Below are positions 1-64,000 of a stretch of 64,000 nucleotides of DNA, in pieces (within the stretch, counting starts at the first letter, position 1; each line of letters begins with the position of its first letter). This DNA comes from Polytrichum commune (Eukaryota > Streptophyta > Polytrichopsida > Polytrichales > Polytrichaceae), in the NCBI GenBank assembly GCA_950295325.1, contig OX485808.1, forward strand, positions 21,288,527-21,352,526. Direction: 5' to 3'. The notes beneath the pieces were generated by a model, which saw only the letters and a program-made list of their open reading frames with translations, ran no database searches and was not told where the DNA came from. The position numbers and the translations under genes were made by a program.

Positions 1-287
1 TGCCTAGTATGCTTCGGGTTGTTGTAGTGTTGCTCCGGCAACGCGATGATCAACATAAGATTGGACTTCCATGGATGGAAGTCCACATCTAAGGATTGGT
101 TACCGATTAAAGGGGTGAGTCCCGAAATCAAAGTAGGAGGGTTGGTTCCCCTCCTATGAACTAATGGTCCGGGGTTAGAGGAGCTAACCATTAGCATGGC
201 GGTATGCGAAGGGTTAGCGACTCGTAACCTTTGCTAGAATTGAAAATTGGCAAGATGGTCAAGGGGGGGCTAGCAAGGGTTGCGACA
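1..287 (+). repeat. LTR of element A (partial, cut by window start)
   Basis: It is nearly identical to the last part of the LTRs ending at 28987, 51857, 54988 and 61062, and ends in the shared GCGACA terminus. The missing 5' portion lies outside the window. Confidence 0.9.
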
Positions 288-289
288 CG

Positions 290-301
290 TGGTATCAGAG
301 C
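290..301 (+). other. Primer-binding site (tRNA-iMet)
   Basis: TGGTATCAGAGC directly follows the LTR end. This is the standard plant initiator-tRNA-Met primer site. The same site occurs at 28990 and 54991. Confidence 0.9.
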
Positions 302-1655
302 AGGGTTCCAAGTTTTGAGCTCGCACTTTGAGGGAAACATGGGTATCAAAAATGCGGGTTATGATGGTGAGCCCGGGGTTTCCAAAAGGTTGTGAGGCTC
401 AAATTGGAACAAGGATCATGTGCAAATGGAGTTTGACCATACCATTGATTTTAATGGTAATGGTGGGCATGAGGGTGGATTCGGTGAGGAAAATGGAGGT
501 GTCCTTTGAAAGGGCTCCCGCAAACCTCAAATAGTATTTGGGGCCTAGAATACCGAATGCACCCAAAACCTTGGAGGGTATTAATGTTGGATTGAAATTT
601 CAATTCGAGATGCTTCGAAGGTTCGGATGTTGAAATGAACTTGGTGCTAATGAGGCACCCGGGGCCTCTTAAGGCCTATGTGCGCTATTCAAACGCACAA
701 ATGAAGGATACACCTAAAATGGACGAGCTTTCTAAGAAATGCATCGTTTTAGGTGGGGTTTTAAAAGCGGGTGGTGGATGCCTTGTTTAAGTCCCCAAGG
801 CTTCTTGAGGACATGGTGGGGATCATCAAGTTTGCAAGATCATTGAATCCGATGGTCCCGAAGAAAAGTTTGGCGGCGCATCACCACAAGTGGCTTTAGC
901 CAAAGTTGGTCCCAAAGAAATGAGTGCAAATTGTTTGGTTCATTTTACTTAGGCAAAATATGTTGGTGCCGCTAACGGAATGTTGAAAGGTGGCTTTATG
1001 CTTCCAAGGCAAATCATACTCATGCCGCGGACGGAATGTTGGAAGGTGGGTTTGTCCTACCAAGGCAATTCATGTTCGTGCCGCATATGGAGTGTGGGAA
1101 GGTGGCTTTGTGCTATCAAGGGAAAACATGTTTGTTTTGTGGACAAATTATTGGAAATTGCTTTTGTGGCACTAAACCAATTCGTCCCACGGACGAAATG
1201 TTAAAAGTTGGCTTTGCGGACCGAGCCAAAACATATTGTTGCGGTGGACGGAGAATTAGATGGTGGCTTTGTGGCCAAGGCTAGTAGCCTTAAGCCAAGG
1301 CCAAGTCATGTATACCTTGAGGCTCAAATGAATGGGAGATATGTCTCATGAGTTGTCAAAGAGGCAACGGACTCTTTCATGAGCCGAAAGCTCACAAGGG
1401 GGTTGGGGCTCGCAGACGGGTAGAGCTGGCAAGCCCACCAAAGTACGGTTTGCAAAGGGCGAACCGCATGAAGCAAAGGAGGCGGCGATGCATGTAACCT
1501 TTTGATGTGGGACATTAGATTTTTGTCAACATTTCACTCTATGTGAAATAAATGAGGTGCATGTCATTGGAAAGGTCACCTTCTTTGAAACTCACATGAG
1601 AGATGTGAGGTGCAAGCCGGTGTGCTTGCGGTGCATTATGATGTGTCATAATGGC

Positions 1656-2063
1656 AAAAACACTATATTCGTTAATCGGAGACTTTTGAAAGTCTCAAAA
1701 TTAAATATGCCCATAGTTTGGGATGCCAATATTGTGGGCATATAGAATATTGGGAACATCAAGAACATGATGATTTATAAATTCGCATGCGCAGAATATT
1801 ATCATTACTAAAAATAGAAAGTCTCAATTACAATGAAAACGTGTAGTCCATGTAAAAAATAACAATGGACTTTTAAAAACAAATTGTTTTTGTCATTTTA
1901 GAGTTTAGGGTGCCCATCCCAAAAGTAAGGGTCTTATAAAATTGGATGACACATCCCAAACATATGCCACAATGGAATGTGACAAGTCTACTAAGTCTAT
2001 TAAAAACCAAGCTTGCTAAGCTCACATGCCTCTCGCCATTAACTCCCACCTAGTATGTTATGT
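1656..2063. other. Gene-free stretch between element A and the DUF7869-like gene
   Basis: AT-rich sequence with no convincing coding exon. It begins where similarity to the other retroelement copies is lost and ends at the stop codon of the minus-strand gene, so it probably holds that gene's 3' UTR and terminator. I see no repeat structure. Confidence 0.5.
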
Positions 2064-5000
2064 TTACCCATCGCCATCTTCTGCTTCATATCCATTGTCC
2101 GAGTCATTTTCCGCAGCTGCAATACGTGCCAAATTGTCCTTGGCAAAATCTATATGTTTTTGGGGGATGGTCATTGATTCTGTTTTGGAACCTTTGCGCG
2201 GCTTCCAAGCATAAAGTATAGTATCCGTGTTTATCCAAACCGGTTTGTACGCTGAGTCCACTGTCCACTTGAAATTCTTTTTGGTGTCCCAACCTAAATA
2301 AGTGCGAAGCACGTTCTGGTCTTTAGTGCTTGGACGGCAATATTCCACCTCAATTTGACGAAAGTTGGGGCTAGTTCGAACAAAATTGGGTGAAGACAAT
2401 GCTTTCACCAACCAAATTGGTTTGGGATGCTCCTCATCCCCAGCTCGTACGAGCACCATATAACCTTCGTGGCAATCAACCCCAACACGAAACGACAGTG
2501 CCAGTCGATTGCGGGCAGGGCCAACGTAATGTTCATCCATTGCGAACTCTTCACGAACGTCTCCATTGCTGAAAAACATGGTGTCGGACTCGACAACCGT
2601 CAAACGACTTTGTGGCCAAAACCCTTGTGTCAAAGTCGTACGGATGTCGCCATCAACTGTCACTAGTGCCGAGCAAATGCGATCCCAATATGAAATCAAT
2701 GGTTCATGAGTATCTCTAACACGTCTAGTGATGTCCTCCTCACACAACTCCTTCCAATATTCAATGAATCCGGATATGCTTTTGATGATCTCCGGTCCAT
2801 TCCTCATGGGGTCGGGTTTACAATGCTTTGGATCCCCATCCGGGAGCAAACATTTCCCATCATTGTCTTGACGCCATACGAGTATACCATCATCCGGGCC
2901 CCAATTAGGAGATGTGCACAAAAGCTTCAATTGCATGGCCGGGAGACCATCATCCCTCATATAGAATCGGAATTGTTGTGCTTTGGTGTGTCCCACCAAA
3001 CGGTCCCCTCCTTTCAACATGTATGGCTTGATGAAGGCCTTAAAATCTGGTACTTCCTCGATCATGTGCGGAATCACCGGCATATGGTCCAAATCCATAT
3101 ACGATTTCATAAGAAGTGGTATGGTTGGAAAATCTTCCTCATGCAACTTCATGCTCCACCGTCCGAAGGACGCATCAATGTCGTCATGTGTGTGTCCCAC
3201 CATCAAGAAAGACACAAACACCTCCTTGAAGATATCTTTTGCCACAAGCAAAGACCAAAAACAAAATACGTATCGACATTTGTTGTCCTTTGCGCAATTA
3301 TCAAGTTGAACGTGGAGAGTTGGAGGCAAAGGTTTTGCACAAATAAGCTCTCCGGATGCTTCCGGCAATGACGACATACAAACCTCCTTACCCGCAAGCA
3401 CTGCCTCATAAAGGGGTGTCGTTCCACACCCATCAAACAATGCACGTGAAGACTGTATCGGCGGTTTCTCTAGATCGCGCAAAAGTTTTGCAAATGAACC
3501 CACCGTGTGGTTAGCATCGCCAGGGTAAAAATCCAAACCATAATGGGCATATTTTACGTCCCCATGGCCGTGGGCAATCATACCTATAAAAAACAAACGA
3601 TGGGTTAATCTCCAAAAAAATGAAAAGATCACTGAAGTAGAATATTTGGAAAAACCACCCAATAAAATAGGATTTAGGGTGAAAATAGGTTTGTGATGCC
3701 ATACAAACCTGTTACAGATACGGGTAACTTGAAAAGACCATCCGTGGCCTTTATTTTGCGAGCATAACAAGGGCATGCGGTCTTCGAGTGGTCCATTTTA
3801 TCATGGATAATTGTTAGAACCTCTGTAGGCCTCATTATGGACAGAGCACGGTTCTTGTAGTAATCTTGACAGTGAGCCTCTTGGTTGTTGACATGTTCAA
3901 TATATTTTGTTTGATGCCTGATATGAGACTCAGTACCTATGGGGTGGGCATCTCGAAGACCTTTGTATTTTTCACACGTCGTGCACCTCGCGAACTTGTC
4001 ACCAGGTCTCTTCAAAATGTATTCTGCAAATTGTTGGTTTTTAATGACACTCAACTTGGACAAAGAAATGGGCCCACAACCCACTATGCGACCCACTTCG
4101 TTGATATCCGTTAATATGTTCTTCCATTTTGTGCCCGTGGGCAACACCATTTGAACAACTTTCTCCCCTGTCGACAATGTCCTCGTCTTGTGGGGCATTG
4201 CATCGGCCAATGGCACTATGATCGTGGAGAGTGTGGCGGAGGCTTGGAGTGTAGCCTCCCTAGGTTTCTTTGTGCCCGCATTGCCATGAAATCGAGAGCG
4301 ACGACCCAATGATGAATACTTTCTAAACCTATAAAAGTCAGCCTTGGAGACGGCATGAATGGTATACCATGCGGTACAACACACTTCCACATTCTCGAGG
4401 GTCACCACCTTATGGCCATAGGCATCAAGGTGCAAATTTCTATGGACCTCGAGTTTCTTTGCTGACCTCATACGAAAATCCGCGAGCCACATCTCCTGAC
4501 GCAAAGACTTAATTTTTTCGCGGGGGAAAAATTGGCAACATCTTTTTGCACAACAGTCCTTGGCGGACACGAGACGGATAGAATCGTCTCCTATTATGCG
4601 ATCCCGTCGACGCTCTTTATCATCAGGAGGCGCGCGGCTAGAATCATATCTACGGAGGCCTTTGCGAGGACGAGTGTTGGAAACCAAGGTTGATTGAATT
4701 TGCTCATGCCGTCGCCCATGATCCCACAAGCTTACTTCTTCATGGAGAACCCGATGAAGGGGCCATCGGCGCAATGAAAACCTCCAAGTCACAAGGACCT
4801 CAAGCGGAAGCAAAGAATTCAAGATGCACACCCCAACATCATGGAGACCAAGTGGATTGGCATCAACACATTCACGGGGATCGGAGTTTCTACATATGCC
4901 ATTTGCCACCGGGACACCTAGATCATTAAGTAGAACCACATCAAGGCCCACCCATTTCTCCCTACCATATCCTGCACACAAAGGAATGTCATCGTCGTCC

Positions 5001-5185
5001 ACACCGGAATGTAGAGAACTGTCGTGCACTTGAAAAAAATCATGAGAGGATGTACGCAATGACACACCCTCCACGTTTGTATCGTCAAAACTACACGCGG
5101 ATGAGGATGAAATTTCACATTCACGAACGGAGGACGACATGTCTGTTGACAACTCCAGAGAACTACCACCCACATGCATCGCCAT
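2064..5185 (-). CDS. DUF7869-like protein, two coding exons
   Basis: Coding exons are 5185-3709 and 3583-2064. The 125-bp intron (3584-3708) has GT/AG ends and rejoins a Gly codon in frame, giving about 998 residues. The ATG at 5185 lies just inside a strong acceptor (TTTTTGTAG, exon from 5190), so a 5'-leader intron is likely. The N-terminal third is Ser/Asp-rich and variable. A Cys-rich block (CCAKRCCQFF, about residue 215) and a CxxC motif (CTTCEKYKGLRD, about residue 425) follow. The second exon carries LDNCAKDNK and GHTHDDIDASFGRWS (about residues 585-635), the hallmark of the DUF7869 family. The family is multicopy in non-seed plants and several other eukaryotes and has no proven function. 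Conserved Asp and His residues would fit a nuclease or transposase fold, but that is inference. Palindrome cluster 5402-6278 lies just upstream. Confidence 0.75.
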
Positions 5186-5190
5186 CCCAC

Positions 5191-5401
5191 CTACAAAAAC
5201 CAGAGGCACCAAGAGACCCAAACGTAAACGAAAGAATGACAGCCAACATGGACGACATTCAACGCAGCATGTCAAATCAGTCAAGTTCTAAATACCAACG
5301 TCCGTTCGTATACGACTGCAATAGTGAATGTGCCTGTGTGTGGAAGTCAATAACTTAGAAAGACTTTCAAAGTGCTATCATATTGATCGCTGATGGAATT
5401 T
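5191..5401 (-). promoter_or_regulatory. Probable 5' leader/promoter region of the DUF7869-like gene
   Basis: This is the region upstream of the acceptor at 5191. It should contain the leader intron and an upstream non-coding exon, whose donor I could not fix. A palindrome half-site (CCGTTCGT) lies at about 5303-5310. Assignment rests on position only. Confidence 0.3.
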
Positions 5402-6278
5402 ACGAAAGTGCGTTCGTTAATTACAGACCATCGACCTGCATGAGCAGAACGTACAAGTTTTTTACACGAACGTACGTTCGTATAGCATAGGATGAATGAG
5501 TTTGGGTATAAAGGTTTATAAACGAGGAGTTTTTTCTGGAAACCAGTACAGAACTCGCATGTTGTATTAACGAGAAAAATTTGTAAACCACAACTATCCC
5601 GAATTTCCAAGAGTATATCGGGACAAAATAGATATCATGTTTACGAACGCACGTTCGTAAAACCACAGCAATCACTATCTGCAGGTGTACACCAAGAAAT
5701 CATAGATGGCGTACTTACGAACGCACGTTCGTAAATGAACAACCATTATATCTATAATTGCACATACATAAAAGCGTAGATGCCACATTTACGAACGCAC
5801 GTTCGTAAATGAACCACCATTCGCATTGCAAATGATTTATATACATGTGTCACACTGTCGACTCTGGTATACTTTGGTAGTTACGAACGCACGTTCGTAA
5901 ACCCACAACATTGCGTCCGATCCAACTGTGCTAGTGATGGGACCTCATACTTACGAACGCGCGTTCGTAAAACCACAGCAACCCCCATCTGAATGTATAC
6001 ACTAGGAAATCATAGATGGCGTACTTACGAACGCACGTTCGTAAATGAACAACCAGTATATTTATAATTGCACATACATAAAAGCGTAGATGCCATATTT
6101 ACGAACGCACGTTCGTAAATGAACCACCATTCGCATTGCAAATGATTGATATTCATGTGTCACAACGTCGACTCTGGTATACTTTGGTAGTTACGAACGC
6201 ACGTTCGTAAACCCACAACATTCCGTCCGATCCAACTGTGCTAGTGATGGGACCTCATACTTACGAACGAGCGTTCGT
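5402..6278. repeat. Cluster of 11 palindromes ACGAACG-NN-CGTTCGT upstream of the DUF7869-like gene
   Basis: Cores start at 5402 (one mismatch), 5466, 5643, 5717, 5791, 5883, 5953, 6027, 6101, 6193 and 6263. Both 7-bp arms are perfect in ten of them, and TTA/TAA usually extends the symmetry. The central dinucleotide varies (CA, CG, TA, GA, TG). Spacing is 60-90 bp with unrelated spacers. Conserved arms around a free centre suggest a dimeric protein-binding site or a hairpin. It is not a CRISPR array, since this is plant nuclear DNA and part of the regularity comes from a 310-bp duplication. Confidence 0.9.
5643..6278. repeat. 310-bp tandem duplication carrying four palindromes per copy
   Basis: Palindromes at 5643, 5717, 5791, 5883 and 5953 recur exactly 310 bp later at 5953, 6027, 6101, 6193 and 6263. 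Spacer text is also shared, for example 'catagatggcgtac' and 'cacatacataaaagcgtaga'. The few differences include changes in the central dinucleotide. Confidence 0.9.
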
Positions 6279-7534
6279 AAGTATCCGGTATTTGCGGCGG
6301 TATATGCGGGATATGCTATGTCGTGTACCTGTGAGGAGTACGGTTGGCGAACAGGAGGGTGGCTTGAGCGCGCTCCGACGACTCTCTAGAGCGCACACCT
6401 CCCGTCAGCCGCAGAAAAGAGCTCTCCCGTGGGGGGAAAAGCTTTAAGTACCTCCCCCCGGTGGTTCAAAATCTCTTGGATGCTCTTTAAAAAGCGGATT
6501 CCCGCCCCCTACCTAGACCTACCAATATGCCATTCCCGCCATGCCATTCCCGCCATGACCAATTATATAAATAGCATTTTGTATCCAACATGTATTGCAT
6601 GCAAGCACATTATATTGGAAAAAAATGTAAATCGGTCGCACACCTTAGATGTAACCAAGGTCTGAACCACCAAATCTATATATATATACATATATATGTT
6701 TCATGATATTTAAATATTATGAATTTTGACATAGAAGATTAAATGATTTGCAACCAAGGTGTGAAGTCCAAGTTAATTAACAATTCATATCTAATACAAT
6801 AATGGTATATTTGGTAATTGGAGACTATTTAAGAACGCACTTTAAATTTCAAATATGGACTTGTAATTACAAACTAAAACTTCCATACGTATAGTTTCCA
6901 AATCGGATACACCTTATATTAGACATAAAGACATTGAAGTGAACGAAATTATGAAACATAGTTACATGAAAATATTTGCACATGAAATGAGAAATAGACC
7001 CCAAAGGAAGGGAACATACCGAGAATTAATGGAACTTGAATCAATTCAATGGAAATACCATCCATAACTCTTCTTAACCTTGATATATAAAAGAAACTAA
7101 ATTTAGAAACTAAATTTATATCACTCAATAAGGTGGGAGTGGGACTCATGGACCCATGAACAGAAAATCATTGACGCGTGAATTAAGAGCAAGAGCCTAA
7201 GACATGCAAGTTATAATAATATTAAGTATGGATTGTGTGATCAAATTGTATAATAACTATTAAGTTATTATTTCATCAAAACTCTTAAGTTTCAAGTTTT
7301 ATTAATCACATAAACCAAATTTTTGTCTCAATTCAATTAATTTAGAATCTCCAAATGACAATCGGCATGATTCTCAATTATTACGATTGATATGAATCGA
7401 ATAAAGCAATTTCCAATCCATCGAACATCGGTAGATCATTTTGACATGCCCATAGATCACAACATGGCCACATACAAGACTACCATGTAAGATACAAAGA
7501 TGCAGGGATGTAGAGTTTAGGGTTGGTGATAGTG
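6279..7534. other. AT-rich intergenic stretch
   Basis: I see no supported gene. A short (TA)n run lies near 6676-6697, and 'catgccattcccgc' is repeated near 6530-6556. The other frames here are short and composition-driven. Confidence 0.5.
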
Positions 7535-7567
7535 TTTAGGGTTTAGGGTTTAGGGTTTAGGGTTTAG
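7535..7567 (+). repeat. Interstitial telomere-type repeat (TTTAGGG)n
   Basis: Four perfect TTTAGGG units and a partial fifth, the canonical plant telomere unit, lie within ordinary AT-rich sequence. It supports a plant origin and may mark an old break repair or a telo-box-rich promoter. Confidence 0.9.
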
Positions 7568-8060
7568 TGTATTCGACCACATGGCTGCAATGCACAAGTT
7601 CAATCTAAAATGTCCTCAGATGAATGACGATAAACAAAATTCAAGCATGTTTACTAAGTTATTGAAGTTAATGTGATAGACGCATCCATTACATATAGGG
7701 TTTACAAATCATGAATTTAATGTGAACTCATTACTTATACATTCAAGTCGTTATAAGTGTTACATATTGTAGAATGTTTCATTCAATTAATAGTTAAGTT
7801 GAATTATATATACTATCGTTTATGTTTTTTTTGTATTAAACCTTAGGGTCCTCTTTTTAAAAACAATTAGTGTTAATTCTATAAATGTTCATGGTTTAGG
7901 GTTTTAGTTGTACAAGTGTTACTTGTACATTTTGTATAGTTGTTCTTTTTTAAACCCCCCCACCGAAGGCTGATTTTTCACAAAGGTTTTGCCCGTCCAC
8001 GTCCAAAAACCTTGAATTGAAAGGCAAAAAAATTGCAACCCATCCCAAAACCGGTAATTA
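7568..8060. other. Gene-free AT-rich stretch
   Basis: No coding signal is seen. Another 'gtttagggtttt' telomere-like fragment occurs at about 7891-7902. Confidence 0.5.
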
Positions 8061-8195
8061 TTTCTAAACCAACCCGTCCATGGAAAGGTTAAAGAAAAAA
8101 CAACCCGTCCCAAAACAGGTAATTTCTAAACCAACCCGTCCATGGAAAGGTTAAAGAAAAAACAACCCGTCCCAAAACAGGGAATTTCTAAACAA
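8046..8195. repeat. Short tandem repeat, about 62-bp unit, 2-3 copies
   Basis: 'ccaacccgtccatggaaagg' followed by 'ttaaagaaaaaacaacccgt' is repeated at about 8070 and 8131, with a third partial unit. Function unknown. Confidence 0.8.
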
Positions 8196-9478
8196 CCATA
8201 TTAATACACATCGTTGGGGGTAGGGTTTTCATCGAATCCCTAGTACATGATGTGCAATGTGGAAATTGAATTCATACTCCCTATCTAGAAGATGCTTACA
8301 ATGTATCCAAAGTAGATGAAGGGGATGTAGCATTTAAAATGCATGTTTTGTACTGGACTCCTTATGTTTATGTGATGGAGGCATATACATATTAAAAAGC
8401 TTGAAATTAACGTGCCTTTATTGCTTATACATCCAACTTAGATTATTTTCGTTAATTAGAGAGTTGGGAAAGTCTCAAACTAAGTGCAAATGGTGTAATA
8501 TATAGTTGCATTTCTTATTGTGATGACATATATTTATGTCAAATCGGTTAGTGCCCCCCATGCAAATCACTTTATTAAGTCACATTGAATATATTTATGT
8601 GCTTTGATTACATTGAATTACTAAACCCCAATGAATTCCAACCCATCCCCCCCATCCACCCATCCCACACCCCATGCTATCTCCCCATCCCATCCCCTCA
8701 TCTTCCTAGCCCGACCCATCCCTTCCCTCTTCAATGGGAAGCAGCCATGTGGCAGCTCGAGGGAAAACCCTAGAGGCGCGGGCTACCTCCCCGCGCCCCC
8801 TCCTCTCCTTCATCATTCTCATTTGGAGCAGAGAGAGGAGGAGCGCCGCGTTGGTTTAGAGTTTAGAGGCGAAGCTCTTGCAATTTTTAGTTTTGTTTGG
8901 TGCACTTCTTTTGTAGGCGCAAGTGTTGAGAGTTATTGACAGTCCCTTGAGAGTTGCAGCTTAAGAATAGAGAACTCGAGCTAGAAGAGTTGAAAGTTGG
9001 AGAGTTGAAAGTTTGTAGAGTTGAAAGCTTGAGAGTTGGAAGCTTAAGATTAGGATACTCAAGCTATAAGCTTGATAATTGCAAGTTTTAGAGTAGCAAC
9101 TTGAGAGATACTGCATTTGAAGTTGCATATACATCAGAGTCTTAGTTAGGGTTTGTACATAGCATGCAACAACTAGTGTGAAGGCAATTTCAGTGGTGCA
9201 GAGGTGCATTTGACTTTCAAATCACCTTGCTTTTGTGGGGTTTCCTGGGGTTTTCAACAAGGGAGCAAGCAGCTTTTGGGTGTGTAAAATTTCAGAGTAA
9301 GCACAATATTCCTTCCATTCTCAAATCCTTCACAGTCTATATTTGTTCATTATTGAATGGCATGTGTTTTGGAAGTCAAGTTCGGATCCTCATTCTGAAT
9401 TCTCTGTCACATTCCAAGTCTATATGTTTTGATTGTATTGTTTTTCTTCAATCTCACCTTTCTGACGAACACTTGCAG
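8196..9478 (+). promoter_or_regulatory. Probable promoter and 5' leader of gene 1
   Basis: After AT-rich sequence comes a C-rich tract (about 8630-8740) and a telo-box-like AAACCCTA (about 8765-8772), a common plant promoter/leader element. A low-complexity GAGAGTTGAAAG-type run follows (about 8940-9110). A good acceptor (CACTTGCAG) ends at 9478. No long credible reading frame is present, so the region is best read as promoter plus non-coding leader. The transcription start is not determined. Confidence 0.35.
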
Positions 9479-10126
9479 GCACAAGTGCAAGCTTTGCTGA
9501 GACACAGCAAGCAAGACCTTGCCATACGTATGTATACGAATTCGTATATGTACGGACACTATATTGTTATTATTAATTATATATATAAAAACAAACAACA
9601 GGCTCATTTACGAACGAGCGTTCGTAAATACCTCTACCGCGCACAATATACAACCATTTACGAACGCGCGTTCGTAAATGCATGTGCCGCGCAAAATATA
9701 TACCATTTTACGAACGCGCGTTCGTAAAGATTCTTTGGAACCCAAGGACTACGTTTACGAACGTGCGTTCGAAACCCTAAATCCAAAATGGAGGGATATA
9801 TCCATGCTGTAATTCATATAAGTACTTAAATCCAATCACAACACTAAAATTTAACTCAGTAGGTTATACAATATCGCATGACTTTACGAACGCGCGTTCG
9901 TATAGTTATGTACAAAATACTAATAAACATGTATCTCATATTACGAACGCGCGTTCGTGAAAGATGTGAACCAATGTGAATGCATTGGAAACCACCCTGA
10001 AATGCATAAGGCATTCAAAACTTCGTATTTCCAAAAACCACACTATGAAAATAGTATGCATGGCACGGTGTTGTTTACGAACGAACGTTCGTAAAAGCGA
10101 TTCTGATTTGCTCTTGTGTGATGCAG
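9479..10126 (+). other. Leader exon (9479-9527) and leader intron (9528-10126) of gene 1, with seven palindromes
   Basis: A small exon is bounded by CACTTGCAG at 9478 and the donor GTATGT at 9528. The intron ends in GATGCAG immediately before the ATG at 10127. Palindrome cores in the intron start at 9610, 9660, 9710, 9757 (imperfect), 9886, 9943 and 10077. Confidence 0.55.
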
Positions 10127-13100
10127 ATGGCTAAAGCTAGCAGAAACGCCATCGACTTGTTCGCAGTGCCAGTGGAGCGCCTTCCAGAGGGAGTCTCGGA
10201 TACCAATGGGAACGACAACTATGTCCCAAAAGAAGAAGTCATGGCTGAGTGGACGGCCATCCCCACGAAGACCGACGAAGGGTTGTTTGCATTGCGATTC
10301 ACTTATGAGCTGCAGACAAGGGCTGACCAACCAGACCAATGGGTGCAGACAAAGAATTGGGAGATAGAGTCCGTAGAGGCACAAGAAGACTTTGTTATTC
10401 TGGATATGAAAAATAAAAAAGACCATGTGAACCTCCTCTTAAACTACCTATTGCACCCATTCTCTTATGCTTATGCATGCAATAATGTCGCATCCGATGC
10501 GAAACATTTCAACCTGGATGCTCTCTTTACCAAATATGCCCTGAGTCAACACTGGACGGCGAGGAAGTTGACTGCCCTGACCTTGAATGTTTCGAAGTAC
10601 AACAGTGTTGCCGCGGAGGCAAATAAAATAAAATAAAATCCGAAAAAACCAGCTGCTTCGGGGGCAGGAGGATCGAGAAGTGCTCCGCGGCCTGTGCATT
10701 CGGAGAGCAGGTTGACAGAAGGGCCCAGCAGACAATCCACTCCATCCAAGAGGTCGAGGGACGAGATGGAGAAGTCCGGATTGACGGAAGGCGCTGAGGT
10801 TAGCTCTCCGCCAGTGATGCCAACCCCTTTGAAGAATGGAGAAAACCCAGACGCTGCCAAAGCGACAAAAATCCTTCGAGACTTCAACAACTACTCCAAG
10901 GATTGCTGGCCTATGGGACGCCACTTCACTTTCAACGTGGATTGTTTCAAGTGCGAGAAATCCCCTAACAAGTGGGTGGTGAGGTCTTGTGAAAGCGGGG
11001 GGGTGAAGTGGCAGATTAATAATCTCATGAACAACGTCAAGTGGGATAGGCAGACCGTCTGCGTGATGCCCAAGGGTTTTTTGTCACGCCCCACAGAGAA
11101 TGATTGGCCAAGAATCCAGAATGGAGAGTTCTGGATAATCGATGGACAACACAGTCTGGAGGCGTCACATATCATCCTAAAGGATGATAACTTCCAGCAC
11201 GAGCTCAAGGCGGACCTGCGCTACTGGAAGGCGTTTTTGGTTTGGTCTGATGACTGGGACAAGCTCCGCAAAATATCTACATTTTTGAATTCCGGAAACA
11301 AGATCAAGGCATTCGAGGCCTCCTGGGCGGCGAATATAGTGGCGGCCAGAGATGTGTGGGTCGCGCACGGATGCCCGCCAAAAGAGAGGGAGAACGCCAA
11401 GACGCAATCTCCACAGTGGAAGGTGAGTTCACGAACGAGCGTTCGTAAAGCATATGTTGCATTAAACAATTTCTAAATTTTCCAACTTACGAATGTGCGT
11501 TCGTATTTAGTATTGAACACTGACGTCCTTGTATGTATGTTGCAGGCGTTCTGTGATGCGATGGTGGACAAATTCTCCTCCATCGACATGAAGTCCACGA
11601 GCACCAAATCAGTTTTGGAGCTCAAAGGTGAGCTCCGTCTGATTTGCTGCAACAGAGACACCTGGGAGTTGTGGACCCAGTTCTTCGACGCTCACAGCTC
11701 GGGCGATCTAGTGAACCCAGACACAGAAGAGAAGTACGCTCAAGAGAAGAGCGGAGAGGCCCCGCCTCTACTGCGAGAATTTTTTAGGGCCCTGCAAGGA
11801 CTGACTGAATCAGAGTTGCAGCGTTGTGCGGTTCACGTTCTTGGGAACACCGTCGGAAGGACCATCCCTTATCCCAAGATATTTTTGAAGAGACCAAAGC
11901 ACAAACCTGGCACGTACTCGATCAAAGAGTGGTGCGACCACAGGAAGTTGAAGACCGCTGCGATGCGGGAGATTAGCGGCCTATTGCTTGAGATGCACCT
12001 TTTTCAGACCGACGAGGATATCAACTGGGCGAAATGGAAGGAGTTCAAGGTGCTGTACAATATCAACGGTGCCTCAATGCGCAGCCTGGTGAAGGAGCAC
12101 GTCGCCGTCCTGAAGCTCAAGGGAAACAAAAGAACAAAAAAAACAGAAACGGAACCTGAAGAGCTTCAACGGTACATCTCCTTCTTGGAGAGGAAGAGGA
12201 ACGCCACTTTCGAGGGCGTGGCAAGATTTTGTGTGGTGACCATGGGGCTGGAGAGGACCACGTTTTCCAAGTGGGATGGCACCTTCAGCAGGTCCGAGGT
12301 CAGGGAGGATCGAAGGGGTTGTCCCTTCGCGGTCATCGACTTCAGAGGGATCCCCGGTGCCTTGCGACAGGGCGCAAAGGGGGAGCCTTTTTACAACCCT
12401 TTCATGGCGAAATTCATGGAGCACAAATCTCCGACCATGAGGGAGCCGCACGTATGGCTGTGGATTGTGGAGCAGGAGAAACAATCCGTCGTCATCGATT
12501 TGTATGAGAACAAGATCAAGTTCGAGTACAACATCTTCCACAGCACATACGTGCCAGCGAAGACGGAGGGGATTGTTGCCGTAAACGAGGCCAGAGGCAA
12601 CAAGCAGGTGGGAACGGTGAGCCTCATCTTCTTGATGTACAATGCGCTTAGGAATGGGCGAGCACCCATAAAGGCGAACAACACATTCAAGAAGATATAC
12701 AGCATCCCTCACCCACCTCCAAAGGATCTCTTCCAGGAGACTATGTACACTGTCTTCCCGGCGCTGGAGCTGAGGATGGAGTTCTACGTCTCCATATTGC
12801 AGGGTTTGGCAATGACTGGCGAGACTGTCTACAATGTATTTGGGGGCAGCAAATTTATGTACGCGGCCATGGTAAGCGATCTCACACCACTTTTTACGAA
12901 CGCTCGTTCGTAAACACTGCATGCTCCAAACAATTTATCATGGGTAGCCGATACTTATGATTGTTTTGTGAATTATTTTGTTAGTATTTCCTCGCTCAAA
13001 GCCTTCATGTTTACGAACGCGCGTTCGTAAATGACTGAATCTTTGCCTTCTTATCTCAGATGCTGGGCCTGTGCGTGAACACATATATTGACGCCGTCGA

Positions 13101-14214
13101 CGAGGAGGATTACAAGTTCCACAGGACAAAAGCGTCGACGATGGACCTAGCTGACATGTCCGTGCCCAGAACGGACTTCAACATGCCGGCCGACGAAGGT
13201 ATGTCGCCCATGGAAACAGACGACGACGAGCCTGGCCCCTCCGTCAACGTCGATGCCATCCTCCAGGCTTTGGATGTCACTCCTCTCCGGTTGTTGGCCC
13301 CATCGGGGGAGCCTTCAGAATACCAAGGGACCCCGGCTAGATATACTGGATCCTCGGCGGGTGCCACCCAGGATGTCCTCCCCGCGCTTACCTCAGGCGC
13401 GGAGCCCTTCGGCACGCCAAGAGGTTGTTCGACGTCAGTGTCCCCCAAGCAAAGGCTGGCTGTCCCGAAAATGGAGACCCTCGATGTCCTCGACCAACGC
13501 TCCCGTCCCACGTTGGACCTGTTCCGCAACACGCGATGGAGGATGAAGAAGACCCCGTACGTGGAGTTGCCCGAGGGGGCGATCATCGAGGTCTCCGACG
13601 AGGACGAGGGGGACATGGACATTATGGTCGAGCTTGGGGTGGAGTTCGACAAGAACAAGAGGGTCAAGGAGGAGGCCCTTTCCGTCGCCGAGCTTAACGC
13701 AAAGCTCGAGCAGAAGATGAAGGAAGACATGGCTGCGGCTGCAGAGGAGAATGCCCGGAAAATGAGAAAAATTGAGGAGGAGCTGAAGTCCTCCAACGAG
13801 AAGACAGACGCCATACTGGCGATGCTGACCAGACTGCAAAACTTTGCAGTGGCCCCTCAGGCAGCATTCCCATTCCCTGCGGGATACCCCACGCACGGTC
13901 CTTTCCCGGGAGGACCTTCCTACCAGCCAGCGCCCCACCCAACGCCGGTGGGGACTCCTCCACCCCCTACAATGCCCACGGACACCGCCAACATACACGA
14001 CGCAGTCTCGGCGGCTATCCGTGAGGACGAGGATTTACGAACGCACGTTCGTGAATCTTCAGGTCCAACAGTCCTCACCCCACCCCCACCAAGGGTAGGA
14101 CTGCCTTCACAGACGGACACGGCACCTTTCACCGTCGTCCGGGAAACTCAAGTATGTGAGCGTAGAGCGGAGAGCGGAGAGCAGAGAACGGAGATTGGAG
14201 AGCGGAAAATATAG
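10127..14214 (+). CDS. Gene 1: ParB-like domain protein with degenerate DNA-methyltransferase-like C-terminal region
   Basis: Exons are 10127-11422, 11546-12871 and 13060-14214, all phase 0, with introns GTGAGT..TTGCAG and GTAAGC..CTCAG. The product is about 1257 residues if the in-frame TAA at 10634 is ignored. That stop lies in an AAAAT microsatellite and the same frame continues past it. About residues 260-400 form a ParB-like fold with IIDGQHSLEAS near residue 338, matching the DGNHR/DGQHR signature, then FLNSGN. Near residue 860, TGETVYNVFGGSKFMYAAM resembles motif I of beta-type N4/N6 methyltransferases (DPFGGSGT..A) with key positions lost. The position of motif IV holds IDFRGIPG instead of DPPY, so catalysis is unlikely. 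About residues 1080-1135 form a coiled coil, preceded by an acidic IIEVSDEDEGD stretch that looks like a SUMO-interacting motif. A donor GTATGT at 14152 could lead to a further exon. Gene 2 has the same domain order. Confidence 0.6.
10619..10639 (+). repeat. (AAAAT)n microsatellite with in-frame stop
   Basis: About four AAAAT units lie in exon 1 of gene 1, and reading through them gives a TAA at 10634-10636. The frame after it (AASGAGGSRSAPRP...) stays open and leads into the ParB-like domain. Unit gain or loss could create or remove the stop. Confidence 0.85.
11423..11545 (+). other. Intron of gene 1 with two palindromes
   Basis: GTGAGT donor and TTGCAG acceptor join WK to AFCDAM in phase 0. 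Palindrome cores lie at 11431 (perfect arms, 8 bp after the donor) and 11489 (one mismatch). Confidence 0.8.
12872..13059 (+). other. Intron of gene 1 with two palindromes
   Basis: GTAAGC donor and CTCAG acceptor interrupt the methyltransferase-like motif I region between YAAM and MLGLC. Perfect palindromes start at 12896 and 13013. Confidence 0.8.
14037..14052. repeat. Palindrome inside a coding exon of gene 1
   Basis: ACGAACGCACGTTCGT lies in the open frame and is translated as part of LRTHVRE. It is the only copy outside introns and intergenic DNA in this gene, and it keeps the frame. Confidence 0.8.
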
Positions 14215-14554
14215 ATTTTGTTGGGTAATTTTAGGAGAAGCAGTGCCTATTTCCGTGGAATTAGAGATAGATGGAATTCTATATTTGGAAATGCACCCCA
14301 TTCCCGTGGACATAATAACCCAAAATTGTTCGAGAAACCAACGGATCCTATAGGCGTGGAAGATTGCATTTTTTATCAAACATCTTATAGTATTTGTTTC
14401 AAATGTATCATATTCCATTATGGCTGACATCACCAAATTTAAATCAAAATACCATACACAAAATATATTATTGGTCAACAAATTGTAGCCAACCTCAAAA
14501 GTTACAAAAATGGGTAGTCAGTTCAAGTAGCTATATACTGTAGTTTTCGGCCAT
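14215..14554. other. Stretch between gene 1 and the small minus-strand gene
   Basis: It follows a purine-rich repeat (about 14155-14212, GGAGAGCGGA-like). A possible acceptor lies near 14234, but no convincing exon was found. It probably contains the 3' ends of two converging genes. Confidence 0.4.
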
Positions 14555-15304
14555 CTACACCCTATTTGCCGGGCATGTCCAATATGGCCAAGATGGCCCA
14601 AAGAACATGCCATACATATTCTCCGCACCATAAGAGGCTTCCAACTCAGTCCTTAGCTTAGCCAAAGACCGCAAAGACAAATCCCCCAACTCCGACCTCA
14701 AAATCCTCTGGAAAATTCTCGAGGTGACGTGCCGGCTCTCTGAAAACAACATGAAGTTCAATTTAAACAATTTAACCAGGTTATGCTCGCGTGGCAAATA
14801 CAACTCTGGCATCCCATGTGGACCCATCCTAAACTCATGCGCCGCCAGACGAAGAGCATTGTATTCCACAGTGCTATCCACAATCCGCTTCCAGGCCTTG
14901 CAACATAGCCGTAGTTTCCCGATTAAAACCAAACGGCGTTTGGTATCAAATGCCCTCTCCCGGCCAATCAAATCTTTTGCGGCACCCAACACTAAGTTGG
15001 GCACTAGTACGGACAACTGCACATCTAAATCCAGCTGCAATACGTGTGGCACATCCAAAACGAATCGGCGAGTTTTCGCGTTACCCCCTGAAACACATTG
15101 AAACACACAACCAGAATTTAATTAAATCAGAATTAACCAACACAATTCAAATGTGGATTGAACACAAATGTTGTGGCTATAAAATCAAACAAAAATGAAC
15201 TTCATAATGTACGGCCAAATGAACTTACCTATCCATGGCATCTTGAATATGAGGATAGTGCTTGAGTCCTCCAATATCTCAACATGTAAATATAGACCTC
15301 CCAT
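14555..15304 (-). CDS. Unknown protein, two exons, 5' end at the satellite border
   Basis: Exons are 15304-15229 and 15087-14555. The 141-bp intron has GTAAGT and TTTCAG ends and restores a Gly codon in frame, giving about 203 residues. The N-terminus begins MGGLYLHVEILED. The middle contains LRLCCKAWKRIVDSTVEYNALRLAAHEF, loosely like the helical part of F-box-type plant proteins, but I cannot claim that family. The ATG at 15304 abuts the first satellite unit, so more exons may lie beyond the array, or the array may have displaced the promoter. Confidence 0.45.
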
Positions 15305-18300
15305 CACAAAATCAGATTTGAAGTCTAAACCAACAAATTCACAATCACAAGCCAAATGCTACTCAAGGCCATTGAACCTCACAAGTTGATAATCTGGCCT
15401 AGCCTCAAAAGATCAGATTTGAAGTCTAAGCCAACAAATTCACAATCACAAACCAAATGCTACTCAAGGCCATTGAACCTCACAAGTTGATAATATGGCC
15501 TAACCTCAAAAGATCAGATTTGAAGTCTAAGCCAACAAATTCACAATCACAAGCCAAATGCTACTCAAGGCCATTGAACCTCACAAGTTGATAATCTGGC
15601 CTAACCTCAAAAGATCAGATTTGAAGTCTAAGCCAACAAGCCAAATGCTACTGAAGGCCATTGAACCTCACAAGTTGATAATCTGGCCTAACCTCAAAAG
15701 ATCATATTTGAAGTCTAAGCCAACAAATTCACAATCACAAGCCAAATGCTACTCAAGGCCATTGAACCTCACAAGTTGATAATCTGGCCTAACCTCAAAA
15801 GATCATATTTGAAGTCTAAGCCAACAAATTCACAATCACAAGCCAAATGCTACTCAAGGCCATTGAACCTCACAAGTTGATAATCTGGCCTAACCTCAAA
15901 AGATCAAATTTGAAGTCTAAGCCAACAAATTCACAATCACAAGCCAAATGCTACTCAAGGCCATTGAACCTCACAAGTTGATAATCTGGCCTAACCTCAA
16001 AAGATCATATTTGAAGTCTAAGCCAACAAATTCACAATCACAAGCCAAATGCTACTCAAGGCCATTGAACCTCACAAGTTGATAATCTGGCCTAACCTCA
16101 AAAGATCATATTTGAAGTCTAAGCCAACAAGCCAAATGCTACTGAAGGCCATTGAACCTCACAAGTTGATAATCTGGCCTAACCTCAAAAGATCAGATTT
16201 GAAGTCTAAGCCAACAAATTCACAATCACAAGCCAAATGCTACTTAAGACCATTGAACCTCACAAGTTGATAATCTGGCCTAACCTCAAAAGATCAGATT
16301 TGAAGTCTAAGCCAACAAGCCAAATGCTACTGAAGGCCATTGAACCTCACAAGCTGATAATCTGGCCTAACCTCAAAAGATCATATTTGAAGTCTAAGCC
16401 AACAAATTCACAATCACAAGCCAAATGCTACTCAAGGCCATTGAACCTCACAAGTTGATAATCTGGCCTAACCTCAAAAGATCATATTTGAAGTCTAAGC
16501 CAACAAATTCACAATCACAAGCCAAATGCTACTCAAGGCCATTGAACCTCACAAGTTGATAATCTGGCCTAACCTCAAAAGATCAGATTTGAAGTCTAAG
16601 CCAACAAGCCAAATGCTACTGAAGGCCATTGAACCTCACAAGTTGATAATCTGGCCTAACCTCAAAAGATCATATTTGAAGTCTAAGCCAACAAATTCAC
16701 AATCACAAGCCAAATGCTACTCAAGGCCTTTGAACCTCACAAGTTGATAATCTGGCCTAACCTCAAAAGATCATATTTGAAGTCTAAGCCAACAAATTCA
16801 CAATCACAAGCCAAATGCTACTCAAGGCCATTGAACCTCACAAGTTGATAATCTGGCCTAACCTCAAAAGATCATATTTGAAGTCGAAGCCAACAAATTC
16901 ACAATCACAAGCCAAATGCTACTCAAGGCCATTGAACCTCACAAGTTGATAATCTGGCCTAACCTCAAAAGATCATATTTGAAGTCTAAGCCAACAAATT
17001 CACAATCACAAGCCAAATGCTACTCAAGGCCATTGAACCTCACAAGTTGATAATCTGGCCTAACCTCAAAAGATCATATTTGAAGTCGAAGCCAACAAAT
17101 TCACAATCACAAGCCAAATGCTACTCAAGGCCATTGAACCTCACAAGTTGATAATCTGGCCTAACCTCAAAAGATCAGATTTGAAGTCTAAGCCAACAAA
17201 TTCACAATCACAAGCCAAATGCTACTCAAGGCCTTTGAACCTCACAAGTTGATAATCTGGCCTAACCTCAAAAGATCATATTTGAAGTCTAAGCCAACAA
17301 ATTCACAATCACAAGCCAAATGCTACTCAAGGCCATTGAACCTCACAAGTTGATAATCTGGCCTAACCTCAAAAGATCATATTTGAAGTCTAAGCCAACA
17401 AATTCACAATCACAAGCCAAATGCTACTCAAGGCCATTGAACCTCACAAGTTGATAATCTGGCCTAACCTCAAAAGATCATATTTGAAGTCTAAGCCAAC
17501 AAATTCACAATCACAAGCCAAATGCTACTCAAGGCCATTGAACCTCACAAGTTGATAATCTGGCCTAACCTCAAAAGATCAGATTTGAAGTCTAAGCCAA
17601 CAAATTCACAATCACAAGCCAAATGCTACTCAAGGCCATTGAACTTCACAAGTTGATAATCTGGCCTAACCTCAAAAGATCAGATTTGAAGTCTAAGCCA
17701 ACAAGCCAAATGCTACTGAAGGCCATTGAACCTCACAAGTTGATAATCTGGCCTAACCTCAAAAGATCATATTTGAAGTCGAAGCCAACAAATTCACAAT
17801 CACAAGCCAAATGCTACTCAAGGCCATTGAACTTCACAAGTTGATAATCTGGCCTAACCTCAAAAGATCAGATTTGAAGTCTAAGCCAACAAGCCAAATG
17901 CTACTCAAGGCCATTGAACCTCACAAGTTGATAATCTGGCCTAACCTCAAAAGATCATATTTGAAGTCGAAGCCAACAAATTCACAATCACAAGCCAAAT
18001 GCTACTCAAGGCCATTGAACTTCACAAGTTGATAATCTGGCCTAACCTCAAAAGATCATATTTGAAGTCTAAGCCAACAAATTCACAATCACAAGCCAAA
18101 TGCTACTCAAGGCCATTGAACCTCACAAGTTGATAATCTGGCCTAACCTCAAAAGATCATATTTGAAGTCTAAGCCAACAAATTCACAATCACAAGCCAA
18201 ATGCTACTCAAGGCCATTGAACCTCACAAGTTGATAATCTGGCCTAACCTCAAAAGATCATATTTGAAGTCTAAGCCAACAAGCCAAATGCTACTGAAGG

Positions 18301-19395
18301 CCATTGAACCTCACAAGTTGATAATCTGGCCTAACCTCAAAAGATCAGATTTGAAGTCTAAGCCAACAAATTCACAATCACAAGCCAAATGCTACTTAAG
18401 ACCATTGAACCTCACAAGTTGATAATCTGGCCTAACCTCAAAAGATCAGATTTGAAGTCTAAGCCAACAAGCCAAATGCTACTGAAGGCCATTGAACCTC
18501 ACAAGTTGATAATCTGGCCTAACCTCAAAAGATCATATTTGAAGTCTAAGCCAACAAATTCACAATCACAAGCCAAATGCTACTCAAGGCCATTGAACCT
18601 CACAAGTTGATAATCTGGCCTAACCTCAAAAGATCATATTTGAAGTCGAAGCCAACAAATTCACAATCACAAGCCAAATGCTACTCAAGGCCATTGAACT
18701 TCACAAGTTGATAATCTGGCCTAACCTCAAAAGATCATATTTGAAGTCTAAGCCAACAAATTCACAATCACAAGCCAAATGCTACTCAAGGCCATTGAAC
18801 CTCACAAGTTGATAATCTGGCCTAACCTCAAAAGATCATATTTGAAGTCTAAGCCAACAAATTCACAATCACAAGCCAAATGCTACTCAAGGCCATTGAA
18901 CCTCACAAGTTGATAATCTGGCCTAACCTCAAAAGATCATATTTGAAGTCTAAGCCAACAAATTCACAATCACAAGCCAAATGCTACTCAAGGCCATTGA
19001 ACCTCACAAGTTGATAATCTGGCCTAACCTCAAAATATCATATTTGAAGTCTAAGCCAACAAATTCACAATCACAAGCCAAATGCTACTCAAGGCCATTG
19101 AACCTCACAAGTTGATAATCTGGCCTAACCTCAAAAGATCATATTTGAAGTCTAAGCCAACAAATTCACAATCATAAGCCAAATGCTACTCAAGGCCATT
19201 GAACCTCACAAGTTGATAATCTGGCCTAACCTCAAAAGATCAGATTTGAAGTCTAAGCCAACAAATTCACAATCACAAGCCAAATGCTACTCAAGGCCAT
19301 TGAACCTCACAAGTTGATAATCTGGCCTAACCTCAAAAGATCAGAGTTGAAGTCCAAGCCAACAAATTCACAATCACAAGCCAAATGCTACTCAA
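15305..19395. repeat. Satellite 1: about 41 tandem units of 101 bp and 87 bp
   Basis: The unit reads 'aagccaacaaattcacaatc' through 'gatcatatttgaagtct', about 101 bp. An 87-bp variant lacks the 14 bp 'aattcacaatcaca'. Units are about 95-99% alike and differ at a few positions (gatcAGATT/gatcATATT, tcTaag/tcGaag, acCtcac/acTtcac). 101+87-bp dimers are visible at 188-bp spacing. A block at about 16049-16458 recurs at about 18201-18610, offset 2152 bp. The 73-residue frames inside are by-products of the repeat. Confidence 0.97.
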
Positions 19396-19654
19396 GAGCA
19401 AACAAAATATGAAGAGAGGCCAAGAGACGCACCTTTAGTGACTCTTGCATGAATATGTGCTTGCAACCATTTGTGGCTGATATATAATTACCCAAGTCAT
19501 TGCATTTGTTAAGGGTCTAATGTGAAAAGGGAGAAAGGTGAGGTGTCTATGATTGGTAGTATATTTGGTTTGATTGCCTTGTATTAAATGGGTGAATCAA
19601 AACTCAAGTAGAGGATCCGGGCTAGACCACCATATGATGAACCCCTCATCCAAT
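19396..19654. other. Unique stretch after satellite 1
   Basis: No gene recognised. It separates satellite 1 from the next repeat family. Confidence 0.5.
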
Positions 19655-19852
19655 ACATGGCCTCCTATAACCAAGACCTTGAACTAACTAGCCGAGAGCC
19701 TAAACAAACATAACCTTGAAGCTTTCACATTCATCCAAAATATGGCCCCCTATAACTAAGACCTTCACTAACTAGCCGGGAGCCTAAACAAACATGACCT
19801 CTAAGCTTTCACATTGATCCAAAATATGGCCCCCTATAACTAAGACCTTGAA

Positions 19853-21666
19853 TGTCGCGCACCTCTCCATGAGGAGTGCCCGAAACACCATGGGCACAGG
19901 GGGGACCCCGGAGTGACACCCGGGACTTGTGGCGCCATTGGTGTCGCAACCCTTGCTAGGCCCCCCCTTGACCATCTTGCCAATTTTCAATTCTAGCAAA
20001 GGTTACGAGTGGCTAACCCTTCGCATACCGCCATGCTAATGGTTAGCTCCTCTAACCCCGGACCAATAGTTCATAGGAGGAAACCAACCCTCCTACTTTG
20101 CTTTCGGGACTCACCCCTTAATCGGTAACCCATTTCCCCAATGTGGACTTCCATCCATGGAAGTCCAATCCTATGTTGATCATCGCGTTGCCGGAGCAAC
20201 ACTACAACAACCCGAACCATACTAGGCAACTATGGCCTCACAATAGGCCAAAGCCCATGGAGGCCTTGCCGTTCGGCCTCGGGTGGGTGAGGCCACACCA
20301 CCTCACCCATATAAGCCTCTAGGACTTTACGCGGGGCCCCTACCCCACCGTCAACCAACCTCTTGTCTCCCTACCAAGAGTTGGGGCCAAGTGGACATTC
20401 TCCTTTAGCTGCTGGGCCTAGAACCCCCCAGCAGCTTCAGACCATCATAACTTCCTTGTATGATGTCTGATCATAACAGCCAACCACTCTATCTTCATCT
20501 ACGCTTCACGTAGATGCCGATGGACTGCTAACTTGCCCCATTCGGGCAAGTCTTGAGGAAGTTATGCCTGTTTGAACCTTGGCAGTCCCGGGAATCACTC
20601 CCAGGCACTGCTGTACCAGGGCGTTGTCCCGGGACAGCGCCCCACTCAAATGGCCATAACTCCTAGCTCACACCTCCGATTGAGCTGTTCTTGAGCTTTC
20701 TAGAATCACCACACCATGAGCTACGCATAGCTCATGGCCTTACCCTTGTGCCTCCTAGTCTCCGTGGGTGGGAGGCGTTCCCAACGCCCGGGGCCCTCAC
20801 CCACACTAGGATCACTTGGGCCCTCTCACCAACGGCGCCACAAGTCCCGGGTGTCACTCCGGGGTCCCCTTTGTGCCCATGGTGTTTCGGGCACTCCTCA
20901 TGGAGAGGTGCGCGACAATTGGTGAGAGGGCCCAAGTGATCCTAGTGTGGGTGAGGGCCCCGGGCGTTGGGAACGCCTCCCACCCACGGAGACTAGGAGG
21001 CATGAGGGTAAGGCCATGAGCTATGCGTAGCTCATGGCGTGGTGATTCTAGAATGCTCAAGATCACCTCAATCGGAGGTGTGAGGAGTCCATCGGCATCT
21101 ACGTGAAGCGTAGATGAGGATGGAGTGGTTGGTTGTTATGATCAGACATCATACAAGGAAGTTATGATGGTCTGAAGCTGCTGGGGGGTTCTAGGCCCAG
21201 CAGCTAAAGGAAAATGTTCACTTGGCCCCAACTCTTGGTAGGGAGACAAGAGGTTGGTTGACGGTGGGGTAGGGGCCCCGCGTGAAGTCCTAGAGGCTTA
21301 TATGGGTGAGGTGGTGTGGCCTCACCCACCCGAGGCCGAACGGCAAGGCCTCCATGGGCTTTGGCCTATTGTGAGGCCATAGTTGCCTAGTATGCTTCGG
21401 GTTGTTGTAGTGTTGCTCCGGCAACGCGATGATCAACATAGGATTGGACTTCCATGGATGGAAGTCCACATTGGGGAAATGGGTTACCGATTAAGGGGTG
21501 AGTCCCGAAAGCAAAGTAGGAGGGTTGGTTCCCTCCTATGAACTATTGGTCCGGGGTAAGAGGAGCTATCCATTAGCATGGCGGAATGCGAATGGTTAGC
21601 GCTCGTAACCTTTGCTAGAAACGAAAATTGGCAAGATTGTTAAGGGAGCTAGCAAGGGTTGCGACA
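19853..21666 (+). mobile_element. Solo LTR (outer), TSD TTGAA, with an inverted solo LTR inside
   Basis: It starts TGTCGCGCACC and ends GGGTTGCGACA, with the 5-bp target duplication TTGAA at 19848-19852 and 21667-21671. No internal region is present, so it is a solo LTR. Without the inner insertion it is about 833 bp and lacks about 140 bp (the 'ggagttatggcc' to 'cttgccc' segment near 21083) present in the 976-bp LTRs. Confidence 0.92.
19942..20917 (-). mobile_element. Solo LTR (inner), opposite orientation, TSD ATTGG
   Basis: A full 976-bp LTR in reverse orientation is flanked by ATTGG at 19937-19941 and 20918-20922. It inserted into the outer LTR of the same family. The facing halves form a long imperfect inverted repeat around 20700-21080. 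Confidence 0.93.
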
Positions 21667-22059
21667 TTGAACTAACTAGCCGAGAGCCTAAACTAGCAGA
21701 ACTTGAAGGCTTTCACATTCATCCAAAATCTGGCTCCTCTAACTAAGACTCTACACTAACTAGCCGAGAGCCTAAACTAACAGAACTTGAAGGCTTTCAC
21801 ATTCATCCAAAATATGGCCCCCCTAACTAAGACCTTAGACTACCTAGCCGAGAGCCTAAACTAACAGAGCATGAAGGCTTTCACATTCATCCAAAATCTG
21901 GCCCCTCTAACTAAGGCTCTACACTAACTAGCCGAGAGCCTACCCAACCAAACATGTAACCACCCACATTGAAACAATATCTGGTCCCAGAGCCCAAGGG
22001 ATTACCCTCTCGGAGCCGAGAGCCTACCCAACAAAAAATCTAACCTCCCCCCTTCATAC

Positions 22060-23297
22060 AAAATGTGGCCACTTAGATTCCGAGAGGCTAGGCCTTTCAA
22101 GGCTAATGGACCAGATTTCGCATTGATTTGAATGTTTGAGTTAGCACTTAGTTTCCGAGAGGCTAGGCCTTTCAAGGCTAATGGACCAAATTTCGCATTG
22201 AATTGAATGTTTGAGTTAGCACTTAGATTCCGAGAGGCCAGGCCTTTCAAGGGTCTTGGACCAGATTTCGCATTGTTTTGAATGTTTGGGTTAGCACTTA
22301 GATTCCGAGAGGCTAGGCATTCAAGGGTCTTGGACCAGATTTTCGCTTTGAATTGTATGTTTGAGTTAGCACTTAGATTCCGAGAGGCTAGGCCTTTCAA
22401 GGGTCATGGACCTGATTTCGCATTGTTTTGAATGTTTGGGTTAGCACTTAGATTCCGAGAGGCTAGGCATTCAAGGGTCTTGGACCAGATTTTCGCTTTG
22501 ATTTGTATGTTTGAGTTAGCACTTAGATTCCGAGAGGCTAGGCCTTTCAAGGGTTATGGACCAGATTTCGCATTGATTTGTATGTTTGAGTTAGCACTTA
22601 GATTCCGAGAGGCTAGGCCCTTTCAAGGGACATGGACCAGATTTCGCATTGATTTGTATGTTTGAGTTAGCACTTAGATTCCGAGAGGCTAGGCCTTTCA
22701 AGGGTCATGGACCAGATTTCGCATTGCTTTGAATGTTTGGGTTAGCACTAAGATTCCGAGAGGCTAGGCCTTTCAAGGGTCTTGGACCAGATTTCGGATT
22801 GTTTTGAATGTTTGGGTTAGCACTCAGATTCCGAGAGGCTAGGCATTCAAGGGTCTTGGACCAGATTTTCGCATTGTTTTGTATGTTTGAGTTAGCACTT
22901 AGATTCCGAGAGGCTAGGCACTCAAGGGTAATGGACCAGATTTTGACTTTGTTGTGTATGCTTGAGTTAGCACTTAGATTCCGAGAGGCTAGGCCTTTCA
23001 AGGGTAATGGACCAGATTTCGCATTGTTTTGAATGTTTGATTTAGCACTTAGATTCCGAGAGGCTAGGCACTCAAGGGTCTTGGACCAGATTTTGACTTT
23101 GTTGTGTATGCTTGAGTTAGAACTTAGATTCTGAGAGGCTAGGCCTTTCAAGGGTAATGGACCAGATTTTGACTTTGTTGTGTATGCTTGAGTTAGCACC
23201 TAGATTCCGAGAGGCTAGGCAGTCAAGGGTCTTGGACCAGATTTCGCATTGTTTTGAATGTTTGAGTTAGCACTTAGATTCCGAGAGGCTAGCCTCA
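22060..23297. repeat. Satellite 2, 75-bp units, downstream of gene 2
   Basis: About 16 units of 'ttagcacttagattccgaga ggctaggc...'. Two subtypes are interleaved: one with 'cgcattgttttgaatgtttg', one with 'gactttgttgtgtatgcttg'. The same satellite occurs reverse-complemented at 52500-54012 and 61063-62260. Confidence 0.95.
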
Positions 23298-23427
23298 AAC
23301 ACTAACATAAGACGACCAAGGAGATATATGGGATTGCAAAAGGAAAATTGAAATTCATAAAACACTTTATAAAAACTTTAGCAAACGCAATACATATGAG
23401 ATGGGGTTAGAGATGCACGAATCGTAG

Positions 23428-26400
23428 TCAACCACTATGACTACTATGTCTATCACTTTCCTCGCCCTGCTCTGCCTCTATGTCTAGGAAATCCAATACT
23501 AGTTTGTTGTAAGGCCGGATACGACTAGGAGGTGGGGATGGTGCTTCGGCCAAACGATGGGCAAGCTCTGAAGCATAAGGAGGGAGCTCGAACGTCGCCG
23601 AAGGCGTTGCAAAAATCTCCGCATTAAGAAAGCGGATGGGGCTTTTAATTTGAACTCTGTACATAGATGAAAAAAGAAAGAAACATGAGCACATGTATCT
23701 ATGTCAAACACTTAAGGATACAAAGGAAAACAAGGTAGAATCAACGAACAAACTTACTCACAGAGCAAATCGAAATTGCGCTTGGCCATCTTTCGAGGAG
23801 GAGGAGCAAAAACGGAGCCTCGTTGAGGGGCGGCGGGTTGAGAGGTTTGTTCTTGGTCAGGCTCGCGAAGGGGGAGGAGGATGGACTTGAAGACATCAAT
23901 GTCGGATTCAAGCGCCACAATATGGCGTTGAATGGAGCGGCATGCTATTATGGAACCTCCTAAACAAACAAAATGCGAAGGGATTAGCATTGGGAAATGA
24001 ATAAGCAACCGATTACAAATGAAAACAAAAAATCCAAAAGGAAAGAAATGAGAAAAACTAGAGAAGAAAAACGAACCAACACCACACTGCCAATCCAATA
24101 TAATGTCGTCCTTGTCTGTGAGGGCGGAGAAAAAGATCGAAAAGAATTCCGGACGCTTTTCACGGGCGCCTCTCCAAGGCACCCCGTCAACCCTCACGGA
24201 TTGGTTTTTTAAATCGGTGAAGCTGTTGAGCCAACCATCTCGTTTGAAATTGTAGCCCATGTCCATAAAGTCCGACGTGCGGACATTCAAAACGGACCGG
24301 TTCCGCACAAGTACCTTGATGAAAAATTTCCGAGTCTGCACAAATTGTGAAAGCTAGAGTTAGGAAAACAAGAACAAAACAAAAAGACTATGAATGAAAA
24401 TGGATGAAGGCCAAGAAGAAGTACCAGTTCAGACGGATTAGAGGAAGATTGAAGATCGAGGTCGCTCATGCCGAACCAGTCCTCGGCAACATAGAAATCC
24501 TCTGTGTGAGCCCAGTTATGAATTGATCTCGAAACCTCTGGATCGGCAGCATGCGCAAAGACGAGGACGCCATCGTCATGAAGGTTGGCATTCGCGAATG
24601 CAAACAGAATCTCGAAGTAAGTGGCTGAGCGGATGTTCCAGTGAGGAACATCCGAGGATGAAGAAGTGATGCTCGGAACACGTAGGTTCTCGGGCACATC
24701 TGCAAACAGGAGATCAATGCCCGTGTGAACCTTATGCTTGGTGTTTGGACGAGTACGACCCGCTCCAACCTGAAAGGTCAAAATGCAAAGAAAGTCAAAA
24801 AACAAGAAAATGATGAAATACATTGAATGAAAGAATAAAGCAATGCACACAAACCTTTGTTAGGAAGTCTTGGATGCGTCGGTAGGCCGGAGGTGGAACT
24901 TTGGTCTTCATGAGATCCTCAATGAGCTCCCCCATGTCCACATTCTCAATCAAAGAATGGCAAGATGACATGTCGTAGGAAGCTGCCGACGTATCAGGTG
25001 CAACAGCCTTCCGCTTGTGAGGCACAGATGGAATGGTTACACCGCTATGAGAAGGAGCAACTACCGGATTGGCGAGGGCGGCAGATGGAGTGGCGGTGGG
25101 ACTTCCAACCACGGTGGTGGTTGGAGGAACATTGCGTTGAACGGAGGCCTTGGCATTAGAACGTGAGGAAACTTGAGAAGAGGCATGGGCGAGAGCCTTC
25201 TTACCTCTGCCTCTACCCTTGAAGGGCGCAACATCCTTCTCAACCGATGGAGGAGCGGGAGTAGGTTCATCTGGCTCCTCATCCAATTCAATGACGTCGG
25301 GGCCGGAGTTCACAAGGCTGCCGTAAAGGGCTTCTTCTTCATCGGACACAAATGCACGAGAGCAATCCAAATACCAACCACATTCCTTCAAGTGCGAGGG
25401 TGGAAACTTTGCAACTTGCATGGCCGTATAGACACAAAGATTGGAGTGGACATCGATCCACTCCAAAAGGAAAGCGGGCAAGGACGAAGGAGGCAAAGCA
25501 TTCTTCACAAAGAGCTCGCGGTGAATGTACCTAGAAAATGGAAAACATAGAGTAAGAAAATTGCCGTGGAAAGGAAACGAAAGCGATGAAAAAAATTAAA
25601 GGAAAAGAGTACCGATAAGCAGCGCGTTTGATGGCGATGGGGCCTTCGTCGAACTCGAAGAGGTCAAGGCCTTTACTAAATGTTAAATCGGCCTTGTCCT
25701 CAAAATACACCCGGAAAGCCTTGTCCCACAAAATGAGCCTCCAATGCTCAACATAATTGGACGGGTGTAAAATCTCCGTGGAATTCCAATCAATGTCCAC
25801 GGACAACTCGTTCTCAAACGATGCAATTTCAGCCTCAACACCCTTCTCCAACTATATAAAGAGAGACCAACAGTTAGATATGGAAATGAGAGAAACTAAC
25901 AAACAAGAAGACACAAAAGATGAAGATGTACTTGTGCCCAAAAAGAAGCTTTGTTAAGCCAGTCGTCAAGGACTTTCTCACGGAGAGGAACAGAAGAGGG
26001 GAATTGATTTTCCATTTTGACCTTGGCGGGAGAATTCCACCACCGAAGCCACTTGGCTTTGAAACAGGCATCGACATGGGTGGTTGCCACCTTTTCAAGT
26101 TTTTCTATCGTCATATCGGGGTACATGAAGGTGGAAAAATGACGGTCAATCTGCAACATATGAGAGTGTAAGAAAGATGAAACTAGAATGGATGAAAGAT
26201 GAAGTTGAAAGCCAAAAGTAAAACAAATCGGAGGCGCACCTCATAGAAGAAGTCTTCGCCATTATCCTTGTGGGCGACGGAAATGAACTTCTCGAAATTT
26301 CGAGTCCGAATACTCTTGATGAGTTTCTCTTGCGCTTTGGTCATAGTATCCCAAATTTCGGTAGCTGACTTGCGGGATTCGGGTGTATTCTCCCGGTACA

Positions 26401-27068
26401 ACCTTGCTGCAGTGTCGGCTGCGTTCGAGATCTCTCTCTAAAACACACAAAGAGAAGTGAAAATGAATGACAGAAATGAAGAGAAGAAAGGCATAAGCCC
26501 ATATATGTCATTGTCTTTGGAGGGTAAGATGGCAAGTATGAACACATGCTTGTGGGCTATCAAAGCAAAAGGAAGGGGAGGAAGAATCACCTTATACAAG
26601 AATTTGACGAATATGTCCAAGGTAAGAGGATACCAAGTTAGAGTTTTTAGCATTTTGGCCTCGCAAGTCTTGTAGTCTTGGGGAGAAATGAGGTCCTTGA
26701 ACTCCTCAAGTTTCATCTTCCCAAATGTTCGAATGCGGAGGAGCTTGGCGGGAAGGTTGTCCTTGACATGGTCGTGCTCCGTGGACCTACTAGGAATAAG
26801 TAAGCGAGAAACAAAAGATGAAAAATTTTGAGAAAGGAAAACAAACAATAAGAACCCAAACAAAAACAAACTTACCAGTTGATGTCATTCATTGCATTAA
26901 GGAAGACGGCAGCACAGTTTCTCGGGTCGACAACAATGCAGTCCACGGAGATGTGCCAATCTTTGTCCATGGAATGGTGCTTGTTAATGTGTCTAAGCCA
27001 AGCCGTCAAGCGATGATTCCCCTCCCACACGAAAAACATCTTGCCAACAAATTGAAAGAGGTCGGAAT
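23428..27068 (-). CDS. Gene 2, 3' part: end of ParB-like domain, helical middle, DNA-methyltransferase-like C-terminus
   Basis: Exons in gene order: 27068-26876, 26786-26591, 26437-26240, 26150-25932, 25851-25613, 25530-24855, 24769-24425, 24335-24077, 23959-23758, 23656-23428. All have GT-AG introns with matching phases. The first exon carries FVWEGNHRLTAW, a ParB-type GNHR motif, and FLNAMND. It is cut at 27068 by an LTR element; the rest of the exon is at 51858. A helical middle, a low-complexity Pro/Ser segment and an acidic DVIELDEEPDE follow. In the 24769 exon, GIDLLFADVPENL sits where motif IV (DPPY) is expected. The 24335/23959 exons join to give ILDWQCGVGGSIIACRS and RHIVALESD, a good motif I of a beta-type N4/N6 methyltransferase preceded by EKRPEFF (the KP-like element). 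The altered DVPE makes activity doubtful. Unspliced, the whole gene would give about 1225 residues. Confidence 0.75.
24077..24769 (-). other. Methyltransferase-like core of gene 2
   Basis: Motif order (IV-like, then KP element, then motif I) matches the beta class of amino-methyltransferases found as ParB-methylase fusions in phages and integrative elements. Motif I (DWQCGVGGS) keeps the Gly-rich loop. Motif IV reads ADVPEN, keeping only one of the two prolines. Confidence 0.6.
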
Positions 27069-27867
27069 TGTCGCGCACCTCTCCATGAGGAGTGCCCGAA
27101 ACACCATGGGCACAAGGGGGACCCCGGAGTGACACCCGGGACTTGTGGCGCCATTGGTGAGAGGGCCCAAGTGATCCTAGTGTGGGTGAGGGCCCCGGGC
27201 GTTGGGAACGCCTCCCACCCACGGAGACTAGGAGGCACAAGGGTAAGGCCATGAGCTATGCGTAGCTCATGGCGTGGTGATTCTAGAATGCTCAAGAACA
27301 CCTCAATCTGAGGTGTGAGCTAGGAGTTATGGCCATTTGAGTGGGGCGCTGTCCCGGGACAGCGCCCTGGTACAGCAGTGCCTGGGAGGGATTCCCGGGA
27401 CTGCCAAGGTTCAAACAGGCATAACTTCCTCACCACTTGCCCGAATGGGGCAAGTGAGGAGTCCATCGGCATCTACGTGAAGCGTAGATGAAGATGGAGT
27501 GGTTGGTTGCTGGAATCAGACATCATACAAGGAAGTTATGATGGTCTGAAGCTGCTGGGGGCTTCTAGGCCCAGCGGCTAAGGGAAAATGTCCACTTGGC
27601 CCCAACTCTTGGTAGAGAGACAAGAGGTTGGTTGACGGTGGGGTAGGGGCCCCGCGTGAAGTCCTAGAGGCTTATATGGGTGAGGTGGTGTGGCCTCACC
27701 CACCCGAGGCCGAACGGCAAGGCCTCCATGGGCATTGGCCCATTGTGAGGCCATAGTTGCCTAGTATGGTTCGGGTTGTTGTAGTGTTGCTCCGGCAACG
27801 CGATGATCAACATAAGATTGGACTTCCATGGATGGAAGTCCACATTGGGGAAATGGGTTACCGATTA

Positions 27868-28807
27868 TGTCGCGACCCTTGCTAGTTTTTCTCCACTTAG
27901 CTCAATCGCTTTCCAACTCTAGCAAGTGTCCCGAGCGCTAACCTGCACATCCCACGCACATGCATGGTTAGCTCCCAAAACCGCGGACCTTCAATCCCAT
28001 ATTTGGTCACCAAACCCTCCTACACATGCATTCGGGACTCTTTCCCCTTAGTAGGTAACCCATCGCTAAGGTGGACTTCCATCCATGGAAGTCCACTCCC
28101 TACTTGGTCATAGTGTTGCTAGGACAACACTACAACCACCCGGAGCACATTGCCAAGTATGCTCCGGGGGGGTCGGTCGGCAAAGCCGCCTCACCCATAT
28201 AAGCCTCTAGGACTTTTGGCGGGGCCCCTCCCCCACCGTCAACATCCCTTTTGTCTCTCTACCAAGAGTTGGGGCCAAGTAGACATTTTCCCTTAGCCGC
28301 TGGGTCTAGAAGCCTCCCTGCAGCTTCAGACCTTCATAACTTCCACGGGCGGTCTCTGAATCTAACAACCAACCACTCTATCGTCATCTACATTTCACGT
28401 AGATCCCTATGGACACCTCACTTTCCCTATTCGGGCAAGTATTGAGGAAGTTATGCCTGTTTAAACCTTTGCAGTCCCGGGAGCCACTCCCAGGCCCCTG
28501 CTGTTCCAGGGCGCTGTCCCGGGACAGCATCCCACTCAAAGTGCCATATCTCCTAGCTCACACCTCAGATTGAGGTGTTCTTTAGCATTCTAGAATTGGG
28601 ACGCCATAAGCTACTCATAGCTTATGGCTTTACCCTCATGACTCCTAGTCTTTGTGGGTGGGAGGCGTTCTAAACGACCGGGGCCCTCACCCACATTAGG
28701 ATCACTTGGTCCCTCTCACCAATGGCGTCACAAGTCCCGGGTGTCACTCCGGGGTCCCCCTTGTGCCCATGGTGTTGCGGGCACTCCTCATGGAGAGGTG
28801 CGCGACA
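27868..28807 (-). mobile_element. Diverged solo LTR inside the 5' LTR of element B, TSD GATTA
   Basis: A 940-bp reverse-oriented LTR runs TGTCGCGACCC to GTGCGCGACA and is flanked by GATTA at 27863-27867 and 28808-28812. It is clearly related to the other LTRs but noticeably diverged, so it comes from a sister subfamily. Confidence 0.9.
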
Positions 28808-28987
28808 GATTAAGGGGTGAGTTCCGAAAGCAAAGTAGGAGGGTTGGTTCCCTCCTATGAACTATTGGTCCGGGGTTAGAGGAGCTAACCATTAGCATGG
28901 CGGTATGCGAAGGGTTAGCCACTCGTAACCTTTGCTAGAATTGAAAATTGGCAAGATGGTCAAGGGGGGCTAGCAAGGGTTGCGACA

Positions 28988-31900
28988 CTTGGTATCAGAG
29001 CAGGGTTCCAAGTTTTGAGCTCGCACTTTGAGGAAAACATGGGTATCAAAAATGCGGGTTATGATGGTGAGCCCGGGGTTTCCAAAAGGTTGTGAGGCTC
29101 AAATTGGAACAAGGATCATGTGCAAGTGGATTTTGACCATACCATTGGTTCAAATGACAATGGTGGGCATGAGGGTGGATTTGGTAAGGAAAATGGAGGA
29201 GTGCTTTGAAAAGGGCTCCCGCAAACCTCAAAAAACATTTGGGGCCTAGAATACCGAAAGCACCCAAAACCTTGGAGGGCATTAATGTTGGATTGAAATT
29301 CCAATTCGAAATGCTTGGAAGGTATTGATGTTGGAATGAATTTGGTGCTAATGAGGCACCCGGGGCCTCTTAAGGCCTATGTGCGCTATTCAAACGCACA
29401 AATGAAGGATACACCTAAAACGGACGAGCTTTCTAAGAAATGCATCCTTTTAGGTGGGGTTTTAAAAGCGGGTGGTGGATGCCTTGTTTAAGTCCCCAAG
29501 GCTTCTTGAGGGCATGGTGGGGATCAGAAAGTTTGCAAGATCATTGAATCCGATGGTCCCGAAGAAAAGTTTGGCGGCGCATCACCACAAGTGGCTTTAG
29601 CCAAGGTAGGTCCCAAAGAAATGAGTGCAAATTGTTTGGTCCATTTTACCTAGGCAGAACATGTTGGTGCCGTGGACGGAATGTTGAAAGGTGGCTTTAT
29701 GCTTCCAAAGCAAATCATACTTGTGCCGCGGACGGAATGTTGGGAGGTGGGTTTGTCCTACCAAGGCAATTCATGTTCGTGCCGCGGACGGAGTGTGGGA
29801 AGGTGGCTTGGTGCTACCAAGGCAAAACATGTTTGTTTTGCGGACAAATTATTAGAAATTGGTTTTGTGGCACCAAATCAATTTGTCCCGCAGACGAAAT
29901 GCTTAAAGTTGGCTTTGCGGACCAAGCCAAGCCAAGTTGCCGAAGACCAAATGTTGGACGATGGCTTTGTGGCCAAGGCTAGTAGCCTTAAGCCGAGGCC
30001 AAGTCTTTTGTACCTTGAGGCTCAAATGAATGGGAGGCTTGTCTCATGGGTTGACAAAGAGTTAAGGCATTCTTTCATGACCCCAAAGCTCACAAGGGAG
30101 TTGGGGTTTGCCGATTGGTAGAGTGGTGAAGCCCACCAAGGTGCGGTTTGGAAAGGGCTAACCGCATGAGACAAAGGAGGCCGCAATGCATGTAACCTTT
30201 CAATGTGGGACATTGAAAATTTGTCAAAATTTCACACCATGTGAAATAGATGAAATGCATGTCATTGTGAAGGCCGCCTTCTTTGAAACTCACATGATAG
30301 ATGTGAGGTGCAAGCCGGTGTGCTTGCCGTGCATTATGATGTGTCATAATGGCAAAGAATTGAGGTTCAAATTAACAATGACTCCTATGGTAGGAGGACC
30401 CAAGTTGAATTTGATCTTAATGGACCAAATGAAATATGGTAAACATAATGGTTGTGGTTCAATTGAAGCAACTCCAAGGAACTCATGGGGAGGCTAGGAA
30501 AGATGGGCCTCCTCCAAACCATACTTGTAGGATGTTGGTGAGATACAAGGATGTATTCACCAATGTGTTGCTCAAAATGTTACCGCCAAGAAGTGAATTG
30601 CAACTTTGCTCAAGAAGAAATTGAGTTCTTGAGGCATGTGGTGACAAAGGAAGTTGGTGGACAAACATGAAGAATTTCAAGGCCATCCAAGAGGAGAATT
30701 GGTCCTTGACTCAAAAAAAAAAAAGCTTAGGTCATTGGTTGGCCTAGCCAACTACTACCACCACTTCATTCTAGATTTGTTTTAAGGTTGCTAGGGCCTT
30801 ACTCAACTTATTGAGGAAATGGCTATTCCAAGAGTGGGATGAGCCTTGTCACCAAGCCCTTGGGAAGCTCAAGAGCAAGTTCCCTTCACAAGATGTGGTT
30901 AAGTTTCCGGGTTTTCATAAGCATTTTGAGGTGCACATGGAGACGAAGGACTTTATCATTGGCGGATGTTGATCCAAGATGGATGACCATTGCTTATGAG
31001 AGCATTAAGCTCCATGGTTGTCGAACGTTGTCCGGCTTGTGCAAGAAATGGCTATCCCAAGAGTGGGATGAGCCGTGCTACCAAGCCATTGGGAAGCTTA
31101 AGAGAAAGTTGTCTTTGCCGCCCGCGCTCAAGCTTGCGGAGTTTGCCAAACCTTTTGAGGTGCATACGGGGGCGAGTCACTTTACCATTGGCGGATGTTG
31201 ATGTAAAAAAAAATAAAAAAATGGCCATTGCATATGGGAGCATGAAGCTCGATGGTTGTCCGACTTGTGAAAGAAATGGCTATCCTAAGAGTGGGACTAG
31301 TCTTGTCACCAAGTTTTTGGGGAGCTTAAGAGCAAGTTCTCTTCGCCGCCCGTGCTCAAGTTCGTGGAGCTTGACAAACCTTTGAGGTGCTTACGGGGGC
31401 GAGTAACTTTGCCAATGATGGATTGTTAATGTAAGATGGATGGCCTTTGCATATGGGGGCTTGAGGCTCGATGGTTGTCAAAGAAGACAACCAACTCATG
31501 ACAAAGAACTTCTTTGCCGTAGTGCATTGCTTGAAGATGTGGCGACATTATTTGGGGTCGCACAAAGCAAAGGTCTACATGGACAATGTGTCCTAAAAGT
31601 ATGTTAACATATACAAGCGCAAGTGAGCGCCAAGTCATTGCGGTGGCATGATAGTTTGGCGCTTATGAAGGTGGATTTGGTCCACAAACCGGACCATGGA
31701 AATGTGGTGCCGGATGCGCTAAGTAGACGGGAAGAGTTCCAAGCAATGAGAACCATCCAAACCTTGTGGCTAATGTGTGCTGGCGAAGGAAACTTGTGAT
31801 GCAAGATACGGGAGGGGTAAATTAACTACCCCGAGGCACAAAAACCTTTAGGTGAGCTTCGCAAGAGCAAGGTGCTTAAAGAGGTTAAGTTGGTGGACGG

Positions 31901-34103
31901 ATTGTTCAAGTGCAAGCAAAGTTGGGTGTATGTGCCACAAGGCAAGTTGAGGCTATCGGTTTTGAAGGAGGAATATGATAGTCCTATTGCCGGCCATAGA
32001 GGAGAAAAAGAAAACCACCATAGAATGGTGTCAAAGAGGTACCATTGGCGGTGCATAAAGTAGGATATAACCCACTTTGTGAAGGCGTGAATAAAGTGCC
32101 AAGTGAACCGAGCCTCTTATCAAAAGCAAGGCGGTTTCTTGCAACCGTTGCCTATCCCGTGGGCGCCATGGCATAGTATGTGCATGGACTTGATCACAAG
32201 TTTGCCGGAGTCACATGCGTATGATGCCATCTTGTTGATGGTTGAGCGGTTTGCCAAGTTGGCACACATGGTGCCGATTGTGGGAACCGCCACCGCGTTG
32301 GAGACCGCATAGCCTTTTCTCAAAGGATGGTTGAGGCACCACGGGTTGCCAAGAGTGATTGTGTGGGATCAAGATCCAAAGTTCACAAGTGCATTTTCAA
32401 TGCATTTCTCTAAGGAAGTCGGAATGAAACTAAGGTTTAGCACGACCTTGCATTCCCAAATGGATGGGAAAGCGGAGCGTGTGAATGGAGTCTTGAAGCA
32501 ATACTTGAGGAACTTAGTGGGGGCGGACCAAGGAGATTGGGCGGACTATGTGGGTCGAGCGGAGTGTAATTGCAATGTAGCCACGCACTTGGCTACCAAG
32601 GGGTGGTCTTTCGTGGTGGCTTATGGAGTGGATGCGCTCCAACCTATTAACCTAGCTCTCGAGGGGGCACATTCAACACTAGAGTTCAACCAAGATGGTA
32701 AGGACTTGGCCAAGGAGCAAAAACAAGTCTTGGAGATGACCAAGTTGTTGGTGGAGAAAGCCCGAAGGTGCTACGGAGTGCTAGTAAATGCCGGAAGACG
32801 CGAAGTGGAGTATGAGGTGGGCCAATAAGGTGTTGTTGAATGTGGACAACTTCACCTTGCCCAAAGGCCTTACTCCAAAAGTTGATGTCCAAAATTGGAG
32901 CTTCGTTTTCCATTGTGGAACAAGTGTTCAAGGACATGTATAAGTTGGAATTACCGCCGGAGATCAAAGTGCATCCGACATTTCATGTCTCATTACGAAA
33001 GTCATTTTAGGACGACACCTTGTGGCCCGATCACAAGCAAGTGATTAGGCACGTCCCGACCTTGTGGAGGTCATTTGGAACATGAGGTAAGAGGGCATCC
33101 TCAAGTGTAGGAAGCCCAAGTGAGAATGAAAGAAAATGTACAAAGGAGTACTTGGTGAAATGGTGAGGATACCATGAGAAAGAAACCGCTTGGGTGGCGG
33201 CAAGAGACATGGTGAACACCAATGAATTGGTGAAGCACTTTGAAGAAACTAAGGCTAAGGATTCCAATAAAATGAAGCGGAGGCATTGATGAGGACATCA
33301 ATCTCCTTTAGTGGGGGAGAGACGCTAGTAGCACACTTAGCTTCGAGGTTAATTGCTCCACAACATGAACTTGTTCTTTGGCTTGAGGGAATAAAGTCCA
33401 AACTTTAGTGGTGCAAAGAGAAAAGTATGAGATGAGGTCCTAGTCTTGTACTTGTGCTTGGTTAATGGAAGAGGGGGAATAGATATGCCAAACTAGGTTG
33501 GGTAAGCCGAGTAATTGGGGCCCATGGCTTGGAGGGGCCTTGGATAAAACCAAGAAACTTCTTAGTTGTGGGTTTGTCCGGGCGGGGACAAGGTGATGGC
33601 GCGTGCTCATAAAAGTGCTACCCGCGAGCTAACGAGAGTTGGCGCATGGGAGTCATGAACCCATGTCTCGAAAGAGCAAAGTGGGAACCGAGTCGGGTGG
33701 GACTTGGCATCACCCCTGTGCGATCGAGGCGTGGCTTAACAATGGAAAGCCATCTCGGAGTTGCAACCGAGCCAACTTAGTGGAAGTGTTGAGGTCTCGC
33801 CTAGATGTGTCATGTTAGGCTAGTGGAGCCTAATGAGGGAGGCCCCAAAGGAGGGGCAACCCAAGTGAGTCCCAAAGTAGGTGGGTCTAGTGTAGGTTAG
33901 GTCCTTGGAGGAGAGATCCAAGGTCGCTAACGGACCACCTAGGAACGACACCTTTGGGACTATGCCAAATTTGAAGATGCATTGTGGGGGTCGCGCCCTA
34001 AGGTAAACACAATGCCGCACCATAGAGGATGGCAACTTGAGAATTGGTGTGCCGACTACGAGTATAGTCGATGAGGGCATCGACTCCGTTTGGTGGGGGT
34101 GAG
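28988..34103 (+). pseudogene. Decayed gag-pol internal region of element B (Ty3/gypsy, chromovirus-like)
   Basis: Fragments appear in polymerase order. About 30716-30780 shows the RT/RNase H boundary (LVGLANYYHHF). A zinc-finger/linker region lies at about 31840-32060. The integrase core is at about 32160-32830, with MCMDLITSLPES, RHHGLPRVIVWDQDPKF and LHSQMDGKAERVNG. Near 33150 is a chromodomain-like YLVKW..GYHEKETAW with a stop inside. Many stops and frameshifts separate the pieces, so no functional polyprotein is made here. The order with integrase last and a chromodomain defines a Ty3/gypsy chromovirus. A polypurine-like GTGGGGGTGAG precedes the 3' LTR. Confidence 0.8.
30821..31435 (+). 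repeat. Tandem duplication inside the retroelement (about 228-bp units)
   Basis: Segments starting 'ggctatyccaagagtgggat' recur at 30821, 31050 and 31278. Each runs to an 'aaaccttttgaggtgc'-like end and 'ggcggatgttgat'. The same arrangement is present in element C (56819, 57046, 57264), so it predates both insertions. Confidence 0.85.
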
Positions 34104-34417
34104 TGTCGCGCACCTCTCCATGAGGAGTGCCCGAAACACCATGGGCACAAGGGGGACCCCGGAGTGACACCCGGGACTTGTGGCGCCGTTGGTGAGAGGG
34201 CCCAAGTGATCCTAGTGTGGGTGAGGGCCCCGGGCGTTGGGAACGCCTCCCACCCACGGAGACTAGGAGGCACAAGGGTAAGGCCATGAGCTATGCGTAG
34301 CTCATGGCGTGGTGATTCTAGAATGCTCAAGAACACCTCAATCGGAGGTGTGAGCTAGGAGTTATGGCCATTTGAGTGGGGCGCTGTCCCGGGACAGCGC
34401 CCTGGTACAGCAGTGCC
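34104..34417 (+). repeat. 3' LTR of element B, first part
   Basis: It begins TGTCGCGCACC directly after the polypurine-like tract and is interrupted at 34418 by the CACTA transposon. It continues at 51195. Confidence 0.92.
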
Positions 34418-34445
34418 CACTATGGCAAATACATGTTTTTTTGAC
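34418..34445 (+). repeat. CACTA left terminal inverted repeat
   Basis: About 28 bp starting CACTATGGCAAATACATG, pairing with 51167-51194 with a few mismatches. Confidence 0.9.
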
Positions 34446-35362
34446 TGGGGGTTTCGACTAAAAATGGTATAGAACCAGGTACTTGACTAAGACTACTGTA
34501 GTGCCAAAGTGAGTCAAATGCTTGTTAGGTCGGACCAGTCGCTTGCAACAAGTTGACTATGGTTTATTCTGTGGGCATTTCGTTCCCTATGCACGTTCCC
34601 AATGACCTTTTGGGACCTCGATTGGCACCGCCCTTGGGACCTCGTGTGTCTCGACTACATATAGTCAAGTATTGTTAACTACCATTAGTAAACATGTAGT
34701 GCCCACTCTAGTAAAGATAGTTATGATATCTTGACTATACCTAGTAAAAACTTAGTCATGTCAATAATTATGTCGCTTCACTAAGTCTAGTCATAATGAT
34801 TTGTGTATAATCCAAAAAAAACATAGTCATCTTTGCTACAACATGTTACTATATTTAGTCACATTGGTGTGACTAGGATTAGTCAAGGGATTGTTCATGG
34901 CGGAGAATCCAGGGTTAACCTTGACTAAAACTAGTCACACAATTGGCATTCAGTTGGCCTCAATGATTGTCTTCTTCACTACTTGCAATCGTTTTAGTAA
35001 TTGTTGTCAATTGGCTACTACTACGCATAGTCAACTCTCCCCATTCACTTTAGTCTTGCATTCCAGATTCGTGACTGAGTCTAGTCAGCCCATGTGAATT
35101 GTTCTGGTCTTCATTTTTAATATTGCTACCACAAGTAGTCAAATTAATACGACTAGTGATAGAGATAGATGCATATCCATGTATGTGCAATATGTACTAC
35201 TTGTGGTAACAAGCTCAGCTGCACATCCATTCAACCATTCCATAGAAACGAATACTGGTGGCAATCTATACACTGGTTATAAAATCAGTTTATATTGAAA
35301 ATAAACATTGTTGGGTATAGTCCTCCCATAAGCACATGAGTGTTCCTAGAAAATGTCAAAAA
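34446..35362. promoter_or_regulatory. CACTA left subterminal region
   Basis: Dense AGTCA/TGACT motifs in both orientations, often as GACTA..TAGTC pairs. In this superfamily, subterminal motif arrays bind the TNPA-type protein. That binding here is inference. Confidence 0.6.
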
Positions 35363-38300
35363 CTAAACTGGTGGAGGCCGGCGCAAACATTCGACGGGCC
35401 ACAAAATAAACTGCCCAACGGCTTCCCCAATTTTACAGACTGGTGGATCATCTAGCATTAAGGGTTTATACAACACGTATGTGTTGTCGTGGCTTTGCAG
35501 CACTGCCAAGGACACAGTTCCTTCTGCGATCACTACTCCGTGCAATGTCCCCCCCGGAAGAGTCGTAACCCTCCCTTCCCCTACTAGAAGTGACCCCTCG
35601 TCGACTCCTATTCCCAAGATCTGCACAATATCTCCTGCTACAAATGGCAGCGTTGCTTCAACCTCTTTCAATGGATTTTTTTCCTACAAAAAGATTGACA
35701 TGCTTCGGAGTTAGTAAGAGCTTGACTTGTAATTTGATGACTAATACCAGTGACATTCATAAAATCAAGCATTCTTCACCACCAGTAGTAAACATGTACT
35801 GCTCATTCTACTACAGATATTTACGACATTTTGACTATACCTCGTCAAATATTAGTCTGTTGTTAGTCAAGTATTTCAAATACTAGTCATACATTAGTCA
35901 AATGTTAGTCATGCATTAGTCAAATGTTAGTCATGCATTAGTCAAAGGTTAGTCATGCATTAGTCAAAGGTTAGTCATGTATTAGTCAAAGGTTAGTCAT
36001 GTATTAGTCAAAGGTCAGTCATGCATTAGTCAAAGGTCAATCATGCATTAGTCAAAGGTTAGTCAAGCATTAGTCAAGGGTTAGTCAAGCATTGAACAAG
36101 CATTGGACAAGCATTGGTCGAGTAGTAGTCAAGAATTAGTCAATGTCTTACCTTTGTGATTTTTGATGGACCTTTCTTGGGGGGCCGCTTCTTGCCAATC
36201 TTCTCCGATTCCTTTTCCACATGATGCTTGGCTCGCAATTTCCGTGGCATCTGCGGAGACTGCATTCCAACTTGAAGCTTCTGCAACTCCGTGGCCCGCG
36301 CCCTCTTCTTCGGCGTTCCTATCCCGCCCTCTTTGTCGCCTCCTACATCGGTCGCCACCTTCTCCCCTGAGCCGGAGCTTACCTCTTGATCGTTGTCTTT
36401 CTCCAACTCGGGAACCTCATGCTGGGTGGGACCTTCGTCATCTGCCTTCCGTTTCCTTCCCTGTACAGAGTGTCCACCCGAGTACCATTTACTCTTACAA
36501 ATTTATATCACTCCAAAGCCAACCAACATTGCACTAAGAATATAGTTCAGATTGGACTAAGAATATTGTTATTAAAGTCACCTCTTGCTCATGTGTAGTG
36601 TGTGCGTGTACCACATGAGCTTCGTCAATTTCAGGAGAATCTCCGATCGAATGTCCTTTGGATTTTGGTGAGGCCAAATTCTCGTTTGGGAACTACAAAA
36701 CCAGGGCAACAATACGTCCTCATGGTTTAGGGTTTGGAGTGGATGCACATGAATGGTACCAAAGCAAATTCAGGTAGAGGGCTGGAAAGAAACGTACCAA
36801 ATTTCGCAAACACTCGGTGCAACCCGTGTTCGGAATTGACTGCTTGTGCTCGAAGGATGAAGGCTGCTGCACATTGCAAGTATTAGGGTCTGGAACAACC
36901 GGTATGTTTAGTGCTGTCATGATTGCCTTCATACTTGCCTCCATTCCAGCCATTCGGGTATAAAAGTCGCGTTTCATCGATTTGAATTCCATTGCAAGGG
37001 ACGTCGACGGCTCCTGCACTCCGCTTCCGCTACCAGAAATGTGGGACACATTTGGCGTGCCTACCGGTTGTTTTTTCCGAGATTTTTCGCGTAGCATCTC
37101 CAACTCTATCTCCTCGCGGCTTGGATCCCGTTGCAACTCTGCTGCCTGCACCAAGACCCTCTTGCATTTCATTCCATTAATCAGACATAAACATGGTTAC
37201 AGATTGCAGAGTATACGCATAAACAAGTTCTAAAGTGCAGAAGAACTTCAAAACATGTTAACTACCACTACACCAATGGTAGATTACAACGTGACTACCA
37301 GGTCAGCATTAGTCAAGCATTAGTCAAGCATTAGTCAAGCATTAGTTAAGCATTAGTCCAGCATTAGTCAAGCATTAGTCAAGCATTAGTCAAGCATTAT
37401 TCAAGCATTAGTCCAGCATTAGTCAAGCATTTGTCAAGCATTAGTCATGGTATAGCCATTAGAAAACTTAGAATCCTAACAGATTACCATGTCCTATGAA
37501 GACAACCAGTTAATGAGCATTGAGATTGTGAGGAATTGTAGGCTATGTGGAATTACATACTAAAATGTGACTAAACTATGGCTGTAGAACAACAAGAGTA
37601 AATGCTAGGGAGAGTTACTTACCAGATTTGCCGTTACCTCCCCCTCGGACCTGCCAGCATGGGAAAGTCGCTTCAGTTGAGCGCGATTTAGAGTGAGTAT
37701 CTCCGCTTGCTTTACCTTCTTCTCGTCTGCGATTAGTGCTGAGAGGTTGACCCAATGGTCTTGCCTGATATGCTTTGGTTTCTCTCTCCCAGCGACCATT
37801 AACTTTTTCATGGCATACCTCTTCATCTTCAACTGTGTTTTCAAATTTGCATGAAAGAACCACTCTGTGACGTGCCCAATGCCACCTTCATACTCAAATG
37901 TATTATCTACCCTTTTCTTGATATTCAACAAGGTCATTGCATTGTATTCGGTGTAGTTGTCCACACTGAAGTCCAAGTCAACTGCATGGCCTCGTAGGCA
38001 TTTCAGCCATAAGTGACGGTTTTCCCCGCATGGATTTCGCTTCATATCCACTTCCACTGTGTACCGCTTTCTTCCATGTTGCTCTCGAACCGGAGCTTCC
38101 TGCTGCAGTCGTCGTGTATGAAGTCGCCTCCGGTGGCGTTTATCAGCTTCCGAGCTGCGTGGAAGATCATTGAACTCTACCCCCGCAACTGCCTCTGGAC
38201 TGAGCTTAGCCGCAAGACGTTGCTTTTGAGCCCTCTGTACCTTCAACATCTCCAACTCCTTCCTCATAATCTTTAGGTCCATGCTTACATAGTCGTCCAA

Positions 38301-41300
38301 CCCACCCTCAGAGGTCCTCCCAGAAGACCGTGAACCTTCGAACCTCCTTGCTGGCGGTGGTGCAAAATCCTCCAGTAGGCTTTCCTCCTCTAGGAAGTCA
38401 TGGTCGTCCCCATCGTTCGATGACCACGTCACACTAGTCGACATGTTGCGTGCTACCTTTGGTAATGTCGAGTCTTGTTGACTAATTGCACGTGGCACCG
38501 CAAATTTGGCACCTGAAGGTTGTGAAGGCTGTGAACGTGCTAATGCGGGTGTGTTGTTCGCAATATAGGGCCTTCTGATTTCCCACTTCGCCGGCTCGGA
38601 CAGGTCAGGCTTCCCCTGCGCATGTGGATTCACTGACTTATTCCAAATTCTATGCACATCTCAGGCATAAAATACTGAAATACTGAGCTTATACTAGTTC
38701 TAATTTGAATTTGATTGCTATTTCTGCACATCAGAGTCTTTTCATCGGAGTCTTATCATTGGAGACTATACCTAGTCAAGTATTAGTCAAATGTTAGTCA
38801 AGTATTTGAAATACTAGTCATGCATTAGTCAAGGGTTAGTCATGCATTAGTCAAGGGTTAATCATGCATTAGTCAAGGGTTAGTCATGCATTCGTCAAGG
38901 GTGACCTTCCTATTCACTTGATTTTTGGACATAACTTTTAAAGAAGATGACACACATATTTTGCACTGTTAAATACATTCGATGTATGGACTACTCAAAG
39001 TTTCTTCATAATCTTAAAGTGATTTATATTCGCCCCTCTCAAGTAACATTGATTTATTTTATCATTCTCAGTCAGCAAGGAGATTGATATCATCAAATCT
39101 TCCTTATCAATCTCGCTTCTACCTTCACATTCTATGGCCTTGGGAGAAAGTTTCAGTCACTCCATCCATCTTGACGTTTTACTTACGAATTGAGAAGCCA
39201 GACAAATTGACTTGGAGTTCACTCACAGGCAAACCTAAATACATACACAATCCAATAGGACTAAAAAGATCTCTCCTCAACATAAATTCAAATTAACTTA
39301 CAACCAGCCCACTCACCCTGGTGCTATTCAATCCAAATTGTGCAATTTGCCTTTCGATTCATTCACTGAAGCAAAAATGATCGTCACATTAATCTCAGCT
39401 CAACACAGAGTATCGACCAGACTTCAATTTTATAGCAATCTTGCACTTGATATTATAAACTTCAACATTCAACCTTAATGGATGAGGAGGTGGTCTCTTG
39501 ATGAGAGTGACAAGACACCTGGCATTGTTTGTGTAGTTAGAAGTGGACTACATATACGCACCTTTGCAGGAGTTTGAGGTGCTGGAGATGTTGGTAATAG
39601 GGCTTCCGAGTTCCTTCTGGTCCTCCTCTCCTCTTCCTCTAGTGCCTATAGGGAGTATGCAGACAACAAGTACTTCCATACATTACTAGTACCAATTTCA
39701 AAGGAAAGTCACAAAATTATAGGAAGAATTCAAAACATTTCTACATGCCAGAAAATGTGTTGTGTCACTAAATGGAAGTGATACCAATTCAAAAGTGCAA
39801 TCTGCTCATGCCCTTCTCATAAATGCCTACTCACATACCAGATGACAACTTTAGCATACCAAATCAAAGTTCCAATACAACTGGACAGGCTTCATAGTCC
39901 CCATTTGCAAACCTACACATATGATAATCTGAATTGCTCAACATTCAACAGACTATAAGTCATAAGTTTGAACATCATCATCGAATGTTAGTATTCCACC
40001 TTCTCAGCCACAACAAAAGCTTCAGCCAGAAGGTTGAGAGGGTCTTATATAATGCTCCGGTGTAACCCAGCTAAAGATGGGCTAGTAGCAAGAACAGAAA
40101 GTCAAGCAAAGTCAAAGAGAAGGCTAACTTCCAGCAGTGTCAGAGAGATTTTCCATTATTAAAAGGTGAGGGACCTAGGTAATTTCTTTGCTCAACACTC
40201 TGGGAGGTTGAATCGACAGTGTTCACATTGGGTATGTGATGCAGGTTTTTACTGATCTTGAGTTACCCGAGAGTAAGGATCGTATTGCATGATGAATAAT
40301 GAACCAACCGTCCCAAAAGGACGCCTTTTTACCACTTTTCTTTGGTTGTGGGACCAACTTTGGCTCTGTACGCTTTTGCTGTGATTTCTGATAACTGAGG
40401 TTCAACTCCAAGTCCCCCCAGGGGCCAGCCTGCACAGAGCCTTTTTCGAGGTCTGGTGATGGTTTTATTGGGCTTGCCAAGTGAAGGGGAATTACGTGGA
40501 GGCTACAAGGCTTCCTCTAAACTAAGATTTTAGAGGAATTCATATAATATACCTCAATTCAACAAAGAAAAAGTGAAAGATGTCAACATGTTATCTATTG
40601 GTTTGGAAACACTAGGATCCAACCAAATATAATACACTAAATATAATATTTAGTGTCACCAATTCTAACTATCTTGCTCAATAATAATTGTAAACCACAA
40701 TATAGTGTCACCAACACCAAATGTTAACCCAACAATATTTGTGATTCCTTGTAAAACATTTGAAGAATTACAGTTTTACAATGTTGCAATAACTGTCACT
40801 TACCAAGTCAATGAATATACAATTTTCATCTGTAGTGCAAATACAAATTTGTGATTACTAATTCACTTATATTTTATATAAAGGGTCATTGCTCATGTTA
40901 TCAAAGCTTACAAGTAGTGTTAAATTTCCTCCATATGTAATCAAAAGTCACCACCCAAATTGACATAGGTTCTGTGCATTCACCAAGTTCTCCTTTTAAT
41001 TCATCCGAACATAGCCACCCTAAACTTCACATAAAAATCTCAAGCTCGCCACCATGGCTGCTTCAGAACTCACACTAAAGCCAGAGCTCCTATTTTTCAA
41101 AAAAACAAACAAGGGCTGGTCACAATAAAACCTTAGAAGAAGCTACACTACTAAGCCGAGCTCTAAATATCAAAACTGTTGAAATTCCAATAATTAATTA
41201 GGGCGTTGGAATCATATCTGTTGCATTTGGTAGACAGACAAATTCACAATGAGCTTTAGAACACACATGGTACCCACTGTCCATGCTTAAAGCATGCGAC

Positions 41301-42578
41301 CAGAATCTGAGCAAAGTCCCCTCCAAAGTAAAGACAATGATAAACTACAACAGCGAAAGCAATTGAAGATGCACTAGGTTAGGCAAGACAACATTTAAGT
41401 GGAGATTATTTAGCATCTGCCAGTACCATAGCACTGGGTCTATTGTCTATTCTCACCTTCAAACCAAGAAAACAGAAATTGCTATAATTGCTCAATAAAC
41501 TATCAGATAAGCTGGACAGTCGAATGACAATTGAGAAGAGTGCAAAAAACAACCAAACCAAAGTCTCAAAAGTACTTGAATTAGCTACTTGAGGAATGAC
41601 GAAGTATCATGCAAGTTCATCTATGATGCAGAATATTAACAACAACTATAATTAGATGATAGGGAGCCACTTCCAAAGATCATCACCTGTCAGGATGTAA
41701 CATAAGAGCACTGAAGATGAGTATGTACGCACGAGAGGAAAACATGATGATGAGAGAGGATGTGTTTGTTACAACTAATCCTCCTCTATGTGGGAAAAGC
41801 CGAATTTACAACAGACTTAGTTTACTTATATCACGACGAGCTTGAGGAACTGGAGGTTAACCCTCCACCATGTAAGTAGCCATCCATTCCGAGTACTGGA
41901 GGATTCAGGGAAGAACACTCACGCATTAAAGAAAATGCAAAATGCTCCTCTTCATAATTACGTGCATGTGAAATGATCAGAAAACACATAAGCAAACACA
42001 TAGACATGAAAATCTTACCTAAAAACGGAAGCTAGCTGTAGAAGGTAGGATCGATCCAACTCACACATCAACACACCACCTGCACGACCAACTGTGGCAC
42101 CATTCCGAACCGGCCAGAATTCTCACCATGGATGTGGAAAATGAACAAGGATTGAGTAAAGGGGAAGAGGAAAACGCACCTGGATAGGAGGTTGATCCAA
42201 CAGGTCCGTTGGAGATGGTGCTCCCCGTGACCTTGTGATCCTCGAAACCTCCACCCCCTGTTGTGATGCGCCCAAACGACCAGCTCCTTTATTTTCGGGC
42301 TGCCTAACTTTCTCCGCCTTCAGTACTCTGACCGCTGATGCAAGGATATGTAACCCTAACTCCTCAATCTTCTTCTTGTTCCTCTCTATCCTCTTCAAGC
42401 GAGCAGCCTCGTATGCTGTTAGTGGAACCCGCGTTTCTTGCGCGGCCTTGCTTGGTGATTCGCCTTCCTCACTGTTGCTGCTACTTTCGGTGCCTTCACT
42501 TTCGCTCTCACTACCGCTTATTGTGTCGCCCTCACTACTCCCATAGCTAGCATTCTCAAACTCCTCTTCCGTGTCCAT
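35363..42578 (-). CDS. CACTA accessory transposase gene (Transposase_24-like, TNPA-type)
   Basis: The first exon is 42578-42180, starting MDTEEEFENASYG. It is acidic, then has LTAYEAARLKRIERNKKKIEELGL, a usual N-terminus in this class. The next clear exon is 39645-39562 (phase 0, ALEEEERRTRRN). The main exon ends at 37623 and begins near 38650. It contains QDHWVNLSALIADEKKVKQAE and NRAQLKRLSHAGRS, typical of plant Transposase_24. Further exons lie at about 37150-36790 (LEMLREKSRK), 36470-36150 (basic, nuclear-signal-like) and 35690-35363. The last ends in a WPVECL-type domain often found at the C-end of plant CACTA proteins. Some junctions were not resolved and the acceptor near 38650 is uncertain. 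Introns carry AGTCA repeat arrays. Confidence 0.6.
35848..36145. repeat. Tandem AGTCA array 1 in CACTA
   Basis: About fifteen units of roughly 20 bp, 'catTAGTCAaaggTTAGTCA'. It lies in an apparent intron of the minus-strand gene. Confidence 0.9.
37310..37448. repeat. Tandem AGTCA array 2 in CACTA
   Basis: About 13 units of 10 bp, 'agtcaagcat', near-perfect, with occasional 'agtccagcat'. It lies in an intron of the minus-strand gene. Confidence 0.92.
38768..38905. repeat. Tandem AGTCA array 3 in CACTA
   Basis: About 7 units of 'tagtcatgcattagtcaagg'-type sequence between exons of the minus-strand gene. Confidence 0.88.
38906..39561. other. Non-coding stretch in CACTA (intron)
   Basis: AT-rich, no supported exon. 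It lies between mapped exons of the Transposase_24-like gene. Confidence 0.45.
39646..42179. other. Large intron of the Transposase_24-like gene
   Basis: About 2.5 kb without a confirmed exon. An 85-codon minus-strand frame at 40223-40480 (Lys-rich) is the only notable one, and I could not place it in a family. Acquired host sequence is possible. Confidence 0.35.
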
Positions 42579-43316
42579 GACTCAACAACCCAAAGGTCTC
42601 GAGGAAGGGATGGGTGGTGTAATCTGCTATGTTGAAAATCCTTGCCATTGTTGCAGGCTGTGGTTTTCTACACCAACCAATTGATGAGGTAGTTGAACGC
42701 TACACCTACACTGAATGAAGCGCAAGAACTAGTCTATTAGGTGGCAGTCGGGGGAGAGTTTTGCTATGTCGAGGCAATAAGTGTTGTGGATGGCGGGGAG
42801 GCAGGGAGGGAGGTTTCGGTGTTGTGGATGGCGGGGAGGGAGGGAGTTCGGCTAGGGTGTTGTAGATGCCGGGGAGGGTTAAGGCCAGGTTAGGGTTAGG
42901 GACCGTTAGTCTACACTTTAACTTAAATTTGAACACTTGCAGCTAACACGTTCCCTTGCAGCTAACACGTTCCCAAGCTCAATTTTGCCATCTCAGGCAG
43001 TAATGGATTATGAACAGTGAAACAACCAACACCATTAATTCGAGTATACTGGGTAATTTGAGAGCAGTGTGGAACAATTCAGATTTATCAGCTTGAAGTG
43101 GAGATTCTGGCAGGTTAGTGCATTTTGCTTTCCTAAATTTTCATTTATCTAGTTCTCTAAAAGGAAATCTCACAACACACCTGGTTCTGTATGCAGGATG
43201 CTTGAAACTGCTCTGAATGGGTTGTCCCCTTTCTCTCTTTTCAGGCTTTAGCCGAAGAGGTACCAGTACTTTTATGTTGACAATTTCTGAGGTGGTCTCG
43301 TTGCAGTGACAATTTC
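42579..43316. promoter_or_regulatory. Region upstream of the Transposase_24-like gene
   Basis: It contains a G-rich imperfect repeat 'gttgtggatggcggggaggg' (about 42780-42845) and probably the promoter of the minus-strand gene. No coding exon supported. Confidence 0.35.
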
Positions 43317-45443
43317 TTTCGGACCAAGATCTTGCTTATATGGTTAAGATTGCCAAGGCACTTGGCATGGTTGCCCTTATTGAGGTTTGTAACGTTTTGC
43401 TTTCCACATCGTATGTCATATAGTGCACTTTTTTTTGTATAATTTTGGTGTTAGCTGAAGAGTCAGAGGAAGCATGAAATGGCTTATACTTGGAAATTTG
43501 TCAACTTCAGCACTTTCCCTGTTTGAAAGGTCTCACTTGCAGCATTGAATATTTGAACGTCCGGCAGTGATGAGGGGCCTGTTGTTTCAAATATATGGAC
43601 TAACTTGCAGTAAGCACTAATATGCTTAACATGCTGAATTTCCTGTGATAAGACAAGAGTAATGACTTCCATCAGGGCAAGAAATCCAGTTCTCAAATGC
43701 ATGCTCTTGAATCAGAAACAATCTCATCTACACCCACGTTTATTGGAGATTTTTGAAGAACACTCTTCAGGTAACACCTCCAAACAGGAATTGCTTGAAT
43801 TACCAACTTGGTGACATGCTTGTATTCCTTATATATTTGAACGTCCGACAGTTTGCACATTGCACCATTGCAAGAAAGGTCCTGGATGGTAGTATGTGTA
43901 AAGGGCTCCTTACGGAAAGACGTACATGTCTCTATTAGCATCTGATCATTTCCCTATATGTGTTAAGGGAGCTAGTTGTTACAGGATATCAAATCTCTTT
44001 CTCAATCTTAAGTGGAGCCTTGTTCTTTGCTTACAGGTACATAGCAAGCGGGAGATGAAACGTGTCCTGGGTTTGCCAAATGTTCAGCTCATAGGCATCA
44101 ACAATCGCAGTTTAGGTACATCGATCTGACTTTCATGTATAAATTTCTGTATGAAATTCTAGTGAATATATATATATATATATAATTAATTAATTTTCTG
44201 TAACTGCACAATAATTTGGCATATACATGAACAGTATGATATTGGTGGAATAGAAGGTGGTTTGTGAGTCTTTCTTAAATAGTTGAACATATATATTAAG
44301 AACTGATTTTGGCTATGGTCTACACAGATTGTTCATATAGAACACATATCTATCCCACAGTTGTCCATTGCCTAAGAGTCTGAGAATTGTGGTTGTATCC
44401 CACAGAGACCTTTAAGGTGGACATCAACAATACGGCAGAACTTCTCAAGGGAGAAATAGGGGCACAAATTCGTGAGAGAGATATCATTGCAAGCTTCTTG
44501 TGTACATCATACCTCATGGACTATCTGTAAAGCTTAGGTTTTCTACTTGAAATTTCTCTCAGGACCACCTGCAGTATGGATTTCCAACTCAGTTATTATT
44601 TCTGCACACTTGTCTTGAAAGCATGACAATTTTTCTCCTCAATTAGCATGTATCTGGGCAAGTTTGTGCTGTCTTGGAGGCAGAACATATGTGAGCCAAC
44701 TTAATATATGTGAATTGATTCCAGCTTCACTTAGTTCATGTACATAAAAAGCTGACACTTATATGCAGTACCTACAGTCTACCCTCTATAAATGTTAACC
44801 CTCGGGAGTGGATCAAAGTTAACATTTATAGAGGTGTTAACAGTTAACAATTATAAAATTACTTTTTTGAGCAATATACAAATCTTAACATTTATAAATA
44901 TAAGCAATTGTGAAGAGTCCTTGTGAGAGAATACCATTCATAAAATTGCAAACCCAATCAAAATTTTATTCAATATGAAGTTTACAAATCACGTGAGAGA
45001 GGTGAGGAATGTAACTGGATGTGTAGTTTTTATCATCCATATTATGGTTGTGTTTCATTCGTTAACATTTATAGAGTCAAATTTACAAAGAAGGGAGTAT
45101 CATTTTGTTAACAGTTAACACGTTTAACATTTATAGTGTGCAATATGTGGGGAGTAGAAGAAAGTTAACATTTAGAGAGGGTTAACACTTATAGGTGTAA
45201 CATTTATAGAGGGTGGACTGTAGTTTGCAGCTTCATTGTTCCACAATTATCTGAAGCAAGTTGTCGTGGCTAAGGTAGCACTGTCTTAGCCGCCAGCTAT
45301 TTCCTCCATTTTTCTCCAATGAAGATGCAGAGCCTATACCAAAATACTAGTCTAAAATTTAAATTGCTTGTGATCACAGGTGGTTGGAGAATCCGGATTG
45401 TTTATACCAGAGGACGTTGCTCTGTTTACTGCAGTGTGCAACT
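43317..45443 (+). pseudogene. Captured fragment of indole-3-glycerol-phosphate synthase (IGPS) gene with introns
   Basis: Four exons in the correct order encode the second half of the IGPS TIM barrel. 43317-43384 gives DLAYMVKIAKALGMVALIE. 44037-44115 gives VHSKREMKRVLG and LIGINNRSL. 44406-44488 gives ETFKVDINNTAELL and IRERDII. 45380 onwards gives VVGESGLFIPEDVALF. Phases match at the first three junctions; the third intron has a GC donor (GCAAGC). A possible terminal exon lies at 45957-46052 (ILVGG...), but phase does not fit. IGPS makes indole-3-glycerol phosphate in tryptophan synthesis. The N-terminal half is absent, so this cannot be a working enzyme. The introns show genomic, not cDNA, capture. 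Presence between the two transposon genes marks a Pack-CACTA-type capture. Confidence 0.82.
44775..45220. mobile_element. 446-bp MITE, pogo/Tigger-like, TA TSD
   Basis: Terminal inverted repeats CAGTCTACCCTCTATAAATG (44775) and, inverted, CAGTCCACCCTCTATAAATG (ending 45220) are about 23 bp with one mismatch. They are flanked by TA. The interior is AT-rich and without transposase. CAGT termini with TA target sites fit the pogo/Tigger branch of Tc1/mariner. It lies in the third intron of the captured IGPS fragment. Confidence 0.85.
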
Positions 45444-46415
45444 CATTGACATATGTTAAACTAGCAACCAAGAAAATATATCATGGCCTCGGATACAATA
45501 AGGTTTTATTTATACACGGAGTCCTCTATTTTTCAAGAATTAGGTCTCTGTAGGTCAGGAACTTCTAAAACAATGGCTCTACATAGGTACTCGTGAAATC
45601 AATTGCACCTACATTCGGTGTGACGGGATCACTTTAAGACGGTGTTGCGGCTGGGGTCTGATCTGTCTGGCAAGTTTTTGACCACTCACTACAACGCATT
45701 TTGTGTACATCAGGATAGCCTTGCCTTGCATTGTTCTCACATTGTTCCTTTCAGCTGTCATTTACCGCTTTATGACCCAAAGTTCAACTCTTGAAGGCGT
45801 GTGATAGTAAGAGCTGGAGAGCTACTTGCATGAAATTTATGTAGCAATAAATTATCTACTTGGAGTAATTTGACATGTGAGATGTAGCCTCCATTTCTTA
45901 ATTCACCACATTCTCTATCTTCAATGTCTTGAGGTTCTGAGGCTGGAGAGTCTTGCAGGAATATTGGTTGGTGGAGCATGTTTTTGTTGGGAAGAGTGGA
46001 GCCAGCCCGGAAATTATGATGTTAAAGACTTATCTAGACAAATTAAAATTTCTTAACTGTCTATATTCTTTGTTACTAGTTAATTATGGTTGTTCTGTGG
46101 ATGCCTATGTTGCGGATTATGTTGGAGAAACTTATATCATGCTCCTATGACTAGCTTGTGTTATTGACTGTGAACTTAATATCAGAATGTCCTCCTCAAC
46201 ACCAACTGTATGTCAATGGTGTGCGATCTCGCCTCATAATAGAATGTCTAATGAATATACAGAGCCCCTCCTTGAATTCTAAGGCTAGATCGACTTATAA
46301 TGGATGGTTGTGATTGTAGATGACTTTTGAATTGAGATTTTGATCCTCTACAACATGATCATGTGGTTCTAAGGCTCTCAAGAGAGAGAGAGACGACTGA
46401 ATTTGAGTGTGACAG
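45444..46415. other. Remainder of captured region and promoter of TNP2-type gene
   Basis: It holds a possible degraded last IGPS exon (45957-46052) and the upstream region of the transposase gene. Nothing else recognised. Confidence 0.35.
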
Positions 46416-49400
46416 ATGGACAAGAATTCTAGGGATGAACTCTTGCACCTACAACTCTGGGACCTAGAGGAGAAGGAGGCAAATGGACTGCACCTCTCAT
46501 CATATCCCTGTCCCTGTAAGAAGTGCATGGGTGGGAAGGTTCTATCAAGAGAAACCATTCGCAAGCATTTGAGGCATTACAAACGCGACCCACAGTTCCA
46601 AACATCAATACTGGTATTTGTTGGTATTTCTAAAACTTGACTGAAATAATGTGCGTTGTTGACTAGCCATAGTCACATATGTTAATGTTGTGGCTACGGA
46701 TAGTCATAGTGGGTCCTGATCACTGAAGAGTTGTTAAGCATGATCAATCATAGTCAATTGAAACTTGTCCCTGATTATCTTTTATGAGTGCTAACGATCA
46801 AACTTGTTGCTATGTGGTATGTAGAGGATCAGTGCCCGGAGAGATTTTTGGGCTTAATAGGAGGTTGACATCATTTCTAATTAGCCCACTTCCCACCCAT
46901 TTCACCTAGTATATTAAATACATGATTATTTCGAGATGCTTAGCAAATTATCTCTTTGAGTATGAAGTCTTCCCAGTCACCCCAAACTCCTGAATTGGAG
47001 CAGTCTACGAATACATCTAATAAACTTGTGAATGCCATAGTCATAAACTATAAAAATACTTGACTACATATAGTAAACAAGTATATATCCCATATTCATG
47101 TTAGTAATTGACTACATGAAGTAAATGTGCGTACACGTAAATTGAATTGAAATGTGTGGTCTTTTGCGACAGAGTAGTTGTTAATAGGTCTAGCTTATGG
47201 TAGAAGTCGGTACTAACCTCACCGCTTTTGTGGGACTATCTTGGCACGTGCATATGCAGTCAGGTCTTAGTGCCCAATCAAGTACAATACTAAACTTTGA
47301 AGAGGTTCCTCCAAGCGCTTTGGATGCCGAACCCTCAGAAGGCAGCGACGTATATCAGGATGCGAATGATGAAGGCGATTTTGAAGTGCAACGGATGATA
47401 ACAGAGTGTTTTGGCCGGTTTGAAAACGACATTGGTGATAGCCAGGAGGATGAAGTACTTGAAGATGAACGGGAGTTTATGGCCGATGAAGGAATGGATC
47501 TACATGAAGAATCTTCCATACCATTGTACGAGGGAAGCAAAACAAGCCGAGTAGTTGCAGTCATTCTCCTTATCAATTGCTTTGCAGTGTTCGGAGTATC
47601 CAATGCATGCGCTACAGAATTGCTGAAGTTGGTTTCGGAGCTACTACCTGCGGCGAACACTCTTCCGAAGTCTTACTATGAAGCTCGCAAGTATCTAAGA
47701 CGACTCGGATTATCATTTGTCTCTATACATGCCTGTGTGAATGGGTGTTGTTTATTCCGAAAGGAGCTGGAAGGCGCAATGAATTGTCCAAAGTGTGGAC
47801 AATTGAGGTACAAATCGGAGTCAAGCAGGACACCAATGAAAGTTTTGCGCCATTTTCCACTTATACCACGGCTGCGAAGGATGTATCGGTGTACATCTCT
47901 AGCAAAATTAAATAAGTGGCATACTGAACGGAAGGATCGTGGTGGCAATGTGGAGTGCGTTCCGGACTCGAAGGCATGGAAACACATTGACTCCGTATAT
48001 CCAGGGTTTGCGTTGGAAGAAAGGAACATACGACTAGGACTTGCTCTAGACGGTGTGAATCCGTTCTCAAACCAATCCCTAAGTCACTCCACTTGGCCAG
48101 TTGTGCTACTGAACTACAATCTGCCACCATGGTTGGTGACAAAGCGGTTTTTCTTAATGTTGGCCCTTCTCATTCCTGGGAAAGAGAGCGTGACATCTGA
48201 AAACGTGGACGTGTACCTTGCTCCTTTGATTGAGGAATTGAAGCAACTTTGGGAAGGCATTGATGCAGTAGACGCATCTGCAGAGAAGGTGAATAGGAAG
48301 TTCACGTTGAAGGCCATCCTCATGTGGTGCATCCATGACTTCCCGGCATATGGATTAGTGTCGGGGCAAGTTACAAAGGGGTACAAAGGGTGCACCGAAT
48401 GCGGTCCTAGTGTAACAACCCGACGATCAGCTGCGTTAACGAAGAATGTATATTTAGGACATCGTCGGTTCTTGAACCGAACCCATCCATATCGAAGATT
48501 GCAGAGAGCTTTTGATGGAACACAAGAGACCCGTCCACCACCAAGACAGCTAAGTGGCCGTGACGTAGTCCGTTATGCGATGAGGAGAGAAAACTGGTTG
48601 GCTGACTCCCCACGAAACAGACCAGGAGGGGTTAACGATCCAGTACATGACACAGGCGTGAAGAGATTGTCTACATTATTTGCACTTCCATATTGGCAGG
48701 TGAGTGTATAGATTTAAACTCTTTGTCAAACCCTGTGGATTTAATATAAGACTAGCAATAGTCAAAGGATAACTGAGAGCTTTGGAGATTGGTTTGGAGG
48801 ACTACCGACAGTCAAATTATAGTGACATCCATGCAAAGTTGACTACACTCAAATATGATTGACTACAGATAGTCAATGCTAATGTAATAGTGTATAGGAT
48901 ATGATGACCAACAGTACAGATATAATTCCACTAATGTGATCCATTGTATGTATGCAGTCTCTTGCGATAAGGCATGTGCTTGATGCAATGCACTGTGAAA
49001 AGAACTTATGTGAGAACATCATGAAGACAATTTGGGGTTTAAAGGATAACCTCAAAGTACGGATGGATCTAGCGGAAGCAAACATAAGGCCTGAATTGCA
49101 CGCAATTTTTGGTGGTGCTAAGGGAACGTTGTTGATACCAAGAGCTCCATATATTCTATCAAGAGCAGAGAAGGTTGTGTTTACAAATATCATCCGTGGA
49201 TTGAAGACTCCTAGCAATTACGTGGGCCAATTGCCTCAAAGAATCACGGGTGATGGAGAGTTAAGAGGAATGAAGAGTCACGACTACCACATTCTAATGC
49301 AGCAAATCTTGCCGTTGTGCTTACGAACGCTATTACCAAAGGATGTCCGAACTGCCATTATTCGGATATGCCGAGTCTTTGCCCCTTTGTGCGTGAAGTC

Positions 49401-50944
49401 GGTGGATCCTTCAAGCATGACTGATTTGTTCAATGAGACCGCCGTGACAATGTGTATGTTGGAAAGGGTCTTCCCACCAGCATTCTTCGATGTCATGTCC
49501 CACTTGCCTATTCATTTGGTACAACAGTTAGACATTTGCGGACCAGTGCACACCCGGTGGATGTACCCAATGGAACGGTATCTGAAAACTCTGAAAGGAT
49601 ATGTGCGTCTTCGAAGCAATCCTGAAGGCTCTATGGCACAAGGCTACATCATGGATGAAGCAGTGGGGTTTTGTACTGAATATATGCAACATTGTTGTGA
49701 AAGTGAGCGTCGTGTGTGGGACGACAAAGAAGAACCTGCAATGAATAGCGAGGTCATGGAAGGAAATGGGCGGCATAGGTTGTTGCCAGACGAACTACGG
49801 TTTTGGATACATGAATTTGTGTTGAACAATGCGGAGCCGTTACAAGTTTACAGAGAGTAAATCCACGTACTTTGTGTTGTTGCTCTTGTGACTACATTGT
49901 TAACTAGTAATGATAGTCATAAGCAATTATAATGTGACTAAATGCAGTACTAGATATGCTTCATATGACTAAATGGAGTCATCATAGCTATTTGGATGAC
50001 TATTTGTAGTCATTGCATCATTAAGCTGTAATTACAGTGTTGTGGGAAGTGAAGTAATTAACGACTATAAAATGTGAGTGTCTGGTGCAGACGGCACGCT
50101 ACAGAAATGACCCGAAGGAAGAGGTCAAGGGAAGACATGCGACGTCAACAGCGGGGTAGGAGATTGGAGTACCCAAGCAGCATGCAAGAGGAGGCCTTCA
50201 CAACCTGGTTTCCTGTTGTAGTGCAAGATGAGATCAACCAAGGGACTAATGTATCCATGGACGTTCAAGCATTGCTAATGCCGCCCTCAAGGAACGCCAA
50301 GTCCTACAAGTCAATGTATGCGTATGGCAACCACATAAGGGTTCGTAGCATAGAATCAAACATGAATACATGTGATAGTGGTGTGGCTGCGACCTTTTTG
50401 CAAGCATGTCGTGCGAGCAGCAGTTCTAGAAATGTACGGACAACAAATTTAGAATACATAGGATGGGTGGAAGAAATAATAGGGGTAGACTATGGAGAGT
50501 TTGAGTTGATAGTTTTGTATTGCACATGGGTGAGAGCCAACCTCCGGGGCATCGGAGCAACAATGAAACGTGACGACTACGGCTTCACATTGATCAAATT
50601 CGATCGTGTCATACCGTATTCAGCAGACTCATTTGCATTTCCCCTCCATGTGCAACAAGTCTTTTTTTGTGGACGATGTGGAGAATCCCGAATGGAAAGT
50701 TGTGCTGAGGAAAGAAGCTCGAGGTGCAAGAGTGGCGTCTACATCTGAGAGAAGACCCGAAACACTTAGTTTACATGTAGGCAAAGATGAAGACTACCGT
50801 GGATTGAGATCTAATATCTTAAACGAAGATGTGGAACCTGGCGCACCGGTGCTAGAAGGTTGCACAGTACTTGAAGCTGAGGACGTTCATGCAACACTAC
50901 AAGAAAGAGAGGAAGAGCCAGATAACAATGAAGAGAGATTATAG
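46416..50944 (+). CDS. CACTA transposase gene (TNP2/TNPD type; Transposase_21, DUF4218, DUF4216)
   Basis: Exons are 46416-46613, 47260-48699, 48958-49856 and 50091-50944, with GT-AG introns and matching phases. The first exon carries the transposase-associated zinc-binding motif (YPCPCKKCMGG). Exon 2 has CPKCGQLRYK and the Transposase_21 core: LGLALDGVNPFSNQ, WPVVLLNYNLPPWL, DVYLAPLIEELKQLWEG, IHDFPAYGLVSG. Exon 3 gives HVLDAMHCEKNLCENIM and the DUF4218 signature (HLPIHLVQQLDICGPVHTRW). Exon 4 is the DUF4216 domain (TNLEYIGWVEEIIG, QQVF). The frame breaks in a 7-T run at 50662-50668: the sequence before and after it is coding, but in two frames. The enzyme would cut and join CACTA ends; this copy is probably truncated at the C-terminus. 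Confidence 0.9.
46614..47259. other. Intron 1 of the TNP2-type gene
   Basis: Donor GTATTT and acceptor ATGCAG, phase 0. It contains scattered TGACTA/TAGTCA motifs. Confidence 0.6.
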
Positions 50945-51166
50945 TCTGGCCTTTTGAGACGTCGCCTGATGTAGTCAAGTTGGACTAAAAGTAGTCAAAT
51001 TGGTCACCATGGTCGTACCCAATGAATAAAATTTTGTTCCCGAAGTTCGCCCCCTCGAGGTCCTATCATTTTTTACTACAACTTGACTGGGAATCTTCTT
51101 GGAATCTATTTTTACTAGTTGTAGTCATCATGTGACTAGTTAGTCGAGTTCGGTCAACTTGCTCTA
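50945..51166. promoter_or_regulatory. CACTA right subterminal region
   Basis: Several AGTCA/TGACT motifs lie between the transposase stop and the terminal repeat, mirroring the left end. Confidence 0.6.
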
Positions 51167-51194
51167 GTAAAAAAAGCCTGTATTTGGCATAGTG
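51167..51194 (-). repeat. CACTA right terminal inverted repeat
   Basis: It ends ...TTTGGCATAGTG, pairing with the left terminus. Confidence 0.9.
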
Positions 51195-51857
51195 GCCTGG
51201 GAGGGATTCCCGGGACTGCCAAGGTTCAAACAGGCATAACTTCCTCAGCACTTGCCCGAATGGGGCAAGTGAGGAGTCCATCGGCATCTACGTGAAGCGT
51301 AAATGAAGATGGAGTGGTTGGTTGCTGGAATCAGACATCATACAAGGAAGTTATGATGGTCTGAAGCTGCTGGGGGCTTCTAGGCCCAGCGGCTAAGGGA
51401 AAATGTCCACTTGGCCCCAACTCTTGGTAGAGAGACAAGAGGTTGGTTGACGGTGGGGTAGGGGCCCCGCGTGAAGTCCTAGAGGCTTATATGGGTGAGG
51501 TGGTGTGGCCTCACCCACCCGAGGCCGAACGGCAAGGCCTCCATGGGCATTGGCCCATTGTGAGGCCATAGTTGCCTAGTATGGTTCGGGTTGTTGTAGT
51601 GTTGCTCCGGCAACGCGATGATCAACATAGGATTGGACTTCCATGGATGGAAGTCCACATTGGGGAAATGGGTTACTGATTAAGGGGTGAGTCCCGAAAG
51701 CAAAGTAGGAGGGTTGGTTCCCTCCTATGAACTATTGGTCCGGGGTTAGAGGAGCTAACCATTAGCATGGCGGTATGCGAAGGGTTAGCCACTCGTAACC
51801 TTTGCTAGAATTGAAAATTGGCAAGATGGTCAAGGGGGGCTAGCAAGGGTTGCGACA
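51195..51857 (+). repeat. 3' LTR of element B, second part
   Basis: It continues the LTR from 34417 ('cctgggagggattcccggga') to the terminal GCGACA, followed by TSD GGAAT. Confidence 0.92.
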
Positions 51858-52467
51858 GGAATCCTTCTCGAGCATGGAATCAAACTCATCACTAGACTCC
51901 TGCCATAGTGAACTCCAGGAGGCTCGAATGTCATCCGAAACTAGAAGCACCTCATCAAGGTTGTTGTAGGGAGAGACATACATCGCACGGTCACCGTCAC
52001 GGTAACCATGACAAATTCGTTTTGCAGCCGAGCAACATCGACCTCGCTGATGGGGCGAACAAGAGGAAGACATTGCAAGCGGCACAATGGAATAGAGAAA
52101 CGTGACTTAGCAAGAGGTTTGATGCGAACCCTATGAATCACACCGATAGAGTCTTCTTTTTGGGATCTCCGAATCTCGAGCTCAGTCTCCTCCGCAGTAG
52201 ACTCATCAAGAGGACGCACGGGGTCAGATTGATGAGGTGAATCAATCTACAAGGGTGGAAACAAAGATATGAGATTAAGCCCAAAATATATTGAAAGCCA
52301 AGGTACCGGAAGTGCTTGGAAACAAAAGGAAGAGTTCACATAGAGAACACCTTTCCCGGTTGGACATCGACAAGTGGATCAACTTCCACCTCGGCAGGCT
52401 CCAATTGAAGAACATGGGCATCTATGGATGGATCCTCGGAGAGAATGAGATCCATAGCTTGAGACTC
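51858..52467 (-). pseudogene. Gene 2, middle exons: start of ParB-like domain, frameshifted
   Basis: Exons are 52467-52351 (39 codons, phase 0) and 52246-51858. The second begins IDSPHQSDP and contains VRIKPLAKSRFSIPLCRL then ISEVDVARLQNEF. The frame must then change by one base near 52005-52030 to reach GYRDGDRAMYVSPYNN and DSMLEKDS. The exon length (389 with TSD) is one base short of in-frame, agreeing with a one-base deletion. The exon is cut at 51858 by element B and continues at 27063. This is the substrate-binding half of a ParB-like fold whose GNHR motif lies after the insertion. Confidence 0.7.
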
Positions 52468-52499
52468 CTACACAAAAAGAAAAGTTAGACATTACCCTT

Positions 52500-54012
52500 G
52501 ATTGCCTAACCTCTCGGAATCTAAGTGCTAACTCAAGCATCCACAACAAAGTCAAAATCTGGTCCAAGACCCTTGAAAGGCCTAGCCTCTCGGAATCTAA
52601 GTGCTAACTCAAGCATACACAACAAAGTCAAAATCTGGTCCATTACCCTTGAAAGGCCTAGACTCTCGGAATCTAAGTGGTCACTCAAACATTCAAATCA
52701 ATGCGAAAATCTAGTCCAAGACCCTTGAAAGGCCTAGCCTCTCGGAATCTAAGTGCTAACTCAAACATGCAAAACAATGCGAAATATGGTCCATTACCCT
52801 TGAGTGCCTAGCCTCTCGGAATCTAAGTGCTAACTCAAGCATACACAACAAAGTCAAAATCTGGTCCAAGACCCTTGAAAGGCCTAGCCTCTCGGAATCA
52901 AAGTGATAACTCAAACATTCAAATCAACGCGAAATCTGGTCCAAGACCCTTGAATGCCTAGCCTCTCGGAATCTATGTGCTAACTCAAGCATACACAACA
53001 AAGTCAAAATCTGGTCCATTACCCTTGAAAGGCCTAGCTCTCGGAATCTAAGTGCTAACTCAAACATTCAAAACAATGCGAAATCTGGTCCATTACCCTT
53101 GAAAGGCCTAGCCTCTCGGAATCTAAGTGCTAACTCAAACATTCAAAACAATGCGAAATCTGGTCCATTACCCTTCAAAGGCCTAGCCTCTCGGAATCTA
53201 AGTGCTAACTCAAACATACAAATCAATGCGAAATCTGGTCCATGACCCTTGAAAGGCCTAGCCTCTCGGAATCTAAGTGCTAACTCAAACATACAAATCA
53301 AAGCGAAAATCTGGTCCAAGACCCTTGAATGCCTAGCCTCTCGGAATCTAAATGCTAACTCAAGCATACACAACAAAGTCAAAATCTGGTCCATTACCCT
53401 TGAAAGGCCTAGCCTCTCAGAATCTAAGTTCTAACTCAAGCATACACAACAAAGTCAAAATCTGGTCCATTACCCTTGAGTGCCTAGCCTCTCGGAATCT
53501 AAGTGCTAACTCAAACATTCAAAACAATGCGAAATCTGGTCCATTACCCTTGAAAGGCCTACCCTCTCGGAATCTAAGTGCTCACTCAAGCATACACAAC
53601 AAAGTCAAAATCTGGTCCATTACCCTTGAGTGCCTAGCCTCTCGGAATCTAAGTGCTAACTCAAACATTCAAAACAATGCGAAATCTGGTCCATTACCCT
53701 TGAGTGCCTAGCCTCTCGGAATCTAAGTGCTAACTCAAGCATACACAACAAAGTCAAAATCTGGTCCATTACCCTTGAGTGCCTAGCCTCTCGGAATCTA
53801 AGTGCTAACTCAAACATTCAAAACAATGCGAAATCAGGTCCATTACCCTTGAAAGGCCTAGCCTCTCGGAATCTAAGTGCTCACTCAAGCATACACAACA
53901 AAGTCAAAATCTGGTCCATTACCCTTGAGTGCCTAGCCTCTCGGAATCTAAGTGCTAACTCAAACATTCAAAACAATGCGAAATCAGGTCCATTACCCTT
54001 GAGTGCCTAGCC
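52500..54012. repeat. Satellite 2 in gene 2 intron 1 (first block)
   Basis: About 20 units of 75 bp, reading 'ggcctagcctctcggaatct', the reverse complement of 22060-23297. Subtypes with 'attcaaaacaatgcg' and 'atacacaacaaagtc' alternate, giving 150-bp dimers in places. Confidence 0.95.
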
Positions 54013-54988
54013 TGTCACGCACCTCTCCATGAGGAGTGCCCGAAACACCATGGGCACAAGGGGGACCCCGGAGTGACACCCGTGACTTGTGGTGCCGTTG
54101 GTGAGAGGGCCCAAGTGATCCTAGTGTGGGTGAGGGCCCCGGGCGTTGGGAACGCCTCCCACCCACGAAGATTAGGAGGCACAAGGGTAAGGCCATGAGT
54201 TATGCGTAGCTCATGGCGTGGTGATTCTAGAGAGCTCAAGAACACCTCAATCGGAGGTGTGAGCTAGGAGTTATGGCCATTTGAGTGGGGCGCTGCCCCG
54301 GGACAGCGCCCTGGTACAGCAGTGCCTGGGAGTGATTCCCGGGACTGCCAAGGTTCAAACAGGCATAACTTCCCCAAGACTTGCCCGAATGGGGCAAGTG
54401 AGGAGTCCATCGGCATCTACGTGAAGCGTAGATGAAGATGAAGTGGTTGGTTGTTCTGATCGGACATCATACAAGGAAGTTATGATGGTCTGAAGCTGCT
54501 GGGGGAGTTCTAGGCCCAGCAGCTAAAGGGAAATGTCCACTTGGCCCCAACTCTTGGTAGAGAGACAAGAGGTTGGTTGACGGTGGGGTAGGGGCCCCGC
54601 GTGAAGTCCTAGAGGCTTATATGGGTGAGGTGGTGTGGCCTCACCCACCCGAGGCCGAACGGCAAGGCCTCCATGGGCTTTGGCCTATTGTGAGGCCATA
54701 GTTGCCTAGTATGGTTCGGGTTGTTGTAGTGTTGCTCCGGCAACGCGATGATCAACATAGGAGTGGACTTCCATGGATGGAAGTCCACATTGGGGAAATG
54801 GGTTACCGATTAAGGGGTGAGTTCCGAAAGCAAAGTAGGAGGGTTGGTTCCCTCCTATGAACTATTGGTCCGGGGTTAGAGGAGCTAACATTAGCATGGC
54901 GGAATGCGAAGGGTTAGCCACTCGTAACCTTTGCTAGAATTGAAAATTGGCAAGATGGTCAAGGGGGGGGCTAGCAAGGGTTGCGACA
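54013..54988 (+). repeat. 5' LTR of element C
   Basis: It starts TGTCACGCACC (one change from the usual TGTCGC) and ends GCGACA. A TATA-like 'gcttatatgggtg' lies at about 54613-54625. Confidence 0.93.
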
Positions 54989-57900
54989 CTTGGTATCAGA
55001 GCAGGGTTCCAAGTTTTGAGCTCGCACTTTGAGGGAAACATGGCTATCAAAAATGCGGGTTATGATGGTGAGCCCGGGGTTTCCAAAAGGTTGTGAGGCT
55101 CAAATTGGAACAAGGATCATGTGCAAGTGGAATTTGACCATACCATTGGTTCTAATGACAATGGTGGGCATGAGGGTGGATTTGGTAAGGAAAATGGAGG
55201 AGTGCTTTGAAAAGGGCTCCCGCAAACCTCAAAAAACATTTGGGGCCTAGAATACCGAAAGCACCCAAAACCTTGGAGGGCATTAATGTTGGATTGAAAT
55301 TCCAATTCGAAATGCTTGGAAGGTATTGATGTTGGAATGAATTTGGTGCTAATGAGGCACCCGGGGCTTCTTAAGGCCTATGTGCGCTATTCAAACGCAC
55401 AAATGAAGGATACACCTAAAACGGACGAGCTTTCTAAGAAATGCATCCTTTTAGGTGGGGTTTTAAAAGCGGGTGGTGGATGCCTTGTTTAAGTCCCCAA
55501 GGCTTCTTGAGGACATGGTGGGGACCATCAAATTTGCAAGAGCATTGAAGCCGATGGTCCCAAAGAGAAATTCGGCTGCGCATCACCACAAGTGGCTTTA
55601 GCCAAGGTAGGTCCCAAAGAAATGAGTGCAAATTGTTTGGTCCATTTTACTTAGGCAAAACATGTTGGAGCCGCGGACGGAATGTTGAAAGGTGGCTTTA
55701 TGCTTCCAAAGCAAATCATACTTGTGCCGCGGACGGAATGTTGGGAGGTGGGTTTGTCCTACCAAGGCAATTCATGTTCGTGCCGCGGACGGAGTGTGGG
55801 AAGGTGGCTTTGTGCTACCAAGGCAAAACATGTTTGTTTTGCGGACAAACTATTAGAAATTGGTTTTGTGGCACCAAACCAATTTGTCCCGCGGACGAAA
55901 TGTTTAAAGTTGGCTTTGCGGACCAAGCCAAGCCAAGTTGCCGAGGACCGAATGTAAGACGATGGCATTGTGGCCTAGGCTAGTAGCCTTTAGCCAAGGC
56001 CAAGTCTTTTGTACCTTGAGGCTCAAATGAATGGGAGAATTGTCTCATGGGTTGACAAAGAGGCAAGCCATTCCTTCTTGAGCCCAAAACTCACAAGGGA
56101 GTTGGGGCTTGCCGATTGATAAAGCGGGCAAGCCCACCAAGGTGCGGTTTGGAAAGGGCAAACCGCATGAGACAAAGGAGGCCGCGATGCATGTAACCTT
56201 TCAATGTGGGACATTGGATTTTTGTCAAAATTTCACACCAAGTGAAATAGATGAAATGCATGTCATTGTGAAGGCCGCCTTCTTTGAAACTCACATGAAA
56301 GATGTGAGGTGCAAGCCGGTTTGCTTGCGGTCCATTATGATGTGTCATAATGGCAATGAGTTGATGTTCAAATTGACAAGGACTCCTATGGTAGGAGGAC
56401 CCAAGTTGAATTTGGTCTTAATGGACCAACTGAAAAATAGAAAACATAATGGTCGTGGTTCCATTGGAGCAACTTCAAGGAATGTATGGAGAGGCTAGGA
56501 AAGATGGACCTCCTCCAAATCACATTGGTGGGATGTTGGTGAGATACAAGGATGTATTCACCAATGTGTTGCTCAAAAAGTTACCGCCAAGGAGTGAAAA
56601 ATAACTTTGCTCAACGAGAGATTGAGTTCTTGAGATATGTGGTGACAAAGGAAGTTGGTGGACGAACATGAAGAATGTCAAGGCAATCCAAGAAGAGAAT
56701 TGGCCCTTGACTCAAGAAAAAGGCTTAGGTCATTTGTTGGCCTAACCAACTACTACCACCACTTCATTCATGGTTTTTCTAAGGTTGCTAGAACCTTAGT
56801 CAACATGTTGGGAAAAATGGCTATCCCAAGAGTGGGATGAGCCTTGTCACCAAGCCTTTGGGAAGCTCAAGAAAAAGTTCTCTTCACAAGATGTGGTTAA
56901 GTTTCGGGTTTTCATGAGCATGTTGAGGTGCACATGAAGGCAAAGGACTTTACCATTGGCGGATGTTGATCCAAGATGGAGGACCATTGCTTATGGGAGC
57001 ATTAAGCTCCATGGTTGTAGAAGCTTGTCCAACTTGTGCAAGAAATGGCTATCCCAAGAGTGGGATGAGCCTTGCCACCAAGTCTTTGAGGAGCTTAAGA
57101 CCAAGTTCCTCTTTACCACCCGTGTTCAAGTTCGCGGAGCTTGAAAAACCTTTTGAGGTGCATACGGGGGGCGAGGACTTTACCATTGGCGGATGTTGAT
57201 GCAAGATGGATGGCCATTGCATACGAGAGCATGAAGCTCGATGGTTCAACTTGTGCAAGAAATGGCTATCCCAAGAGTGGGATGATGTTTGTCACGAGTC
57301 TTTGGGGAGCTTAAGACCAAGTTCTCTTCACCGCCCGTGCTCAAGTTTACCGAGCTTGACAAACCTTTTGAGGTGCATATGGGGGTGAATGATTTTGCCA
57401 ATGGTGGATTATGTGTAAGATGGATGGCCATTGCATATGGGAGCATGAAGCTCGATGGTTGTCAAAGAAGACAACCAACTCATGACAAAGAATTTCTTTG
57501 CCGTAGTGCATTGCTTGAAGATGTGGCGACACTATTTGGGGTTGCACAAAGCAAAGGTCTACATGGACAATGTGTCCTAAAAGAATTTTGACATTGAAGC
57601 GCAAGTGAGCGCCAAGTCATTGCGGTGACATGATAGTTTGGCGCTTATGAAGGTGGATTTGATCCACAAACCGGACCGTGGAAATGTGGTGCCGGATGCG
57701 CTAAGTAGACTGGAAAAATTCCAAGCAATGAGAACCATCCAAACCTTGTGGCTAATGTGTGCCGGCGAAGGAAACTTGTGATGCAAGATACAGGAGGGGT
57801 AAATTAACTACCCCAAAGCACAAAAGCTTTTAGGTGAGCTTCGCAAGAGCAAGGTGCTCAAACAGGTTAAGTTGGTGGACGGATTGTTCAAGTGCAAGCA

Positions 57901-60085
57901 AAGTTGGGTGTATGTGCCACAAGGCAAGTAGAGGCTATCGGTTTTGAAGGAGGAATTTGATAGTCCTATTGCCGGCCTTAGAGGAGAAAGAAAAAATCGC
58001 CATAGAATGGTATCATGGAGGTACCATTGGCGGTGCATAAAGGAAGATATAGCCCACTTTGTGAAGGCTTGAATCAAAGTGCAAAGTGAACCGAGCCTCT
58101 TATCAAAAGCAAGGCGGTTTCTTGCAACCGTTGCCTATCCCGTGGGCGCCATGGCATAGTATGTGCATGGACTTGATCACAAGTTTGCCGGAGTCACATG
58201 CGTATGATGCCATCTTGTTGATGGTAGAGTGGTTTGCCAAGTTGGCACACATGGTGCCGATTGTGGGAACCGCCACCGCGTTGGAGACCGCATAGCCTTT
58301 TCTCAAAGGATGGTTGAGGCACCACGGGTTGCCAAGAGTGATTGTGTGGGATAAAGATTCAAAGTTCACAAGTGCATTTTCAATGCATTTCTCTAAGGAG
58401 GTCGGAATGAAACTAAGGTTTAGCACGGCCTTGCATTCCCAAATGGATGGGAGAACGGAGCGTGCGAATGGAGTCTTGAAGCAATACTTGAGGAACTTAG
58501 TGGGGGCGGACCAAGGAGATTGGGCGGACTATGTGGGTTGAGCGGAGTGTAATTGCAATGTAGCCACGCACTTGGCTACCAAGGGGTGGTCTTTCGTGGT
58601 GGCTTATGGAGTGGATGCGCTCCAACCTATTAACCTAGCTCTCGAGGGGGCACATTCAACACTAGAGTTCAACCAAGATGGTGAGGACTTGGCCAAGGAT
58701 GGTAAACAAATCTTGGAGATGACCAAGTTGTTGGTGGAGAAAGCCCGAAGGTGCTACGGAGTGCTAGTAAATGCCGGAAGACGCGAAGTGGAGAATGAGG
58801 TGGGCCAAAAGGTGTTGTTGAATGTGAACAACTTCACTTAGCCGGAAGGCCTCGCTCCAAAAGTTCATGTCCAAAATTGGAGCTTCGTTTTCCATTGTGG
58901 AATAAATGTTCAAGGACATGTATAAGTTGGAATTACCTCCGGAGATCAAAGTGCATCCGACATTTCATGTCTCATTACGAAAATCATATAAGGACGACAC
59001 CTTGTGGCCGATCACAAGCAAGTGATTAGGCCACATCCCGACCTTGTGGAGGTCATTTGGAACATGAGGTAGGAGGGCATCCTCAAGTGTAGGAAGCCCA
59101 AGTGAAAATGAAAGAAAATGTACAAAGGAGTACTTGGTGAAATGGTGAGGATACCATGAGAAAGAAACCGCTTGGGTGGCGGCAAGAGACATGGTCAACA
59201 CCAATGAATTGGTGAAGCACTTTGAAGAAACTAAGGCTAAGGATTCCAATAAAATGAAGCGTAGGCATTGATGAGGACATCAATCTCCTTTAGTGGGGGA
59301 GAGACACTAGTAGCACACTTAGCCTCGAGGTTAATTACTCCACAACATGAACTTGTTCTTTGGCTTGAGGGAATAAAGTCCAAACTTTAGTGGTGCAAAG
59401 AGAAAAGTATGAGATGAGGTCCTAGTCTTGTACTTGTGCTTGGTTAATGGAAGAGGGGGAATAGATATGCCAAACTAAGTTGGGTAAGCCGAGTAATTGG
59501 GGGCCATGGCTTGGAGGGGCCTTGGATAAAACCAAGAAATTTCTTAGCCGTGGGCTTGTCCGGGCGGGGACAAGGTGATGGCGCGTGCTCATAAAAGTGC
59601 TACCCGCGAGCTAACGAGAGTTGGCGCATGGGAGTCATGAACCCATGTCTCAAAAGAGCAAAGTGGGAACCGAGTCGGGCGGGACTTGGCATCACCCCCG
59701 TGCAATCGAGGCGTGGCTTAACAATGGAAAGCCATCTCGGAGTTGCAACAGAGACAACTTAGTGGAAGCGTTGAGGTCTCGCCTAGATGTGTCACGTTAG
59801 GCTAGTAGAGCCTAACGGGGGAGGCCCCAAAGTAGGGGCAACCCAAGTGAGTCCCAAAGTAGGTGGGTCAAATATAGGTTAGGTCCTTGGATGAGAGATC
59901 CAAGGTCGCTAACGGACCACCTAGGAACGACACCTTTGGGACTATGCCAAATTTGAAGATGCATTGTGGGGGTCGCGCCCTAAGGTAAACACAATGCCGC
60001 ACCATAGAGGATGGCAACTTGAGAATTGGTGTGCCGACTACGAGTATAGTCGATGAGGGCATCGACTCCGTTTGGTGGGGGTGAG
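54989..60085 (+). pseudogene. Decayed gag-pol internal region of element C
   Basis: Colinear with element B: PBS, Cys-containing tandem blocks (55670-55960), RT/RNase H boundary (FVGLTNYYHHFIH, about 56720), duplicated segments, and integrase core (about 58140-58830; RHHGLPRVIVWDKDSKF). A chromodomain-like remnant lies near 59130. Stops recur at the same places as in element B, plus private ones such as the TGA at about 58539. It cannot encode a full polyprotein, so its recent movement needed proteins from another copy. Confidence 0.82.
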
Positions 60086-61062
60086 TGTCGCGCACCTCTC
60101 CATGAGGAGTGCCCGAAACACCATGGGCACAAGGGGGACCCCGGAGTGACACCCGGGACTTGTGGCGCCGTTGGTGAGAGGGCCCAAGTGATCCTAGTGT
60201 GGGTGAGGGCCCCGGGCGTTGGGAACGCCTCCCACCCACGAAGATTAGGAGGCACAAGGGTAAGGCCATGAGTTATGCGTAGCTCATGGCGTGGTGATTC
60301 TAGAGAGCTCAAGAACACCTCAATCGGAGGTGTGAGCTAGGAGTTATGGCCATTTGAGTGGGGCGCTGCCCCGGGACAGCGCCCTGGTACAGCAGTGCCT
60401 GGGAGTGATTCCCGGGACTGCCAAGGTTCAAACAGGCATAACTTCCCCAAGACTTGCCCGAATGGGGCAAGTGAGGAGTCCATCGGCATCTACGTGAAGC
60501 GTAGATGAAGATGAAGTGGTTGGTTGTTCTGATCGGACATCATACAAGGAAGTTATGATGGTCTGAAGCTGCTGGGGGAGTTCTAGGCCCAGCAGCTAAA
60601 GGGAAATGTCCACTTGGCCCCAACTCTTGGTAGAGAGACAAGAGGTTGGTTGACGGTGGGGTAGGGGCCCCGCGTGAAGTCCTAGAGGCTTATATGGGTG
60701 AGGTGGTGTGGCCTCACCCACCCGAGGCCGAACGGCAAGGCCTCCATGGGCTTTGGCCTATTGTGAGGCCATAGTTGCCTAGTATGGTTCGGGTTGTTGT
60801 AGTGTTGCTCCGGCAACGCGATGATCAACATAGGAGTGGATTTCCATGGATGGAAGTCCACATTGGGGAAATGGGTTACCGATTAAGGGGTGAGTTCCGA
60901 AAGCAAAGTAGGAGGGTTGGTTCCCTCCTATGAACTATTGGTCCGGGGTTAGAGGAGCTAACCATTAGCATGGCGGAATGCGAAGGGTTAGCCACTCGTA
61001 ACCTTTGCTAGAATTGAAAATTGGCAAGATGGTCAAGGGGGGGGCTAGCAAGGGTTGCGACA
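60086..61062 (+). repeat. 3' LTR of element C
   Basis: It starts TGTCGCGCACC and ends GCGACA; nearly identical to 54013-54988. Confidence 0.93.
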
Positions 61063-62260
61063 TAGCCTCTCGGAATCTAAGTGCTAACTCAAACATTCAA
61101 AACAATGCGATATCTGGTCCATTACCCTTGAAAGGCCTAGCCTCTCGGAATCTAAGTGCTCACTCAAGCATACACAACAAAGTGAAAATTTGGTCCAAGA
61201 CCCTTGAGTGCCTAGCGTCTCAGAATCTAAGTGCTAACCCAAACATTCAAAACAATGCGAAATCTGGTCCAAGACCCTTGAAAGGCCTGGCCTCTCGGAA
61301 TCTAAGTGCTAACTCAAACATTCAATTCAATGCGAAATCTGGTCCATTACCCTTGAGTGCCTAGCCGCTCGGAATCTAAGTGCTAACCCAAATATTCAAA
61401 ACAATGCGAAATCTGGTCCAAGACCCTTGAAAGGCCTGGCCTCTCGGAATCTAAGTGCTAACTCAAACATTCAAATCAACACGAAATCTGGTCCATTACC
61501 CTTGAGTGCCTAGCCTCTCGGAATCTAAGTGCTAACTCAAGCATAAACAACAAAGTCAAAATCTGGTCCATTACCCTTGAAAGGCCTAGCTCTCGGAATC
61601 TAAGTGGTAACCTAAACATTCAAAACAATGCGAAATCTGGTCCACGACCCTTGAGTGCCTAGCCTCTCGGAATCTAAGTGCTAACTCAAGCATACACAAC
61701 AAAGTCAAAATCTGTTCCATTACCCTTGAGTGCCTAGCCTCTCGGAATCAAATTGCTAACTCAAATATTCGAAACAATGCGAAATCTGGTCCTTCAGAAA
61801 ACATACCACCTGGTGCCGAGAGCCCCACAACCATGAACTCCACGCCTCCACTCAACCTCAACATCGGGTCCCTCTCTACCTTACCCCCTCAACCTTACCC
61901 TCTCGGAGCCGAGCCGAGAGCTCATTGGCTCCTCCAAAATCTAGTCCTAGTCATCGTCAAGCTTTCCCCCTCGGAGCATTCCACAAAATGACAAAATCTA
62001 AGTGCTAACTCAAGCATACACAACAAAGTCAAAATCTGGTCCATTACCCTTGAAAGGCCTAGCTCTCGGAATCTAAGTGGTAACCTAAACATTCAAAACA
62101 ATGCGAAATCTGGTCCACGACCCTTGAGTGCCTAGCCTCTCGGAATCTAAGTGCTAACTCAAGCATACACAACAAAGTCAAAATCTGTTCCATTACCCTT
62201 GAGTGCCTAGCCTCTCGGAATCAAATTGCTAACTCAAACATTCGAAACAATGCGAAATCT
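61063..62260. repeat. Satellite 2 in gene 2 intron 1 (second block)
   Basis: It continues the array interrupted by element C, in the same orientation as 52500-54012. Confidence 0.93.
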
Positions 62261-62468
62261 GGTCCTTCAGAAAACATACCACCTGATGCCGAGAGCCCCA
62301 CAACCATGAACTCCACGCCTCCACACAACCTCAACATCGGGTCCCTCTCTACCTTACCCCCTCAACCTTACCCTCTCGGAGCCGAGCCGAGAGCTCATTG
62401 GCTCCTCCAAAATCTAGTCCTAGTCATCGTCAAGCTTTCCCCCTCGGAGCATTCCACAAAATGACAAA
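61523..62468. repeat. 473-bp tandem duplication
   Basis: A composite of five satellite units plus a unique 'ccttcagaaaacatacc' to 'attccacaaaatgac' segment is present twice, 473 bp apart (for example 61788 and 62261), with very few differences. Confidence 0.9.
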
Positions 62469-62846
62469 ATCTGGTCCCCTTCAACTAATGCATTTCCCTC
62501 TCAAACTCCAACAAACCACACATTGAACTACCAAAGCATATATTCATTCATCCGTGAAGCTTAAGAACCTTTTATCAAAATCCTCCAACCTCATTCTCTC
62601 TCAATCCATTGCGCACACTAAAATGTGCCGCGAATTTAACCTTGACTCGTATATCCATTCTAACATTTGACTGTGACTGAGGGTTCCTGGAGGTACCCTC
62701 TCGGTGCCGAGACCACCGTTTGAACATATATTCAATCTTTCTGATATGTGTCCGTTATCCTAACCATACAATCATTCCATTGTCGTGTTTGCTTGAAATT
62801 GAATCCTCAAATGCCATTTTTCATATAACTTAAACGACAATCTTAC
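62469..62846 (-). other. 5' end of gene 2 intron 1
   Basis: Non-repetitive intron sequence. Donor GTAAGATTG at 62846 is strong, and the next acceptor (TGTGTAG) ends at 52468. The intron is thus about 10.4 kb, filled by satellite and element C. Confidence 0.55.
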
Positions 62847-63266
62847 TATAAGAATGGAATCATCTCTTGTCTCCTCCTGATATCCGCTTTGATTTGAACT
62901 GTTGGGTTGCTCGCTTTCTTCCATAGATGCCGCGGGGGATTCACTATCCTCCCGGTCTTCCTCTATCGGCTGTAGATTCAATTGCCGTTTCGAAGATCCT
63001 CTCTTGCTCTCTCCACCTGTGCTTTGCACGTCTGATGGGGTTCCTCTACCCTCTATGTACGATTCCTCCTTCTTCTTCAGTTCTCTCCGTCTCCTCTGTT
63101 TCGAATTGCTGAAACTCAATCCTCCCTTGCGCTTCTTCCGCTTCTTTCCTATATCTATTGTGGAATCTGTATTGTGCTCTGGTTCCTTCATGTGTGCGTC
63201 CCAGTTCCGCTCTGCTTCCCTTTTCGTATTCTTTACTCTCTCAGCATCCCTTTCCTTCGCTCCCAA
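62847..63266 (-). CDS. Gene 2, exon 1: basic N-terminal region
   Basis: 140 codons from ATG at 63266 to the donor at 62846, phase 0, matching the phase of the exon at 52467. The protein starts MGAKERDAERV and carries two basic clusters (KKRKKRKGG, KQRRRRELKKK) that look like nuclear localisation signals, then an acidic Ser/Glu-rich stretch. If not spliced it would end after 24 more codons at 62772 as a 164-residue protein. I prefer the spliced reading because donor and phase fit, but the 10-kb intron is inferred. Confidence 0.55.
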
Positions 63267-63448
63267 AAAGACCCTTCCCCAACCCTCTCAGACCTTTATA
63301 GTGCCACTGTTCAAGATTTAGGGTTTACGGTATTTTTGGTCACTGTTCATTGTTTACCCTTTTTAAAGCATATTTACAATGGATAAGTATTCCACACTTT
63401 TCAGCATCCTCTTTCTCATTCCCATCTTTGCACATCCCCCTCGCTGTG
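63267..63448. promoter_or_regulatory. Bidirectional promoter between gene 2 and the plus-strand gene
   Basis: A TATA-like TATAAAGG lies on the minus strand at about 63291-63298. The region contains a telo-box-like TTTAGGGTTTA (63317-63327). A short upstream frame starts at 63379 (MDKYSTLFS, hydrophobic) and overlaps the ATG at 63449 in another frame. Confidence 0.45.
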
Positions 63449-64000
63449 ATGGCCGAACTTCGTTCCCATGGCATCGGGGCCCCCAATCTTTTCCCCATTG
63501 ATGCACGAGGTATTGCTGTTGTCTCTGAGCTTCATCTTAGCATTAGGTTCTCTTTCAAACCCAATACAATATGGGTAGAGCGTGAGATCTTCCATCCTGA
63601 TACTGGATTGCTCATTCATACCTTCCATGAGACCTCCAAGGTATCCGACAATGGCATTGTAGTTTGGGAGCTTGCCGCTGGAAAGTATAGGGTATGTGGT
63701 TGGCCAGATTCTCAGATCGGAGTGTCGACAGAAATCCTTACTCCTCTTCGATCATCCACTGCTGCCTTTAGCACCCCTCCCGTAATAAGTGTCAAGACCG
63801 AGCCTGGTCTAGACAACGTTATAGACTTGTCTGATTCTTCGAGTGAAGATGGACCAGTTCAGCATGAAGATGAACCAGTTCAGCATGAAGATGTAGCAGT
63901 TCATGATTCTCCTCTTTTGTTTCCCTCTCCTGCCTATGTAACGCCCTCTCCTTCTCTCTCTGTGCCTTCACCTACTTCAATACCCTCTACGTCCAAGCCT
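63449..64000 (+). CDS. Unknown protein, N-terminal part, open at window end
   Basis: An open frame of 184 codons from ATG at 63449 (MAELRSHGIGAPNLF) to the window edge. The first 105 residues look globular and beta-rich, with FHPDTGLLIHTFHE and IVVWELAAGKYRVCGW. Then come VKTEP, a sumoylation-type site, and VIDLSDSSSEDG, a SUMO-interacting-type motif. A twice-repeated PVQHEDE segment and a Pro/Ser-rich tail follow. I do not recognise the family. It is divergently paired with gene 2, and similar acidic motifs occur in genes 1 and 2, so related nuclear roles are possible. Confidence 0.6.
   Translation, partial: MAELRSHGIGAPNLFPIDARGIAVVSELHLSIRFSFKPNTIWVEREIFHPDTGLLIHTFHETSKVSDNGIVVWELAAGKYRVCGWPDSQIGVSTEILTPLRSSTAAFSTPPVISVKTEPGLDNVIDLSDSSSEDGPVQHEDEPVQHEDVAVHDSPLLFPSPAYVTPSPSLSVPSPTSIPSTSKP

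Follow-up and report, generated by a model that had tools for sequence, protein, structure and literature searches.

Two ParB-methylase-like genes of Polytrichum commune look like helper genes of transposons, and a clustered palindrome hints at a possible basis of self-recognition

In a stretch of 64,000 nucleotides of the Polytrichum commune genome, which is referred to as the window in its full length, two genes look as if they encode DNA-binding helper proteins of transposons, each combining a partition-type domain of bacterial kind with a worn methylase as far as their sequences tell. Gene 1 is accompanied by clustered copies of a palindrome, and these copies, together with lineage-specific spellings of the palindrome in relatives of gene 1, suggest how the elements may recognise their own DNA.

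Gene structures and repetitive setting

The first-pass annotation of this DNA had described two ParB-like and methylase-like fusion genes in one locus. Both genes are present, and the motifs that it had named (DGQH, GNHR, VFGGSKFM and DWQCGVGGS) are all found, but some 9 kb of DNA separates the genes, and each has a repetitive setting of its own (Table 1). No tRNA was found in the window, and no Rfam family reached its gathering score.

Table 1. Features of the two genes and of their surroundings in the window
Feature	Coordinates	Strand	Remarks
DUF7869 gene (PF25273)	2064..5287	-	divergent from gene 1; intron near 3590-3710; E 2e-40
Twelve palindromes	5294..6278	.	upstream of DUF7869 gene; partly inside 310-bp tandem duplication (5641-6280)
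Seven palindromes ACGAACGNNCGTTCGT	9610..10092	.	directly upstream of gene 1 ATG
Gene 1 exon 1	10127..11422	+	N-terminal domain and ParB-like stretch (DGQHS); basis: splice sites, frame
Gene 1 intron 1	11423..11545	+	palindromes at 11431 and 11489
Gene 1 exon 2	11546..12872	+	helical middle, motif IV-like strand (DFR..PG), motif I-like loop (NVFGGSKF)
Gene 1 intron 2	12873..13060	+	palindromes at 12896 and 13013
Gene 1 exon 3	13061..14214	+	acidic, coiled, proline-rich tail; single palindrome at 14037-14052
75-bp tandem array, 17 units	22070..23295	.	3' of gene 2; orientation opposite to that of upstream array
Gene 2 remaining ten exons	23428..27063	-	GNHR stretch, helical middle, motif IV-like DVPEN, motif I-like DWQCGVGGS
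LTR retrotransposon in gene 2 ParB exon	27069..51857	.	TG...CA ends; TSD ATTCC at 27064-27068 and 51858-51862
CACTA element	about 34418-51190		with Transposase_21 and DUF4218; sits in right LTR of retrotransposon
Gene 2 ParB-like exon, upstream part	51858..52246	-	frame breaks near 52000; exon cut at 51858 by retrotransposon
Gene 2 first coding exon	52351..52455	-	ATG at 52455; basis: splice signals alone
75-bp tandem array, 34 units	52490..62265	.	5' of gene 2; split by second LTR retrotransposon (54013-61062)

The three exons of gene 1 are joined in frame by GT-AG sites, and a protein of about 1,260 amino acids is predicted. The gene stands where it had been placed (10127-14214, forward strand), but its frame is broken by a single in-frame TAA in exon 1 (10634-10636), which lies in a linker and within an (AAATA)n run. 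Since the relatives P0002 and P0062 are uninterrupted at this point, the stop seems to be damage specific to the window copy. The neighbouring DUF7869 gene is presumably transposase-like. A comparison of two flanks (1600-2300 with 14150-15400) revealed no terminal inverted repeats for the gene 1 element, so that gene 1 and the DUF7869 gene are assigned to one transposon on the strength of the palindromes and of their head-to-head arrangement.

The ten downstream exons of gene 2 (27063-23428, reverse strand) keep an open frame and are flanked by GT-AG sites, and the predicted protein has about 1,080 amino acids. The gene was broken, probably recently, by the insertion of the LTR retrotransposon, whose LTR pieces are 99.4% and 99.0% identical. 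Its start had previously been set at 63266, which we do not follow: an ATG can be read from splice signals at 52455, possibly preceded by an additional exon further upstream, and the stretch 62772-63287 lies beyond the 75-bp array, with nothing that ties it to gene 2. Gene 2 probably represents a second, diverged protein of the general build of gene 1, residing in a different element.

Similarity to ParB and methylase proteins

Similarity was assessed by hhalign profile comparison with phage sequences, each comparison being scored against 300 column shuffles; comparisons with wrong profiles as controls gave scores of 8.8 to 21.2. A Brochothrix ParB protein, for which none of five viral stretches was confirmed as a relative, was used in the ParB profile only. 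The ParB stretch of gene 1 scored 23.7 against a shuffle maximum of 18.9 (0/300), covering 24 columns with an hhalign probability of 9.2%, and the motif-I half scored 25.1 against a maximum of 20.2 (0/300). The motif-I result was also obtained with 47 rows (0/150 shuffles), and these motif-I alignments span only 21-26 columns. The motif-IV half, with a score of 11.9 that 142 of 300 shuffles reached, is shuffle-like, and the score of the middle part against methylases was reached by 5 of 100 shuffles. The methylase likeness of gene 1 is restricted to about 25 columns, the hhalign probability for the whole methylase region is 6.9%, and a PDB search with a 56-sequence gene 1 profile found no methyltransferase. 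Of the homology that had been proposed for gene 1, a weak and tentative similarity over few columns is seen in the ParB and motif-I stretches, and none in motif IV. The relative P0002 points weakly in the same direction, with Pfam matches below the cut-off to DUF6551 (E 0.03) and DUF1015 (E 0.043) and with a match to the PHROG ParB family at E 0.096; neither Pfam family was matched in the scans of gene 1 and P0062.

The residues of the gene 1 family are strongly conserved across its 47 rows, and catalytic residues of methylases are replaced in it. The catalytic motif IV, (D/N/S)PP(Y/F/W), has no match in the gene 1 family or in gene 2. At this position the gene 1 family reads DFR instead of DPPY, with the D and F kept in 47 of 47 rows and the R in 46 (DFC in the remaining one), and motif I has an N in 37 of 41 ungapped rows where a D is usual. 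It appears from these sequences that the methyl-transfer residues of the scaffold have been lost. The ParB Box-II arginine, which is needed for nucleotide binding in the ParB-CTPase fold (PMC12704722), is likewise absent from gene 1, P0002 and P0062, which read DGQHS.

The methylase-like part is clearer in gene 2, in line with the order of motif IV before motif I that had been noticed at its C-terminal end. Its motif-I half scored 34.3, where the best shuffle reached 22.2 (0/300), and its motif-IV half 17.7 (10/300), the hhalign probability for the methylase being 46.5%. In the PDB, its sequence matches nothing except two chains of DpnA (E 0.014 and 0.015), and PHROG methyltransferases were matched at E 0.0073 to 0.34. 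These comparisons support a permuted, methylase-like C-terminal half. The motif IV position reads DVPE in gene 2 and in P0001, so that the aspartate is kept and the aromatic residue is absent in gene 2. The ParB homology claimed for gene 2 found no support from profiles: although GNHR with its Box-II arginine is kept, the read-through scored 13.1 against the ParB profile (80/300 shuffles, probability 0.3%), the downstream part alone scored 12.4 (64/300), and methylases give the stretch a better score (20.6 over 12 columns) than ParB does. A direct comparison of the gene 1 family with gene 2 gave the right register (ELRMEFY over EKRPEFF), but scores of no more than 15.7 and 14.4, with an hhalign P of 0.2 and 0.06.

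The palindrome in the window and in relatives

The palindrome ACGAACGNNCGTTCGT, which is missing from the first-pass account, occurs 24 times in the window when up to two mismatches are allowed (20 exact copies and four with one mismatch), compared with 0.04 expected copies, and none of 100 shuffles reached this number. All copies lie within 5294-14052, upstream of gene 1 and of the DUF7869 gene and in both introns of gene 1. Only one of the 12 palindromes of the gene 1 region is exonic, though exons make up 79% of that region (binomial P 2.8e-7). Of the CpGs within the motifs, 93 of 96 are intact, with one transition-type change. The window has an observed/expected CpG ratio of 0.62, compared with 0.56 for both retrotransposon stretches; with the motifs masked, the ratio is 0.82 (5288-6300) and 0.92 (9500-10126) near the motifs and 0.44 and 0.60 in the introns. 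CpG preservation is thus a partial argument for the reading favoured below.

Relatives of gene 1 comprise 54 proteins at E 2.5e-34 or better, followed by P0062 as the 55th at E 4.5e-10. For the 44 relatives with at least six residues of translated non-coding flank, spellings were read from the peptides, not from DNA. A palindrome-coding peptide is present in the flank of 26 of these (1000 shuffles: mean 0.06, maximum 1) and a strict match is absent in the other 18, while no such peptide was found in 21,516 coding residues. The 13 rows that carry spelling A (ACGAACG), namely the window and 12 relatives, all belong to a single clade of 29 (support 100/99). The five rows with spelling B (ACGGACG) all belong to its sister clade of 24 (support 98/95), so that the A/B difference amounts to one change on the tree. 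Clade B is mixed, as P0026, P0028 and P0036 carry a different peptide, from which a further spelling could not be fixed; with four spellings the tree needs five changes. In the distant relative P0052, two peptides are compatible with a common half-site (TCGGTCG or TCGGTAG), whereas none of 300 shuffles gave any shared half-site; its number of palindrome-compatible peptides (four, reached by 45 of 300 shuffles) is unremarkable.

A bacterial or phage feature was considered and rejected, as the exact 22-mer occurs in no viral-contig stretch and in two genome contig stretches with one site each. The palindrome bears some resemblance to the Gram-positive LexA box, a reading with which spellings B and C are at odds. 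With two short peptide patterns, 61 stretches of prokaryote genomes and 52 of viral contigs fitted the pattern of gene 1 relatives, and none was confirmed in either set.

Possible functions and known systems

We favour, tentatively and with a confidence that falls a little short of even, the view that gene 1 encodes a transposon accessory protein on a worn ParB-methylase scaffold, which reads the palindromes and keeps silencing off in a VANC-like manner. Gene 1 would be the accessory gene of a DNA transposon, with the divergent DUF7869 gene as the other visible gene of the element. Its product, a ParB-like and permuted-methylase scaffold apparently devoid of methyl-transfer residues and of the Box-II arginine, would recognise the 16-22 bp palindrome at candidate sites at both promoters and in its own introns. 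This binding would most likely shield the non-coding regions of the element from host silencing marks and would label the DNA as self, along the lines of the Arabidopsis VANC proteins. We infer gene 1, and not the DUF7869 protein, to be the reader, with anti-silencing as the result; because the spelling follows the lineage of the element, the DUF7869 protein could equally read the palindromes. It is conceivable, though we would give this wider claim somewhat less credit, that eukaryotic DNA transposons possess a second, independently evolved class of anti-silencing or self-recognition, specific to sequence, in which a catalytically dead ParB-methylase protein co-evolves with CpG-rich palindromes (ACGAACG, ACGGACG and probably TCGGTCG) and possibly spreads outward from them, like ParB from parS.

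The palindromes may instead serve transposition, if the DUF7869 protein or a TnpA-like gene 1 product pairs the element ends and regulates the transposase promoter. TnpA of maize Spm is a classical element-encoded protein that binds repeated short motifs, and half of the 24 palindromes indeed lie upstream of the DUF7869 gene. We consider this unlikely, since end-pairing gives no reason for palindromes in the gene 1 introns, where they are found and where, by the peptides, they also stand beside the same exon in relatives. Less probable still is catalytic activity, with the protein working as a DNA methyltransferase that deposits 6mA or 4mC on the element encoding it; PMC12477816 suggests this for the algal proteins. 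Gene 2 keeps the motif IV aspartate and the DWQCGVGG motif I and matches the two chains of the adenine methyltransferase DpnA, and phage proteins with this domain order carry annotations as DNA methyltransferases or adenine-specific methyltransferases; against it stand the DFR and the motif I asparagine of the gene 1 family, and DVPE without an aromatic residue in a gene 2 that is broken. That the palindromes are neutral passengers of local duplication and gene 1 an old coding relic, as the 310-bp tandem duplication in part of the 5294-6278 cluster and the stop in gene 1 might indicate, is the least credible possibility in view of the palindrome-coding peptides next to 26 of the 44 relatives, whose changes go with the clades and match between the two arms, the conserved residues of the family and, as a partial argument, the kept CpGs.

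In the preferred reading, with gene 1 as the palindrome reader, the palindrome provides a concrete, lineage-matched candidate site for ParB-methylase accessory proteins. If confirmed, it would mean that self-recognition of the VANC kind arose in transposons on more than one occasion, and it would offer a natural protein family with readable, switchable DNA specificity.

Six phage fusions of ParB and an N6/N4 methylase (L088, L091, L092, L093, L095 and L096) show the same order of ParB, helical linker, motif IV and motif I. Because these proteins share the domain order, acquisition of the fusion from a mobile element is compatible with the data; the phage proteins have 384-429 amino acids and keep DPPY, whereas the window proteins are longer and diverged.

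VANC proteins are anti-silencing proteins of Arabidopsis VANDAL transposons (PMC5735166; PMC10398659). For VANC21, PMC5735166 describes motifs that lie both within introns and ahead of the transposase gene, tandem repeats, and motif types that vary from subgroup to subgroup. The gene 1 element similarly has clustered short motifs in its own non-coding regions, namely in introns and upstream of the transposase-like gene, with tandem repeats and group-specific motif types. In contrast to VANC, which carries DUF1985 and DUF287, the gene 1 protein is unrelated, and its motif is a CpG-rich palindrome and not YAGTATTAY; Pfam scans of genes 1 and 2, P0001, P0002, P0062, P0012 and P0056 found neither DUF1985 nor DUF287.

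The fusion, familiar from phages and bacterial mobile elements, had at first been set apart as lacking a described plant family. It is not new, because ParB-methylase proteins, with a length of 1104 amino acids, have already been reported in transposons of algae, among them Ectocarpus, green and red algae (PMC12477816). The proposal was that they bind the element encoding them and modify it, and the accessible text of that report names no binding site. Compared by description, the algal proteins and those of the window alike combine a ParB-like with a methylase-like part within a single long chain, and like gene 1 the algal proteins are encoded on the strand opposite a transposase-like gene. 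Gene 1 differs from them in that its neighbour carries DUF7869, its methylase catalytic motif is lost and a candidate target site is visible.

A palindrome around gene 1 and in its relatives

The palindrome ACGAACGNNCGTTCGT is present in 24 copies at no more than two mismatches (20 exact and four with one mismatch) against 0.04 expected. All are confined to 5294-14052, and the palindrome extends to TTACGAACGNNCGTTCGTAA in 15 copies and to a 22-mer in nine. Twelve copies lie upstream of the divergent DUF7869 gene and seven directly upstream of gene 1, whose two introns, 311 bp together, hold four more and whose last exon holds one. No ACGAACG palindrome was found near gene 2 in the search of the window. 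Within the palindrome, 93 of 96 CpG sites are kept, while the window is depleted in CpG (observed/expected 0.62, TpG/CpA being overrepresented), with 0.56 in each of the two retrotransposon stretches. With the motifs masked, the surroundings are mixed in this ratio: the two promoters give 0.82 and 0.92, the introns 0.44 and 0.60 and the stretch between the promoters 0.56, so that the retention is only suggestive.

A search for relatives used exon 2 of gene 1 and the corresponding stretch of P0002 as queries; P0002 is 52% identical to gene 1 and covers 87% of the query region. The search recovered 55 proteins with E of 10 or below (P0008-P0062), 54 of them with E 2.5e-34 or better and P0062 with 4.5e-10; among the rows that cover the exon almost completely, P0052 and P0056 are the most distant, at 37% identity to the window. 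The open frames of many relatives extend into adjoining introns, and these translated stretches were scanned for palindrome-encoded peptides in three frames, which means that spellings in relatives are deduced from peptides and not read from DNA. At least six such residues were available in 44 of the 56 relatives, once the coding head of P0002 and the tail of P0061, which is not homologous, had been set aside. A strict match was obtained for 26 of the 44 (1000 shuffles: mean 0.06, maximum 1), and 21,516 coding residues gave zero matches.

Spelling A (ACGAACG) accounts for 13 of the matching relatives and spelling B (ACGGACG) for five; eight match in a frame not telling A from B. The tree comprises 55 rows, P0061 being too short and P0062 not covering the region. 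In it, spelling A is found in 13 rows (the window and 12 relatives), all in one clade of 29, and spelling B in five rows, all in the sister clade of 24, and the A/B split amounts to one change. Three further members of the B clade (P0026, P0028 and P0036) encode another peptide that is not assignable to a spelling, and with all four spelling labels the tree shows five changes. Spelling C (TCGGTCG or TCGGTAG) comes from one sequence, P0052, in which two peptides can share a half-site, as they do in 0/300 shuffles; its plain count of palindrome-compatible peptides is not unusual (reached by 45/300 shuffles).

Domain assignments of the two genes

The first-pass annotation had proposed that both genes fuse a ParB-like domain to a DNA methyltransferase-like one. 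A Pfam scan found no family at its cut-off in either. The profile comparison drew on 13 ParB sequences and ten methylases from phages, six of the methylases being ParB fusions. For gene 2 the methylase half of the proposal stood, as the weak matches of its C-terminal end are methyltransferases. The only PDB matches are two DpnA chains (E 0.014 and 0.015), PHROG yielded three methyltransferase families (E 0.0073, 0.17 and 0.34), and phage proteins gave 50 records at E 10 or better (best E 0.01), the best 20 of which comprise 14 DNA methylases or methyltransferases, five hypothetical proteins and one without annotation. The ParB assignment is weakest for this gene, despite its retained GNHR.

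For gene 1, with 47 family rows, the motif-I half scored above all 150 shuffles, but the motif-IV half did not (52/150 reach its score). The hhalign probabilities are low (methylase 6.9%, ParB 9.2%), and the family's 56-sequence profile retrieved no methyltransferase from the PDB. Over the 47 rows, motif IV has D in 47, F in 47 and R in 46; of the 41 rows without a gap at the motif I position that is usually D, 37 have N. We read gene 1 as a strongly worn relative, whose motif order fits but whose catalytic residues do not. Its ParB similarity consists of 24 columns, plus sub-threshold family matches of P0002 that the Pfam scans of gene 1 itself and of P0062 did not return.

Coding integrity and genomic setting

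The reading frame of gene 1 is continuous across the three joined exons, with one in-frame stop within a low-complexity linker, where P0002 and P0062 are uninterrupted; none of the 55 recovered proteins contains a stop, such sets being called from open frames. The stop (10634-10636) falls within a run of (AAATA)n and may stem from a microsatellite expansion. Ten exons of gene 2 are open, and a possible protein start lies upstream at 52455. Its ParB exon is split by a retrotransposon with ATTCC duplications, a break that is probably young because its two LTRs share 99.0 to 99.4% identity in the pieces that were compared. A frame change near 52000 is a second disruption. A single relative, P0001, was recovered (61% identity across 41% of the query), and inverted arrays of one 75-bp unit enclose the gene.

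The window is rich in transposons, with a CACTA element, LTR retrotransposons and long tandem arrays, and from this content, the arrays and a TTTAGGG-type tract it is taken as eukaryotic DNA, a plant source being a guess. A literature search for the DUF7869 family yielded no paper under that name. A 4-kb array at 15304-19396 (101-bp unit and 87-bp variant) has a CpG observed/expected of 0.04, far under the other measured stretches. Just 3' of gene 1, a 188-aa ORF (14555-15121, minus strand) resembles an F-box weakly, at E 0.015 and under the cut-off.

Further features of the window
Feature	Position	Remarks
DUF7869 gene	2064-5287	neighbour of gene 1; DUF7869 match E 2e-40
TTTAGGG-type short tract	7530-7567	period 7
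75-bp array, left	22070-23295	17 units; ends about 130 bp from gene 2 stop
CACTA element (Transposase_21, DUF4218)	34418-51190	nested in right LTR of the retrotransposon breaking gene 2
75-bp array, right	52490-62265	34 units; begins about 35 bp from gene 2 ATG

Comparison with known systems

In phages, ParB folds fused to N6/N4 methyltransferases are described in PMC12704722, where a changed Box-II arginine leads to loss of nucleotide binding. Because gene 1 does not have this arginine, action of its protein as a spreading clamp like that at parS is no more than possible. Our analysis suggests that the gene 1 family binds DNA without methylating it. For Ectocarpus, PMC12477816 proposes that ParB-methylase proteins bind to the transposon that encodes them and modify it. 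The sections examined of the algal-transposon literature name no target site for such proteins, and those of PMC12730594 and PMC12695648 do not mention ParB; to the Ectocarpus proposal we add the palindrome as a candidate binding site. According to PMC5735166 and PMC10398659, the short motifs to which Arabidopsis VANC21 binds are located in introns and upstream of the transposase gene, its target regions are tandem repeats whose motif type varies by subgroup, and VANC expression results in loss of DNA methylation. The gene 1 protein differs in containing no VANC domains, but its element matches the VANC21 system in motif anatomy.
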